This document shows positions 1 to 64,000 of a stretch of 64,000 nt of DNA, piece after piece. Under the pieces are notes generated by a model. The model searched no databases. It saw only the letters and a list, made by a program, of their open reading frames with translations, and was not told the origin of the DNA. The position numbers and the translations under genes were made by a program. The stretch comes from Cymodocea nodosa (lineage: Eukaryota > Streptophyta > Magnoliopsida > Alismatales > Cymodoceaceae): NCBI GenBank assembly GCA_036874045.1, contig CM072335.1, positions 16,574,001 through 16,638,000 on the forward strand. Reading direction: 5' to 3'. The first letter of the stretch is position 1, and every line of letters begins with the position of its first letter.

Positions 1-608
1 AATCATTGTAATTTATAAACTCAGTAGAAAATCCCATGAAGAGTGTTGGTGTAGGATCGTATGGCTACACAAGAGGGGGGTGAATTGTGTATTTTTAATA
101 TTTTCTGAAATATAATTGAAACTTTAAAACTCAAAAATAAGTCGAGACATTGTTTTCAGAAAATCATTTTTATTCAAGGTTTCAATTTACAATATACAAT
201 TCAATTCTCCTCAGAAATTGTAGATGCAATTATATTTCGATACCATGTATCATCTAAACAATTTCATAACTACAAATAGAGAAAACTAATTTGCGGAATT
301 TAAAACTTTTCTCCCTGTTTGAGATCTTTCTTCTTCTTCTTTTTCTTCTTCAGCAATTCTTCAGTGACGAATATCTTGTCTTTTCATGCTTCACCGAATT
401 TGCTTTCTTCTGATACTTCAAATCTTTAGTGACGAAAATCTTACCTTTTTATGCTTCATTGAACTTTCTTCCACTTGAGAGATTTTCCCCGAGAAGGTGT
501 TTTTCATCCTTGAAAAAGATTTTTCTTTTGGTGTGCAGGGACGGTTTGATCCTTGAAAAGATTTTTCCTTTTGTGTGCAAGGATAAATTGATCAACGAGA
601 ATTCTATG

Positions 609-618
609 CCTTTTATAC
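609..618 (-). promoter_or_regulatory. LTR TATA box
   Basis: Minus-strand TATAAAAGG(C) in the solo LTR. The same box occurs near 56285 in the Copia-4 LTR and near 60996 in the LTR fragment. Transcription would start about 30 bases downstream on the minus strand. Confidence 0.55.
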
Positions 619-859
619 TGTATCTTCATTTCATGCATATCCTTCACATTTAACCACCACCAGTTTTCCACTTCTCCACGTCTTTTCTTTTTCCTTCATC
701 GAAACACACACGTTCTAACCCACGTTTATATTTCGAATTTTCTTTAATCATCAGTCCTGGATCTCTGAAAAATTTCCTGGAAAATGAACTTTCTCGTCCA
801 AAAGTTTTTCATCAGTGTAATAAGAAGTCGTTACTTTAATGTTAACTAAACGAGTAACA

Positions 860-1445
860 CAAGTATATATATAACTTAACGTTTCTATCTTAACGAGTTC
901 CTCATGTGCCATTTCACGTGGCAAGTACTATAGCTAACTCAACGAACTATGTCCGTGGTGTTATGCTAATTCAACGAACCATCTCCGTTGTGTTATGATA
1001 ACTCAACGAACCAGTAATAAACAAATGTTTTTATAATAAGAATTTTACCACGTGCAAAAATAACAACTTAAGTTTATAACGCTAACCTAACGCGTTGCCT
1101 TAGTGTTCAATATAGCAACTCAACGCATTTAGTTATGTTAACTTAACGAGTTAAACATGTGCACCTCACGTGATACAATACAACATTCGTAACTTATAAT
1201 TTCACCACGTGTATAACACTAACTTAACGAGTTCGTCTCTTCTTTTACTCACTAACTTAACGAGTTATCACGTGACCTATTTTAACCTTTAAGCCTCTAA
1301 CTTAACGAGTTCTCACGTGACCTCTATACAAACAAAACTCTAACTTAACGAGTTGTCTAAACGTGCATTGTTCATTATACAGAAGATATAACATTAAAAC
1401 ATATCATGCTTTTCAATAAAAATACACGTTAACTTAACGTTTAGC
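860..1445. promoter_or_regulatory. U3 array of TAACTTAACGAGTT and CACGTG motifs
   Basis: Near-palindromic TAACTTAACGAGTT occurs at 1220-1233, 1253-1266 and 1298-1311, with diverged copies at about 890, 1140 and 1335. The last two listed are each followed within a few bases by CACGTG (1269-1274, 1314-1319). AACTCAACGAAC with a GTCCGTGGTGTTA partner lies at about 937-1010. The array sits 250-800 bp upstream of the LTR TATA box. CACGTG is the plant G-box core; calling this array regulatory is inference. Confidence 0.5.
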
Positions 1446-1631
1446 TAAATGAGAAATTAATGCAACAAAACGACTAGTTATTAACTTCAGATCCAATACA
1501 GACAAGTATTTATATCAGTAAACTTTTTCTGTATTAATTGATGATTTTAATTTCTTTTCACAAGCAATAGTAATTGAGCAAATATGATTATTTTCATTCA
1601 ACACACATCATCAAAACAAAAATACTCAACA

Positions 1632-1821
1632 GTTGGTTGTTTTGTTTTTGTTTTAAAGTTTGAAGAATAATTATTTGTAAATATTCTCAAGAAATAACTC
1701 AAAATAAGGATTAGACAGAAATAGATTATCAAAATAACTCAATGTAATCAAAACAGATAATAGAAAATGAGATGGTGAAGTAAATATAAAAGAAATAGAA
1801 GATAAAAGATAGTAGGTAAAG
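1632..1821 (-). other. Copia-1 3' noncoding region
   Basis: AT-rich sequence between the pol stop and the window edge. It includes the right copy of the GTTGG duplication (1632-1636) and continues at 1-49 on the other side of the solo LTR. No gene seen. Confidence 0.5.
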
Positions 1822-2697
1822 CTAAAAATCATTTAGGCAACATATTCCTAAATCTCTTCTCAATTTGATAAACTGTTTTTCTTCAAGAGGCTTTGTAAAA
1901 ATATCTGCCAACTGCTCATGAGTAGAAACAAAATTCAGCTCTACGTTATCCTTCATAACATTATCTCTCAAAAAATGGTGTTTTATCTCAATATGTTTTG
2001 CCTGAGAGTGCAACACAAGGTTCTTTGACAAAGTTGTTGCACTATTACTGTCACAATTAATAGGAGTTTTTCCATATGTAATTCCATAATCTTTCATAGT
2101 TTGTTTCATCCAAAGAATTTGTGCACAACATAGGGCAGCAACAACATATTCAGCTTCAGTAGTTGATAGGGCAACACAATTCTGCTTCTTATTGAACCAT
2201 GGAATTAATGAATTGCCAAACAGTTGGCAAGTTCCACTAGTACTCTTTCTATCAAATTTGCATCCAGCATAATCAACATCACTATATCCAATTAGATCCA
2301 AACTGCTATCTTTGAAATACATTAAACCAAAATTTGAAGTTCCTTGTAGGTATTTCATTATCCTTTTAACTGTAGATAGATGAGATTCTTTTGGTTGAGC
2401 TTGAAAACGAGCACAGGCACATACACTGAACATGATATCAAGTCTAGAAGCAGTTAAATAAAGAAGAGAACCTATCATTCCTCTATATTTAGTAATATCA
2501 ACAGCTAGTCCAGATTCATCTTTATCCAATTTAATTGATGAACTCATAGGAGTGCCTCAGGACTTGCAGTTACTCATTCCAAATTTTTCTAAAAGTTGCT
2601 TTGTATATTTCTCTTGATATACAAAAATTCCTTTTTCAACTTGTTTAATCTGCAATCCTAGAAAGATTGTCAACTCACCCATTAGACTCATCTCAAA
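1822..2697 (-). pseudogene. Copia-1 RT C-terminal part and RNase H
   Basis: Encodes the copia RT tail (the MIGSLLYLTASRLDI stretch) and RNase H. Visible motifs are the YSDVDYAG and DRKSTSG stretches, the TTEAEY motif, the NCDSNSA segment, and the C-terminal HIEIKHHFLRD and IFTKPL motifs. RNase H would remove RNA from the RNA/DNA hybrid during reverse transcription. The last 241 codons are open and end at a natural stop at 1822. Upstream the frame is broken by a TGA near 2557 and a TAG at 2698. The frame matches the rest of pol. Non-functional as read. Confidence 0.9.
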
Positions 2698-3297
2698 CTA
2701 ATTTTTCATCTGATCTGCAAACTTATTACTTAAATTCTCATTAGTTGCTCCAAAAATGATATCATCTACATAAATATGAACAACTAACAAACCTAGATGA
2801 TTTTTCTTAAAGAATAAGGTATTGTCAACCTTACCAATAGAAAAACCATTATTTAACAGAAAGGATTTCAGCCTATCATACCAAGCTCTTGGAGCTTGTT
2901 TTAAACCATACAAGGTCTTCTTCAGTTTGAAAACATGCTCAAGAAAATCAGCATCAGCAAAACCAGGTGGTTGCCTAACATATACTTCTTCTTTAATGAA
3001 ACCATTTAAAAATGCACTTTTGACATCCAATTGATATAGTTTAAAATTCATATGAGTAGCAAAAGCTAGAAAAATTCTAATAGATACTAATCTAGCTACA
3101 AGTGCAAAGGCTTCTTCAAAATCTATTCCCTCCTGTTGGTTATACCCTTAGGCTACTAGTCTAGCCTTATTTCTAATTACATGTCCTGATTCATCAGATT
3201 TATTCTTAAATATCCATTTAGTGCCAATAATTGAATGATTTAGAGGTTTAGGAACTAAGTCTCAAACTTCATTTCTTCTAAATTGATTAAGTTCTTC
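2698..3297 (-). pseudogene. Copia-1 reverse transcriptase core
   Basis: Copia RT (RVT_2 family). Motifs include [42 protein letters not shown] and the catalytic [10 protein letters not shown]. In-frame stops interrupt it: a TAA in the conserved VA-GY segment near 3149, a TAG at 2698, and one close to the integrase junction near 3299. No frameshift is seen. The catalytic Asp pair is retained, but the polypeptide is cut. Confidence 0.9.
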
Positions 3298-4404
3298 CTA
3301 CATGGCACTAATCCAAAATTCATCATTTAATGCCTCATCAATGTTTTTAGGTTCTATTTCAGATAGAAAAGCATAGCACCCGGATACATTAATCCTAGAT
3401 CTTGTTTGCACACCTTTAGAAATATCACCAATAATAAACTCCTTAGGGTGTTGAGGCAAGAATTTATGAGTCAAAGGGTTATCATTTCTTTCTTGACCCA
3501 TGGAACTAGATTCTCCAATATTTGATTCATCACATTCATAATCCGAAGTATCAATAATTTCTTTTGAAATATTACTTGGCTCTTCATCAAAATTTACATG
3601 CATAGATTCTTCAATAGCCAAAGAAATTTTGTTATAAATTCTATATGCTTTACTTCTTGAAGAATATCCCAAAAATATACCTTCATCAGATTTTGCTTCA
3701 AATTTATCTTTATTCTCTTTTGTATTTAGAATAAAACATTTAGATCTAAAAGCTTTAAAATAATGTACTTTAGGAATTCTTCCCATCCATAGCTCAAAAG
3801 GAGTCTTATTCATGTCTCTTCTTAGGGTTACTCTATTTAAAATATAACATGCAGTACTAACTACCTCAGCCCAAAAATAATAAGCAACCTTGTTTTCATT
3901 TAGCATAGTTCTAGCCATTTCTTGAAGAGATCTATTCTTTCTCTCTACAACTCCATTCTGAGAAGGGGCTCTAGGAAAGGCAAATCTATGTTCTATTCCT
4001 AGATCTTGGCAAAGTTTTTCCATATTTTCATTTTCAAATTCCCCTCCATGATCATTCTTAATTTTCTGAACTTTCAATTGCTTTTCATTTTGAATCATAT
4101 TCAGAAAAATTTTAAACTCCTCAAATACTTCACTCTTATGTCTTAGAAATATTACCCAAGTATATCTTGAAAAATCATCAACTAGAACAAATACATATCT
4201 CTTACCACCTAAACTTTCTATTCTAGTAGGGCCAAATAAATCCATGTGAATTAATTCCAAAATTCTTCTAGATATAATTTGCTTTCCTGATTTAAAAGAA
4301 CTCTTCTTCTGTTTTCCCAATTCACATGCATCACAAATTTTATCCTTTTTAAATTTGAAATTGGGTAAACCATCTACTAGGTTCTTTTTAGCTAACTTAT
4401 CTAG
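3298..4404 (-). pseudogene. Copia-1 integrase
   Basis: Integrase core of the rve family: HMDLFGPTR carries the first Asp, KNDHGGEFEN the second, and SQNGVVERKNRSLQEMA the Glu, so a D,D,E triad is present. The zinc-binding pre-integrase region lies at about 4405-4320, interrupted by a stop after HRRLGHIHMK. The downstream linker reaches the TRSRINV and EPKNIDEALND segments that precede RT in this family. The open stretch is 340 codons, in the pol frame. Confidence 0.9.
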
Positions 4405-4860
4405 CTACTTCATATGAATATGACCTAATCTACGATGCCATAACCATGCATTGTCCAAATTATTAGCAATTAAACAGGAATCAGTAGAAGACACATCATC
4501 AGGTAAATTTAGAAAATAGACATCATTTCTTCTATGAGCAGTAAATTTGATTTCATTAGAATTTTCATCAATAACAAGGCACTTCTTAGATTTAAACAAA
4601 ACCATATAACCTTTATCTTCTAACTGAGTAATACTAATTAAATTATGCTCTAAATTTTCAACTAGTAAGACATTATTTATAACCATTTTATCATTTACAT
4701 AGACAGATCCGATACTAATAATCTTACCTTTTTGATCATTGCCAAATCTAACATTTCCTCCATCGATCTTCTTCAGGTCTTTTAGGATAGATTTATCTCC
4801 AGTCATATGCTTTGAAGCACCACTATTCATCACCCATCGGGATCTTTTAGTTTTGACCTG
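4405..4860 (-). pseudogene. Copia-1 protease and pre-integrase
   Basis: Copia aspartic protease followed by the GAG_pre-integrs region. The active-site region reads WVMNSGASKHMTG: the catalytic Asp of the usual DSG is Asn here, a G-to-A change that should abolish proteolysis. Downstream the NLISITQLEDKGY and WLWHRRLGHI motifs are intact. It lies in a different frame from gag and overlaps its end by a few codons, as in plant copia families that use a gag-pol frameshift. There is no ATG at the start. Confidence 0.85.
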
Positions 4861-5670
4861 CAAGAACAGTCATAATCACATCCTTTGGTACCCATATTTT
4901 CTTGGGTCCATTTTTGTTAGTGGAGAATATTTGAAATCTATTTTGTTTTGAAATCCATGTGTTATTTTGATTAGCAGAATTTCTTTTTAACACATAGATA
5001 ACTTTCTCTTTATTAATTGTTTTCAAATATCCATTTCCATAGTCCATTTTATAGCTATTTGAAAAATTAACAAAAGCATATGTCTTTGGTGGTTCATAGT
5101 TAAAACCTATACCAGTTCTATCCCCAAAGACTTTATAACTATTAATAATATTTGTCAGTTTCTTATCTCCTTTAGTAAAAGCTCCTAGTTTAAATTTCAG
5201 TCTACCAATTTCTTGTTCTAATTTTTCTATATCAGTATTAGAACTAGAATTTTCTACACATTGTTTTTTAAGTTTTTCATTCAATTTTTCAATTTCATCT
5301 TGTAGCCTTTCATTTTCTAAAAATTTATCCTTCAGTTCTTTAATAAGTTTTGAATTATATTTTTCAAGTTTAGAAATTTTATCATGCATATCAGAACTAT
5401 CAACAACAAATTTATTTTTCTTTAATGTAGAATTTTCAATTTTTAATGCTGTAATTTCCTTTTCTAACTTAGCAGCAGTTTTATTACTATTTGATAATTT
5501 TCTTTTTAACATAGAATTTTCCAAACTAACATTTTTCAGTTCTTCTAATAATTCATTGTAATCATCTTGATTTATATCAGATACTTCAAAATCATTATTA
5601 GAAATCATTTCCTCAGCTATATTAGAATCAGAATGTACCTCATTAGTGTTAGCCATAAAACAGACATTGG
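4847..5670 (-). pseudogene. Copia-1 gag C-terminal coiled-coil region
   Basis: Open for 269 codons. It begins with an acidic segment after the CFMA/VCFMA-type motif and continues as a long Lys/Glu/Leu-rich coiled coil (about residues 30-160). It ends in the GPKKIWVPKD motif that marks the gag end in this copia group. It shares the gag frame with 5795-6703. The tail length is typical of SIRE-like elements. Confidence 0.75.
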
Positions 5671-6238
5671 CTAGCTCTTCAGACTCGGACTCAATTTGTG
5701 TACCATCAGTACTGGTACCCTTAGATACTTCAGATTCTGTAGAATCATCCCAAGTAACTTGGAATGCTTTCTTCTTTCCTTGATTAAATCTTTTCTAATG
5801 AAACTTCTGTTTTCCATGAGATTTCTTCTTGTCAAAATTCTTTCTTTCATCCTTCTTTTGATATGTGCATTGGCTCTGAAAATACCCATATCTGTTGTAG
5901 TTGAAGCATTTTGTAGCAAATTGCTTCCCTTTATCATGACTTTTTCCTTTCTTCCAGAATTTTCTGTATTTTTTGATAATACAGGCCAATTCTTTTGGAA
6001 ACTCATTAACAAACTCCTCAAATGGTTGTTGAGCCTTCAGTGCAAGCTCCTTTTTCTATTCAACCTTCCTTGAGGTTTCTCCTTCCTCTTCTTTCCAGTC
6101 CTTTAGTTGAGTCTCATAGGCTAACAGATTGCTAGTGAGATTTTCAAGAGTGAAAGTCTTCATATCCTTTGAATCTTGTAGGGAGGTAGCCTTAGCTTTC
6201 CAGTCTTTATTCAGGCTTCTCAAGACTTTGATAACCTG
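5671..6238 (-). pseudogene. Copia-1 gag middle part with damaged zinc knuckle
   Basis: Continues the gag frame after an in-frame stop near 6239. It includes a Lys-rich region and the nucleocapsid knuckle CFNYNRYGYFQSQC. The CX2CX4HX4C pattern has lost its second Cys and its His, both to Tyr. A stop follows near 5793. RNA packaging would be impaired. Confidence 0.8.
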
Positions 6239-6703
6239 TTATTTCATGGGAAATTCTTTCCCGAGATTCTTCAGTCCATTTATGATCTCAATGAAACGAG
6301 ATATGAGATCAATGATACTCTTATTCTCTTTCATTTTGAACATCTCATATTTTCTGAGTAGGATACTGATTTTTGTATCCTTTACTTCATTTGTTCCCTC
6401 ATAAGTAATTTCTAATGCACGCCAAGCTTCATGTGCAGTAGAACAAGTAGAAATCTTGTTGTATATATCAGCAGTGATTGCACAAGTTAGTGCATTCATT
6501 CCTCTTGCATTCATTTGAATTTTCTTCTCATCTTCATCATTCCACATGTCTTCAAGAACATCTGGAAGTTGTATTCCATGAACCATTGCTCTCCATACCT
6601 TCACATCCATAGATTTTAAAAAATTAGTCATTTTATTTTTCCAAAAGCCATAATTATTTCCATCAAAGAGTGGAGGTCGGTGTACATGCTGACCCTCTGC
6701 CAT
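6239..6703 (-). pseudogene. Copia-1 gag N-terminal (UBN2-type) domain
   Basis: Best start is the ATG at 6703 (MAEGQHVHRPPLFDG). Reading upstream to 6754 would merely translate the PBS from a GTG. Motifs: FDGNNYGFWKNKM, AHEAWRALEITYEGT, and DTKISILLRKYEMFKM, which is the copia gag/UBN2 pattern. It forms the capsid of the virus-like particle. The open stretch stops at 6239. Confidence 0.85.
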
Positions 6704-6741
6704 TGATCTCAAATTGATTAAATCTATTATAGAGGTAACCT

Positions 6742-6753
6742 GCTCTGATACCA
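6742..6753 (-). other. Copia-1 primer-binding site (initiator tRNA-Met)
   Basis: Minus-strand TGGTATCAGAGC, two bases inside the 5' LTR end. This is the canonical copia PBS, complementary to the 3' end of plant initiator tRNA-Met. Confidence 0.93.
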
Positions 6754-6755
6754 CT

Positions 6756-8473
6756 TGAAAGGATCAAATGACACACTAGAGGGGGGGTGAATAGTGTCCT
6801 AACAAAGTTTATTTTGCTTTTAAAATTCAGAAGCTGTTGACACTAATGAACATTGATTAATTGATTTTAGAATTAAAACTTGTAGTGCAAAAAGTAAAGA
6901 ACACAAAGAGATTTATAGTGGTTCCCCAAACTGGGTAATCCACTCCTTAAGGCCACAACCTCAAGAATTCCACTAAGTGCTTTTAAGGCTAAGCACAAAC
7001 CTTAAACAAGTTACTTTTGCAGGCTAAGCAACAACCTTATAGATGTTTTTAAAGGCTAAACAAAAACCTTACACAAAGCACCAACTTTGTGTACTCAAGA
7101 CCCCAATCTTGAGTAAATGAAGTGTCACACTTCACTCTCTTCACCAAGGCCCCGACCTTGTGAAGGTTATACTCACAACACCCTTGTGAGTTAGGGTTTT
7201 GAAGGCTAATCGAGAAAACAGTTTAAGATCAAGAGTCACAGACTCAAAATGAAATAGACACACAAGACCAGATCAACTCCAATGAAGAGTTGACAAAGAA
7301 GCTCTGAGGAGAATTCTTGATTGATCTGCAGCTGTTGATCTTCTAAACTTTGTTGCAGATGAATCTTCAAAGTGTTTGCAGAATTGCTGAGTAGACAATT
7401 TCTCCTTTCGAATGTTGAAAAATTCTATGTGTATGTTTCAATTTTTCTGCAAATCCTTTTTATTTTTCCTTCGAGATTTGCATAGGTGGAAAGAATTCTA
7501 AAATGGTTAGATGCCTTATGCAGTAATTCATTTTCAGCAACCTTCAATCATAATAAAGTCGAGATGTGCAATCAAAAGATATCTTGCCACAACGGTTAGT
7601 CAATTAATGATAGTTGCAGTTTCTGTAAAAGTAAAATCTTCGGAGACTTTTAGAAAATCAAAGACTTAGAAAGATAACCTGTCGAAACTCAAAAACATTT
7701 CGAATAGATAGAACTAACATTCCGAAAGACCACTTAAGTTATGTATTAAAATTGAAACGGGTGTCCTTCTGAAACAGTGTTATAAAATATTAAAAATAAA
7801 CTATCTAATAGAGTGGGCATGTTTCAGATACTTATAAAAGATAACTCTCCGATCTTTAAGTCATTTCGGATAGTTACACAGGTAATCTTTCGAAAAGTCG
7901 CTTAAGTCAGAAATAATAGAAAACTCAACCATTTGAAGCTAACTTACTGAAGATAACTCTCTGATTCTTAAGAGTTTTCGGATAGTTACATCATAACCTT
8001 CCGAAAAGTCACTTAAGTCAAGCAATGAGAGACTGACACGTGTCCTTCAGAAGAAAGTAACCGAAAATATATTAAATTAGAGAAACAGCTAACTCTCCGG
8101 AATAAAAACCTTAAATATCCTAAACAGAAGGGATTTCGGATACTTACCATAAAAATCATATTCGGACATAAAAAGACTTAACTCACTGAAGATAAATACT
8201 TTTCAGATAGTTAATGATATAAATGTCCGAAAAGTCAGGAGAGAGAGGCTTAACCATCCGATTTGTCCTATTTTATTCGGTGACTTATAAAATAACTCTC
8301 TAATCAATACACTGTAGACAAAATAACCTGCCAAAATCTAATTTGAAAGACTTTTGAGTACAAAGCAGTTAGCCAAGATTCATGTGAATAAAAAGACATC
8401 TAAAATATGGTAGAAATAATTAAACCACACATTTTTCATCATCAAAATTAACTCATAAATAATTGAACTAACA
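6756..8473 (-). repeat. Copia-1 5' LTR
   Basis: On the minus strand it runs from TGTTAGTTCAATT (8473) to GATCCTTTCA (6756), next to the PBS, 1718 bp. The U3 (about 7560-8473) is rich in CGGATAGTTA, TAACTCTCCGA, ACTTAAGT (8011-8018) and GACACGTGTC (8035-8044). Beyond the right end the sequence returns to Gypsy-1 DNA, with GTGAT (8474-8478) as the expected target duplication. The matching left copy is off the window. Confidence 0.85.
6935..7195 (-). repeat. Imperfect tandem repeat in the Copia-1 LTR
   Basis: Five to six diverged units of about 40 bases built on AGGCTAAGCACAAACCTTA and AAGGCCCCGACCTTG. Each unit can fold back on itself (AAGG...CCTT). A comparable block lies in the Copia-3 LTR at 52305-52450. 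Confidence 0.6.
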
Positions 8474-8684
8474 GTGATTCTATATAACATAAACAAAAAT
8501 TAACAGAGACAAAATTAATATAGCTACTTCACACCCTCGTGGAGTTAGGTCATAACTCAACAGACTAAGTTCGTTGAGTTAAGTAATAACTCTACGATAC
8601 TACTAACTATAATTAAACTTACATTTTTTTTATTTATATGTTTCTACTTACTATATTATACATAGTTACTTCAGTTATATTGTT
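8474..8684 (-). other. Spacer downstream of the Gypsy-1 capsid gene
   Basis: Matches 18,985-19,170 of Gypsy-2. It holds a palindromic block: CTCGTGGAGTTA at about 8537 and TAACTCAACAGACTAAGTTC to GTTGAGTTA at about 8553-8582. No gene. Confidence 0.5.
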
Positions 8685-10024
8685 TCATTCAGCTACCCTC
8701 CTAGAGGAGGTATCAATTTCATTAACAATTCTGTTGATAGGATTAGGTATTGCTTGCATTAGCAATCCTCTAGTTGGTCTAACTTCCATTGATTCTTTCT
8801 GTCTAGGGGGTATATTTCTATTTATATTTTGATTTTGAATTGCAGCATTTCCAAATACAAGATTCAAACGATTATTTAATTGTTGGATTATATTTTCTAA
8901 TTTTTCTATTCTAGAACCTTGTTTAATTAAAGCTTCATAACTTATATTTTTGTCATTTATATTTTCTCCTCCTCGAAAATTGTTGTTTCTCTAAGATAAA
9001 TTCAGGTGATTTCTCTAATTAGGGTTATAAGAATTTCCAAAGTTTTCTTTCTAGTTTCTAGCATAAATAATATCTAAATCATTAACATTTGCATTCTTTT
9101 CTACTAGCTTTTGATTTAATAATAACTCTTCTATTTTCTTTGTTAATTCAGTTAATTTAACTTCAAGCATAGTACTTAAATCTATTTCATGCATTCCCTT
9201 TGGCAATATTCTTTTATTTGTAATAGCTTCAGCTAAGTTTTCCCACTGTGTAGTTCTTTTTGCAAAGTTTTCTAAATATGCCTATGCTTCTTTACTACAC
9301 AGTTTTAAAAATCCATTCTGATAAGTAGATTCTAATAAAGATTTAATTGAAACATCTATGCCTTCATAAATTATACCTATTAATTGTGCTTTACTCATTG
9401 CATGATGTGGACATTGAGTCAGTAAATCTTTTAAAATATTTTTAGAATGATTCTCCCTATTTTTGGCTACACATTAATATTTCCTTCTTCTTTTTAATCG
9501 TTTGATGTGTTGGATAATATTTTTCTAGAAAAATAGAGCAAAATTCAGTCCATGCAGAAATTGAATCCGGCGATAAAGTATATAACCATCTCTTAGCTGT
9601 CTTTTAAAGCAAAAGGGATATATCTAAGTTTAATAGCATTAATACTCATATTCGGCATTTTCATCATTTGACAAACTTCGTTAAATTCTCTAAGGAAATA
9701 ATAGGCATCCTCTCTTTCTAATCCATGACAATGTGACAATTGACTAATATAATTAGATTTCAGTTCAAACCTATCTCCCTCAAAGTTTGGCAGTCGTATA
9801 CATGAAGGTTCATCAACTAATTCAGGATAAAGAATTTCCCCTAATGGTTTCTATACTGGAGCAGCCATATCTTTGTTCTCTTTTAAAGAAAGGTTAGCTA
9901 CACCCCTAAGGATTTCGTTAAGGTCTAATACAAAAAAATTTTCAATATGTCGCTGTGTTGAATAATCCTATGTAGGTGTTCTTACTAATCATTTAGTGCT
10001 AGGAGAATGAATCCATGTGCTCAT
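8685..10024 (-). pseudogene. Gypsy-1 capsid (gag) gene
   Basis: Starts at the ATG at 10024 (MSTWIHSPSTK) and ends at the TGA at 8685. It has the retrotransposon gag domain: EFNEVCQMMKMPNMSI, ALKDSAKRWLYTLSPDSI, YFERFKDLLTQCPHH, IIYEGID. A SYNPNWRNHPNLSW-like segment and a coiled coil follow. Several stops (for example after PSTK) and at least one frameshift break it. No zinc knuckle is present. It lies 3' of the accessory ORF, as in Gypsy-2. Confidence 0.8.
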
Positions 10025-10998
10025 AAACTCTTAACATAAAGTAAAATAACAAAAGATTAATTACATACTAGTCTGAAGCTTTATACTTAGTAAATAGTTG
10101 TTGATGGATGAAGTTGAAACAGCTACTCCTTCCAATTCCCCAATGAAGTTCGTTTTCTTTCAAAAGTGCTGGTAACTCGTAAATAACATTCTGTTCTATA
10201 TTTATAATGCACGTCCATAAAGCAAATGAATCTCATTGCAAGAACGTGTCTTGTAATGTGCAGTGTGGTTTCTATTTTTATGGGTAAGTGTGTCACTTTT
10301 AATTTCAAATTTTAATAACCGCTAGACCTACGAAGTTTCGTTCGTGACTAAAAGAATAACCGTTTAGCTTAATCCACGAACTAACCTCGTTGAGTTACAG
10401 TTAACTCAATGGACAGGCTTTAGTTACTGTTGCTAACTCCACGGACTAACTTCATTGAGTTATAGATAACTCAACGGAGTGACCTTATATTATATTATTA
10501 ACCTCGTGGAGTTAAGGTTAACTCAACGAACTTACTTCGTTGAGTTAACACTTAGCAACTTCTAAGCTTACTCCTTGTATTAACTTCTATATTTTTCTCT
10601 CCTACATTCTGTTAACTTAAATAAAGTTAAATACATGTCATTGATGAAGTGTTCTAATTAAACTCATTTGAATCTGAACATTATATAAATATTTAACTTA
10701 CAGTTCATTTCATATTATGCAGAATTTATATTTTACTTTGCAGCATGCAGATATTTTCAGCATTAACCAGTTATCTTGCATTTAATCCTATTATTTATAA
10801 AATTTATAAATCTTTTAAATAATTTTGCACATTGTTCAAACAATTATATAATATTCAAGATAATTCATCCATTACATCATTCTTCAATACTAATACAAAA
10901 ACATCTGAATAACATAGATTCATTTATATGAATAATTTACATTCCAATCAATTAGATATTTTTGATACAAATATATACAAGTAGACGAACAATACAAT
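10025..10998 (-). other. Spacer between accessory ORF and capsid gene (Gypsy-1)
   Basis: Counterpart of 20,511-21,454. It holds a block of paired motifs at 10,330-10,560: several AACTCAACGGA / TCGTTGAGTTA halves and CCTCGTGGAGTTA. The remainder is AT-rich with no recognised gene. Confidence 0.55.
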
Positions 10999-12550
10999 TT
11001 AATCTTTTCTCCTAAGTTCATCTACTTCCTTCTAGAGTCTTTCTACTTGTTGCTCTAATTGGTTAATCCTTTCTACAGCTCCTATAACTCCTCTAGAAGG
11101 TTCAGCAATCTCTACTATAGCATAATTTCTATACTCTTTCACTGAAATGGTTCTAGATCTTATCCTTTTGGATGCTCATTTTGTGAAATCGATACAGTCC
11201 ACCATCAGTAGTGGAATCAGATCTCCATAAAATAATTTCTTTTTCACTGTTCTCAACTTGGAGATAAAAACTACAGACCAATTTATCTGAATTCTGTTCA
11301 CAACTGCATATGTGGCCCATTTGACAAATTGACTCAGTTCTATATCATGGCCTTGTCGTTGGTAGACATTCTTAATCAAAATGTTAGTTATCATGTGTGT
11401 TTTACCATTTAATTGCTTCATTCTATTTAATAATGACACACCAGGATTGATAGCTAAATAATCCTTTATGGTCTGCTTTGTCCACTTGATTGCAGTTGTG
11501 CTTTCCAGAATTTCTAGTCCTTCATTCTTCAATCCTAGAATGTTGTGGAGAAGCTCTGGTGTTATCTGTACATCAGCTTCCTCCACGTTGGAAATTAATC
11601 CTCCTTCTCCTTCTCTTAAGTTTGCATAAAAGCAGGGCACTAGATTCTCATATACTGCATGCCCTCTTTCTTGAGAAATAAACTGCAGTAGACCTTGGAA
11701 CTCAAATAAATCTTTGATTTCTTGCATTCCATCCTAATTTACTGGTCTACTGTAAATGATATCACAACCCCTTATCTATTAGTATTTATTATAAGCTTCT
11801 TGACTCCAAAAGTGTACTTCATTTAAAATTGTTGTTTCAGACGGGTCAAGAATGTGAATTTGTTGCTCTAGAGGGGTTTGCTCTTGAACTTCCTCTTCCA
11901 TAAGCTGAACTTGAACTTGCTGAAAATGCTCTACAAATTCCTATATTTTTGCTTCTACTTTTGTCAATGGTGGTGAGCTGGCAGAACTCTCCACTCTGTT
12001 TTGAATACTGTCCAATATTTGCTGAAGAGTTCTTTGCTCTTCAGTGGAATCTGTCGAGTCATCTCTTTCCATATGTAATTGTTCAGCTTCTTGTTCATTT
12101 TCTTCTTTTTCTTTTTCCTCCTGACTACCAATATGCAATGTCACTGTTCTTTCTGATTCTGTGGTAGATTGGGATGGAGTTACGGGCAAATCAGCTTCTA
12201 CCCTAATTTATGTTTCTTCTACTTATATAGGTAGTAGACTAGTTTCAACTTGATTTTCTTCTTCTTTTTGCTCTTGTTGCTGCTGCTCCTGCTCCTTTTC
12301 AGAATCGAATAGCAGGTTTACAAAAATCGGCTCTACAGGCCCTATTGATTTTGGTATTTCAGATTTAATCTCCTCTTGATATTCAGGTACTATTTGTTTT
12401 TCCTTTCCTTCTTTTGTTTAATTGTGCCTAGTCTTCCTCTTCTTCTTCTGAGATTAAATTTACAAAAATTGGCTTTATAGGCCTTTGAGCCACAAGTCTT
12501 GGCTCTTCCTATTTAACTTTTTCTATAATTTTTGGTCTCGAAGGACCAGC
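10999..12550 (-). pseudogene. Gypsy-1 accessory ORF, C-terminal part
   Basis: The clearest part (11176-11727) carries the FYANLREGEGG, ITPELLHNILGLKNEG, YVLTN-like MITNILIKNVYQ and FYGDLIPLLMVDCIDF segments. These match the putative plant transposon protein domain (PF20167 type) found in Athila-like elements. It is preceded by a long Glu/Gln/Ser-rich acidic linker (about 11,940-12,480) and followed by a short Leu-rich coiled coil. Several in-frame stops. Role unknown; such ORFs occupy the env-like position. Confidence 0.65.
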
Positions 12551-12899
12551 TTCTTTGTACATAACTCCTTTAAAAACATGGCATAGGCAGGTATTTGCTC
12601 TATTGCATCTAGTAAGGGAACGTTAATCCTAACCTATTCAAAGATTTCTCTCATCTTAATATTCTGATCAATATCCTTATGTGGAGTTCTTAATCTATTG
12701 GGAAAAGGGGCAGGTTGACTTTCTAAAGGGATACTTACCTCAGATAACTTACCTTTACCCTTTTTATCACCAAATAAAATTTCATTTCAGATTCTTTATT
12801 TAGTTGATTGGATGAACCTAAATCGTCTATAGGAACACTCATTGGTACAAGAGGAGTTTCCTTTTTAGGAATGCTCACCTCTCTCCCGGACCTTAAAGT
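12551..12899 (-). pseudogene. Gag-protease linker remnant of Gypsy-1
   Basis: The minus strand encodes a segment like the Athila linker before protease: RLRTPHKDIDQNIKMREIFE, then a stop, then VRINVPLLDAIEQIP and FLKELCTKK. The counterpart in Gypsy-3 lies at about 45,480-45,640 but differs in sequence, so Gypsy-1 belongs to a sister subfamily. It is fused at about 12,550 to the accessory ORF by a large deletion and cut at 12899 by Copia-3. Confidence 0.65.
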
Positions 12900-14183
12900 T
12901 GTTAAAACCCGAGTATTTTAATAATGCAAAACCTATGTGAGGAAACATATTGTATTTCACAATTAAGTCAGTGCAGCATTAAATCAGAAGGCTGTTAGAA
13001 CAAATTCCAAGCAGACGAACAGATCGAGAAGGTTCCAAATGACACTAATTTCAAGTTACAGGAAAATCAGACAATTACAGGTCTAAATATTCAAAGAGTA
13101 AAACAACAGCAAGTCCATCGGACAGTTAGAAGGATAACTATCCAATTTTACAAAGTCTTCGGAGAGTTATTTAATCAGACAGTTAAGTTGGTTGAATAAT
13201 CAAAGAGTTATGGAGTTAACTATCCGAAAGAAAAAGGAAAATCGGAAAGTTAGAAAGGCTAACTATCCGAAACTTAAGTCATTCAATTAACCACGTGCAA
13301 AAATTCAGAACAGAAGCTTAAAGGATTTTTCGAAGAGTTAGGAAGATAACTATCCGACTTTTTCAGTTAGTTACAGGTATAACTTTCTGGAACTTAAGTT
13401 ATCCTATTTCGCACGTGTAGAATGGAGAAGCCGGCAGTTGAAAGCTTAAAAGGGAAAATCGGAGAGTTAGATAACTATCCGAATTTTCAAAGAGAGTTTC
13501 GGTAAGTTACAGTTTAACTATCCGAAACTTAAGTTATTGAAATTGCCACGTGCAGAATTCCAGAAAGAAGATCATTTAAGTTTCCGAAGAGTTAGAAAGA
13601 TAACTATCCGAAATCTCAAGAGAGTTTCGGTGAGTTACGGTTTAACCATTCGAAACTTAAGTCAGTGAATTTCCCACGTGCAGAATTTCAGACAAATGCT
13701 CAAATGGGTTTTCGAAAAGTTAGAAAGATAACTATCCGACAAAGGGGAAGTTTCGGTGAGTTACACTCTTAACTATCCGAAACTTAAGTTATGTTTTATG
13801 CATGTGCACATTTGAAGGGACAGCTATCGGAGAATTAAATGAAAGTTCGGTGAGTTACAAAAGTTAACTATCCGAAAGATAGGAGCTCTCTTTGGTAAGT
13901 TAAATACAAGACTTCGAACTCTTGACATTACACGTGAGCAACTTAAAATCCTCACGTGACTCAAATAATAGAATATGAGTGTTGAATCAGTAAGTTATGG
14001 ATGCTTTTCGGTAAGTTATTTTTATAACCATTCGAAAGCCTGAGATTTTCGGAAGGTTACTTACTGAACATCAGACAAAACGGTAACTTACCATATTTAG
14101 GTCTAATTATTTACCAAGTACAGTAGAATACATCCATTGAAAGAAAAATATGAATGTTATACCTTTGGTATAAATATGAGGAG
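12900..14183 (+). repeat. Copia-3 5' LTR, left part
   Basis: Starts TGTTAAAACCCGAG at 12900 and is interrupted at 14183 by Gypsy-2. It resumes at 52151 and ends CCTAACA at 52678, so the LTR was about 1812 bp. This part is U3 with at least six tandem, diverged units of about 90-110 bp. Each contains CGGAGAGTTA, TAACTATCCGA, ACTTAAGTTA and CACGTG (for example 13460-13482 and 13515-13552). Confidence 0.88.
13090..14060. promoter_or_regulatory. Tandem composite module in Copia-3 U3
   Basis: Repeating order: CGGAGAGTTA, a few bases, TAACTATCCGA, ACTTAAGTTA, about 10 bases, CCACGTGCAGAAT. Clear units start near 13,140, 13,230, 13,340, 13,460, 13,580 and 13,710. CACGTG is the plant G-box core and TAACT/AACGG-like sites resemble MYB targets. 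A promoter role is inference. Confidence 0.5.
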
Positions 14184-15265
14184 TGTTTGTGTTTGGCTAG
14201 CACGACACCAGAAAACTTGTATTGGATCTCCAGCAATGCACTAGAAAAACTTGGATTTGTTAACTTCTGTTTTTCCTTAGTTAATTTATCTTTATGCCTA
14301 TTCTTTTTTTAGAAGAAAACAAACAACCTTTCACACAAATTAGATATTAATTCTAATTTGTATTTTAACTGCAAGGGCATAGTGTCTATTGTATTAGTGT
14401 GCAAGTATAAGTCGATCCCACAGGGAATTGCTTAAGAATTGAAAACTGTTCCATTTTTAACACTCAAATTTATATATTCAATAAGCTCTCCATTGAGTTA
14501 CAGTTATCTCAACGGACAAAGTTCGTTTAGTTATGATTAACTCAACGGACTAACCTCGTGGACTTAAGTTAACTCCACGAGCCTGCATTTTCTTTTTAAT
14601 ACTGCTATTTATAGAGGAATTCGGCCAACCATTGGGCGGTTCCATAGATTGTAAATAACATCAATTAAGCTCTTTAATGTCAGTAAACATTGGATTTATC
14701 ATTCAGCAATACTAACATTCAGATAATTCAAATAGTAACCATTAAAATCTTTAAGTCTTTTGAACGAACCAATTTAAGTAAACTGTAAAACTAAAACAAA
14801 CATAAAACAATCACACACTAACAAAGATAACATTAATCATGATACAACACAAACAGCACAACACTCAAATACAAAATACAATCGCAAATAAGTGTTTTTG
14901 GTATTTTTGTTTTAATATGAACATGGAAATGGGCGAAAGATGAAATGTAAAGTAATCTCAGTCGACAGTAAATACTTCCGTCACTACATGCGACGCGATT
15001 ACACCACTGAAAATTAAACCACTTACAACTCTGTCTCCTCACCCTATAGAATCGCGAGTCTAGAATTGCAAGATGATCTCCTCTTCAGCATACAGGCATC
15101 AACTCGAAACCATGGCTAGAAGCTTTACGATCTCCGGAAATATGAGTCGGTGCTTGGTGAAAATGGCTTCCCTTCCCGCGACGCGATCACTCCTCACAGT
15201 GGTTGTCAAGTGCTGTGTTTGGCTCGGAATCGACCCGACATCAAGAAAGTATCCTCACAGACCTC

Positions 15266-15336
15266 TGATGGTTGGTGATAATGTCGTGATAATGTGGTGG
15301 TGATAATGTGGTGGTAATGATGTGGTGGTGATAATG
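15266..15336 (+). repeat. TGGTGATAATG minisatellite in the LTR
   Basis: Five to six units of 11-15 bases with variants. The 5' LTR counterpart is at 51113-51187. The Gypsy-3 LTRs (about 27,118 and 47,700) have only one or two units, so the array expanded in the Gypsy-2 lineage. Confidence 0.7.
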
Positions 15337-15689
15337 GTTGGTGTGGTACTTCAGAGAATTGCCGACATTATCTACAGAAAGCTTAGTGCTCCTCCTCTGT
15401 ACACATTGGCCATACCCATCGATCACACACACTTTTTCTTTTCTTTTATATTTCTTCAATGGTAACTGCTTCTACTTGAATGGTCGGTTGGATTTCCTTC
15501 ATTCATATCAACGACGATGCTTTCTTCTCCCTTCGACGAGTGAATTCTTGCATGATACGTGCGATCGTGGTTTTTCCTTCCAACTGTCATGTTTCTGCAA
15601 CCGCTACAGTGGCATATTAGAAAATAAATAGTCCGTGGAGTTATAGATAACTCAATGGACTTTCCTCGTTGATTTAACTATAAAACACA

Positions 15690-16090
15690 TGCATAAATTT
15701 AACTATCCGACGCTCAGGTGCATTTCGGATACTTATAAACTTAACTATCCGATGCCTAAATGCATTTCAGATAGTTACAGATAACTCACAGATGAATAAC
15801 TTAAGTAAATCTACTAGATCTCGACACGTGTCAGTAGTAGTTTAATAATAAAAGAAACATTTCGGAGAGTTACAAGTCTAACTATCTGATGCTCAGATGC
15901 ATTTCGGATAGTTAGAGATAACTTACCGAAAATCCACTTAAGACATGCATTATGGTTTCGACACGTGTACTTCAGGAAATAATAAACTATTCTTTTAAAA
16001 CATAACTGTTCGGTAGTTTAAACATAACTATCGAACACATGTTCGGTATGTTAAACATAACTGTTTGAAATATCAGAAAATTCGGATACT
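15690..16090. promoter_or_regulatory. Hairpin and G-box module in Gypsy-2 U3
   Basis: Contains TAACTATCCGATGC paired with GCATTTCGGATAGTTA, AACTTAAG, and two GACACGTGT sites (one at 15959-15968), followed by AACATAACTGTTCGG repeats. The same order occurs in the Gypsy-3 LTRs and in the copia U3s. Function is inferred only. Confidence 0.5.
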
Positions 16091-16294
16091 TAAGAATTTC
16101 ACAGCCTACAACTTACCAACAGTTCAAAAATGTACTAAATTAACATTAATTCCCCCAAATTAAGTAGATTCTTTAATTAAAGCATATAATAGTGCAATTA
16201 TGACATAATGGCTTAATTCTCATATGATAAGCCAAATATTATGCAATTAACCATCATTTAACCGTTAATAATATGCAATTTTTCATTCTAAACA

Positions 16295-16310
16295 CTTCCC
16301 CCATACCTAA
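16295..16310 (-). other. Gypsy-2 polypurine tract
   Basis: The minus-strand run GGTATGGGGGAAG directly abuts the 3' LTR start. The GGGACTAGCAAAATTTAGG context upstream matches the Gypsy-3 and Gypsy-4 PPT contexts. It primes plus-strand DNA synthesis. Confidence 0.85.
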
Positions 16311-16464
16311 ATTTTGCTAGTCCCTTAGCAAACTAAGATCTAATTAATTGGTCTTTCTAAAAGTGCTAGAATTAATTCTTCCCCCCTTTTTTCTTTTGTT
16401 CACCATAAGAACTAGTATTATCATATAGATATTCTATATGTTTCAGTAATATTGTTTTCCCCTC

Positions 16465-17590
16465 TTCAACCTACAAATATACTTAGAATATATGCAAATT
16501 ACATACAAAGTATATCATCATCACATAGGTATTAATTATATTATCGTTTATTCTTCTTTTCATCATTTGTCATCCTAAATTTTCCAATAAGATTTCTAGA
16601 AGAAATTTCAACAACATACGAATCAAAGTACAATCCAATTAAATATGATTAAGACAAGTAGAATAAAGAATTGTATCTCCATTAAACAACTTCAAAAGTC
16701 TATTCTAGATTCATATTCAGCAATTCTAGATAACAAAAAATATACTCGATTCATAAGATATTTGTATTTCACAAAACACTTGTATCTTTTCAGAACAGTA
16801 TATGTATATATATATTTTGTTTGTACTTTAAAAGTTAATTTGACAAGCTTGAATCATACAAGAGCTTTCTAATGTACCCATGTAACGAGCTTTCAGTCAA
16901 TAATCCCAGATCTGATCAGGATCTTAGGTTGCCAGATTTCAAGAGTCCTTTTTCAGGTTAACAATCCTTACATACCTATCTACTCAAGTATAAAAGGCTC
17001 GTGATCAAACAAGTCAATAAACTCTCAAAATTTCTTTTCTCTGTTTTTTTTTTTCAATCACAACAAAAACATTAATCACATACTGTATATGTACCGATTT
17101 CATTAATACAAATGCAATAAAACATCAATCTCATATAGTCCTGCTTCTATCATTTACTGAAAATATGAATCCATAACAATAAGCTCATACTTTTTCTGTA
17201 GTTTAATAAGATCTACACATAAATCATTCTACAAGTTTAATCAGTCAAATTAAATGTATCTTTAATCATATGTGTTTCAATTAATCTAGAATTCATATTT
17301 CAGCTCCTTCAGGACTTCAGATAATTTTTTTATTATTAAACATTTTGATTTCATTTTAAAATCGTGAAACTGTTAAACTCATGAAATTCAGAAAAAACAT
17401 AAGATACTATATCTAGATTTGCATAAATAGTAAATTCTATAGCATCTTATATAGCCTTCTAAATATAACATTCAAGCAGTTACAATTTATAAAAAAAAAT
17501 TTATAGTCTTAATTATCGGGTAGTTACAGTAAGTTCATAAAAATTTTCACTTTCCACAAAACTTTGCAGTACCATTTTAATTCCTTTAAT
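16465..17590 (-). other. 3' noncoding module shared with Copia-2
   Basis: About 1 kb that aligns by eye with 29,520-30,560 of Copia-2 in the same orientation. The match runs from the CTACAAATATACTT edge, through the CAAGAGCTTTCTAATGTACC and GATCTGATCAGGA stretches, to the AGATACTA... region. No coding capacity is seen. Gypsy-3 keeps only its first part (about 28,190-28,265) and lacks the rest, consistent with a deletion there. Confidence 0.75.
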
Positions 17591-17621
17591 TAACAAACTT
17601 ACATGGGTGTTACTTTAATTA

Positions 17622-17660
17622 CCTCCCCCCCATACTTACATTTTGCATTGTCCTCAATGT
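17622..17660 (-). other. Extra polypurine tract with CATTGAGGACAATG box
   Basis: The minus strand reads CATTGAGGACAATG (17646-17659), a short inverted repeat, then a G-rich purine run ending GGGGGGGAGG at 17622. Same layout at 28288-28325 and 62498-62540. Probably a second plus-strand priming site, 1.3 kb upstream of the true PPT. Confidence 0.65.
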
Positions 17661-18215
17661 AAAAGATTTGACAATAAATATAGTAATTGTAGTAGGCATG
17701 AATATAGTTTCGTTGATTTAGCACCTAACTCAACAAATGAGTTTAAATTTAAATTCAAGATAAGTAATAAGTTACATACCTTGTTTCGCTTATATCTCCT
17801 TCTGCATATTCCGATTTTTGATTCTGAAAAACTTTTCATTCACAGATAAAAGCAAAATATATAACAAAATAACATTTAACAGATATTGATAAATCATTAT
17901 CTTGTGTGGAACCTAGGCTCCTATGCCTTTGGTGGCTCACAAGCAAGCCAGTTGGTTTCCCAGAACAGATACGAACAAACTGGATTGATATTTTATTTTT
18001 GTTTCTTTTATAAAATAAAAATGAAAACTACATTTTTTTTTTATAAATGTAGAATACATACAACATTAAACACATAAAATCACAGCTTAAGAACATGATT
18101 GAAAAGTAGAAACAAATGGAATAAACGTGTCAGTCCAAGAAAACTTTTTAGGCATAATTCTTCTTGCTATTAATTCTGTTTTAATGCAGTTCTTGTTCCT
18201 TTTTAATTTGTAAAC
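17661..18215 (-). other. Spacer between F-box gene and extra PPT
   Basis: AT-rich. It includes a conserved stretch (about 17,900-17,985, TGCCTTTGGTGGCTCACAAG) also present at 28,540-28,625. Short ORFs here are not supported. Nothing else recognised. Confidence 0.4.
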
Positions 18216-18980
18216 TTATAATATATTCTCAAATTCTGTAGATGGTGGTTTAGCTATATCACTCGGTATAGGTAATATTTCTATAAAATCAACATAACTG
18301 TCTATGTTCACTATGTATAAATCAGATCCAAATGCTATTGATATATCTGTGACTAGATATATATATCCATCAAGTATGACATGCATGCTATTGATTAATG
18401 ATTTCTGTCCTAGATATATCATAATATTTTCAGTCCAAGATCTATTTAGAAAATTATACACACTTAAGCGTAAATCTTCACCCCAATTTCTTGTAGGTCT
18501 CCAATAATATAATTTTTCAGGGATTGTAGAATTTTTATCAGAAAATATTAAAGCCGACCCACAATTTACAGTTGGTACTTCATATCTATTAGGTCTTCCT
18601 ATATACCATTCTTCTCTTGTTATAGGATTTCTTATCAAAATATCAGGTAATAAACTTGCATACCTTGGTCTCGTCCTGTATATGATTAATCCTTCATCTA
18701 TCCCCATAATATGATCTATTCCTTCTAATGTATTGGGTGGAATTCCAGTAGTTTCTTCCATAGGCAGATATTCATGGTTAATTGAACTATGATTAAATGA
18801 CTTCCATATGAATCCATCTCTAATCTTAGTCATTTTTGCAGCTTGTAGTCCCTGAAAATATTTCTCTTCAATACAGTCTTTAATTTCTTTTGATACACAA
18901 CACATCTTGCACAGATCTTTAGCTGATAAGTTATTCAGTACTTCCCTTAGTGCATCCAACGGTAATTGCATCAATTCCAT
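18216..18980 (-). CDS. F-box protein carried inside Gypsy-2
   Basis: 254 codons, undamaged, with ATG at 18980 and TAA at 18216. The N-terminus is an F-box (residues about 5-45: LPLDALREVLNNLSAKDLC, then MCCVSKEIKDCIEEKYF), the motif that binds SKP1 in SCF ubiquitin ligases. The rest resembles the beta-rich substrate-side half of plant F-box proteins (NPITREEWYIG, LYYWRPTRNW, SVYNFLNRSW) and is shorter than most. It sits between the capsid gene and the extra PPT on the retrotransposon sense strand. A piece of the same gene is at 37808-38012 in Gypsy-3, so it has moved with the element. No stops or frameshifts, unlike its neighbours. Whether it is expressed is unknown. Confidence 0.75.
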   Translation of the reverse strand: MELMQLPLDALREVLNNLSAKDLCKMCCVSKEIKDCIEEKYFQGLQAAKMTKIRDGFIWKSFNHSSINHEYLPMEETTGIPPNTLEGIDHIMGIDEGLIIYRTRPRYASLLPDILIRNPITREEWYIGRPNRYEVPTVNCGSALIFSDKNSTIPEKLYYWRPTRNWGEDLRLSVYNFLNRSWTENIMIYLGQKSLINSMHVILDGYIYLVTDISIAFGSDLYIVNIDSYVDFIEILPIPSDIAKPPSTEFENIL

Positions 18981-19170
18981 TTGTCGATTCTATATAACAC
19001 ACACAAAAATTTAGCAAAGACAAAAATTAACATAACTACTGCACACCCTTGTGGAATTAAGGCATAACTCAACGGACTAAGTTCATTGAGTTAAGGACTA
19101 ACTCTACGATACTATTAACTATAAAAAAAAAAACCATATATATACAGATAGTTGCTTTAGATATGCTGCT
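18981..19170 (-). other. Spacer with palindromic motif between capsid and F-box genes
   Basis: Holds TAACTCAACGGACTAAGTTC then ATTGAGTTAAGG (about 19,064-19,100), with CTTGTGGAATTAAGG upstream. This is the LTR-type motif located immediately 5' of the F-box gene on its coding strand. Confidence 0.5.
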
Positions 19171-20510
19171 TCATTCAGCTACCCTCCCAAAAGAGGTATC
19201 AATTTCATTAATAGTTCTATTGACAGGGTTAGGTACTGCTTGCATTGGCAATCCTCCAGTAGGTCTAACTTCCATTGATTCCTTCTGTCTAAGTGGTATA
19301 TTTCTATTCTGATTTTGAATTGCAGCATTTCCAAATACAAAATCCAAACGATTGTTTAATTATTAGATTATCTTTTCTAATTTCTCTATTCTAGATCCTT
19401 GTTCCAGTAATGCTTCATAACTTATATTCTTCTCATTTACATTTTCTCCTCCCTAGAAATTGTTGTTTCTCCAAGATAAATTCGGGTGATTTCTCCAATT
19501 AGGATTATAAGAATTTCCAAAGTTATCTTTCTGGTTTCTAGCATAAATAATATCTAAATCATTAATGTTTGCATTCTTTTCTGCTAGTTTTTGATTTAAT
19601 GATAACTCTTCTATTTTCTTTGTTAATTCAGTTAATTTCACTTCAAGCATAGTACTTGAATCTATTTCATGCATTCCCCTTGGCAATATTCTTTTATCTA
19701 CAATAGCTTCAACCAAGTTTTCCCACTATGCAGTTCCTTTTGCAAAGTTTTCTAAATATGCCCATGCTTTTTCACTACATAGTTTCAAAAATCCATTTTG
19801 ACAAGTAGATTCTAATAAAGATTTCGTTGAAACATCTATGCCTTCATAAATTATACCTATTAATTGTGCTTTACTCATTGCATGATGTGGACATTGAGTT
19901 AGTAAATCTTTAAATCTTTCAAAATATTTTCAGAATGATTCACCCTATTTTTGACTACACATTAATATTTCTTTTTTCTTTTTAATCGTTTGATGTGTTG
20001 GATAATATTTTTCCAGAAAAACAGAGTAAAATTCAGTCCATGCAGAAATTGAATCAGGTGACAAAGTATATAACCATCTCTTAGCTGTCTTTTAAAGCAA
20101 AAGGGATATATCTAAGTTTAATAGCATCTATACTCATGTTCGACATTTTCATCATTTGACAAACTTCGTTAAATTCTCTAAGGAAATAATAGACATCCTC
20201 TCTTTCTAATCCATGAAAATGTGGTAATTCACTAATATAATTAGATTTCAGTTCAAACCTATCTCTCAAAGTTTGGCAATCAAATACATGAAGGTTCATC
20301 AACTAATTCAGGATACAAAATTTCTCCTAATGGTTTTTCTACTAGAGCAGCCAACTCTACGTTCTCTTTTAAAGAAATGTTAGCTACACCCCAAAGAATT
20401 TCGTTAAAGTCCAATTCAGAAAATGTTTTAGTGTGCCTCTGTGTTGAAAATTCCTAGGTAGGTGTTCTTACTAATCGTTTAGTGCTTAGAGAACGAGTCC
20501 ATGTGCTCAT
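19171..20510 (-). pseudogene. Gypsy-2 capsid (gag) gene, downstream of pol
   Basis: ATG at 20510 (MSTWTRSLSTKRLVRTPT), TGA at 19171, about 446 codons. It encodes the gag/capsid domain (FNEVCQMMKMSNMSIDAI, ALKDS, then YIPF and CPHHAMSKAQL segments), a Leu/Lys-rich coiled coil (LTELTKKIEELSLNQKLAEK), and YNPNWRNHPNLSWRNN near the C-terminus. No zinc knuckle. Open parts at 20081-20302 and 19453-19716 are separated by stops and a small frameshift near 20,270. In ordinary Athila elements the capsid precedes protease; here it is 3' of pol and of the accessory ORF. Confidence 0.8.
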
Positions 20511-21454
20511 AAATAAATAGTAGAAGATTAATCACATACCAGTCTAAAGCTTTCCATTTAGTAAATATTTGTTGACGGATGAAGTCGAATTAGCTGCTTC
20601 TCCTTCCAGTTCCTCCAACACTTTTCTTCTTTCTTTTAAAAGTGCTGATAACTTGTAAATAACATTCTGTTCTATATATATAATGCACATCCATAAAATG
20701 AATAAATCTCGTTGCAAGAACGTGTCTTGCAACATGCAGCGTGGTTCCTATTTTTATGGGTACGTGTACCACTATTAATTTCAAATTTTGGTAACCGCTA
20801 AGTCGACGAAGTTTTGTTCGTGGTTAAAAGAATAACCGTTCTACTTAATCCATGAACTAACCTCGTTGTGTTACAAATAACTCAATGGAATAAAGTCGGT
20901 TACTATTGCTAACTCCACGGACTAACTTCGTTGAGTTATAAATAACTCAACGGAGTGACCTTATGTTATATTATTGACCTCGTGGAGTTAAGTTTAACTC
21001 AATGAACTTACTTCGTTGGGTTAACACTTAGCAACTTCTAAGTTTACTCCTCGTAAGTACCTCTCTACTTTATTCTGCATTCTGCTAACTGAAATAAAGT
21101 TAAATCTATGTCATTAATGCATCATTATAATCAAAATTCGTTTAAATTTGAACATTATATAAATATTTAACTTGTAGGTCAATTTATGTTATGTAGAATT
21201 TACATTTTACCTTGCAACATGTAGAAATTTTCAAGCATCTATCCTGTCATTTAGCAAATTGTAAATCTGTTAAACATTCATTCATAATGTTCCACAAATT
21301 ATATAACATTCAATAAATTCTATTCATTTCACATTGAAAACACGTATGAAAAGTATATCTAAAAACTTTATATTCATTAATATGAATCAATTTACATTAC
21401 AAATACATCATACAATTTTCATACAATTCTATATAAGTAGACGAACAATACAAT
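20511..21454 (-). other. Spacer between accessory ORF and capsid gene
   Basis: Contains LTR-like paired motifs at 20,850-21,035 (CTCGTTGTGTTACA, AACTCCACGGACTAACTTCG, CGTGGAGTTAAG, AACTCAATGAACTTAC). It may act as leader or promoter for the capsid gene (inference). The remaining sequence is AT-rich without a recognised gene. Confidence 0.5.
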
Positions 21455-23651
21455 TTAGTCTCCATTCCTAAGTTCATCTACTTTCTTCTGAAGTTTTTCT
21501 AATTGAAGTTCTAATTGATTAATTCTCTCTACAGCTCCTGTAATTCCTCCAGAAGGTACAGCTATTTCTGTAGTTACAAAATTTCTATATTCTTTCACTG
21601 AAATGGTTCTCGATTTGATCCTCTTTGATGCCCATTTAGTGAAATCGATACAGTCCACCATCAGTAGTGGAATCAGATCTCCATAAAACAATTTCTTCTT
21701 TACTGTTCTTAGCTTGGAGATAAAAACTATAGACCAATTTATTGGAATTCTATTGACAACTGCAAACGTAGCCCATTTGACAAATTGACTCAGTTCTATG
21801 TCATGGCCTTGTCATTGATAGACATTCCTAATTAAAATGTTAGCTATCATGTGTGCTTTACCATTTAAATGCTTCAGTCTATTTAATAAAGGCACACCAG
21901 GATTGATAGCCAAACTGTCCTTGATTTCTTGTTCTGTCCATTCAACGGCAGTTGTGCTTTCCAAAATTTCCTGTCCTTCATTCTTTAATCCAAAAATGTT
22001 GTGGAGAAGCTCTGGTGTTATCTGTACATCAGCTTCCTCCACGTTGGAAATTAATTTTCCTTCTTTTTCTCTCAAATTTGCATAAAAATAGGGTACTAGA
22101 TTCTCATATACTGCATGCCCTCTTGATTTCAGTAGACCTTGGAACTCAAATAAATCTTTGATTTCTTGCATTCCGTCGCAATTTACTGGTTTACTGTATA
22201 TAATATCATAACCCCTAATCTCTTGATATTTAATATAAGCTTCCTGACTCCAAAAATGTAGTTCATTCAGAACTATTGTTTCAGTCGGGTTAGAAATGTG
22301 ACTTTGTTGTTCCAGAGGGGTTTGTTCTTGATCTTCCTCCTCCATAGGCTGCACTTGAACATGTTCTGCAGATTCTTGAATTTTTGCTTCTGCTTCTGTT
22401 TATGGTGGTGAGCCAATAGAACTCTCCACTCTGTCTTGAATTCTTTCTATAAATTGTTGAAGAGTTTCTTGCTCTTCAGTGGAATCTGCAAAGTCATTTT
22501 TGTCCAAAAGGCTTCGTTCAGCTTCTTCTTCATTTTCTGTTCTTTCTTCTTCCTCTTGACTATCAATCTGCTCTGTAACTGTTCTTTCTGATTCTATGGT
22601 AGATTGGGATGGAGTCACGGGCAATTCAGTTTCTACCCTAATTTCTGTTTCTTCTTCTTGTACAAGCTGTAGACTAATTTCAGCCTGTTTTTCTTCTTCT
22701 CTTTGCTCTTGCTGTTGCTGCTCCTCCTCAGAATCGGATAGCAAGTTTATAAATATTGGCTCCATAGGCCTTGTTGACATTGGTACTTCAGATTTAATCT
22801 TCTTTTGACATTCAAGCACTATCTCTTTTCCTTTCCTTCGTGTGATTAATTTTGCCTAGTCTTCCTCTTCTTAATCTAAGATTAAATCTAAAAATAAAGG
22901 CTCTGCACGCCTTTGAGTCATAGGTACTGGCTCTTCCTGTTTAATTCTCTCTTACTAGTCTCGAAGGACCAGCCTCAACTTCTCTTGCAGCACTTGATTT
23001 AGCTACTGCCTGATGTTGTTCAACCTTAATTTTGTATTGGGCCCTCAACTTTTCTTCGACCCTTCTTTTCTTAATGGCATCATATAAAATATGTGCCTTA
23101 GCTGTAGCTATTTCTTTGTTATCACCTTGGTCTCTTGCTGTTTTGACCAAGCTAGTAAACTCTTTCTCTTCTTCATCAGTCCTCAGCCAAGCAAATGCTA
23201 CTCGTGGCAATGGCTCTGTTGGTTGAACTAGAGGTCCTGACTGTTGTTCCTCAGGAACAGGTCTTTCAGCAGTTGGTTCCTCCCGTTCTCCTACTTGTTG
23301 CTGCCGCCATATTTCCCAACTTCCACAACCAACAATGCGCCTTTTGAACCATAATCTGGCATTGCACTGGATTAGCTCTAGGGCTACTTCATTGTTAAAC
23401 TTGATTTTTCTTTCTTTACTAACTGCAATTTATGTTGCTATTCTGATTCGTGTCTCCATTATCTCGGGTATTTGTATACCACAATCTACTAACACTCTTC
23501 TTAATCTAAAAAGTTCAGATTCTACCTTTTGTAACTCTTTTTCTCTTGTCGTATTTTGAATCTTTTGCCGCATATGCCATTCTTCTGATTCCTTCAGAAA
23601 CTCTGATGTGTTAATTGCATCTTCCCAGAACTCTGGTGTCATCTTACTCAT
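21455..23651 (-). pseudogene. Gypsy-2 accessory ORF
   Basis: Best start is the ATG at 23651 (MSKMTPEFWED). N-terminal third: charged, partly coiled-coil, with TTREKELQKVESELFRLRR and KEIATAKAHILYDAIKKRRV. Then an acidic Gln/Glu-rich linker (22,400-22,820). Then the plant-transposon-protein domain (21,812-22,354: FYANLREKEGKLISNVEE, ITPELLHNIFGLKNEG). The C-terminal coiled coil is AVERINQLELQLEKLQKKV. It lies directly 3' of integrase, the env-like position of Athila elements. Broken by several stops and frameshifts. No membrane segment seen. Function not known. Confidence 0.7.
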
Positions 23652-24290
23652 CGTGGATTTACACAACAGTACAGAATCGCTCTGATCTCTACTATTCTAA
23701 ATTCTAACTGGTTTGCTGGATAATGCCCCCAAAACCCTAGGTTTTAGTTTAAATAAGCCCTAAGTTTAGGCAGGTAATCGGGTCATTTCCCGAACCAACT
23801 ATTGCTCTCTCATCCGCGGTCTTAGCTACAATACTCCATTGAGTTACAGTTTACTCAACGGAATAAGCTCGTTGACTAACTCAAGACTCAACGGAGTAAG
23901 CTCATTGAGTTAAGCATAACTCAACGGACTTCCCGTACAAATAGATATATATAATAATAAAAATACTTAAGGTAATAGTTTTTCTATTTTTACCAGTTTA
24001 ACCGATACTATGTTTCGATTAGACCTAATTTTTTTTCGGTTGAACCAATACTCTGTTTTGGTAAAACTAGAAAATTTTTTTTTCTTTTGAAAATTAATAT
24101 ACATATTTTTTTATGTTCCGGTCATACTGATGGATCTAGTCGGTTGAACCGTAACGATTTTTTTTATATTATATATATATATATATATCAACATAAAAAC
24201 TGATTTCCTACTAAGTAAAGCTCGAGTAGTCCTCTACTCTGACTTCTTCTATAATTCCAAAGGAGCTTTTTGGTGTTTTCAGAATAGGTC
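23652..24290 (-). other. Spacer between integrase and accessory ORF
   Basis: Contains TTGAGTTA / TAACTCAACGG paired motifs at 23,830-23,930, pyrimidine/purine runs, and an (AT)n tract at 24,165-24,190. Matches 41,323-41,890 of Gypsy-3. No gene. Confidence 0.5.
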
Positions 24291-24297
24291 TAAGTTT

Positions 24298-25340
24298 TTA
24301 TCCATTTACTTTAAATATATTCTGATTTTTAGGATTTTCAATTTCAATAGCTCCATAAGGATAAATATTTCGAACTATGTAAGGTCCTGCCCATCTAGAT
24401 CTTAATTTTCCTAGATGGTTATAGAGTCTAGCCATATAAAGATATACTTCTTGTCCTATTTCAAAGCTTTTTAGAATAATTTTCCTATCATGCCAGAATT
24501 TCATTTTCTCTTTTTCTCTTACAGTTTTCGAATAAGCTTCATTTCTAAATTCTTCTAATTCAATTAATTACATTTTTCTATTTTCAGCAGCTTGATTTAA
24601 ATTAGTATTCAGAGTTTTTAATGCCCAATAAGTTTTATGTTCTATTTCAGCTGGTAAATGACAACTTTTTCCATATACTAGCCTAAAAGGTGACATAGCT
24701 AAGCTTGTCTTATAAGCAGTTTTATAAGCCCAAAGTGCATCTATCAATCTATTAGCCCAATCTGTTCTAGTAGGATTTACTACTTTTTCTAAGATTAACT
24801 TAATTTGTTTGTTAGCACTTTCTACTTGTCTACTTGTTTGCGGATGATATGATGTTGCAATTTTGTGGTTTACTCCATATTTCTTCATTAAGGCTTCAAA
24901 ACTTCTATTACAGAAATGAGTTCCTCTATCATTGATAATAGCTTTAGGTATTCCAAATCTGGTAAATATATTGGTTCTTATAAATTGTATTACCACTTTG
25001 TTGTCATTAGTTTTTGTAGAAATATCTTCTATCCATTTAGATACATAATCCACCCCCAACAATATGTAATTAAATTGATTAGACATAGGAAATGGACCCA
25101 TAAAATCTATTCCCCACACATCAAAGATTTCAACCTCAACAATAGGATTAAGAGGCATCATATTCCTCTTTGATATTCTTCCTATTTGTTGACATCTTAA
25201 ACAACTTAAGCAATATTTATGAGCATCTTTGAATAGTGTTGGCCAATAAAACCCACATTGCAGAATTTTTGTAGCAGTTTTTCCTGAACCAAAATGCCCT
25301 CCACAAGCTTGGTCATGACAGAAAGACAATATGCTTAGAT
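24298..25340 (-). pseudogene. Gypsy-2 integrase
   Basis: H2C2 zinc-binding segment ([33 protein letters not shown]), then the core with all three acidic residues: [24 protein letters not shown] and the Glu in [14 protein letters not shown]. Then [37 protein letters not shown] and a C-terminal KLRSRWAGPYIV segment. No chromodomain is seen. One stop near 24,566 splits off the C-terminus. The family inserts cDNA into the genome. Open for 368 codons together with the RT tail. Confidence 0.9.
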
Positions 25341-26014
25341 ATTCAGTTTCTGGAACACACCTCCACAAGCTAGTTTTAAGTCTGAATAATGCTTCCTTGC
25401 AATTTTTATCAAAGTTAAATGGAACATCTTTTAATAGATTAGTTAAAGGTCTGGCTATTTTGCTAAAGTCTTTAATAAATCTTCTATAAAAACCAGCATG
25501 CCCTAGAAATGATCTAATATCTTTTACTGATTTAGGTTCTGGTAGATTAGAAATTACTTCTATTTTAGCTTTATCTACTTCCAACCCTTTCTTAGAAACA
25601 ACATGCCCTAAGACTATTCCTTGTTTAACCATGAAGTGACATTTTTCCCAATTCAAAACTAGATTTTTTTCCACCTAGCGTTTTAATATTAGGTCTAAAT
25701 TGCTTAAACAAACTTCATATGAGTTACCATATACGGTAAAATCATCCATAAATATTTCTAAAAAATCTTCAATCATTCCAGTAAATATGCCTTGCATACA
25801 CCTTTGAAAGGTAGCTGATGCATTGCATAATCCGAATGGCATTCTCTTAAAAGCATAAGTTCCATTAGGACAGGTGAAAGTTGTTTTCTCTTGATCCCCT
25901 AATGCTACTGGAATTTGATTATAACCTGAATACCCATCTAGGAAACAAAAATATTCTTGCCTTGCTAATCTTTCCAGCATTTGATCGATAAAAGGTAAGG
26001 GAAAATGATCTTTT
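25341..26014 (-). pseudogene. Gypsy-2 reverse transcriptase, truncated and fused to integrase
   Basis: RT from the MLERLARQEYFCFLDGYSGY segment through MPFGLCNASATFQRCMQG and the catalytic FMDDFTVYG, to [15 protein letters not shown] and [13 protein letters not shown] stop lies at 25,675. The RNase H and connection region present in Gypsy-3 (about 43,020-43,670) is missing, with the frame kept. The RT N-terminus and protease are also deleted at about 26,015. Confidence 0.88.
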
Positions 26015-26064
26015 CGCTCTCTTTTCTTAGTACACCAATCCTTTAGAAATTTAGCACAAGGTGG
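26015..26064 (-). pseudogene. Linker remnant before the Gypsy-3 insertion
   Basis: Matches about 45,474-45,523 of Gypsy-3 (the CAKFLKDWCTKKRE-like segment). Its continuation is at 48925, across Gypsy-3. GGTGG at 26060-26064 is the left copy of the target duplication. Confidence 0.75.
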
Positions 26065-28061
26065 TGTTTGTGTTTTCCCAACACTACACCAGAAAAACTT
26101 GGATTTGTTACTTCTATTTTTACTTAGTTAATTTATCTTTATGCCTATTCTTTCTTTTAGAAGTAAACAAACAACCTTTAATACAATTTAGATATTAATT
26201 CCAATTTGTCATTTGGCTGCAAGTGCAGAGTGTCTATTGTATTTGTGTGCAAGTACAGGTCAATCCCATAGGGAATTGCTGAAAAGTTTGAGAACTGTTC
26301 GTTTGTTAACAATCAAATTTATATATTCAATAAGCTCTCCGTTGAATTACAGTTAACTCAACGGATAAAGTTCGTTGAATTATAGCTAAGTCAATGGACT
26401 AACCTCGTGGACTTAAGTTAACTCCACGAGCTTGTCTTTTCTTTTTAATACTGCTATTTATAGAGGAATTCAGCCAACCATTGGGCGATTCCATAGATTG
26501 TAAATAACATTAATTAAGCTCTTTAATGTTAGTAAACACTGGATTTATCATTAAGCAATACTAACATTAAGATAATTCAAACAGTAACCATTAAAATCTT
26601 TAAGTCTTTTGAATGAACCAATTTCAGTAAACTGTAAAACTAAAACAAACATAAAACAATTACAACACTGACAAAGATAATATTAATCACGATGCAACAC
26701 AAACAATACAACACTCAAATACAACATACAATATAGATAAATTGTTTTTGGTATTTTTGTTTTAATATAAACATGGAAATGGGTGAAAGGTGAAATGTAA
26801 AGTAATCTCACTCGACAGTAAATACTTCCAACACTACTTGCAACGCGATTACACCATTGAAAATTAAACCACTTACAATTTTGTCTCCTCTCCCTATAGA
26901 ATCGCGAGTCCAGAATTGCAAGATAATCTTCTCTTCAGCATACAGGCATCAACCTGAAGCCAAGGCTAAAAGCTTTACGATCTCTTGAAATATGAGTCGG
27001 CGCTTGGTGAAAATGGCTTCCCTTCTTGCGACGCGATCACTCCTCACAGTGGTTGTCAGGCACGGTGTTTTGCTCGGAATCGACCTAACATCAGAAAAGT
27101 ATTCTCATAGACCTCCGATGGTTGGTGATTATGGTGGTGGTAACGATAGTTGGTGTGATACTTCGGAGAATCACCGATACTGTCTGCAGAAAGTTCGGTG
27201 CTCCCCCTCTGTATACACTGGCCGTCCATCGATCACACCTACTTCTTTTTCTTCTTTTCTTTTATATTTCTTCAGTAGTAACTACTTCTACTTGAATGAT
27301 CAGTTGGATTTCCTTCATTCATACCAACGGCGATGATTTCTTCTCCCTACGTAATACATGCAATCGTGGTTTTTCTTCCAACTGTCCTGTTTCTGCAACC
27401 GCTACAGTGGCATATTAGAAAATAAATAGTCCGTGGAGTTATAGATAACTCAACGGACTTTCTTCGTTGATTTAACTATAAAACACGTGCATAAATTTAA
27501 CTATCCGATGCTTAGATGTATTTCAGATACTTATAAACTCAACTATCCGATGCTTAGATGCATTTCGGATAGTCAAAGACTTAACTATCTGATGCTCAGA
27601 TGCATTTTTGATAGTTAGAGATAACTCACCGAAAGTTCACTTAAGTCATGCATTATGGTTTCGACACGTGTACTTTAGGAAATAATAAAATATTCTTTCA
27701 AAACATAACTGTTCGGCAATTTAAACATAACTATCCGACATGTTCGGTCTGTTAAAGATAACTGTTCGAAATATGTTCTGTATGTTAAACATAATTGTCC
27801 GAAATATGTTCGGTATGTTAAACATAACTGTCTGAAATATCAGAAAATTCGGATACTTAAGAATTTCACAACCTGCAACTTACCGACAATTCAAAAATGT
27901 ACTAAATTGACATTAATTCCCCAAAATTAAGCAGATTCTTCAATTAAAGCATATAATAGTGCAATTATAACATACTGGCTTAATTCTCATATGATAAGCT
28001 AAATATCATGTAATTAACCATCATTTAACAGTTAATAATATGCACTTTTTCATTCTAAACA
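26065..28061 (-). repeat. Gypsy-3 3' LTR
   Basis: 1997 bp; minus-strand TGTTTAGAATGAAAA to CACAAACA. TATA-like TATAAATAGC at 26454-26463. U3 hairpin/G-box module at about 27,490-27,850. It is shorter than the 5' LTR because it has fewer copies of the module. Confidence 0.9.
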
Positions 28062-28080
28062 CTTCCCCCATACCTAAATT
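28062..28080 (-). other. Gypsy-3 polypurine tract
   Basis: GGTATGGGGGAAG on the minus strand, directly next to the LTR start, in the same context as at 16295. Confidence 0.85.
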
Positions 28081-28287
28081 TTGCTAGTCCCTTAGCAAAC
28101 TAAGATCTAATTAATTGGTCTTTCAAAAAGTGCTAAAATTAATTCCTCTTCTTCTTTTTTTCTTCTGTTCAGCATAAAAATATATATTCTGTATGTTTCA
28201 GTAATCAACCTGCAAATATACTTAGAATATATGTCAATTACATACAAAGTATATCATCATCATCACATAGGTTTGTTACTTTAATTA
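28081..28287 (-). other. Gypsy-3 shortened 3' noncoding region
   Basis: Matches 16,311-16,520 of Gypsy-2, then jumps to sequence matching about 17,605. About 1.1 kb of the copia-like module is absent. Confidence 0.65.
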
Positions 28288-28325
28288 CCTCCCCCTCATA
28301 CCTACATTTTGCATTGTCCTCAATG
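28288..28325 (-). other. Extra polypurine tract with CATTGAGGACAATG box
   Basis: Minus-strand CATTGAGGACAATG (28312-28325) followed by a GAGGGGGAGG purine run. Same design as at 17622-17660. Confidence 0.65.
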
Positions 28326-28842
28326 TAAAAGATTTGACAATAAGTACAGTAATTGTAGTAGGCATGAATACAATTTTGTTTGATTTAAAATTTAGGGTAA
28401 GTAATTGGTTACATACCTTGTTCTGTTTGTATCTCCTTCTGCATATTCTGATTTTTGATTCTGAAAACTTTTCATTCATAGATAAAAGCAAAATATAAAA
28501 CAAAATAACACTTAACAGATATTGATAATTCAGTGTCTTGTGTGGAACCCAGGCTCCTATGCCTCTGGTGGCTCACAAGCAAGCTAGTTGGTTTCCTAGA
28601 ACAGATACCAACAAACTGGATTGATATTTTGTTTTTTGTTTTTTTTTGTTTTTTTTTATACATAAACGTAGAATACACACGACATTAAACACACAAAATT
28701 ACAGCTTAAGAACATGATTGAAAAGTAGGAACAAATGGAATAAATGTATTAGTCCAAGCAAACTTTTTAGGCATAGTTCTTCTTGCTATTAATTCTGTTT
28801 TCATGCAGTTCTTGTTCCTTTTTAATTTGTAAACGTGTAATA
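28326..28842 (-). other. Spacer next to the Copia-2 insertion
   Basis: Matches 17,661-18,224 of Gypsy-2 and ends in the last codons of the F-box gene, where Copia-2 begins. Contains a T-rich run (28,629-28,660). No gene. Confidence 0.5.
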
Positions 28843-29455
28843 TGTAGGATCGTATGGCTACACAAGAGGGGGGTGAATTGTGTATTTTTAATATTTTCTG
28901 AAATATAATTGAAACTTTAAAACTCAAAAACAAGTCGAGACAGTGTTTTCATAAAATCATTTTTATTCAAGGTTTCAATTACAATATACAATTCAATTCT
29001 CCTCAGAAATTGTAGATGCAATTATATCTCGATACCATGTATCATCTAAACAATTTCATAACTACAAACAGAGAAAACTAGTTTGCGGAATTTAAAACAT
29101 TTCTCCCTGTTTGAGATCTTTCTCCTTCTTCTTTCTTCTTCAGCAATTCTTCAGTGACGAATATCTTGTCTTTCTCTGCTTCACCGAATTTGCTTTCTTA
29201 TGATACTTCAAATCTTCAGTGACGAAAATCTTACCTTTTTATGCTTCACTGAATTTTCTTCCACTTGAGAGATTTTCCCCGAGAAGGTGTTTTTGATCCC
29301 TGAAAAAGATTTTTCTTTTGGTGTGCAAGGATGGTTTGATCCTTGAAAAGATTTTTCTTTTGTGTGCAAGGATAGTTTGATCAACGAGAACTTTATGCCT
29401 TTTATACTGTATCTTCATTTCATGCATATCCTCCATGTTTAATCACTACCAGTTT
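28843..29455 (-). repeat. Copia-2 3' LTR, R/U5 part only
   Basis: Ends GATCCTACA on the minus strand at 28843. Matches 36180-36790 of the 5' LTR. All of U3 upstream of about the TATA region is missing; at 29455 it joins the 65 bp that follow the PPT. Confidence 0.85.
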
Positions 29456-30597
29456 AATTCAGATTAACTAAGATTTGTAATCTAAATTATATTAATCTGT
29501 TTTTGACATTGTTAATGCTCCCCCTACAAATATACTTCAAATATATTCAATCAACATACAAAATATACTTGTAGTGACAATAGATGTTAAGTATAACTAT
29601 ACTTTTAAATTTTCTTTTTAGAGACTTCCGTTATCCTGACATCATCAAAAATGATTTCCAGAATCAATTCCTACTGTATATGAATCAAAACACAACTTTG
29701 AACTCAATGTGATTAATTCAAGGAGAATAAAAGAATGTATTTCAAATAAACGTTTTCAAAAGTACTAATGTTGATTCAATAAATCAGTAGTTATATTAGT
29801 AGAAACTATATGCGATTCAAAGATATCTGTAATTAATGAAACAACATCTTTTTTTTTTTTTTTTCAAAATAGAGAATATTGATAATTTTCTTTAAAAGTT
29901 AGTTTGAAAAGCTTGAATCATACAAGAGCTTTCTAATGTACCCGTGTAATGAGCTTTCAGTCAACAATCCTAGATCTGATCAGGACCTTAGGTTGCCAAA
30001 TTTAAAGAATCCTTTTTGAGGACAACAATCCTTACATACCTATTTGCTCAAGTACAAAAGGCTCGTGACCAAACTGATCAATAAACTCTCAAAGATTTTC
30101 ACTTTGTAAGCACTTTTCATTTCAAGCACAGTATATATGTATTTCATTAATACAGATGCAATAAAACACAAATCTCATACAATTTTTACTTCTATGATTG
30201 TACTGAGAATATGAATCAGTTCCAATAAGCTTATACTTTTGATTAACAATTTAAGATGAGTTACATATAACTTATTCTACAAGTTGAATCAATTAAGTCA
30301 AATTTATGCATAATCATATGCATTTTCCTTGATTCAAAGAAAACATTTAATCAAAATTTCAGAATGTCAGAAGTATTTAATTTTTTTCATTTATACTTGC
30401 ACTTAAAATCGTAAAAACCATTAAAATTGATAAACTACTTAAAATCAATAAGATACTACTATGATTTTACAATAAATACATAGTATCTTAAGTAGCAGTT
30501 TAGATATTACTTTAGATATTTATAATAAGTATACAATATCTATGAGGTGAACAACATCATCAATAATAATTATCTTTATATGTGGAGTTTAAGCATT
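29456..30597 (-). other. Copia-2 3' noncoding region, shared with Gypsy-2
   Basis: Minus-strand PPT GTAGGGGGAGC at 29517-29527. The remaining approximately 1 kb up to the pol stop aligns by eye with Gypsy-2 16,465-17,490. The best-conserved stretch is 29,900-30,100. No ORF supported. Confidence 0.75.
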
Positions 30598-31473
30598 TTA
30601 CACATCACATAGCCTACAAATACCTAAATTTAATCTAATGTTGCAGAATGTATTTTCGTCTAGAGGTTTTGTAAATATATTAGCTAATTGATTTTTACTA
30701 GACACAAATTCTAATTTAATTTTTCCTTTAATTACGTTATCACTTAGAAAATGATGTCTAACCTCTATATGCTTTGCTCTTGAATGTAATACAGGATTTT
30801 TGGAAAGATTTATTGCAGAACTACTGTCACAATAAATCTCAATTGTATCATAAGATAATCCAAAATCTTCTAAAGTTTGCCTTATCCACAGAATCTGAGT
30901 GCAACACAGTGCAGCATCAACATATTCAACTTCTGTAATAGAAAGTGCTACACAGTTTTGCTTTTTACTAAACCATGACACCAAATTATTTCCCAATAAT
31001 TGACATGTGCCACTGGTACTCTTTCTATCAGATTTAGATCCTGCATAATCAGCATCAGTATATCCTAAAAGATCTATTGAACTATCCTTAGAATAATACA
31101 GTCCGAAATTTTTAGTTCCTTGTATATATCTAAATATTCTTTTAACTGCAATTAAATGTGATTCTTTAGGATTAGATTGAAATCTAGTACAAACACACAC
31201 AACAAACATAATATCAACTATACTAGCAGTCAAATAAAGTAAAGAACCAATCATACTTCTGTATTTTCTTTGATCTATAGATTTTCCTATGTCATCAATA
31301 TCTAACTTTAAAGTAGTACTCATAGGAGTTCCTCGAATCCTTGTATCATTAAAATTAAATTTCTTAAGCATTTCATCTGCATATTTTTCCTGATTTAAAA
31401 ATATACTTTTATCCATTTACTTAATTTGAAGTCCTAGAAAATATGAAAGTTCTCCTATCATACTCAGTTCAAA
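30598..31473 (-). pseudogene. Copia-2 RT tail and RNase H
   Basis: 272 open codons ending at the natural stop at 30598. Motifs: KYRSMIGSLLYLTAS, LGYTDADYAG, DRKSTSGTCQLLG, YCDSSSAINLSKN, HIEVRHHFLSD and IFTKPLDE. The usual TEAEY motif reads TEVEY. Two stops (near 31,418 and 31,474) separate it from the RT core. All in the pol frame. Confidence 0.9.
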
Positions 31474-32058
31474 CTAATTAGTCATCTCTTCAGAGAATAT
31501 TTCTATCAACTTATCAGAGGTTGCTTCAAAGATTATATCATCCACGTATATTTGAACAACAATCTCATCTTTACCATCTCTCTTAATAAATAGAGTATGA
31601 TCCACTTTTCCCATGATATAGCCTTTTTCTATTAAAAAAGTAGACAATCTTTCATACCATGATCTAGGTGCTTGCTTCAAATGATATAAGGCTTTCTTCA
31701 ATTTATACACAAAGTCAGGATTTTTAATATCTTCAAATCCAGGTGGTTGTTTTACATAGACTTCTTCATTAATTAAACCATTTAGAAATGCACTCTTTAC
31801 ATCCATTTGATATAATTTAAAAACCATATAACAAGCATAGGCTAATAATATTCTAATACTTTCTAACCTAGCCATAGGAGCAAATGTTTCATCATAATCT
31901 AATCCTTCTTCCTGTGTATACCCTTATGCAACTAATCTAGCTTTATTCCTTATAATTTGACTAGTTTCGTTAGTTTTGTTTCTAAAGATCCACTTTGTAC
32001 CTATTATGGATTGATTTTCTGGTGGAGTGACTAATTCCCATACATCATTTCTGATGAA
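31474..32058 (-). pseudogene. Copia-2 reverse transcriptase core
   Basis: [40 protein letters not shown] and the catalytic YVDDIIFEAT are present. Stops lie at 31474, near 31,926 (VA-GY) and at 32,059. The first two fall at the same codons as in Copia-1. Confidence 0.9.
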
Positions 32059-33250
32059 TTAATTTAGTTCTTCTTGCATTGCCACTATCCAATTTTTATC
32101 AGATAATGCTTCTTGTATATTCCTTGGTTCCACCATAGAAACAAACATACACATACTATTTAAATTTACTGAGGCTCTAGTTTTAACTCCCTCATTAATA
32201 TCACTAATGACTTGAGTAATGGGATGTGATGAAGAATAACGCCAATTTCTCTGATTTTCCTCAATATTCTTATCAACATCTGAAAGTCCATCACTTTCAT
32301 CATTAGTTTGATCATTTAAGTTCATGTTTTTGATTTTCTCAGATAAATCATCAATCTCTCTATTGATCTCTAGCTCATTTGGAGAATTGATCATATCATC
32401 ATTATCAGCTTTAGATTGAGATTCTCTAAGAGAATTTTCAATGAAGCTTGCATGGAGGGTTTCTTCAATAGTCCTAGAAGTTTTGTTATATACTCTATAG
32501 GCTTTACTTCTAGTAGAGTAACCTACAAAAATTCCTTCATTTGATTTGGCTTGAAATTTATCCCTTTTATCCTTGGTATTAAGAATAAAACACTTGCAGC
32601 CAAATGGTTTCATATAGGAAATTTTTGGAACCCTATTAAACATAATTTCAAAAGGAGTTTTATTAACATGAGGTCTTAAATGACTTCTGTTAATAACATA
32701 ACAAGCTGTATTTACTACTTCAGCCCAAAGATTTTGAGGTAACTTATGTTCATTCAACATAGTTTTGGCCATTTCTTGAAGTGATCTATTCTTTCTCTCA
32801 ACAACACCATTTTGACACAGTGCTCTTGGAAATGAAAATCTGTGATCAATGCCATACTCATTACAATAGTTATCCATTTGATCATTATCAAATTCAGTTC
32901 CATGATCACTCCTAAGTTTTTGAATAGAGACACTCTACTTATTTTGAACAAAATTGCAAAACATTTTAAATTTTTCAAAAACTTCTTTCTTAGATGCTAG
33001 AAAATATACCCAAGTGTATCTAGAGAAGTCATCTACTAAAACAAATACATACCGTTTACCACCAAGACTCATAATTCTTGTTGGTCCAAATAGATCCATA
33101 TGTATAAGTTCTAAGACTCTCTTGCTTGAAATATCAGTTTTGGATTTAAAAGAGTTTTTGTGAAGTTTACCTAACTCACATGCATCACACATAAAGTTCT
33201 TTGAGTGTTTAATCTTTGGTAAACCTCTCACTAAATATTTTCTAGATAGT
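32059..33250 (-). pseudogene. Copia-2 integrase
   Basis: HMDLFGPTRIMSLGG (first Asp), KLRSDHGTEFDN (second Asp), CQNGVVERKNRSLQEMA (Glu). Then the NRVPKISYMKPFGCKCF and GYSTRSKAYRVYN motifs typical of copia integrase C-termini, and an acidic linker to RT. One in-frame TAG near 32,934 splits the core. Confidence 0.9.
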
Positions 33251-33714
33251 TTATGTAATAGTTTCATATTTATATGCCCAATCCTTCTATACCATAGATA
33301 TGCATCACTAGTTTCAACTAGCAAACATGAATTTAAATCAACTACACTAGAAGGTAAAGATAAAATACATACAGAACCTTTTCTTTTAGCAATAAACTTA
33401 ATTTCATCTGTATTTTTATCAATTATTTTGCATACATTATCTTCAAACACTACATAATATCCATTTTCAGTTAGTTTTATAACACTCAGCAAATTAAATC
33501 CTAGGTTTTCTATATATAGTACATTCGAAATAACACAAGTAGGAGTTATTTGAACATTGCCCATACCTATGATTTTATCTTTACTTTTGTTTCCAAATGT
33601 TACACTTCCTTTCATGGTATTTGTAAAATTTTGTAATAGACTTTTCTGTCCGGTCATGTGACTTGACGCTCCACTGTCCAAGATCCATTTTGATGTTGTT
33701 TCCTCCTGCAACAC
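33251..33714 (-). pseudogene. Copia-2 protease and pre-integrase
   Basis: The aspartic protease active site is intact: WILDSGASSHMTG. LGFNLLSVIKLTENGYYVVF and the YLWYRRIGHINMK pre-integrase motif follow. It is in the gag frame, separated from gag by one TAA at about 33,718. It continues without a stop into the integrase zinc region. Confidence 0.88.
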
Positions 33715-33717
33715 AAA

Positions 33718-35042
33718 TTAAGAAAAACTTTTTCTTGGTACCCAATGTTGTTGAGGACCAAGTTCATTAAACGCATATTTCTTCTTTTTGTTTAAAAATA
33801 GTTTAACATTATCATTTATATTCTTATTAGTTGTAAGTATATTCTTATTAGTTGTAAGTACTATTGATTTATCATTAGCTTCATACTCACATATACCATT
33901 ATTGCTTTTACAATCATTCCTTTTGTTTTCAAATGTAGTATAATCAAGACCAAACAGATTTTTATCAGATATTAATTTATTTTGGTCATGCTTATACATT
34001 TCAGTAAGTTCATACCAAGATTTTGTACTTGAATTAACATTTTTCGTACATACAAAATCTTTTTCTACACAAGAATTTTTAATTCTATCACATGTAGAAT
34101 GAGTAATTGGTCTAATACTAGTGTATTGAATTACATGCTCAGGTTTCTGAATTTTCTGTTTACTACAATAGTCTGAAATTTTAGAAACATTAGAAACTGA
34201 ATTTCCAGAACAAGAAACAAGATTTTTAGAAACATTTATAGTCATGTTAGAAGTACAATTTGATAAATCACATTGATTTATATTATTACTACATGATTCA
34301 TCCCTTGAAGTACCTACTTCTACATATTTATTTCCTTGTTTCATAATAAAAGGAATTTTAGTCTTAGATTTACTTGAACTACAACTAATAAATCCTTTAT
34401 TGGCTTGAGATTCAGGATAATCAATTCCTAAGCCAAATTTATAAGACATCGCAAGGGTACTAGTTAGTTTGCCTAACTTAGTTTGACTTAAATTCCATTT
34501 GTCAATGGTAGAATTTAAATCTTGCTCTCTCAATTTTAATTTATCTATCTCTAATTCAAGTTCATTTATATTGTTTCTCAATATTTTATTTTCAGATTCT
34601 ATCTTTAATTTTTCAGCATTTATATTTTGTATTTATTCATGCAAGATACATTCATTAAATCTAAATTTTTGCAAATCTCTAGCATGATTTTCATTATCAC
34701 ATTTAAACTTTTCTAATGTAGTAGACAGGAAACAATTTTCTTCTTCCATAATGAATGAAGATTTTCTAATATTTTTATTTTCCAGTTTACATACTTTAAG
34801 TTTTTATAATAATGCATGATAAGCACATAATAATTCATCAAACATGGAATCTGAATGACTTTCTAGATCAAATATTACCTCAGACTCATCTGCCATGAAG
34901 CACACATGAGCAACTTCTTCTAACTCTTGTTCTCCTTCTGAATGTGAAGATTTTGATGTTGATTCCTCAGATTCAGACTCTTCAAATGTGTCATCCCAAG
35001 TGACCTTCAAAGCCTTTTCTTGTAAAACTTTTTTTGAGTTTT
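33718..35042 (-). pseudogene. Copia-2 gag C-terminal region
   Basis: Acidic segment with HVCFMADESE (about 34,900), then a coiled coil (NNINELELEIDKLKLREQDL) and a long Asn/Ser/Lys-rich tail. It ends PQQHWVPRK before the protease. Stops at about 34,803 and 34,634; one frameshift near 35,040 joins it to the nucleocapsid. The tail is unusually Asn-rich. Confidence 0.75.
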
Positions 35043-35720
35043 CTAAGCCGTCTTCTTCTGATTTGTCCTACTTTGCTTTTCATTTTTCCTCATAGGATAA
35101 TCTGGAGAAAGATGTCCATGTTTCTTACAGTTGTAACATACATACTTTCTAGATGAAGAATTCTTGTCATTCAGTGATTTTGACGTTGAGGGTTTATCAT
35201 TTTTGTTCCTTTGCTGTTTCTTAGCTTTCCATGCTTTCTTGAATTTCCTAGTCAGCAAAATCAAATCCTCGTCAGAATCAGTAGATATATCAGAATCTGA
35301 ATTAATTTCGAAGGCTATTTCTTTCTTCATTTTTAGTTTGTTGTGACTCAGTGATTCATTTAATTGAACTTCATAAGCTGTTAAATTTCCTATAAGTTCA
35401 TTCATAGTATAAACATTTAAATCTCGTGATTCCTCAATTGATGTTACTTTTTGAGACCATTTAGAACTTAGGGATCTTAGAATTTTCCTCACCAAATCCT
35501 TCCGCTCAAAATTCTTTCCTAAACATTTTAAAGAGTTTATGATATCAAGAAATCTGGAAAACATCTCAGAAATATTTTCCTCTTCATGCATCTTAAAGAG
35601 TTTATACTTATGAATCAACATGTTTATTTTAGTCTCTTTAACTTGAGAAGTACCTTCATGTGAAACTTCTAATGCATGCCACACCTCATAAGTAGATTTA
35701 TATGCCGACACTTTACTGAA
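35043..35720 (-). pseudogene. Copia-2 gag middle part with zinc knuckle
   Basis: UBN2-type segments (YEVWHALEVSHEGTSQVKET, LIHKYKLFKM, FSRFLDIINSLKCLG), then a Lys/Ser-rich region and the knuckle CYNCKKHGHLSPDY. The last Cys of CX2CX4HX4C is Tyr. 222 open codons. Confidence 0.85.
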
Positions 35721-35987
35721 CTATTCATAACTCAATGCACAAAATAAAATATTTAAGCCCTTAGCATTCAGAGTTTCATTTTCTTTTTTAGTAATTGTCC
35801 AAGTATTATAAGGAGTAGTTAACAGAGTATATGGTTTAGAAATCATGAACCACAACTTATGATCTATACTTTGAAGAAAAACAGTCATCCTATATTTCCA
35901 ATATTCAAAATGTATTCCATCAAATAAAGGAGGACGATTAAGATTTTGGCCTTCATATAAAGAAAAATTACCATTTCCAGTAGCCAT
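35721..35987 (-). pseudogene. Copia-2 gag N-terminus
   Basis: ATG at 35987: MATGNGNFSLYEG, LNRPPLFDGIHFEYWKYRM, IDHKLWFMI. The stop after LSYE at 35721 is a TAG at the same codon as in the Copia-4 gag (57404). Confidence 0.9.
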
Positions 35988-36165
35988 CTTACCTTAGAAT
36001 TTTCAACCTATTTGATTTTAAACAGTCTAAAAACAACTTGAGCCTTAAATCAAGAAAGTTAAACGTATGCTCAGATATTAATTTCTGTTTAAAAACAAGG
36101 AAGGTAGAATAAGCAATGATATTCAATAAGTTGGTATAGATTTTATATCAAAGATTATTAACAAT

Positions 36166-36177
36166 GCTCTAATACCA
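36166..36177 (-). other. Copia-2 primer-binding site
   Basis: Minus-strand TGGTATTAGAGC, one mismatch from the canonical tRNA-iMet site, two bases from the LTR end. Confidence 0.9.
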
Positions 36178-36179
36178 CT

Positions 36180-37807
36180 TGTAGGATCGTATGGCTACAC
36201 AAGAGGGGGGTGAATTGTTTATCTTTAATATTTTCTGAAATATAATTGAAACTTTAAAACTCAAAAACAAGTTGAGACAGTGTTTTCATAAAATCATTTT
36301 TATTCAAGGTTTCAATTACAATATACAATTCAATTCTCCTCAGAAATTGTAGATGCAATTATATCTCGATACCATATATTATCTAAACAATTTCATAACT
36401 ATAAACAGAAAAAACTAATTTGCGGAATTTAAAACATTTCTCCCTGTTTGAGATCTTTCTCCTTCTTCTTTCTTCTTCAGCAATTCTTCAGTGACGAATA
36501 TCTTGTCTTTCTCTGCTTCACCGAATTTGCTTTCTTATGATACTTCAAATCTTCAGTGACGAAAATCTTACCTTTTTATGCTTCACTGAATTTTCTTCCA
36601 CTTGAGAGATTTTCCTCGAGAAGGTGTTTTTGATCCCTGAAAAAGATTTTTCTTTTGGTGTGTAGGGATGGTTTGATCCTTGAAAAGATTTTTCTTTTTG
36701 TGTGCAAGGATAGTTTGATCAACGAGAACTTTATGCCTTTTATACTGTATCTTCATTTCATGCATATCCTCCACGTTTAATCACTACCAGTTTTCCACTT
36801 CTCCACGTCTTTTCTTTTTCCTTCATTGAAAGACACGTTCTAACCCACGTTTATATTTCAAATTTTCTTTAATCATCAGTCTTTGATCTCTGAAAAATTT
36901 CCTGCAAAATAAACTTTCTTGTCCAAAATTTTTTCATCAATGTAATAAGAAGTCGTTACTTTAATGTTAACTAAATGAGTAACACAAGTATATATATATA
37001 ACTTAACGTTTCTAACTTAACAAGTTCCTCATGTGCCATTTCACATGACGAGTACTGTAGACAACTCAACAAACTAAGTCTGTGGTGTTATGCTATCTCA
37101 ACGAACCATCTCTGTTGTGTTATGATAACTCAACGAACACAGTTTAAGTTTCGGATAGTTACAGATGTAAGTCACCGAAAAGCTTTAACTCACCAATTCA
37201 GTAATAAACAAATGTTTTTATAATAAGAATTTTACCACGTGCAAAAATAACAACTTAAGTTTATAACGCTAACCTAATGCGTTGCCTTAGTGTTCAATAT
37301 AGCAACTCAACGCGTTTAGTTATGTTAACTTAACGAGTTAAACATGTGCACCTCACGTGATACAATACAACATTTGTAACTTATAATTTCACCACATGTA
37401 TAACACTAACTTAACGAGTTCGTCTCTTCTTTTACTCACTAACTTAACGAATTATCACATGACCTATTTTAACCTTTAAGCCTCTAACTTAACGAGTTCT
37501 CACGTGACCTCTATACAAACAAAACTCTAACTTAACGAGTGTCTAAACGTGCACTGTTCATGATACAGAAGATATAACTTTAAAACATATCATGCTTTTC
37601 AATAAAACCACACGTTAACTTAGCGTTTAGCTAAATGAGAAATTAATGCAACGAAATGACTAGTTATTAACTTCAGATCCAATACAGACAAGTATTTATA
37701 TCAGTAAGCTTTTTCTGTATTAATTGATGATTTTAATTTCTTTTCACAAGCAATAGTAATTGAGCAAATATGATTATTTTCATTCAGCACACATCATCGA
37801 AACAAAA
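36180..37807 (-). repeat. Copia-2 5' LTR
   Basis: Ends GATCCTACA at 36180; lacks its first 7 bases at 37807. TATA-like TATAAAAGG at about 36,733-36,742. The U3 array of TAACTTAACGAGTT with CACGTG lies at 37,000-37,640, and a CGGATAGTTA/TCACCGAAA block at 37,150-37,190 is absent from the solo LTR. Confidence 0.9.
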
Positions 37808-38012
37808 ATATGATTTATTCCTTCTAATGCATTGGATGGAATTCCAGTAGTTTCTTCCATAGCCAGATATTCATGGTTAATTGAACTACGATTAAATGAC
37901 CTCCATATGAATCCATCTCTAATCTTAGTCATTTTTGCAGCTTGTAGTCCTTGAAAATATTTTTCTTCAATATAGTCTTTAATTTCTTTTGATACATAAC
38001 ACAGCCTGCACA
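37808..38012 (-). pseudogene. F-box gene fragment in Gypsy-3
   Basis: Matches codons about 24-90 of the 18216-18980 F-box gene (YVSKEIKDYIEEKYFQGLQA, KMTKIRDGFIW, NHEYLAMEETTGIP). The N-terminus is replaced by a fusion to the capsid gene (deletion of about 1.45 kb) and the C-terminus was lost with the Copia-2 insertion. Confidence 0.85.
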
Positions 38013-38203
38013 GCCATCTCTATGTTCTCTTTTAAAGAAAGGTTAGCTACACCCCAAAGAATTTCGTTAAAGTTCAGTTCAGAAAATTTTTCAATACTCC
38101 TCTGCAATGAAAATTCTTGGGTAGGTGTTCTTACTAATCGCTTAGTGCTTAGAGAACGAGTCCATGTGCTCATAAATAAATAACAGAAGATCCATGTGCT
38201 CAT
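38013..38203 (-). pseudogene. Gypsy-3 capsid gene, 5' end only
   Basis: MSTWTRSLSTKRLVRTPTQ from the ATG at 38173, through LNFNEILWGVANLSLKEN, then a jump into the F-box gene in another frame and a stop. The capsid domain proper is deleted. A second ATG in the same frame (38203) was created by the 30-bp duplication. Confidence 0.8.
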
Positions 38204-38220
38204 AAATAAATAACAGAAGA
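38161..38220 (-). repeat. Perfect 30-bp tandem duplication over the capsid start codon
   Basis: 38161-38190 and 38191-38220 are identical. The single-copy state is at about 20,498 in Gypsy-2. Confidence 0.95.
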
Positions 38221-39111
38221 TTAATTACATACTAGTCTGAAGCTTTCCATTCATTAAATATTTGTTGTCGGATGAAGTTGAATCAGCTGCTTCTCTTTCC
38301 AATTCCTCCAAAGCATTCTCCTTTCTTTTAAAAGTGCTGGTAACTCGTAAATAACATTCTGATTTGTATATATAATGTACATCCATAAAGTGAATAAATC
38401 TTGTTGCAAGAACGTGTCTTGCAACGTGCATCGTGGTTCTTATTTTTATGGGTACGTGTACCACTATTAATTTTAAATTTTGGTAACCACTAAATCGACG
38501 AAGTTTCGTTCCTGGTTAAAAGAATAGCTATTCTGCTTAATCCACGAACTAACCTCGTTGAGTTATCTAACTCCACGGACTAACTTCGTTGAGTCATAGA
38601 TAACTCAATGGAGTGACCTTATATTATATTACTGACCTCGTGGAGTTACAGTTAACTCAACGAACTTACTTCGTTGAGTTAACACTTAGCAACCTCTAAG
38701 TTTTACTCTCGTAAATTCCTCTCTGTTCTTTTCTATTTCATTCTGCTAACTAAAATAAAGTTAAATCTATGTCATTAATGCATCCTTCTAATTAAAATAC
38801 GTTTAAATCTGAACATTATATAAAGATTTAACTTGCAGGTCATTTTATATTATGCAGAATTTACATTTTACCTTGCCACATGTAGAAATTTTTAAGCATT
38901 TATCTTGTCATTCAGCAAATTGTAAATCTGTTACATATTCATTCATAAAGTTCCACAAATTATATAATATTCAATAAATTCCATTCATTTCACATCCAAA
39001 ACACGTATGAAAAGTACATCTAAAAAGTTATATTCATTAATATGAATCAATTTACATTACAAATACATCATGCATTTTCATACAATTATACAAGTAGATG
39101 AACAATACAAT
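38221..39111 (-). other. Spacer between accessory ORF and capsid gene (Gypsy-3)
   Basis: Counterpart of 20,511-21,454. Palindromic motifs at 38,490-38,695 (ACGAACTAACCTCGTTGAG, CGTGGAGTTACAGTTAACTC). No gene. Confidence 0.5.
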
Positions 39112-41322
39112 TTAATCTCTATTCCTAAGTTCATCTACTTCCTTCTGGAGTTTTTCTAATTGAAGTTCTAATTGATTAATTCTTTCTACAGCTCCTATAA
39201 TGCCTCTAGAAGGTATAACTATCTCTGCAGCTACAAAATTTCTGTATTCTTTCACTAAAATGGTTCTTGATCTGATCCTTTTTTATGTCCATTTAGTGAA
39301 ATCGATATAGTCCACCATCAGTAATGGAATCAAATCTCCATAAAACAATTTTTTCTTTACTGCTTTCAGCTTGGAGATAAAAACTGCAGACCAATTTATT
39401 TGAATCCTGTTTACAACTGCATATGTGGCCCATTTGACAAATTGACTTAATTCTATGTCATGGCTCTGTCATTGATAGACATTTTTAATCAAAATGTTAG
39501 CTACCATGTGTGCCTTACCACTTAAATGCTTCAATCTGTTTAATAAAGGTACACCAAGATTGATAGATAAACAATCTTTGATTTCTTGTTCAGTCCACTT
39601 GATGGCAATTGTATCTTCCAAAATTTTTATTCCTTCATTCTTCAATCCAAAAATGTTGTGGAGAAGCTCTGGTGTTATCTGTACATCAACTTCCTCCACG
39701 TTTGAAATTAATCCTCCTTCTCTTTCTCTTAAATTTGCATAGAAACAGGGCACTAAATTCTCATATACTACATGCCCTCTCTCTTGAGAAATGAATTATA
39801 GTAGACCTTAGAATTCAAATAGATCTTTGATTTCTTACATTCCATCCCAATTTACTGGTCTACTGTAAATAATATCGTAACCCCTTATTTCTTGGTATTT
39901 GGTATAAACTTCCTGACTACAAAAATGTACTTCATTCAAAATTATTGTTTCAGTCGGGTTAGGAAGGTGAGTTTATTGTTCTAGAGGGGTTTGTACTTGC
40001 TCTTCCTCTAACATAGGCTGCATTTGAACATTTTCTATAGATTCTTGAATTTCTATTTTTGTTTGTGGTGGTGAGTTGGTAGAACTCTCCACTCTATCTT
40101 GAATTCTTTCCATATATTGCTGAAGAGTTTCTTGCTCTTCAGTGGAATCTGTGAAATTATTTTTGTCCAAATGGCTTCTTTCATTCTCTTCATTTTCTAC
40201 TCTATCTTCTTCCTCCTAACTACCAATCTATTTTGTTACTGTTCTTTCTAATTCTGTAACAGATTGGGATGGAGTCACGGGCAATTCAATTTCTACTCTA
40301 ATTTCTGTTTCTTCTTGTATAGGTTGTAGACTAATTTCAGCCTGATTTTCTTCTTTTCTTTGCTCCTACTGCTATAGCTCCTCCTGCTCCTCCTCAAAAT
40401 CGGATAACAGGTTAATAAAAATTTGCTCCATAGGCCCTATAAAAATTGGTACTTCAGATTTAATTTCCTCATTTTTAGGCACTTTTTCTTTTCCTTTCTT
40501 TTTTCTGATTAGTTGTGCCTATTCTTCCTCTTCATCTTCTGAAATTAAATCTACAAAAGTAGGCTATACAAGCCTTCGAGCCACAGGTACTGGCTCTTCC
40601 TGTTTAACTTTTTCTATAATTACTGGTCTCGTAGGACCAGCTTCATCTCCTTTTGCAACAGGTTTGGCAGTAGCTGTTGCCTGATACTGTTCAACTTTTA
40701 TTTTGTATTGGGCCCTTATCCTTTCTTCGACCCTTTTTCTCTTAATGGCATCATATAAAATATGTGCCTTAGCCGTAGCTATTTCTTGAGTATCACCTTG
40801 GTCTCTTGTTGTTTTGACCAAGCTAGTAAATTCTTTCTGTTCTTCTTCAATTCTCGGCCAAACAAATGCTAATCGTGGCAAAGGTTTTGTTGGCTGAACT
40901 AGAGGTCCTGACTGCTGTTCCTCAGGAACAGGTCTTTCAGTAGTCGATTCTTCCTGTTCTCTTGCTCGTTGCTGCTCCCATATTGCCCAACTTCCTCGAC
41001 CAGCAATGCGTTTCTTAAACCACAATCTGGTTTTACATTGAATTAGCTCTAGGGCTACTTCATTGTTTGGCTGGATTTTTCTTTCTTTGCTAACTGCAAT
41101 TTCAGTTGCCACTCTAATCCATGTCTCCATTATCTGTGGTATTTGTATTTCTAACTCAACTAAAACTTTCCTCAAGTTAAAGAGTTCTGATTCTACCTTT
41201 TGTAGCTCTTTCTCTCTTGTTGTATTTCGGATCTTTTGCCGTGTGTGCCATTCTTCAGATTCCTTCAGAAATTGTGTGGTGTCCACTGCATCTTCCCAGA
41301 ATTCAGGCGTCATTTTCCTCAT
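39112..41322 (-). pseudogene. Gypsy-3 accessory ORF
   Basis: Best start is the ATG at 41322 (MRKMTPEFWED). The N-terminal part is open to 40,564 (over 250 codons): a charged helical region (TTREKELQKVESELFNLRK), ERKIQPNNEVALELIQCKTR, WFKKRIAGRGSW, and FTSLVKTTRDQGDTQEIATA with KAHILYDAIKRKRVEERIRA. Then an acidic Glu/Gln linker with stops (40,560-39,970). Then the plant-transposon-protein domain (39,469-39,753: FYANLREREGGLISNVEEV, ITPELLHNIFGLKNEG). The total would be about 735 codons. No signal peptide or membrane segment seen. Function unknown. Confidence 0.7.
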
Positions 41323-41890
41323 CGTGGAGTTACCCAACAATACAGAATCGCTCTAATTTCTACTATTCTAGATTCTAAATGATTTGCGGGATAATGCCCC
41401 CAAAACCCTAAGTTTAAGATAAATAAGCCCTAAGTTTAGGTAGGTAATCAGGTCATTTCCCGAACCAACTATTACTATCTCTTCCGCGGTCTTAGCTATA
41501 GTACTCTGTTGAGTTATAGTTAACTCAACGGAATAAGCTCGTTGACTAACTCAAGACTCAACGGAGTAAGCTCGTTGAGTTAAGCGTAACTCAACGGACT
41601 CCCCATACAAACAAATATAATAATAAAAATACTACAGATATTAGTTTTTCTATTTAACTTCTTTTTTTTTTCTCTCGATTTAACCGATACTATGTTTCGG
41701 TTAGACCTAATTTTTTTTCAAAAATTAATATACATATTTTTTATGTTCCGGTCATACCGATGGATCCAGTCGATTGAACCGTAACGATTTTTATATTATA
41801 TATATATATATATATTTCTTTTTGTGTTTCTTTTTTTTTATAAATTTTTTTTATATATAAACATAAAAACTGATTTCTTACTAAGTAAAG
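41323..41890 (-). other. Spacer between integrase and accessory ORF (Gypsy-3)
   Basis: Paired motifs GTTGAGTTA/TAACTCAACGGA at 41,510-41,600, a conserved CCGGTCATACCGATGGATCC stretch, and an (AT)n tract near 41,795-41,815. No gene. Confidence 0.5.
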
Positions 41891-42994
41891 CTCGAGTAAT
41901 CCTCTACTCTGACTTCTTCTATAATTCCAAAGGAACTTTTTGGTGTTTTAAGAATAGGTCTAAGTCTTTGTCCATTTACTTTAAATATATTTTGATTTTT
42001 AGGATTTTCAATTTCAATAGCTCCATAAGGATAAATATTTCAAACTATGTAAGGTCCTCCCCATCTAGATCTTAATTTTCCTGGATGGTTATGGAGTCTA
42101 GCCATATAAAGATATACTTCTTGTACTATTTCAAAGCTTTTTAGAATAATTTTTCTATCATGCCAGAATTTAATTTTCTCTTTTTCTCTTACAATCTTCA
42201 AATAAGCTTCATTTCTAAATTCTTCTAATTCAATTAGTTGCATTTTTCTATTTTCACTAGCTTGATTTAAATTAGTGTTTAGAGTTTTTAATGCCCAATA
42301 AGCTTTATGTTCTATTTTCGCTGGTAAATGACAACATTTTCCATATACTAGCCTAAAAGGTGACATACCTAAGCTCGTTTTATAAGCAGTTCTATAAGCC
42401 CAAAGTGCATCTATCAATCTATTAGCCCAATCTAGTAGGATTTACTACTTTTTCTAAGATTAACTTAATTTGTTTGTTTGCACTTTCTACTTATCCACTT
42501 GTTTGTAGATGATATGATGTTGCAATTTTGTGGTTTAGTCCATATTTCTAAATTAATGCTTCAAAACTTATATTACAGAAATGAGTTCCTCTATCACTGA
42601 TAATAGCTTTAGGTATTCCAAATCTAGCAAATATATTTGTTCTTATAAATTGTATTACCACTTTGTTATCCTTAGTTTTTGTAGGAATAGCTTCTATCTA
42701 TTTAGATACATAATCCACCCCCAACAATATGTAATTAAATTGATTAGACTTAGGAAATGGACCCATAAAATCTATTCCCCACACATCAAAGATTTCAACC
42801 TCAACAATAGGATTAAGAGTCATCATATTCCTCTTTGATATTCTTCCTATTTGTTGACATCTTAAACAACTTAAGCAATATTTATGTGCATCTTTGAATA
42901 GTGTTGGCCAATAAAACCCACATTGCAGAATTTTTGCAGTAGTTTTCCCTAAACCAAAATGCCCTCCACAAGCTTGGTCATGACAGAAAGACAA
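41891..42994 (-). pseudogene. Gypsy-3 integrase
   Basis: N-terminal zinc-binding domain and start of the core open at 42698-42994 ([32 protein letters not shown]). Stops and a frameshift lie between 42,697 and 42,418. The C-terminal part is open at 42040-42417 (MIDALWAYRTAYKTSLGMSP, LVYGKCCHLPAKIEHK, PGKLRSRWGGPYIV). The last part extends to about 41,900. Confidence 0.88.
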
Positions 42995-43339
42995 TATGCT
43001 CGGATATTCAGTTTCTAGAACACACCTCCTTAAAACCAGATCAGGACATTTCTTAAATAAGTATGAGTCTTCCTAATAGTAATATTTTACTCTTGAGAAA
43101 AATAATTTCTTATCCTATCTATTCCAATCCTTAGGTGTTAAACTAGTTACTAAGTAATTAACTATGTCTACATACCAAGGCATTGTGTTGATGGTCATTA
43201 ATTGTTCATAAGGAAAATTATCCTTAATTTCAATATTTGATTTTTCTATTTGTAATCTTGATAAATGATCTGCTACTACATTCTCACAACCTTTTTTATC
43301 TTTAATTTCTAGATCAAATTCTTGTAATAATAATATCCA
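42995..43339 (-). pseudogene. Gypsy-3 RNase H-integrase connection
   Basis: In-frame [20 protein letters not shown], then [15 protein letters not shown], characteristic of gypsy elements, interrupted by three stops. Missing in Gypsy-2. Confidence 0.8.
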
Positions 43340-43639
43340 TTAGATCAATCTAGGTTTAGTTTCTTTTTTCTTTATTAGATGTTTTAGAGCAGAATGATCC
43401 GTGTATACTATCACTTTAGCTCCAATCAGATATGATCTAAACTTTTCTAAGGCAAACACAACAGCTAATAATTCTTTTTCAGTAGTTGTGTAATTAACTT
43501 GAATATCATTTAAGGTTTTGCTTGCATAATGAATCACTCTAGGAGATTTTTCTATTTTCTGTCCTAACACTGCTCCTACAGCAAAATCAGAAGCATCGCA
43601 CATTAATTCAAATGGATGGTTTCAATCAGGTGCCTGAAT
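43340..43639 (-). pseudogene. Gypsy-3 RNase H
   Basis: [14 protein letters not shown] (Asp), [20 protein letters not shown] (Glu) and [13 protein letters not shown] (Asp) are all present: the catalytic acidic residues of gypsy RNase H. Stops bound it at 43,340 and 43,625. 87 open codons. Confidence 0.9.
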
Positions 43640-44482
43640 TATAGGAGTTGAAATTAAGCTAGTCTTAAGTCTGGAAAATGCTTCCTTGCAATTTTTATCA
43701 AAGTTAAATGGGACATCTTTTAATAGATTAGTTAAAGGTCTAGCTATTTTGCTAAAGTCTTTAATAAATCATCTATAAAAACCGGCATGTCCTAGAAATG
43801 ATCTAATGTCTTTTACTAATTTAGGTTCTAGTAGATTAGAAATTACTTCTATTTTAGCTTTATCTACTTCCAACCCTTTCTTAGAAACAACATGCCCTAA
43901 GACTATTCCTTGTTTAACCATGAAGTGACATTTTTCCCAATTTAAAACCAGATTTTTTTCCACAAAGCGTTTTAATATTAGGTCTAAATTGCTTAAACAA
44001 ACTTCATATGAGTTGCCATATACAGTAAAATCATCCATAAATATTTCTAAGAAATCTTCAGTCATTCCAGTAAATATGCCCTGCATACACCTTTGAAAGG
44101 TAGCTGGTGCATTGCATAATCCAAATGGCATTCTCTTAAAAGCATAAGTTCCATTAGGATAGGTGAAAGTTGTTTTCTCTTGATCCTCTAATGCTATTGG
44201 AATTTGATTATAACTTGAATACCTGTCTAGGAAACAAAAATATTCTTACCCTGCTAATCTTTCCAGCATTTGATCTATAAAAGGTAAGGGAAAATGATCT
44301 TTCCTAGTCACAGCATTCAGCTTTCTATAGTCTATACATACTCTCCAGCTTGATTGAATTCTAGTAGGTATCAAGTCTTGACTTTCATTCTTAATAACTG
44401 TTAATCCTGATTTCTTGGGAACTACATGGATTGGGCTAACCCACGAGCTATCAGAAATCAAATAAATTATGTCATTATCCAA
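43640..44482 (-). pseudogene. Gypsy-3 reverse transcriptase
   Basis: SSWVSPIHVVPKKSG, SWRVCIDYRKLNAVTRKDHF, PLPFIDQMLERLAG, then a stop, EYFCFLDRYSSYNQIPIA, MPFGLCNAPATFQRCMQG and the catalytic FMDDFTVYG. The thumb region [10 protein letters not shown] ends in a stop at 43,769. Same frame throughout. Confidence 0.9.
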
Positions 44483-45480
44483 TCATTTCACTATTTCCTT
44501 CTTGACTACTTCTTTAAGGTTTGGATTTAATCTCCTCTCAGGAATTCTAACAGGTTTAGCATTCTCTTCTAAATATATGTGGTGACAGCATAAAGTTGAA
44601 CTTAACCCTTTTATATCAGTCATAGTCCATCCTATTGCTTCTTTATAACTTTTTACTACATCTTTTAACTTAGCTATTTGATCCTCTTTTAAATCTGAAG
44701 CAATAATGATTGGACAGGTTCGTTTATCTTCTAGAAATATATAGGTTAATTCAGGAGGTAAAGGTTTTAATTCTAAATGCTGCACATCAGAAGCTAGAGC
44801 TCCTAATTGAACATCATCATTTTGTAAATTAATTTCTTCCAAATCTCCTTCTATATTTATGCTTTCACTTTCCTCTAAAGTTTCAGAATTGATTTGCCTA
44901 TTTAATTCTTCTTGAATCACATCATCTAACATATCTCCTTCATCCTCTAAAAAGTCTATTGTATGTAAGGACATTTCTAATTCCTCAAACCTTTCTGGTT
45001 TGAAAATATTTAATTGAGTATCCTCATTACCATATGCTAACTTCATTACTCCAGTTTTACAATTTATAACACCCCCTGATGTTGCTAAAAATGGCCTTCC
45101 AAAAATTAAAGATGTATCACTATTTTTATGCTTAATTTGTTGGGAATCCAAAATTACAATATCAATAGGATATATAAAGTTTTTGATTTCAATTAAGACA
45201 TTCTCTATTTTTCCTCTAGGGTATCTTATACTTCTATCACCTAATTGAATAACCGTACTAGTAGGAGTTAAGCATTCTAATCCTAAGTATGCAAATATAT
45301 CACTTGGCATAACATTTATACCTGCACCTAAGTCTATTAAGGTTCTTTCTAAAATGGTGTTTCCTATGGTGCATGATATAACAGGGATTCCAGGATCAGA
45401 TAACTTTTTAGGAATTTGTGGTAGAAATAGGGAACTACTTTGCTCAGCTAAAAAGACCTTTGTAAGAACTTTTCACTCTC
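44483..45480 (-). pseudogene. Gypsy-3 protease region
   Basis: The Athila-type protease signature TLIDLGAGINVMPSDIFAYL (about 45,350-45,290) lies in frame upstream of the first ATG at 45310. LIFGRPFLATSGGVINCKTG and an acidic linker to RT (GLSSTLCCHHIYLEENAKP, RRLNPNLKEVVKKEI) follow. Open over 275 codons after the ATG; one stop at 44483 separates it from RT. Confidence 0.85.
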
Positions 45481-46522
45481 TTTTCTTAGTACACCAATCC
45501 TTCAAAAATTTAGCACAAGGTAGTATTTTCTGCAATAGATCTAACAAAGGAATGTTAACTTGTATTTTTTCAAAAATTTCTCTTATTTTTTCTTATTTTT
45601 CAGGTATTATTTGTTGTAATCTTTCAGGATAGGGTGCTAAAGATTTTGATTTCAAAGATTCTTTTTCTTTCATTTGATTTGTTTGATCATTTTTAGCTTC
45701 ATTAGCAGATTCAGATTGTTCTTTAGTGATTTCTAGATTTTCAGCTATTACATTTTCATTATCATTTTGATTTTTACTCTTCTCCACCTTCATATCATTT
45801 TCATTTTGAGTTCTTGGTGGTATATCAGTTCCAGATCTTAATGTTACACATACATCTTCCAGATTTTCATTACTCTTATGATGTTTTTATATATCATTTT
45901 CGTAATTATGATCTTCAATTGTTTTTAGTTTTAAAGTGCATTCTTTAAATTCTTTTGCATTAATATTTTCTTTTGGATGTGTATTTTGCAAATTATGCAG
46001 GTTTATAACATTATAATTTTCATTGTCCTGTTGCATAACTTGTATTTTCATTGTATATTCGTCTAATGCTTTTAGTTTTCTTTCCAGATCATCTAATTTC
46101 ATTGCACTCAATTTTTGATCAATTTTCATTATGGTTTTTTCAGTTTCGTAAATTATGTCCTTTTTAGGTTCTGAATATGCTTCCTTATAATTTAATTGGT
46201 TGACTTCTTATTGCTGACACATAAAGTATTCCAGTTTGTCAAGGTTTTGCTCTATACTACGCTCCAGTCTGTCATACCTATCCCAAACATCTGTGTCTCT
46301 CAACATATTACACATTCTATACTAACCATTAGTTGGGTAAACTATAGGATTATCATACTCAGCTCTATTATATTGAGGATAATTCATTTGTTGTTCATGG
46401 GATCTAACCATCTGTAAACGTCTCAGTTTCAAATAATCAGAAATGTCATGTCCTTCAGAATTGCAAAATTCACATATGCTAATTACAGGTTTTAGAAATC
46501 TTTGAGCATAAGCATATGCCAT
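45481..46522 (-). pseudogene. Gypsy-3 nucleocapsid and linker (no capsid)
   Basis: The ATG at 46522 (MAYAYAQRF) lies about 100 bp from the PBS, leaving no room for a capsid domain. Zinc knuckle CEFCNSEGHDISDY: the last Cys is Tyr (the Gypsy-2 copy keeps Cys). A coiled coil follows (KLDDLERKLKALDEYTMKIQ), then VTLRSGTDIPPRTQ, a Lys/Glu/Asn-rich spacer and YPERLQQIIPEK, typical of the region before Athila protease. Five or more stops, one frame. Confidence 0.8.
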
Positions 46523-46624
46523 ATTCTCAATTACTAAAGAAAACACACAACTCTCTGGCTATTAAAACAAAACAGCTCTAACAGTTGCTTATATTAATTC
46601 AATTCAATTCTAGTCAATTCAATT

Positions 46625-46641
46625 CCCCGGCAACGATGCCA
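46625..46641 (-). other. Gypsy-3 primer-binding site (tRNA-Asp)
   Basis: Minus-strand TGGCATCGTTGCCGGGG, seven bases from the LTR. Differs at two positions from the complement of the plant tRNA-Asp 3' end (TGGCGCCGTTGCCGGGGA), the usual Athila primer. Confidence 0.9.
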
Positions 46642-46648
46642 TAAAACT

Positions 46649-48919
46649 TGTTTGTGTTTTCCCAACACTACACCAGAAAAACTTGGATTTGTTACTTCTA
46701 TTTTTACTTAGTTAATTTATCTTTATGCCTATTCTTTCTTTTAGAAGTAAACAAACAACATTTAATACAATTTAGATCTTAATTCCAATTTGTACTTTAA
46801 CTACAAGTGCACAGTGTCTATTGTATCAGTGTGCAAGTACAAGTCGATCTCACAGGGAATTGCTGAAAAGTTTGAGAACTGTTTGTTTGTTAACAATCAA
46901 ATTTATATATTCAATAAGCTCTCCGTTGAATTACAGTTAACTCAATGGATAAAGTTTGTTGAATTATGGCTAACTCAATGGACTAACCTCGTGGACTTAA
47001 GTTAACTCCACGAGCCTGTCTTTTCTTTTTAATACTGCTATTTACAGAGGAATTTGGCCAACCATTGGGCGATTCCACATATTGTAAATAACATCAATTA
47101 AGCTCTTTAATGTTAGTAAACACTAGATTTATCATTAAGCAATACTAACATTCAGATAATTCAAATGGTAACCAATAAAATCTTTAAGTCTTTTGAACGA
47201 ACCAATTTCAATAAACTGTAAAACTAAAACAAACATAAAACAATCACAACATTGATAAAGATAACATTAATCACGATGCAACACAAACAATACAACACTC
47301 AAATACAACATACAATATAGATAAATTGTTTTTGGTATTTTTATTTTAATATGAACATGGAAATGGGCAAAAGGTGAAATGTAAAGTAATCTCACTCGAT
47401 AGTAAATACTTCCGACACTACTTGCAACGCGATTATACCATTGAAAATTAAACCACTTACAATTCTGTCTCCTCTCCCTATAGAATCGTGAGTCCAGAAT
47501 TGCAAGATAATCTTCTCTTCAACATACAGGCATCAACCTGAAGCCAAGGCTAAAAGCTTTATGATCTCCTGAAATATGAGTTGGCGCTTGGTGAAAATGG
47601 CTTCCCTTCCCGTGACGTGATCACTCCTCACAGTGGTTGTCAGGCACTATGTTTTGATCGGAATCGACCCAACATCAGGAAAGTATTCTCACAGACCTCC
47701 GATGGTTGGTGATTATGGTGGTGGTAACGATAGTTGGTGTGATACTTCGAAGAATCACTGATACTGTCTGCAGAAAGCTCGGTGCTCCTCCTCTGTATAC
47801 ACTAGCCGTCCATCGATCACACCTACTTCTTTTTCTTCTTTTCTTTTATATTTCTTCAATAGTAATTGCTTTTGCTTGAATGATCGGTTGGATTTCCTTC
47901 ATTCATATCAACGGCGATGATTTCTTCTCCCTACACAATACATGCAATCGTGGTTTTTCTTCCAACTATCCTGTTTCTACAACCGTTACAGTGGCATATT
48001 AGAAAATAAATAGTCCGTGGAGTTACAGATAACTCAACGGACTTTCTTCGTTGATTTAACTATAAAACACGTGCATAAATTTAACTATCCGATGCTTAGA
48101 TGCATTTCGGATACTTATAAACCTAACTATCCGATGCTCAGATGCATTTCGGATAGTTAAAGACTTAACTATCCGATGCTCAGATGCATTTCAGATAGTT
48201 AGAGATAAATCACTGATATATAACTTAAGTAAATCTACCAGATCTCGACACGTGTCAGCAGTAGTTTAATAATAAAATACCCATTTTGAAGAGTTACAGG
48301 TCTAACTATCCGATGCTCTGATGCATTTCAGATAGTTGCAAATAACTCACCGAAAGTTCACTTAAGTCACTTTACCAGAACATGACACGTGTCCACAACT
48401 ATTTTATAAATAAAAAGAGATTTCAGAGGGTTACACATACAACTGTCCGATGCCCAGTTGCAATTTCGGATAGTTAGAGATAACTCACTGAAAGTTCACT
48501 TAAGTCATGCATTATGGATTCGACACGTGTACTTCAGGAAATAATAAAATATTCTTTCAAAACATAACTGTTCGGTAATTTAAACATAACTATTTGACAT
48601 GTTCGGTCTGTTAAATATAACTGTCTGAAATATGTTCTATATGTTAAACATAACTGTCCGAAATATGTTCGGTATGTTAAACATAACTGTCCAAAATATC
48701 AGAAAATTCGGATACTTAATAATTTCACAGCCTACAACTTACCAACAGTTCAGAAATGTACTAAATTGACATTAATTCCCCAAAATTAAGCAAATTCTTC
48801 AATTAAAGCATATAACAGTGCAATTATAACATAATGACTTAATTCTCATATGATAAGCTAAATATTATGCAATTAACTATCATTTAACCGTTATAATGTG
48901 CATTTTGTCATTCTTAACA
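46649..48919 (-). repeat. Gypsy-3 5' LTR
   Basis: 2271 bp with the same ends as its partner at 26065-28061. U3 has three tandem copies of a module of about 130 bp (48,170-48,550) where the 3' LTR has one. The TATA-like box is changed to TGTAAATAGC (about 47,035). Confidence 0.9.
48065..48720. promoter_or_regulatory. Tandem hairpin/G-box modules in Gypsy-3 5' LTR
   Basis: A strong hairpin at 48124-48159 pairs TAACTATCCGATGC with GCATTTCGGATAGTTA. Each unit then has AACTCACCGAAA, ACTTAAGT and GACACGTGT (about 48,248, 48,388, 48,522), followed by AACATAACTGTCCGAAATA repeats. Regulatory role inferred. Confidence 0.5.
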
Positions 48920-48924
48920 GGTGG

Positions 48925-49921
48925 CATTTTTTGTAATAGATTTAACGAAGGAATGTTAACTTGTACTTTTTCAAAAATTTCTCTGATTTTTTTTTGTTTT
49001 TTAGGTATTGTTTGTTGTAATCTTTCAGGATAGAGTGCTAAAGATTGTGATTTAAAAGATTCTTTTTCTTTCGTTTGATTTGTTTGATCCTTTTTAGCTT
49101 CATTAGCAGATTCAGATTGTTCTTTAGTGATTTCTAGATTTTTAGCTATTACATTTTCATTATAGTTTTCATTTTTACTTTTATCCACCTTCATATTGTT
49201 TTCATTTTGAGTTCTTGGTGATATATCAGTTCCAGATTTTAATGTTACACATACATCTTCCAGAATTTCATTACTCTCATGATGTTTTTGTATATCATTT
49301 TCGTGATTATGATCTTCAATTGTTTTTAGTTTTAAAGTGCATTCTTTAAATTCTCTTGCATTAATATTTTCTGTTTGCTGTATATTTTGCAAATTATGCA
49401 AATCTATAACATTATAATTTTCATTGTCCTATTGCATAACTTGTATTTTCATTGTATATTTGTCCAATGCTTTTAATTTTCTTTCCAGATCATCTAATCT
49501 CATTGCATTCAATTTTTGATCAATTTTCATTATGGTTTTTTTAGTTTCGTAAATTATATCCATTTTAGGTTCTGAATATGATTCCTTATAGTTTACTTGG
49601 TTGACTTCTTGTTGCTGACACATAAAGTATTCTAGTTTGTCCAGGTTTTGCTCTATATTATGCTCCAGTCTGTCATACCTATCTCAAACTTCAGTGTCTC
49701 TCAACATATTACACATTCTATACTGACTATCAATTGGGTAAACTATAGGATTCTCATACTCGACTCTATTATACTAAGGATAATTCATTTGTTGTTCATG
49801 GGATCTAACCATCTGCAAACGTCTCAGTTTCAAACAGTCAAAAATGTCATGTCCTTCAGAATTGCAAAATTCACATATGCTAACTACAGGTTTCAGAAAT
49901 CTTTGAGCATAAGCATATGCT
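48925..49921 (-). pseudogene. Gypsy-2 nucleocapsid and linker
   Basis: Right-hand continuation of Gypsy-2 after Gypsy-3. Zinc knuckle CEFCNSEGHDIFDC is complete (CX2CX4HX4C). Coiled coil RLDDLERKLKALDKYTMKIQ, VTLKSGTDISPRTQ, then IREIFEKVQVNIPSLNLLQK to the insertion point. The start Met of Gypsy-3 is Ile here. A few stops. No capsid domain between PBS and knuckle. Confidence 0.82.
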
Positions 49922-50029
49922 ATATTCTCAATTACAGAAGAAAACACACAACACTCTAACTATTAAAATGAAATAGCTCTAACAGTTACTTATATTAATT
50001 CAATTCCCTGGCAATGGCGCTATAAAACT
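49922..50029 (-). other. Gypsy-2 leader and tRNA-Asp primer-binding site
   Basis: Minus-strand TAGCGCCATTGCCAGGGA at 50005-50022, three mismatches from the tRNA-Asp complement, seven bases from the LTR. Confidence 0.88.
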
Positions 50030-52145
50030 TGTTTGTGTTTGGCCAACACGACACTAGAAAACTTGTATTAGATCTCCAGCAATGCACTAGAAAAACTTGG
50101 ATTTGTTAACTTCTGTTTTTCCTTAGTTAATTTATCTTTATGCCTATTCTTTTTTTTAAAGAAAACAAACAACCTTTCACACAAATTAGATATTAATTTC
50201 AATTTGTATTTTAACTGCAAGTGCACAGTGTCTATTGTATTAGTGTGCAAGTACAGGTCGATCCCACAGGGAATTGCTTAAGAATTGAGAACTGTTCCAT
50301 TTTTAACACTCAAATTTATATATTCAATAAGCTCTCCGTTGAGTTACAGTTATCTCAATGAACAAAGTCCGTTTAGTTATGGCTAACTCAACGGACTAAC
50401 CTTGTGGTCTTAAGTTAACTCCACGAGCTTGCATTTTCTTTTAAATACTGCTATTTACAAAGGAATTCGGCCAACCATTGGGCGGTTCCATAGATTGTAA
50501 ATAACATCAATTAAGCTCTATAATGTCAGTAAATGTTGGATTTATCATTCAGCAATACTAACATTCAGATAATTCAAACAGTAACTATTAAAATCTTTAA
50601 GTCTTTTGAACAAACCAATTTAAGTAAACTGTAAAACTAAAACAAACGTAAAACAATCACACACTGACAAAGATAACATTAATCACGATACAACACAAAC
50701 AGTACAACACTCAAATACAAAATACAATCGCAAATAAGTGTTTTTGGTATTTTTGTTTTCATATGAACATGGAAATGGGCGAAAGATGAAATGTAAAGTA
50801 ATCTCAGTCGATAGTAAATACTTTCGTCACTACATGCGACGCAATTACACCACTGAAAATTAAACCACTTACAACTCTGTCTCCTCTCCCTATATAATCG
50901 TGAGTTTAGAATTGCAAGATGATTTCCTCTTTAGCATACAGGCATCAACCCGAAACCAAGGCTAGAAGCTTTACAATCTCCTGAAATATGAGTCGGTGCT
51001 TGGTGAAAATGGCTTCCCTTCCCGCGACGCGATCACTCCTCACAGTGGTTGTCAGGCACTGTGTTTGGCTCGGAATCGACCCGACGTCAGGAAAGCATCC
51101 TCACAGACCTCTGATGGTTGGTGATAATGTGGTGGTGATAATGTGGTGGTGATAATGTGGTGGTAATGATGTGGTGGTGATAATGGTTGGTGTGGTACTT
51201 CAGAGAATTGCCGACACTGTCTACAGAAAGTTCGGTGCTCCTCCTCTATACACATTGGCCATACCCATCGATCACACACACTTTACTTCTTTTCTTTTAT
51301 ATTTCTTCAGTGGTAACTACTTCTGCTTGAATGGTCGGTTGGATTTTCTTCATTCATATCAACGACGATGCTTTCTTCTCCCTTCGACGAGTGAATTCCT
51401 GTGTGATACGTGCGATCGTGGTTTTTCCTTCCAACTGTCCTGTTTCTGCAACCGCTATAGTGGCATATTAGAAAATAAATAGTCCGTGGAGTTACAGATA
51501 ACTCTACAGACTTTCCTCGTTGATTTAACTATAAAACACATGCATAAATTTAACTATCCGATGCTTAGGTGCATTTCGGATACTTATAAACTTAACTATC
51601 TGATGCCTAGATGCATTTTAGATAGTTACAGATAACTCACAAATATATAACTTAAGTAAATCTACCAGATCTTGACACGTGTCAGCAGCAGTTTAATAAT
51701 AAAAGAAACATTTCGGAGAGTTATAGGTCTAACTATCCGATGCTTAGATGCATTTCGGATAGTTAGAGATAACTTACCAAAAATCCACTTAAGACATGCA
51801 TTATGGTTTCGACACGTGTACTTTAGGAAATAATAAACTATTCTTTTAAAACATAACTGTTCGACAGTTTAAACATAACTATCCGATACATGTTCAGTAT
51901 GTTAAACATAACTATCCGAAATATCAGAAAATTTGGATACTTAAGAATTTCATAGCCTACAACTTACCGACAGTTCAAAAATGTACTAAATTAACATTAA
52001 TTCCCCCAAATTAAGCAGATTCTTTAATTAAAGCATATAATAGTGCAATTATGACATAATGGCTTAATTCTCATATGATAAGCTAAATATTATGCAATTA
52101 ACCATCATTTAACCGTTAATAATATGCACTTTTTCATTCTAAACA
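50030..52145 (-). repeat. Gypsy-2 5' LTR
   Basis: 2116 bp, paired with 14184-16294. Right flank AGGAG (52146-52150) equals the bases left of the 3' LTR. Minisatellite at 51113-51187. U3 module at about 51,550-51,940. Confidence 0.92.
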
Positions 52146-52150
52146 AGGAG

Positions 52151-52678
52151 TTTGAGTGAAGAAAATACAGAGATAACGTATATACCACATAGAGTGAGCT
52201 ATACTTCAATTCCAATTACACTCAAGTCTGCAAACAGTGAAGCATATTCTAAAGATCTACTGTAGAAAAACTCTATGCGCCAAAACTCTGATTGAAAGAC
52301 TCAAGTTGTTGGTTTGTGGCTTCAACCTGAAAGCTACATTAAGTTGTTGGTTTTAGTTTCGACCTGAAAACTCTAGAGGTTGGTTTACTGAAGTTTATAC
52401 CTGAAAACTTCCGTGTTGTTGGTTCTTGCTTTGACCTGAAAGCAAGTGTGTAAGTGTTGAAACACTTAGTGAAGCCCAAGTGAATCTTGGGGGTGGACTA
52501 GCCAATTTGGTGAACCACCTAAAACTTGCCGTGTGTTATCTTTCTTCTCTACTTTGCATTCATTTAGTTTCATCTCATTTCATTTTTGTTGAATCATTCG
52601 ATTCAACAATTAGAAAGAATATAAAAATTACACACATTCACCATTCACCCCCCTCTGGTGAGTCTACCGATCCTAACA
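52151..52678 (+). repeat. Copia-3 5' LTR, right part
   Basis: Continues 12900-14183 after Gypsy-2. Contains repeated TTGTTGGTT...GACCTGAAAG units (52,305-52,450). Ends CACCCCCCTCTGG...CCTAACA directly before the PBS. Confidence 0.88.
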
Positions 52679-52680
52679 AT

Positions 52681-52692
52681 TGGTATTAGAGA
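52681..52692 (+). other. Copia-3 primer-binding site
   Basis: TGGTATTAGAGA, two mismatches from the canonical tRNA-iMet site TGGTATCAGAGC. Confidence 0.85.
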
Positions 52693-52730
52693 AAGGTTAA
52701 TCCTTCTTAAGATTGAACCATCTAGATTTA

Positions 52731-54016
52731 TGGGTCAACTAAGGGACAAAACATCCATAGACCTCCACTATTCGATGGTTCCAATTATAACTATTGGAAG
52801 AATAGAATGGAGTGTTTTCTTAGGAGTTCTGATGTAAAACTCTGGAAGATGGTTGTTCTTGGAACTACCCTTCCAACCAGTGATGTTATGAACTAGTTTG
52901 AGGAGGATGAGAAACTCACCTAGTTGGATGCTAGAAGGCTGAATGCCATTTATTATGCACTAACTGTTGATCAATATAATAAAGTATCTGCATGTAAGTC
53001 AGCTCATGAGGCTTGGAAAATCCTTCAAGTTACTCACGAAGGTACAAGCCAAGTTAAGGATACAAAAATCAATATCCTGTTGAGAAAACTAGAACTATTT
53101 AAAATGAATGAAAATGAAAACATAACTGAAATGTTTTCAAGATTTACTGAAATCATTAACAGTTTGAAAGGCTTGGGAAAGGAATTCTCTTCACGTGAAC
53201 AGGTACAGAAGATCCTAAGGAGCTTAACTATTGAGTCGAAACAGAAATCCACATCTATTCAAGATTCCAAGGATCTCAACAACTACACAATTGAAGACTA
53301 TTGGGCAATCTTCTGGCCCACAAAGTTCAGATGAAGGACTGGAAAGAGCAAGAAGGAGTTGTTGAAAAGAAAGCTGAAAAGAAAAAGGAAATGGCATTTC
53401 CATCTACAGAAGAAGCTCTAAGCTCAAACGATGATGAGATCATGTTGCTGGCAAGGAACTTCAGAAAGTTCATGAGGAAAAAAAAAAAGCCCAGTTCCTC
53501 TAAAAGAACTATCCCTACATGTTTCAAATGTAAAAGGCAAGGGCACATACAGACCTTCTGTCCATTTCGGACAGAAGAGGATCATAGAGACAAGAAGAAG
53601 AGATTGAAGGACAAAAAGAAGATGGCTCTCAAAGCTACGTGGGATGATAGTAGCTCTTCAAGTTGTTCATCAGATTCTGAAGATGAAGCTGCAGCCAACG
53701 TGTGTTTTGCAGCACAAGAGGTATGCTCTTCTTCCTCTAGTTCAGAAAATGAGCATGATGATTTAGACATAAACAGTCTTCTATCTACTATAGATAATTT
53801 ATATGTGAAGTGTAGAGAATTTAAGAAAGAAATTAAAAGGTTAACTCATTGCTTAGAAAATTCATTTGCTGAATTAGAATCAACTATAGTTGAAAATAGA
53901 AATCTAAAATCAAATTTAGATAAGTATAGTTGTGTTAACTATGAATTAAAAGAAGAAAATAAAAATCTATTAATCACTATATCAGATTTGAAAGATACCA
54001 TATGTAAATTTACTTA
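52731..54016 (+). pseudogene. Copia-3 gag
   Basis: UBN2-type capsid (RPPLFDGSNYNYWKNRM, then DQYNKVSACKSAHEAWKILQ, INILLRKLELFKM), a frameshift near 53,300, the complete zinc knuckle CFKCKRQGHIQTFC (about 53,521-53,562), a Ser/Asp-rich acidic segment with VCFAAQ, and a coiled coil to a stop at 54,014. Two early stops (near 52,891 and 52,921). Plus strand. Confidence 0.85.
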
Positions 54017-54299
54017 AGGACAAAAAGGATTAAATGAAATAATAGGATCTCAATGATCAAATGGGAATAAATATGGCCTAGGGTATGCTACACCACAGGA
54101 AATACCTTATTGTGGTGGAGTGATTCGATCTTATAGAGATGGCACCACTGTGTTGGCCATCAAACGAAGATCAGGTCATATGTGGCTGCCAAGAGGCAAT
54201 AGATTTAATGTTTTAAGGACTAACTCTACTGGACCCAAGAAGATTTGGGTACCAAAAGCTTTAATTTCAGTATGATTTGTAGGGTGACAAGGAGTTTCA
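54017..54299 (+). pseudogene. Copia-3 gag tail
   Basis: Degenerate gag C-terminus ending TGPKKIWVPKALIS, then an out-of-frame stretch whose next frame reads LQGDKEFQARSTKWIVD. Confidence 0.6.
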
Positions 54300-54690
54300 A
54301 GCACGTTCAACTAAATGGATTGTGGACAATGAATGTCTTGCATGTAAATGGATTGAAACAAAATTTGTTAAGTGTAGGACAATTATGTGATAAAGGTTAT
54401 ACTATTTCTTTTAATGCTGAAAATTGCTACATTATTGATCTAGCCACGAATGATACAAAATTTACTAATAATAGAAATTGCTCAATATATACTTTCCATG
54501 TGAAAATTCTGCAAGCAATCCCTGTTTGGTAGCAACTAGTGAAGATGATTGGGTGTGGCATAGAAGACTTGGTCACATTAGTATGAAGAATATCAAAAAG
54601 CTTTCCACAGGTGATCTTGTTAGGGGTCTGCCTAAATTCACTTTTAAGAAAGATAGAGTGTGCAGTGAGTGTATGCTAGGGAAGTAGAAG
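54300..54690 (+). pseudogene. Copia-3 protease remnant and pre-integrase
   Basis: The protease is cut right after KWIVD: the DSG active site and following flap are deleted. The sequence resumes at VLHVNGLKQNLLSVGQLCDK. The pre-integrase motif WVWHRRLGHISMKNIKKLST and zinc ligands (CSECMLGK) are present, with a frameshift near 54,520 and a TAG at 54,688. Confidence 0.8.
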
Positions 54691-55100
54691 AGAACTACTC
54701 TTCACAGCAAGAATGTTGTGTCCACCAAAAGGCCATTAGAACTACTACATCTAGATTTGTTTGGTCCTTCTCAAGTATCAAGTCTTGGGGGTCGAAAGTA
54801 TACATTTGTTATTGTTGATGATTTCTCCAGATTAACTTGGGTAATATTTTTGACACATAAAAATGAAACTTGCAATGAGTTCAGGAATTTCTGCATAAGA
54901 GTTCAGAATCAGAAGGAACTAACAGTGAAGAAAATTACAAGTGATCATGGAGGAGAATTTGAAAACTATGAATTTGAAAACCTTTGCAATTCATTTGGAA
55001 TTCTGCATGAATTCTCCTGTCCTAGAACTCCTACTCAAAATGGAGTTGTGGAAAGGAAAAATAGGATATTATAAGAAATGGCTAGAACTATGTTAAATGT
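54691..55100 (+). pseudogene. Copia-3 integrase, cut by Copia-4
   Basis: LLHLDLFGPSQVSSLGGRKY (Asp), KITSDHGGEFENYEFE (Asp), TQNGVVERKNRIL (Glu), then a TAA and EMARTMLN. At 55100 the gene is interrupted by the Copia-4 LTR and does not resume in the window. Confidence 0.88.
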
Positions 55101-56937
55101 TGTTGAGTATTTTGTTTTGATGATGTGTGCTGAATGAAAATAATCATATTTGCTCAATTACAATTGCTTGTGAAAAGAAATTAAAATCATCAATTAATAC
55201 AGAAAAAACTTACTAGCATAAATACTTGTCTATATTGGATCTGAAGTTATTAACTAGTCGTTTCGTTGCATTAATTTCTCATTTAACTAAACGTTAAGTT
55301 AATGTGTGTTTTTATTGAAAAACATGATATATTTTAAAGTTATATCTTTCGTATCATGAACAGTGCACGTTTAGACAACTCATTAAGTTAGAGTTTTGTT
55401 TGTATAGAGGTCATGTGAGAACTCGTTAAGTTAGAGGCTTAAAAGTTAAAATAGGTCACATGATAACTCGTTAAGTTAGTAAGTAAAAGAAGAGACAAAC
55501 TCGTTAAGTTAGTGTTATACACGTGGTGAAATTATAAGTTACAAATGTTGTATTGTATCACGTGAGGTGTACATGTTTAACTCGTTAAGTTAACATAACT
55601 AAATGCGTTGAGTTGCTATATTGAACACTAAGGCAACACGTTAGGTTAGCATAATAAACTTAAGTTATTAGTTTTGCACGTGGTAAAATTCTTATTATAA
55701 AAACATTTGTTTATTACTGAATCGATGAGTTAAAGTTTTTCGGAGACTTATAGTCGTAACTATCCGAAAGGTAACTTAAGTCATGTTTTCAGGTCTTGAC
55801 ACGTGTCTCACTAGTTTTATGGTAAAAAAAGAGTTTTTCGGTGACTTACAACTGTAACTATCTAAAACTTAAACTATTTTTGGTGAGTTATTGTTTAACC
55901 TTCTGAAAGAAAGGTTATGCTGATTTGTTGAGTTAGCATAACACCACAGATTTAGTTCGTTGAATTAGTTACAGTACTTGTCATGTGAAATGGCACATGA
56001 GGAACTCGTTAAGTTAGAAACATTAAGTTATATTTATATACTTGTGTTACTCGTTTAGTTAATATTAAAGTAACGACTCCTTATTACGCTTGATGAAAGA
56101 TTTTGGACGAGAAAGTTTATTTTTTAGGAAATTTTTTAGAGATCCAGGACTGATGATTAAAGAAAATTTGAAATATAAACGTGGGTCAGAACGTGTGTGT
56201 TTTGATGAAGGAAAAAGAAAAGATGGAGAAGTGGAAAACTGGTAGTGATTAAATGTGAAGGATATGCATGAAATGAAGATACAATATAAAAGGCAAAGAA
56301 TTCTCGGTGATCAAACTATCCCTGCACACCAAAAGAAAAATCTTTTTCAGGGATCAAAAACACCTCCTCGGGGAAAATTTCTCAAGTGGAAGAAAGTTCA
56401 GTGAAGTAGAAAAGGTCAAATTTATGTTGCTGAAGATTTGAAGTATCAAGTGGAAGAAAGTTCAATGAAGTAGAAAATGTCAAATTTATGTCGTTGAAGA
56501 TTTAAAGTATCAAGTGAAAGAAAATTCAGTGAAGCAGAATCAGGTATTATTTATGTCACTGAAGATTTAAAGTATCAGAAGAAAGCAAATTCAGTGAAGC
56601 AGAGAAAGACAAGATATTCGTCACTGAAGAATTGCTGAAGAAGAAAAAGAAGAAGAAGAAAGATCTCAAACAGGGAGAAATGTTTTAAATTCCGCAAATT
56701 AGTTTTCTCTGTTTGTAGTTATGAAATTGTTTAGATGATACATGGTATTGAGATATAATTGCATCTATAATTTCTGAGGAGAATTGAATTGTATATTGTA
56801 ATTGAAACCTTGAATAAAAATGATTTTATGAAAACAATGTCTCGACTTGTTTTTGTGTTTTAAAGTTTCAATTATATTTCAGAAAATATTAAAAATACAT
56901 AATTCACCCCCCTCTTGTGTAGCCATACGATCCTACA
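55101..56937 (+). repeat. Copia-4 5' LTR
   Basis: 1837 bp, TGTTGAGTATTTTG to GATCCTACA, followed by a PBS. Same family as the solo LTR and Copia-2 but plus strand. It carries the full composite module: TAACTATCCGAAA (55757-55769), ACTTAAGTCATG, GACACGTGTC (55798-55807). TATA-like box near 56,285. Confidence 0.92.
56387..56640 (+). repeat. Tandem repeat of about 63 bp in Copia-4 R/U5
   Basis: Four diverged units starting TCAAGTGGAAGAAAGTTCAG and ending GAAGATTTGAAGTA. Other LTRs of the family have about two units. Confidence 0.75.
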
Positions 56938-56939
56938 AG

Positions 56940-56951
56940 TGGTATCAGAGC
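56940..56951 (+). other. Copia-4 primer-binding site
   Basis: Exact TGGTATCAGAGC, two bases after the LTR. Confidence 0.95.
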
Positions 56952-57136
56952 TTTGTTAATAATCTTTGATATAAAATCGATACCAACTTATTTAATATCA
57001 TTGCTTATTCTACCTTCTTTGTTTTTAAATAGAAATTAATATCTAAGCATACGGTTAACTTTCTTGATTTAAGGCTCAAGTTGTTTTAAAGTTTTTAGTC
57101 TGTTTAAAATCAAATAGGTTGAAAATCTAAGGTAAG

Positions 57137-57725
57137 ATGGCTACTGGTAATGGCAATTTTTCTTTATATGAAAGCCAAAATCTTAATCGTCCTCTTTTAT
57201 TTGATGGAATACATTTTGAATATTGGAAATATAGGATGACTGTTTTTCTTCAAAGTATAGATCATAAGTTGTGGTTCATGATTTCTAAACCATATACTTC
57301 GTTAACTACCCCTTATAATACTTGGACAATTACTGGAAAGGAAAATGAAACTCTGAATGCTAAGGGCTTAAATATTTTATTTTGTGCATTGAGTTATGAA
57401 TAGTTCAGTAAAGTGTCGACATATAAATCTACTTATGAGGTGTGGCATGCATTAGAAGTTTCACATGAAGGTACTTCTCAAGTTAAGGAGACTAAAATAA
57501 ACATGTTGATTCATAAATATGAACTCTTTAAGATGCATGAAGACGAATTATTTCTGAGATGTTTTCCAGATTTCTTGATATAATAAAATCTTTAAAATGC
57601 TTAGGAATGAACTTTGAACATAAGGATTTGGTGAGGAAAATTCTCAGATGCCTAAGTTCTAAATGGTCTTAGAAAGTAACATCAATAGAGGAATCACGAG
57701 ATTTAAATGTTTATACTATGAATTA
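57137..57725 (+). pseudogene. Copia-4 gag fragment
   Basis: ATG at 57137 (MATGNGNFSLYES), nearly identical to the Copia-2 gag. A TAG after LSYE at 57404 is shared with Copia-2. A frameshift near 57,545 and further stops follow. At about 57,722 (after DLNVYTMN) it jumps straight to the 3' noncoding region, so all of pol is deleted. Confidence 0.9.
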
Positions 57726-58414
57726 ATCACATTGAGCTCAAAGTTGTGTTTTGATTCATATACAGTAGGAATTGATTGTAGAATTCATTTTTGATGATAT
57801 CAGAATAACTGAAGTCTCTGAAGAGAAAATTTAAAAGTATTATTATACTTAACATTTATTGTCACTACAAGTATATTTTGTATTTTGCTTGAATATATTT
57901 GAAGTATATTTGTAGGGGGAGGAATCACAATGTCGAAAACAGATTAATATCATTCAGAATACAAATCTTGGTTAATCTGAATTGATGTCCTCTTAAAATC
58001 TTGATGAAATAATTTAAAAAGACAAACAAACTATTTTAGATTCAAAGGACAAAAATGTTCGAATAGTTTAAAATGTTCTCAAGATAATGTTAAGTTTAGC
58101 ATGTGTGTTGTTTTTGGATAGTTTCAGTTGGAAGCATCCGAAACTTGTTTAAGTGTACTAACTAGACGTTATGTTAGATAAGGTAACGTGTAAAACTGCC
58201 TCTAGACAGCATTTTACTCGTTAGATTAGTTAACTCAACGAGTTATACTTGAATATTTCGGGTACCTTGATTGAATAAACTTTATTCAATATTTATTTAA
58301 TATCTAAACCTAACTTCTCTTCATGTTGAGTTATTCGCCTAAAACCCTTTTTAAACACTTACTACATGGGCACTTAGGTTATTTGTAAACTTTGTCAAGA
58401 AAATTTTTTCCCGC
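57726..58414 (+). other. Copia-4 3' noncoding region and PPT
   Basis: 57,726-57,990 matches the complement of 29,456-29,730 of Copia-2, with PPT GTAGGGGGAGG at 57912-57922. From 57,990 the sequence is not matched elsewhere in the window, but includes GGATAGTTTC, GAAGCATCCGAAAC and TAACTCAACGAGTTA (about 58,229) motifs. Confidence 0.6.
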
Positions 58415-59208
58415 TTGTTGCTGTTACAACCTGCGACGATATTCTCCAAGTTCTACAAAGGTCGTGGCAGAGGAAAAGGCAAAAGTAGAGGAGATGCAAT
58501 AGGAAAAGAAATAGAGAATGATGAAGTTCCACGCACTTGGTTTAAGAAAATATTTCAAGTGGACAAAAGGTTAGCAGAAATTTGTAGTGAATATTTCTTT
58601 CCTGAAGTTAGACAAGAACTCCAAAATACTGATACCAATATTACATACGTGGGTATTCGTAGTAAATTTGATAGAGAATACAGAATGAAATGTGTTGAGA
58701 TTGCATTTCTCGAGCAGTATGCAAATTATTTGGAAAAAGGTGTAGGTTCTTCATCTAGAACTCCTCAAATACTAATAAACAGTACTAGACTACATGCATT
58801 TGAGGAAGAGCATGAATCAGCTATCCCTACCCCTTTATATTCAAAACAAGTAGAATCAAATATTGCTGTAAAAAAAACAAAAGTTGATAGTCTTCGAAAG
58901 GCCGTAGCAATTGAGAGTGCCTTAGAAGAATTAAATTAGAAAACTTTTATGGAGCAAGTTGAAAAGAAAACAGTCATACTTGAAGAGGAGAAATAGAAAT
59001 ATTATAGAAGAAGAAAAGTCAAAAAAATTAAGTCTAAGGAATCAAAGTCTATTGAAAAAGGAAAATCAGATGAAAATTTATTTCCAAAGGACAATGTATG
59101 TCTAGACATTGTACCTTATTGTGCATCTGATAAACTCATTAGTTCTGAACACACTAAAACTGATGAAGATAATGAGACTTTATTTTCTCTTGCTAGAAAG
59201 CTTGAGAA
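58415..59208 (+). pseudogene. Unrecognised ORF downstream of the Copia-4 PPT
   Basis: Open 58415-58939 (no ATG at its start; the first codon is TTG), then continues in frame through stops at about 58,937 and 58,994 to 59,208. The N-terminus is basic and Gly/Arg-rich (KGRGRGKGKSRG). Then RTWFKKIFQVDKRLAEICSE and YFFPEVRQELQ, then a Lys/Glu-rich helical part. No known domain recognised. It may be an accessory ORF of a SIRE-like element or unrelated captured sequence. Confidence 0.4.
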
Positions 59209-59932
59209 GAAATTTTTCAGAGATCTAGGACTGATGATTAAAGAAAATTCGAAATATAAACGTGGGTTAGAACGTGTGTTTCGATGAAGGAAAAAGAAAA
59301 GACGTGGAGAAGTGGAAAACTGGTAGTGGTTAAATGTGAAGGATATGCATGAAATGAAGATACAGTGTAAAAGGCATAGAATTCTCGTTGATCAATTAAT
59401 CCTTGCACACAAAACGAAAAATCTTTTCAAGGATCAAAACATCCCTGCACACCGAAAGAAAAATCTTTTTCAGGGATCAAAAACACCTTCTCGGGGAAAA
59501 TCTCTCAAGTGGAAGAAACTTCAGTGAAGCATAAAAAGGTAAGATTTTCGTCACGGAAGATTTGAAGTATCCAAAGAAAGCAAATTCGGTGAAGCATGAA
59601 AAGACAAGATATTTGTCACTGAAGAATTGCTGAAGAAGAAAAAGAAGAAGAAGAAAGATCTCAAACAGGGAGAAAAGTTTTAAATTCCGCAAATTAGTTT
59701 TCTTTGTTTGTAGTTATGAAATTGTTTAGATGATACATGGTATCGAAATATAATTGCATCTACAATTTCTGAGGAGAATTGAATTGTATATTGTAATTGA
59801 AACCTTGAATAAAAATGATTTTATGAAAACAATGTCTCGACTTGTTTTTGAGTTTTAAAGTTTCAATTATATTTCAGAAAATATTAAAAATACACAATTC
59901 ACCCCCGTCTTGTGTAGCCATATGATCCTACA
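59209..59932 (+). repeat. Copia-4-family LTR fragment (R/U5)
   Basis: Starts inside the LTR (match to 56,129) and ends GATCCTACA. Joined on the left to the unrecognised ORF. Confidence 0.85.
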
Positions 59933-61103
59933 ATACTTGTCTGTATTGGATTTGAAGTTATTAACTAATCGTTTCATTGCATTAATTTCTCATTTAACTA
60001 AACGTTAAGTTAACATGTGTTTTTATTGAAAAGCATGATATGTTTTAAAGTTATATCTTCTGTATCATGAACAGTGCATGTTTAGACAACTCGTTAAGTT
60101 AGAGTTTTGTTTGTATAGAGGTCACGTGAGAACTCGTTAAGTTAGAGGCTTAAAGGTTAAAATAGGTCATGTGATAACTCGTCAAGTTAGTGAGTAAAAC
60201 AAGAGACGAACTCATTAAGTTAGTGTTATACACGTGGTGAAATTATAAGTTACAAATGTTGTATTGTATCATATGAGGTGCACATGTTTAACTCGTTAAG
60301 TTAACATAACTGAACGCGTTGAGTTGCTATATTGAATACTAAGGCAACGCGTTAGGTTAGCGTTATAAACTTAAGTTATTATTTTTGCACGTGGTAAAAT
60401 TCTTATTATAAAAACATTTGTTTATTACTGAATTGGTGAGTTAAAGTTTTTTGGAGACTTATAGTCGTAACTATCCGAAAGGTAACTTAAGTCATATTTT
60501 CAGGTCTTGACATGTGTCTCACTAGTTTTATGGTATAAAGAGTTTTTCGGTGACTTACAACCCTAACTATCCGAAACTTAAACTATTTTTGGTGAGTTAT
60601 CGTTTAACCTTTTGAAAGAAAGGTTAAGCTGGTTCGTTGAGTTAGCGTAACACCACAGATTTAGTTCGTTGAATTAGTTACAGTACTTGTCACGTGAAAT
60701 GGCATATGAGGAACTCGTTAAGTTAGAAACATTAAGTTATATTTATATACTTGTGTTACTCGTTTAGTTAACATTAAAGTAACGACTCCTTATTACGCTT
60801 GATGAAAGATTTTGGACGAGAAAGTTTATTTTGCAAGAAATTTTTCAGAGATCTAGGACTGATGATTAAAGAAAATTTGAAATATAAACGTGGGTTAGAA
60901 CATGTGTGTTTCGATGAAGGAAAAAGAAAAGACGTGGAAAAGTGGAAAACTGGTAGTGATTAAACATGAAGGATATGCATGAAATGAAGATACAGTATAA
61001 AAGGCATAGAATTCTTGGTGATCAAACTATCCCTGCACACCAAAAGAAGAATCTTTTTCAAGGATCAAAAACACTTCCTTGGGGAAAATCTCTCAAGTGG
61101 AAG
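59933..61103 (+). repeat. Copia-4-family LTR fragment (U3 and R)
   Basis: Starts at the match to 55,223 (AATACTTGTCTG) and runs to CTCAAGTGGAAG, where Copia-5 is inserted. Contains the TAACTATCCGAAA and CACGTG module and the TATA-like box near 60,996. Confidence 0.85.
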
Positions 61104-61410
61104 TGTTATTATGTGTCTTGAATTAGTTTGTTACACATAGGGGTAGTTTTGTCCTTAGTCACTTGGGGTACACAAATGTTATAAATAAACCCCCAACGTG
61201 TGCTTTTAGAGGATGATGAATCTTGTATCCCTTTGTGATCACCAAGAGAGAATCATTCAGTTGAGCTCCATCCGTGGACGTACCCAATTGAGGAACCACA
61301 TTAAACCTTGGTGTTTTTGCAGTTGTTTCACACGTTTTTCCCATTTGTCTTCTTCTTCTCTTCTCCACGAGTCCAAGCTTCTCCCTTTCCGCACTTCTGT
61401 TCGCATAACA
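61104..61410 (+). repeat. Copia-5 short LTR
   Basis: 307 bp, TGTTATTATG to GCATAACA (inverted ends), TATA-like TTATAAATAAA near 61,178. A PBS-like site follows. It interrupts the LTR fragment at a GGAAG site. No second copy is in the window. Confidence 0.75.
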
Positions 61411-61412
61411 AG

Positions 61413-61424
61413 TGGTATCAAGGC
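61413..61424 (+). other. Copia-5 primer-binding site
   Basis: TGGTATCAAGGC, matching the tRNA-iMet complement except at two positions. Confidence 0.75.
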
Positions 61425-61469
61425 GAAGCTTGAGGAATTGGCCGTGGATTAGTCTTGAAAGAAGAAAAG

Positions 61470-61865
61470 AAAGATCTTGGCCAACACACGAGCCGATGCC
61501 CACGCCCGCACCCAACGCCCGCGCCCGACGCCCGATGCTCGACGCCCACGTTCTTGCCCATGCGATCGTCTGCGTCTCCACCCGCGCCAGCGTCCGCGCG
61601 CATTCGCCCACGTTCTTACCTGCGCCAACGTCCGCATCTTTGCCAGCACCAGCACCCGCGCATATTCGCTCGCGTCTTCGTCTGCGCCAGCGCTCGCGTG
61701 CGACCGCTCGCGTCCTCGCCCAACGCTAGCGCCTGCGTGCATTCGTCTACGTCGTTGCCTGCGCCAACGCCTGTGCGTGATCGCTCGTGTTCCGCTGGAC
61801 GCCAGCGTTCACGTATCAATGCTTGCGTTCTTCATTCGACGCTAGTGCTCGCGGTTTACTCATGC
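61470..61865 (+). other. GC-rich low-complexity patch
   Basis: Dominated by CGCCCGCGCCCGACG and TGCGCCAGCG repeats; all frames on both strands are open by composition. The apparent Arg/Ala/Pro proteins are not credible genes. No domain recognised. Confidence 0.6.
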
Positions 61866-62497
61866 GATCTTTGCTCGCGACTTGTGTTTGTGACAAAGCA
61901 TCCGTGGTTGGAATTCTTGTTCGACGCCTACGATCTTGAAGCTGACAACGTGCACTTGATCATTTGTCGTTTCCACGTTGGTGAAACGAGTAGTATGAAT
62001 TCCTATCATAACTTTTGAAGTTTGTTGTTGTGATTTTGTGGAATTCTTTTTTGGCCTTTTTGGGTAGATCAAGTGTGGCTAGTTCTTTGGAATTCTTTAG
62101 CAGTTCTTTGGAATTATTTAGTAGTTCTTTGGAATTCTTTGAAGTTCTTTGGAACCCAATTATAATTAGTTTTTATATGTATTTAGTTGTAGATGTAGTT
62201 TTTCTTTTCTTAATTTTTAGTAATTTTTCATTATATGTATTATTGTGTTAGTAGTTAACAATAAAATTGATTATTGCAAGTTCACGTCTAAATTTTATAT
62301 GCATGATTTTCAAACACTTGAAGGGTGTAGAATGGGTTGAAAGACTTTATCATTATATCATGTGTTTGTTTGACAAATTGATGTTCAACCATAATTAGAG
62401 TTAAATACAATTTATCTACACCACTTGAAGAGTAGTGCACAATAGGTATGCGTTAACATTTTTTTACTTATTCTTATTGTTGAAACAATCTTTTCTA
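61866..62497 (+). other. Spacer with a TTCTTTGGAATTC minisatellite
   Basis: Units of about 20 bases, AGTTCTTTGGAATTCTTTAG, repeat four to five times at 62081-62155. The rest is AT-rich; the boundary of Gypsy-4 is not resolved. Confidence 0.5.
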
Positions 62498-62540
62498 CAT
62501 TGAGGACAATGCAGGAACTAAGTGCGGGGGGGAGGAGAAA
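62498..62540 (+). other. Gypsy-4 extra polypurine tract
   Basis: CATTGAGGACAATG (62498-62511) then AAGTGCGGGGGGGAGGAG. Same design as the two minus-strand gypsies. Confidence 0.65.
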
Positions 62541-63700
62541 GTAAAAAAATGTTTTAGGATGCATACTACAGCAATGAAATTGAAAATTTTCCAAATGTAA
62601 GTTTCTTTCACAAGCAGGTTGGTGGTAAGTTTGAAAATTCGTTCTATATGTTGCATGCCACCATGTTTTATGTGTATCCATGATAAGAACTTGCATGTCA
62701 ATTTTTTTTTAGGAAATAGCTTTGTTAGTTTAATTTTGATTTTGAATTATTGCATCTTAGCCTTACTAGCATGCTACTCAATCTCCATTGTATGCTCTTA
62801 AGGTTAAGATCATTAATTCTTTATTAGTTTTAGCTTTGTTTTCATTTGAACTTAATTTCTTTTTGTGGCATGTTGAATTTTCCTCAGTAATGTTCTTTCC
62901 TTATGATGTCTTACACTTAGAGCTGAGCTTATCTTTAAGGTGAGGATAGGAATATGCATTTGAGATGCCAACCATAGTTTCTTACTTATAACATATACAC
63001 ATTCTTGCACTAGACTCTTAATCATGTGGTATCTAGAGGACTCTTCTTATGACATGAATCTTGAGGAGTGGCTTAGGAAATCTTTCCAATAGGTTGTCCC
63101 ATGAGAAGGGTAGATATATGAATTTGGGAATAAGGTTTGATACCCGTTCTCATAAGGTTGCTGGGGACGGAGGCTAAGTAACCTCTTAGTCTTCACATGT
63201 AAACCCTTTATGGGAGGTATCCTAAGGGTAGTGGTAGGATGTGAGAAAAGAGAGGTTTCAAAAAAAAAAAAAAAAGAAGAAGAAGAAGAAGAAGTTGTTC
63301 TATAGAATGAATAAAGAAAATACTTTTATAGAATAAAAAAATTAAAAAAAATCAATTGAAAATAAAGGGGGCAATGTACTAGAGGATAGAAGCCTAAAGA
63401 AACCTTCATGTATTCTTAGATTAAGTGAGATGAACCTAGATGCTATTGATTATGGGTCTAAGCACTTTGCACTTAATAGTATCTTTAAAAACTTATTTTC
63501 CTTAGGTTGGCATTAGATGTCTATTCTATATTCCTCACCATTACAGGAACTCAACTTGTGAGTGGAGATTATCTATAAGTATTGTTGCATTACTTAGTGA
63601 GAATTTAATTTGCCTTAATTTTCTTTATTGTGTTTGTTTGTTTAAAAGGGGTTCCTTAATCTTTTCTTCTTAAATTTTGCCAGAGGACTAGCAAAGTTTA
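62541..63700 (+). other. Gypsy-4 3' noncoding region
   Basis: 1.2 kb without ORFs between the extra PPT and the PPT, including a poly-A run and a (GAA)n microsatellite at 63260-63294. No similarity to the Copia-2/Gypsy-2 module was noticed. Confidence 0.5.
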
Positions 63701-63712
63701 AGTGTAGGGGGG
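63701..63712 (+). other. Gypsy-4 polypurine tract
   Basis: AGTGTAGGGGGG after GAGGACTAGCAAAGTTTA, the same context as the PPTs at 16295 and 28062. Confidence 0.85.
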
Positions 63713-64000
63713 TGTTCAAGCTTTAATTTTGCCCATTTTTAATGAATTTTATAAGTAATTTTGCATGATATTATATATCTATGATGGATAAATGATATTA
63801 ATTATGGGTAATATAAGTCTTGAAATATAGTGCAATATAGAAATTTAATAACAAGTGCATCCCCCATTGGATATAATTTTACATGAAACACATTGATTTA
63901 TTTTGCATGTCCTATGTTAGCTAATGTCTCTTGGAGTTCAACTTCCATTAATTGTAGGTAACATATATATGGGAGGAGCTTAATGCAAAAGACCAAAGAA
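63713..64000 (+). repeat. Gypsy-4 3' LTR, first 288 bp
   Basis: Starts TGTTCAAGCTTTAATTTTGC right after the PPT and runs off the window. The sequence differs from the Gypsy-2/3 LTRs, so it is another family. Confidence 0.75.

Follow-up and report, generated by a model that had tools for sequence, protein, structure and literature searches.

The U3 regions of the Sirevirus-like copia and Athila-like gypsy elements in the window (the whole 64,000-nt stretch of Cymodocea nodosa DNA analysed here) are probably arrays in which a few palindromic boxes recur at fixed spacing, with pieces of these arrays having passed from copia into Athila LTRs. The boxes are TAACTNTCCG, present as inverted pairs, ACTTAAGT, CACGTG, and the sister boxes TAACTCAACG and TAACTTAACG, and they are carried by the LTRs of three Sirevirus-like copia families and by those of Athila-like gypsy elements (Table 1). 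The initial annotation of this DNA had proposed a module shared by copia and gypsy LTRs, which was confirmed by the concentration of the boxes in LTRs, their fixed spacing and counts far above those in shuffled sequence. Its first two parts, CGGANAGTTA and TAACTATCCGA, had been listed as separate elements; they are one motif in opposite orientations, so that the module consists of an inverted repeat plus two palindromes. The U3 arrays hold pairs of the form CGGATAGTTA n4-7 TAACTATCCG.

Copia-type gag, reverse transcriptase and a methionine-tRNA-like primer site, the features by which Sirevirus-type copia elements were recognized, were all found: the internal DNA of Copia-1 matches Pfam Retrotran_gag_2 and RVT_2, that of Copia-3 contains gag, and the primer site GTGGTATCAGAGC adjoins the F3 and Copia-1 LTRs. 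We take Sirevirus to be the appropriate lineage name for these copia elements. A copia RNase H piece matched at least 120 database entries; many of those listed were from eudicots, at 52-67%, and the names included one bacterial entry. On the Athila side, a gypsy-type reverse transcriptase (RVT_1, 2.1e-18, positions 25,678-26,127) and integrase (rve and Integrase_H2C2, 24,571-25,674) were present; a search for the env-like ORF, of which we assume Transposase_32 to be the mark in Athila, gave Transposase_32 matches whose scores, 22 and 27 bits, fell short of the curated 45 bits. An Athila element at 14,184-52,145, with the target repeat AGGAG, splits the Copia-3 LTR. The Copia-3 LTR as earlier delimited does contain the module, but it is only the LTR's first part, the LTR resuming beyond the insertion; at another locus (L023) both parts are matched side by side. 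F3 LTRs that are otherwise alike differ by the presence or absence of a cassette. In each of the four LTR families, a simple word search turned up TATA-like words downstream of the arrays, with several in each Athila LTR. Scanning the window with Rfam and for tRNAs yielded no matches.

Table 1. LTRs of the window and the module parts that they carry.
Feature	Positions	Strand	Remarks
F3 copia LTR (Copia-4 family)	50..1631	-	Without 18-bp-gap cassette; many TAACTTAACG and CACGTG; from repeat matches, TG...CA ends and box map
Copia-1 LTR	6756..8473	-	ACTTAAGT at 8,011, CACGTG at 8,037; ends seen, whole LTR matched by L025
Copia-3 5' LTR, first part	12900..14183	+	Tandem module array 13,119-14,009; TATA-like word downstream at 14,169
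Athila-A 3' LTR	14184..16294	-	Modules 15,799-15,830 and 15,936-15,967; adjoining purine tract
Athila-B 3' LTR	26065..28061	-	Target repeat GGTGG at 26,060-26,064
F3 copia LTR, half-cassette form	36180..37807	-	From repeat matches
Athila-B 5' LTR	46649..48919	-	Three modules; adjoining primer-site-like TGGCATCGTTGCCGGGG
Athila-A 5' LTR	50030..52145	-	Two modules; 94.7% match to 14,184-16,294; ends seen
Copia-3 5' LTR, remainder past Athila insertion	52146..52678	+	Opens with the 5-bp target repeat; then primer-site-like TGGTATTAGAG
F3 copia LTR (Copia-4 of the initial annotation)	55101..56937	+	Full ~190-bp cassette at ~55,733-55,920; TATA-like word at 56,285
Rearranged F3 LTR	59209..61103	+	Cassette present, CACGTG decayed to CATGTG

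All 40 copies of TAACTNTCCG and all 22 of ACTTAAGT in the window, together with 34 of the 35 copies of CACGTG, fall in LTRs, which make up 31% of it (hand-drawn intervals, 19,596 bp in total). In 100 dinucleotide shuffles of the window these words occurred on average 0.28, 2.57 and 2.59 times, and at most 2, 7 and 7 times, respectively. The sister box TAACTTAACG occurred 24 times inside LTRs and never outside them in the window, and TAACTCAACG 10 times inside and 16 times outside, with 15 of these 16 lying within repeated gypsy-type internal segments. Equal motif density in unrelated DNA, named beforehand as the outcome that would count against the module, was not what we observed: among 18 hand-placed stretches of 10 kb elsewhere in the genome (180 kb in all), 12 lacked TAACTNTCCG, and in the rest it was located in repeat or LTR DNA. 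Four of the six stretches containing it were 66-85% repeat-covered, and the listed boxes of the other two (L011, three boxes; L023, four) were inside Copia-3-like LTR pieces. Two repeat-rich stretches (L016 and L022) were devoid of TAACTNTCCG but carried sister boxes, and repeat cover was at most 33% in the nine stretches without any of the three box words.

The gap between ACTTAAGT and CACGTG measured 18, 12 or 11 bp in every close pair from the window and 23 loci (41/41), and no pair with these gaps occurred in the reversed sequence of the same set. Genome-wide, there were 25,529 such pairs, as compared with 58 in reversed sequence. The spacing, previously described as similar, is fixed and of two main classes. 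Copia-1, Copia-4 and Athila have box-7-ACTTAAGT-18-CACGTG, and Copia-3 has box-2-ACTTAAGT-12-CACGTG; an 11-bp form is also present in the Copia-4 family (F3). For the genome-wide distribution of gap sizes we relied on 100 places, the first ones listed for a single contig: 65 had 18 bp, 22 had 11 bp, 11 had 12 bp and two had 8 bp. The 18-bp gap stayed constant while the spacer varied (44 distinct spacers in 65 listed places). At one locus (L026), an 11-bp pair lies within DNA matching no other compared sequence. No prevalence can be drawn from loci L024-L030, which were selected because their spacers are unusual, or from L001-L005, which a motif search had supplied. Tandem repetition at periods of 128 and 137 bp resembles a satellite, and a host satellite or promoter piece might have been captured separately by copia and gypsy LTRs; we give this scarcely any credence, since no module with an 18-, 12- or 11-bp gap was found outside LTRs in the window and the boxes were confined to repeat-like DNA in the 18 sampled stretches.

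The usual view is that copia and gypsy elements form separate lineages with nothing but the host in common. In a set of eight LTRs, copia-gypsy alignments extended into the spacers (best: 74 bp, 79.7%, E 3.7e-13), with reversed decoys reaching E 0.002. By these alignments, array pieces can be shown to be homologous across the two superfamilies. The earlier premise that all copia and gypsy U3s have separate origins is therefore wrong in part. Among the seven cross-family module pairs listed, from 25 modules picked by hand, two did not exceed chance similarity in their spacer and flank taken together. Read in the sense of the LTR, the module points forward in Copia-3 and Copia-4 and is reversed in Copia-1 and Athila, a difference that simple collinear recombination does not explain. 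These opposite orientations, the fixed gap between differing spacers, and the conserved cores and own spacing class of Copia-3 would all agree with convergence, in which identical boxes and spacing are selected by common factors in each LTR family independently, without exchange. We consider convergence improbable as the general explanation: spacers and flanks align across superfamilies, and the copia U3 pieces of 75-400 bp inside Athila LTRs, described below, contradict it as the only cause. It may nevertheless account for Copia-3 as against the rest.

Two types of hybrid Athila LTR point to exchange. Embedded in the older type is a stretch of copia U3 some 390 bp long, with 71-74% identity; this type has at least 40 near-full-length, junction-spanning matches in the genome; the structure was present in 10/10 fetched loci, one of them the query's own place. 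A tree of eight Athila and nine F3 rows of this piece separated the two into clades (100/100). The younger type, also with at least 40 near-full-length matches, carries copia pieces that are 93-98% identical and have internal deletions, and at loci L041-L044 Athila sequence flanks both sides. In a tree rooted on the older type, the younger piece grouped among copia F3 LTRs (bootstrap unsettled), making copia its likely donor. Younger copies include four same-strand pairs whose members lie 12.3-14.5 kb apart and, judged by spacing and strand only, could be the two LTRs of one element; similarity within pairs (96.6% and 96.4%) did not exceed that between unpaired copies (95.9-96.6%).

In six of the nine regions scanned, CACGTGCA or ACATGCA marks the left junction; L004 and L009b have CACGTGCA at the right junction, and their left junction, like that of L005, is a different one that has no CACGTG word. 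Several hybrid junctions coincide with a shared CACGTG or a variant of it, and the same junctions recur in many dispersed copies. Nesting is frequent in the window, and this, like the internal deletions of the younger piece, would suit hybrids formed by copia LTRs that inserted into Athila LTRs, were later trimmed by deletion and were then copied, with no recombination between replicating elements. This route, in which a gypsy LTR would likewise gain a piece of copia U3, seems rather unlikely to us given that the pieces lack either F3 LTR end, stand in Athila sense in both hybrid types, meet Athila sequence at shared boxes and, in the older type, replace Athila positions ~1,514-1,631 rather than only interrupting them. 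Plain nested insertion, convergence alone and satellite capture were accordingly ranked below exchange, and the multi-copy hybrids support the view that U3 pieces moved from copia to gypsy at least twice.

The initial annotation had offered either exchange of U3 segments or selection for a promoter grammar; exchange is favoured by the multi-copy Athila LTRs that harbour copia U3 sequence, and selection is backed indirectly, by an 18-bp gap that is kept while spacers differ. Core columns were clearly more conserved than the rest in Copia-3, but the difference was not significant in Athila, Copia-1 and F3 (1/4 families significant). A functional promoter grammar is plausible. The G-box and MYB-like parts had been read in the initial annotation as a possible stress- or hormone-driven combination.

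Under exchange, each hybrid type would have arisen in one event, by template switching between co-packaged RNAs or by conversion between neighbouring or nested LTRs, aided by the shared boxes, and would then have been multiplied by retrotransposition as a working LTR. The boxes may serve as an upstream control array bound by factors that the host or the elements encode, which would make a borrowed piece useful in its new LTR. More tentatively, and with somewhat less than even confidence, they could form a shared control language of the main LTR elements, in which one trans-acting factor, host- or element-coded, reads box-ACTTAAGT-CACGTG at fixed spacing and the boxes serve as switch points; any piece would then work in any LTR, so that copia and gypsy would keep trading U3 pieces.

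If the control regions of copia and gypsy elements recombine, a single step can provide an element with a new switch, its silencing and stress response may depart from the reverse transcriptase tree, and LTR-based classification can mislead. The route, whether template switching or gene conversion, can be tested on the readable junctions of the multi-copy hybrids; the fixed spacing likewise allows a common reading factor to be tested by binding assays. LTR swapping has reportedly also occurred in soybean.

The closest known counterparts of the boxes are the Sirevirus RM boxes, which the published account, in the part drawn on here, describes as palindromic, with a CGG-CCG signature, occurring many times over within the U3 half of copia LTRs, ahead of a TATA box, and specific to Sirevirus as compared with other copia elements (PMC2829016). 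The copia LTRs of the window likewise carry palindromic CGG-CCG boxes in U3 arrays; unlike the RM boxes of that account, these have a longer inner part, are joined to ACTTAAGT and CACGTG at fixed gaps, and are abundant in gypsy-type LTRs whose internal DNA encodes RVT_1 and integrase (PMC2829016). Recombinant or chimeric LTRs within the ONSEN family (PMC5668417) and template switching between related Triticeae elements (PMC1950507) resemble the present case in that LTR sequence is swapped between co-active elements, plausibly by template switching. As far as the excerpted reports go, exchange there is among related elements of a family or superfamily, whereas here it would cross from copia to gypsy and involve a U3 piece only (PMC5668417, PMC1950507). 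Finally, the VANC target motifs, in the portion of the report considered, are short and tandemly multiplied in non-coding transposon DNA, with the VANC6 motif shared by the unrelated AT9TSD1 (PMC5735166). The motifs described here are similarly short, multiplied in tandem and common to unrelated elements; VANC targets are other motifs, belong to VANDAL DNA transposons and have a known binding protein, whereas ours reside in LTR elements (PMC5735166).

The window is made up of a nest of LTR retrotransposons (table below), with copia and gypsy superfamilies called from Pfam matches; the putative lineage assignments, to Sirevirus and Athila, agree with the LTR ends and primer sites observed. The Copia-1 pol lies between LTRs of different families (50-8,473), an F3 (Copia-4) type on one side and a Copia-1 type on the other, and may represent a hybrid element or a rearrangement. 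An F-box domain ORF (18,219-18,989) occurs amid the retrotransposons, and a G+C-rich low-complexity tract (61,493-61,740; periods of 7, 13 and 39) contrasts with the A+T-rich window.

Nested elements and box clusters in the window
Feature	Position	Strand	Basis
Copia-3 element, 5' LTR	12,900-14,183, continuing to 52,678	+	repeat matches, LTR ends
Athila-like gypsy element inside Copia-3 LTR	14,184-52,145	-	target repeat AGGAG
Second Athila-like element, splitting the first	26,065-48,919		target repeat GGTGG
F3 LTR, Sirevirus-like copia	50-1,631
F3 LTR, cut	28,843-29,455
F3 LTR	36,180-37,807
F3 LTR	55,101-56,937
F3 LTR, rearranged	59,209-61,103
Copia-1 pol	1,822-6,763
Copia-1 LTR	6,756-8,473
TAACTCAACG clusters	10,388-10,547; 20,929-20,952; 23,837-23,928; 38,556-38,681; 41,508-41,598

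The initial annotation had proposed that copia and gypsy LTRs share one ordered module, and its parts were indeed concentrated there: all 40 copies of TAACTNTCCG, all 22 of ACTTAAGT and 34 of the 35 CACGTG motifs in the window fell inside LTRs (means in 100 shuffles: 0.28, 2.57 and 2.59, respectively). Across the window and 23 further loci, all 41 exact ACTTAAGT-CACGTG pairs within 40 bp were separated by 18 bp (n = 22), 12 bp (n = 13) or 11 bp (n = 6), and the reversed sequences contained no such pair. In the genome as searched (374.6 Mb, 28 contigs), this pair at 5-30 bp gave 12,693 + 12,836 matches, as compared with 34 + 24 for the reversed pattern; gaps in the first 100 places listed were 18 bp (65), 11 bp (22), 12 bp (11) and 8 bp (2). 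The inverted pair TAACTATCCGA-CGGATAGTTA matched 3,711 times in forward and 3,722 times in reverse orientation, largely at the same places (control, 0). Motif density in other DNA of this genome also agreed with the annotation, TAACTNTCCG being absent from 12 of 18 hand-placed 10-kb stretches. The 27 ORFs (from 43 listed) of 11 such stretches included host-gene domains (APEH, WDR11, PPR) and other transposable-element domains (RVT_1, RVT_2, DDE), of which only APEH is assigned to an individual stretch (L006).

The resemblance extends beyond the motifs themselves. Among eight LTR representatives, a small set, the top copia-gypsy match (74 bp, 79.7%, E = 3.7e-13), between Athila and a Copia-1 LTR of L009, takes in spacer letters; the best match among reversed decoys reached E = 0.002. 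Spacer identity was 0.21 between Athila array subtypes b and c and 0.58 between one such subtype and a Copia-1 module, so that subtypes in a single array can diverge more from each other than one of them does from a copia module. Of the cross-family module pairs listed, 5/7 exceeded random LTR windows (<=0.005) and 2/7 did not (0.12). A separate locus (L026; G000:C1:3318501-3321000) carries an 11-bp ACTTAAGT-CACGTG pair and TAACTATACGA-like boxes adjoining copia-like RT/RNase H pieces; it matched no other locus in the set and is perhaps a further module-carrying family.

Two types of Athila LTR contain a piece of F3 U3. In the older type, exemplified by L029, ~390 bp of F3 U3 is bounded on both sides by Athila LTR, and a 581-bp junction-spanning stretch had at least 40 near-full-length matches (40 of 7,765 candidates scored), the source locus itself at 100% plus 39 further ones at 89-92%. 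All 10 loci fetched, the query's place included, showed the same order, with Athila stopping at LTR position 1,507-1,513 and restarting at 1,631-1,634 around an F3 piece 71-74% identical. Shorter forms occur in L002, L004, L005, L007, L009 and L030; the large piece was absent from L001, L024 and all four Athila LTRs of the window, which gave short module-level matches only. The left junction lay at CACGTGCA or its variant ACATGCA, common to both parents, in six of nine regions scanned (L002, L007, L009a, L029, L030b, L036) and differed in L004, L005 and L009b; right junctions fell at CACGTGCA in L004 and L009b and near ACTTAA in L036. Because the parents differ by ~20-28% there, the exact junction bases are not fixed.

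In the younger type (L003), F3 pieces derive from LTR 950-1,441, with deletions, at 93-98% identity and in the Athila sense. A 441-bp stretch had at least 40 near-full-length matches (40 of 3,246 candidates scored): the source locus and another 39 at 93-96%. In L041-L044 Athila sequence lies on both sides. Four same-strand pairs of copies are 12.3-14.5 kb apart, as would be expected for the two LTRs of a single element; identity does not mark out such pairs (96.6% and 96.4% in two), since unpaired copies are equally alike (95.9-96.6%). For the older type, copia-like pieces from eight Athila LTRs and those of nine F3 LTRs split into two clades (100/100). Rooting by the older type places the younger pieces within the F3 group (support for the joint clade of F3 and younger hybrids, 100/100; inner order mostly weak), and F3 is therefore the likely donor.

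The module itself has probably been gained and lost within F3. A ~190-bp cassette with the 18-bp-gap module is present in full at 55,101-56,937, at 60,336-60,725 and in L013 (incomplete on the left), by half at 36,180-37,807, and is missing from otherwise similar LTRs at 50-1,631, L016 and L022; the half form fits deletion between AGTTTTTCGG repeats. We compared identity in motif and other columns against circular shifts, with motifs placed on the same alignments, a slight bias toward conservation. The excess was clear in Copia-3 (0.867 versus 0.716; no shift as large) and within chance shifts in Athila (0.870 versus 0.844; equalled or exceeded in 0.19 of shifts), Copia-1 (0.899 versus 0.842; 0.10) and F3 (0.933 versus 0.929; 0.49). 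Conservation of CpG sites in the boxes was low (0.66-0.82), the pattern anticipated for methylated DNA. Since only one of four families shows a clear excess, fixed spacing and Copia-3 core conservation are what, at the sequence level, argues for function. Of the annotation's choice between U3 exchange and strong selection, exchange is supported by hybrids at no fewer than 40 places per type, and selection indirectly by the fixed spacing and the Copia-3 cores, those of the other three families giving no significant difference.

Our best reading is that box arrays upstream of the promoter would serve as a control platform, pieces of which may be handed across superfamilies by recombination between LTR elements, the boxes supplying short homology for the exchange. 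Template switching during reverse transcription, as modelled for LTR elements (PMC1950507), would fit the same-sense placement in both hybrid types, to which conversion between neighbouring LTRs would be an alternative route. The module is oriented oppositely in Copia-1 and Athila as compared with Copia-3 and Copia-4, a difference for which simple collinear recombination would not account. For related elements, LTR recombinants have been described before (PMC5668417; PMC1950507); a report of copia-gypsy U3 exchange was not found in titles, abstracts and passages, most subscription journals lying outside this scope. Palindromic CGG-CCG boxes in LTRs are described as Sirevirus-specific among copia elements, with additional boxes upstream of env in Sireviruses (PMC2829016). 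Here clusters of a sister box, TAACTCAACG, arranged as 33-bp inverted tandems, lie in gypsy internal DNA on both sides of env-like ORFs.
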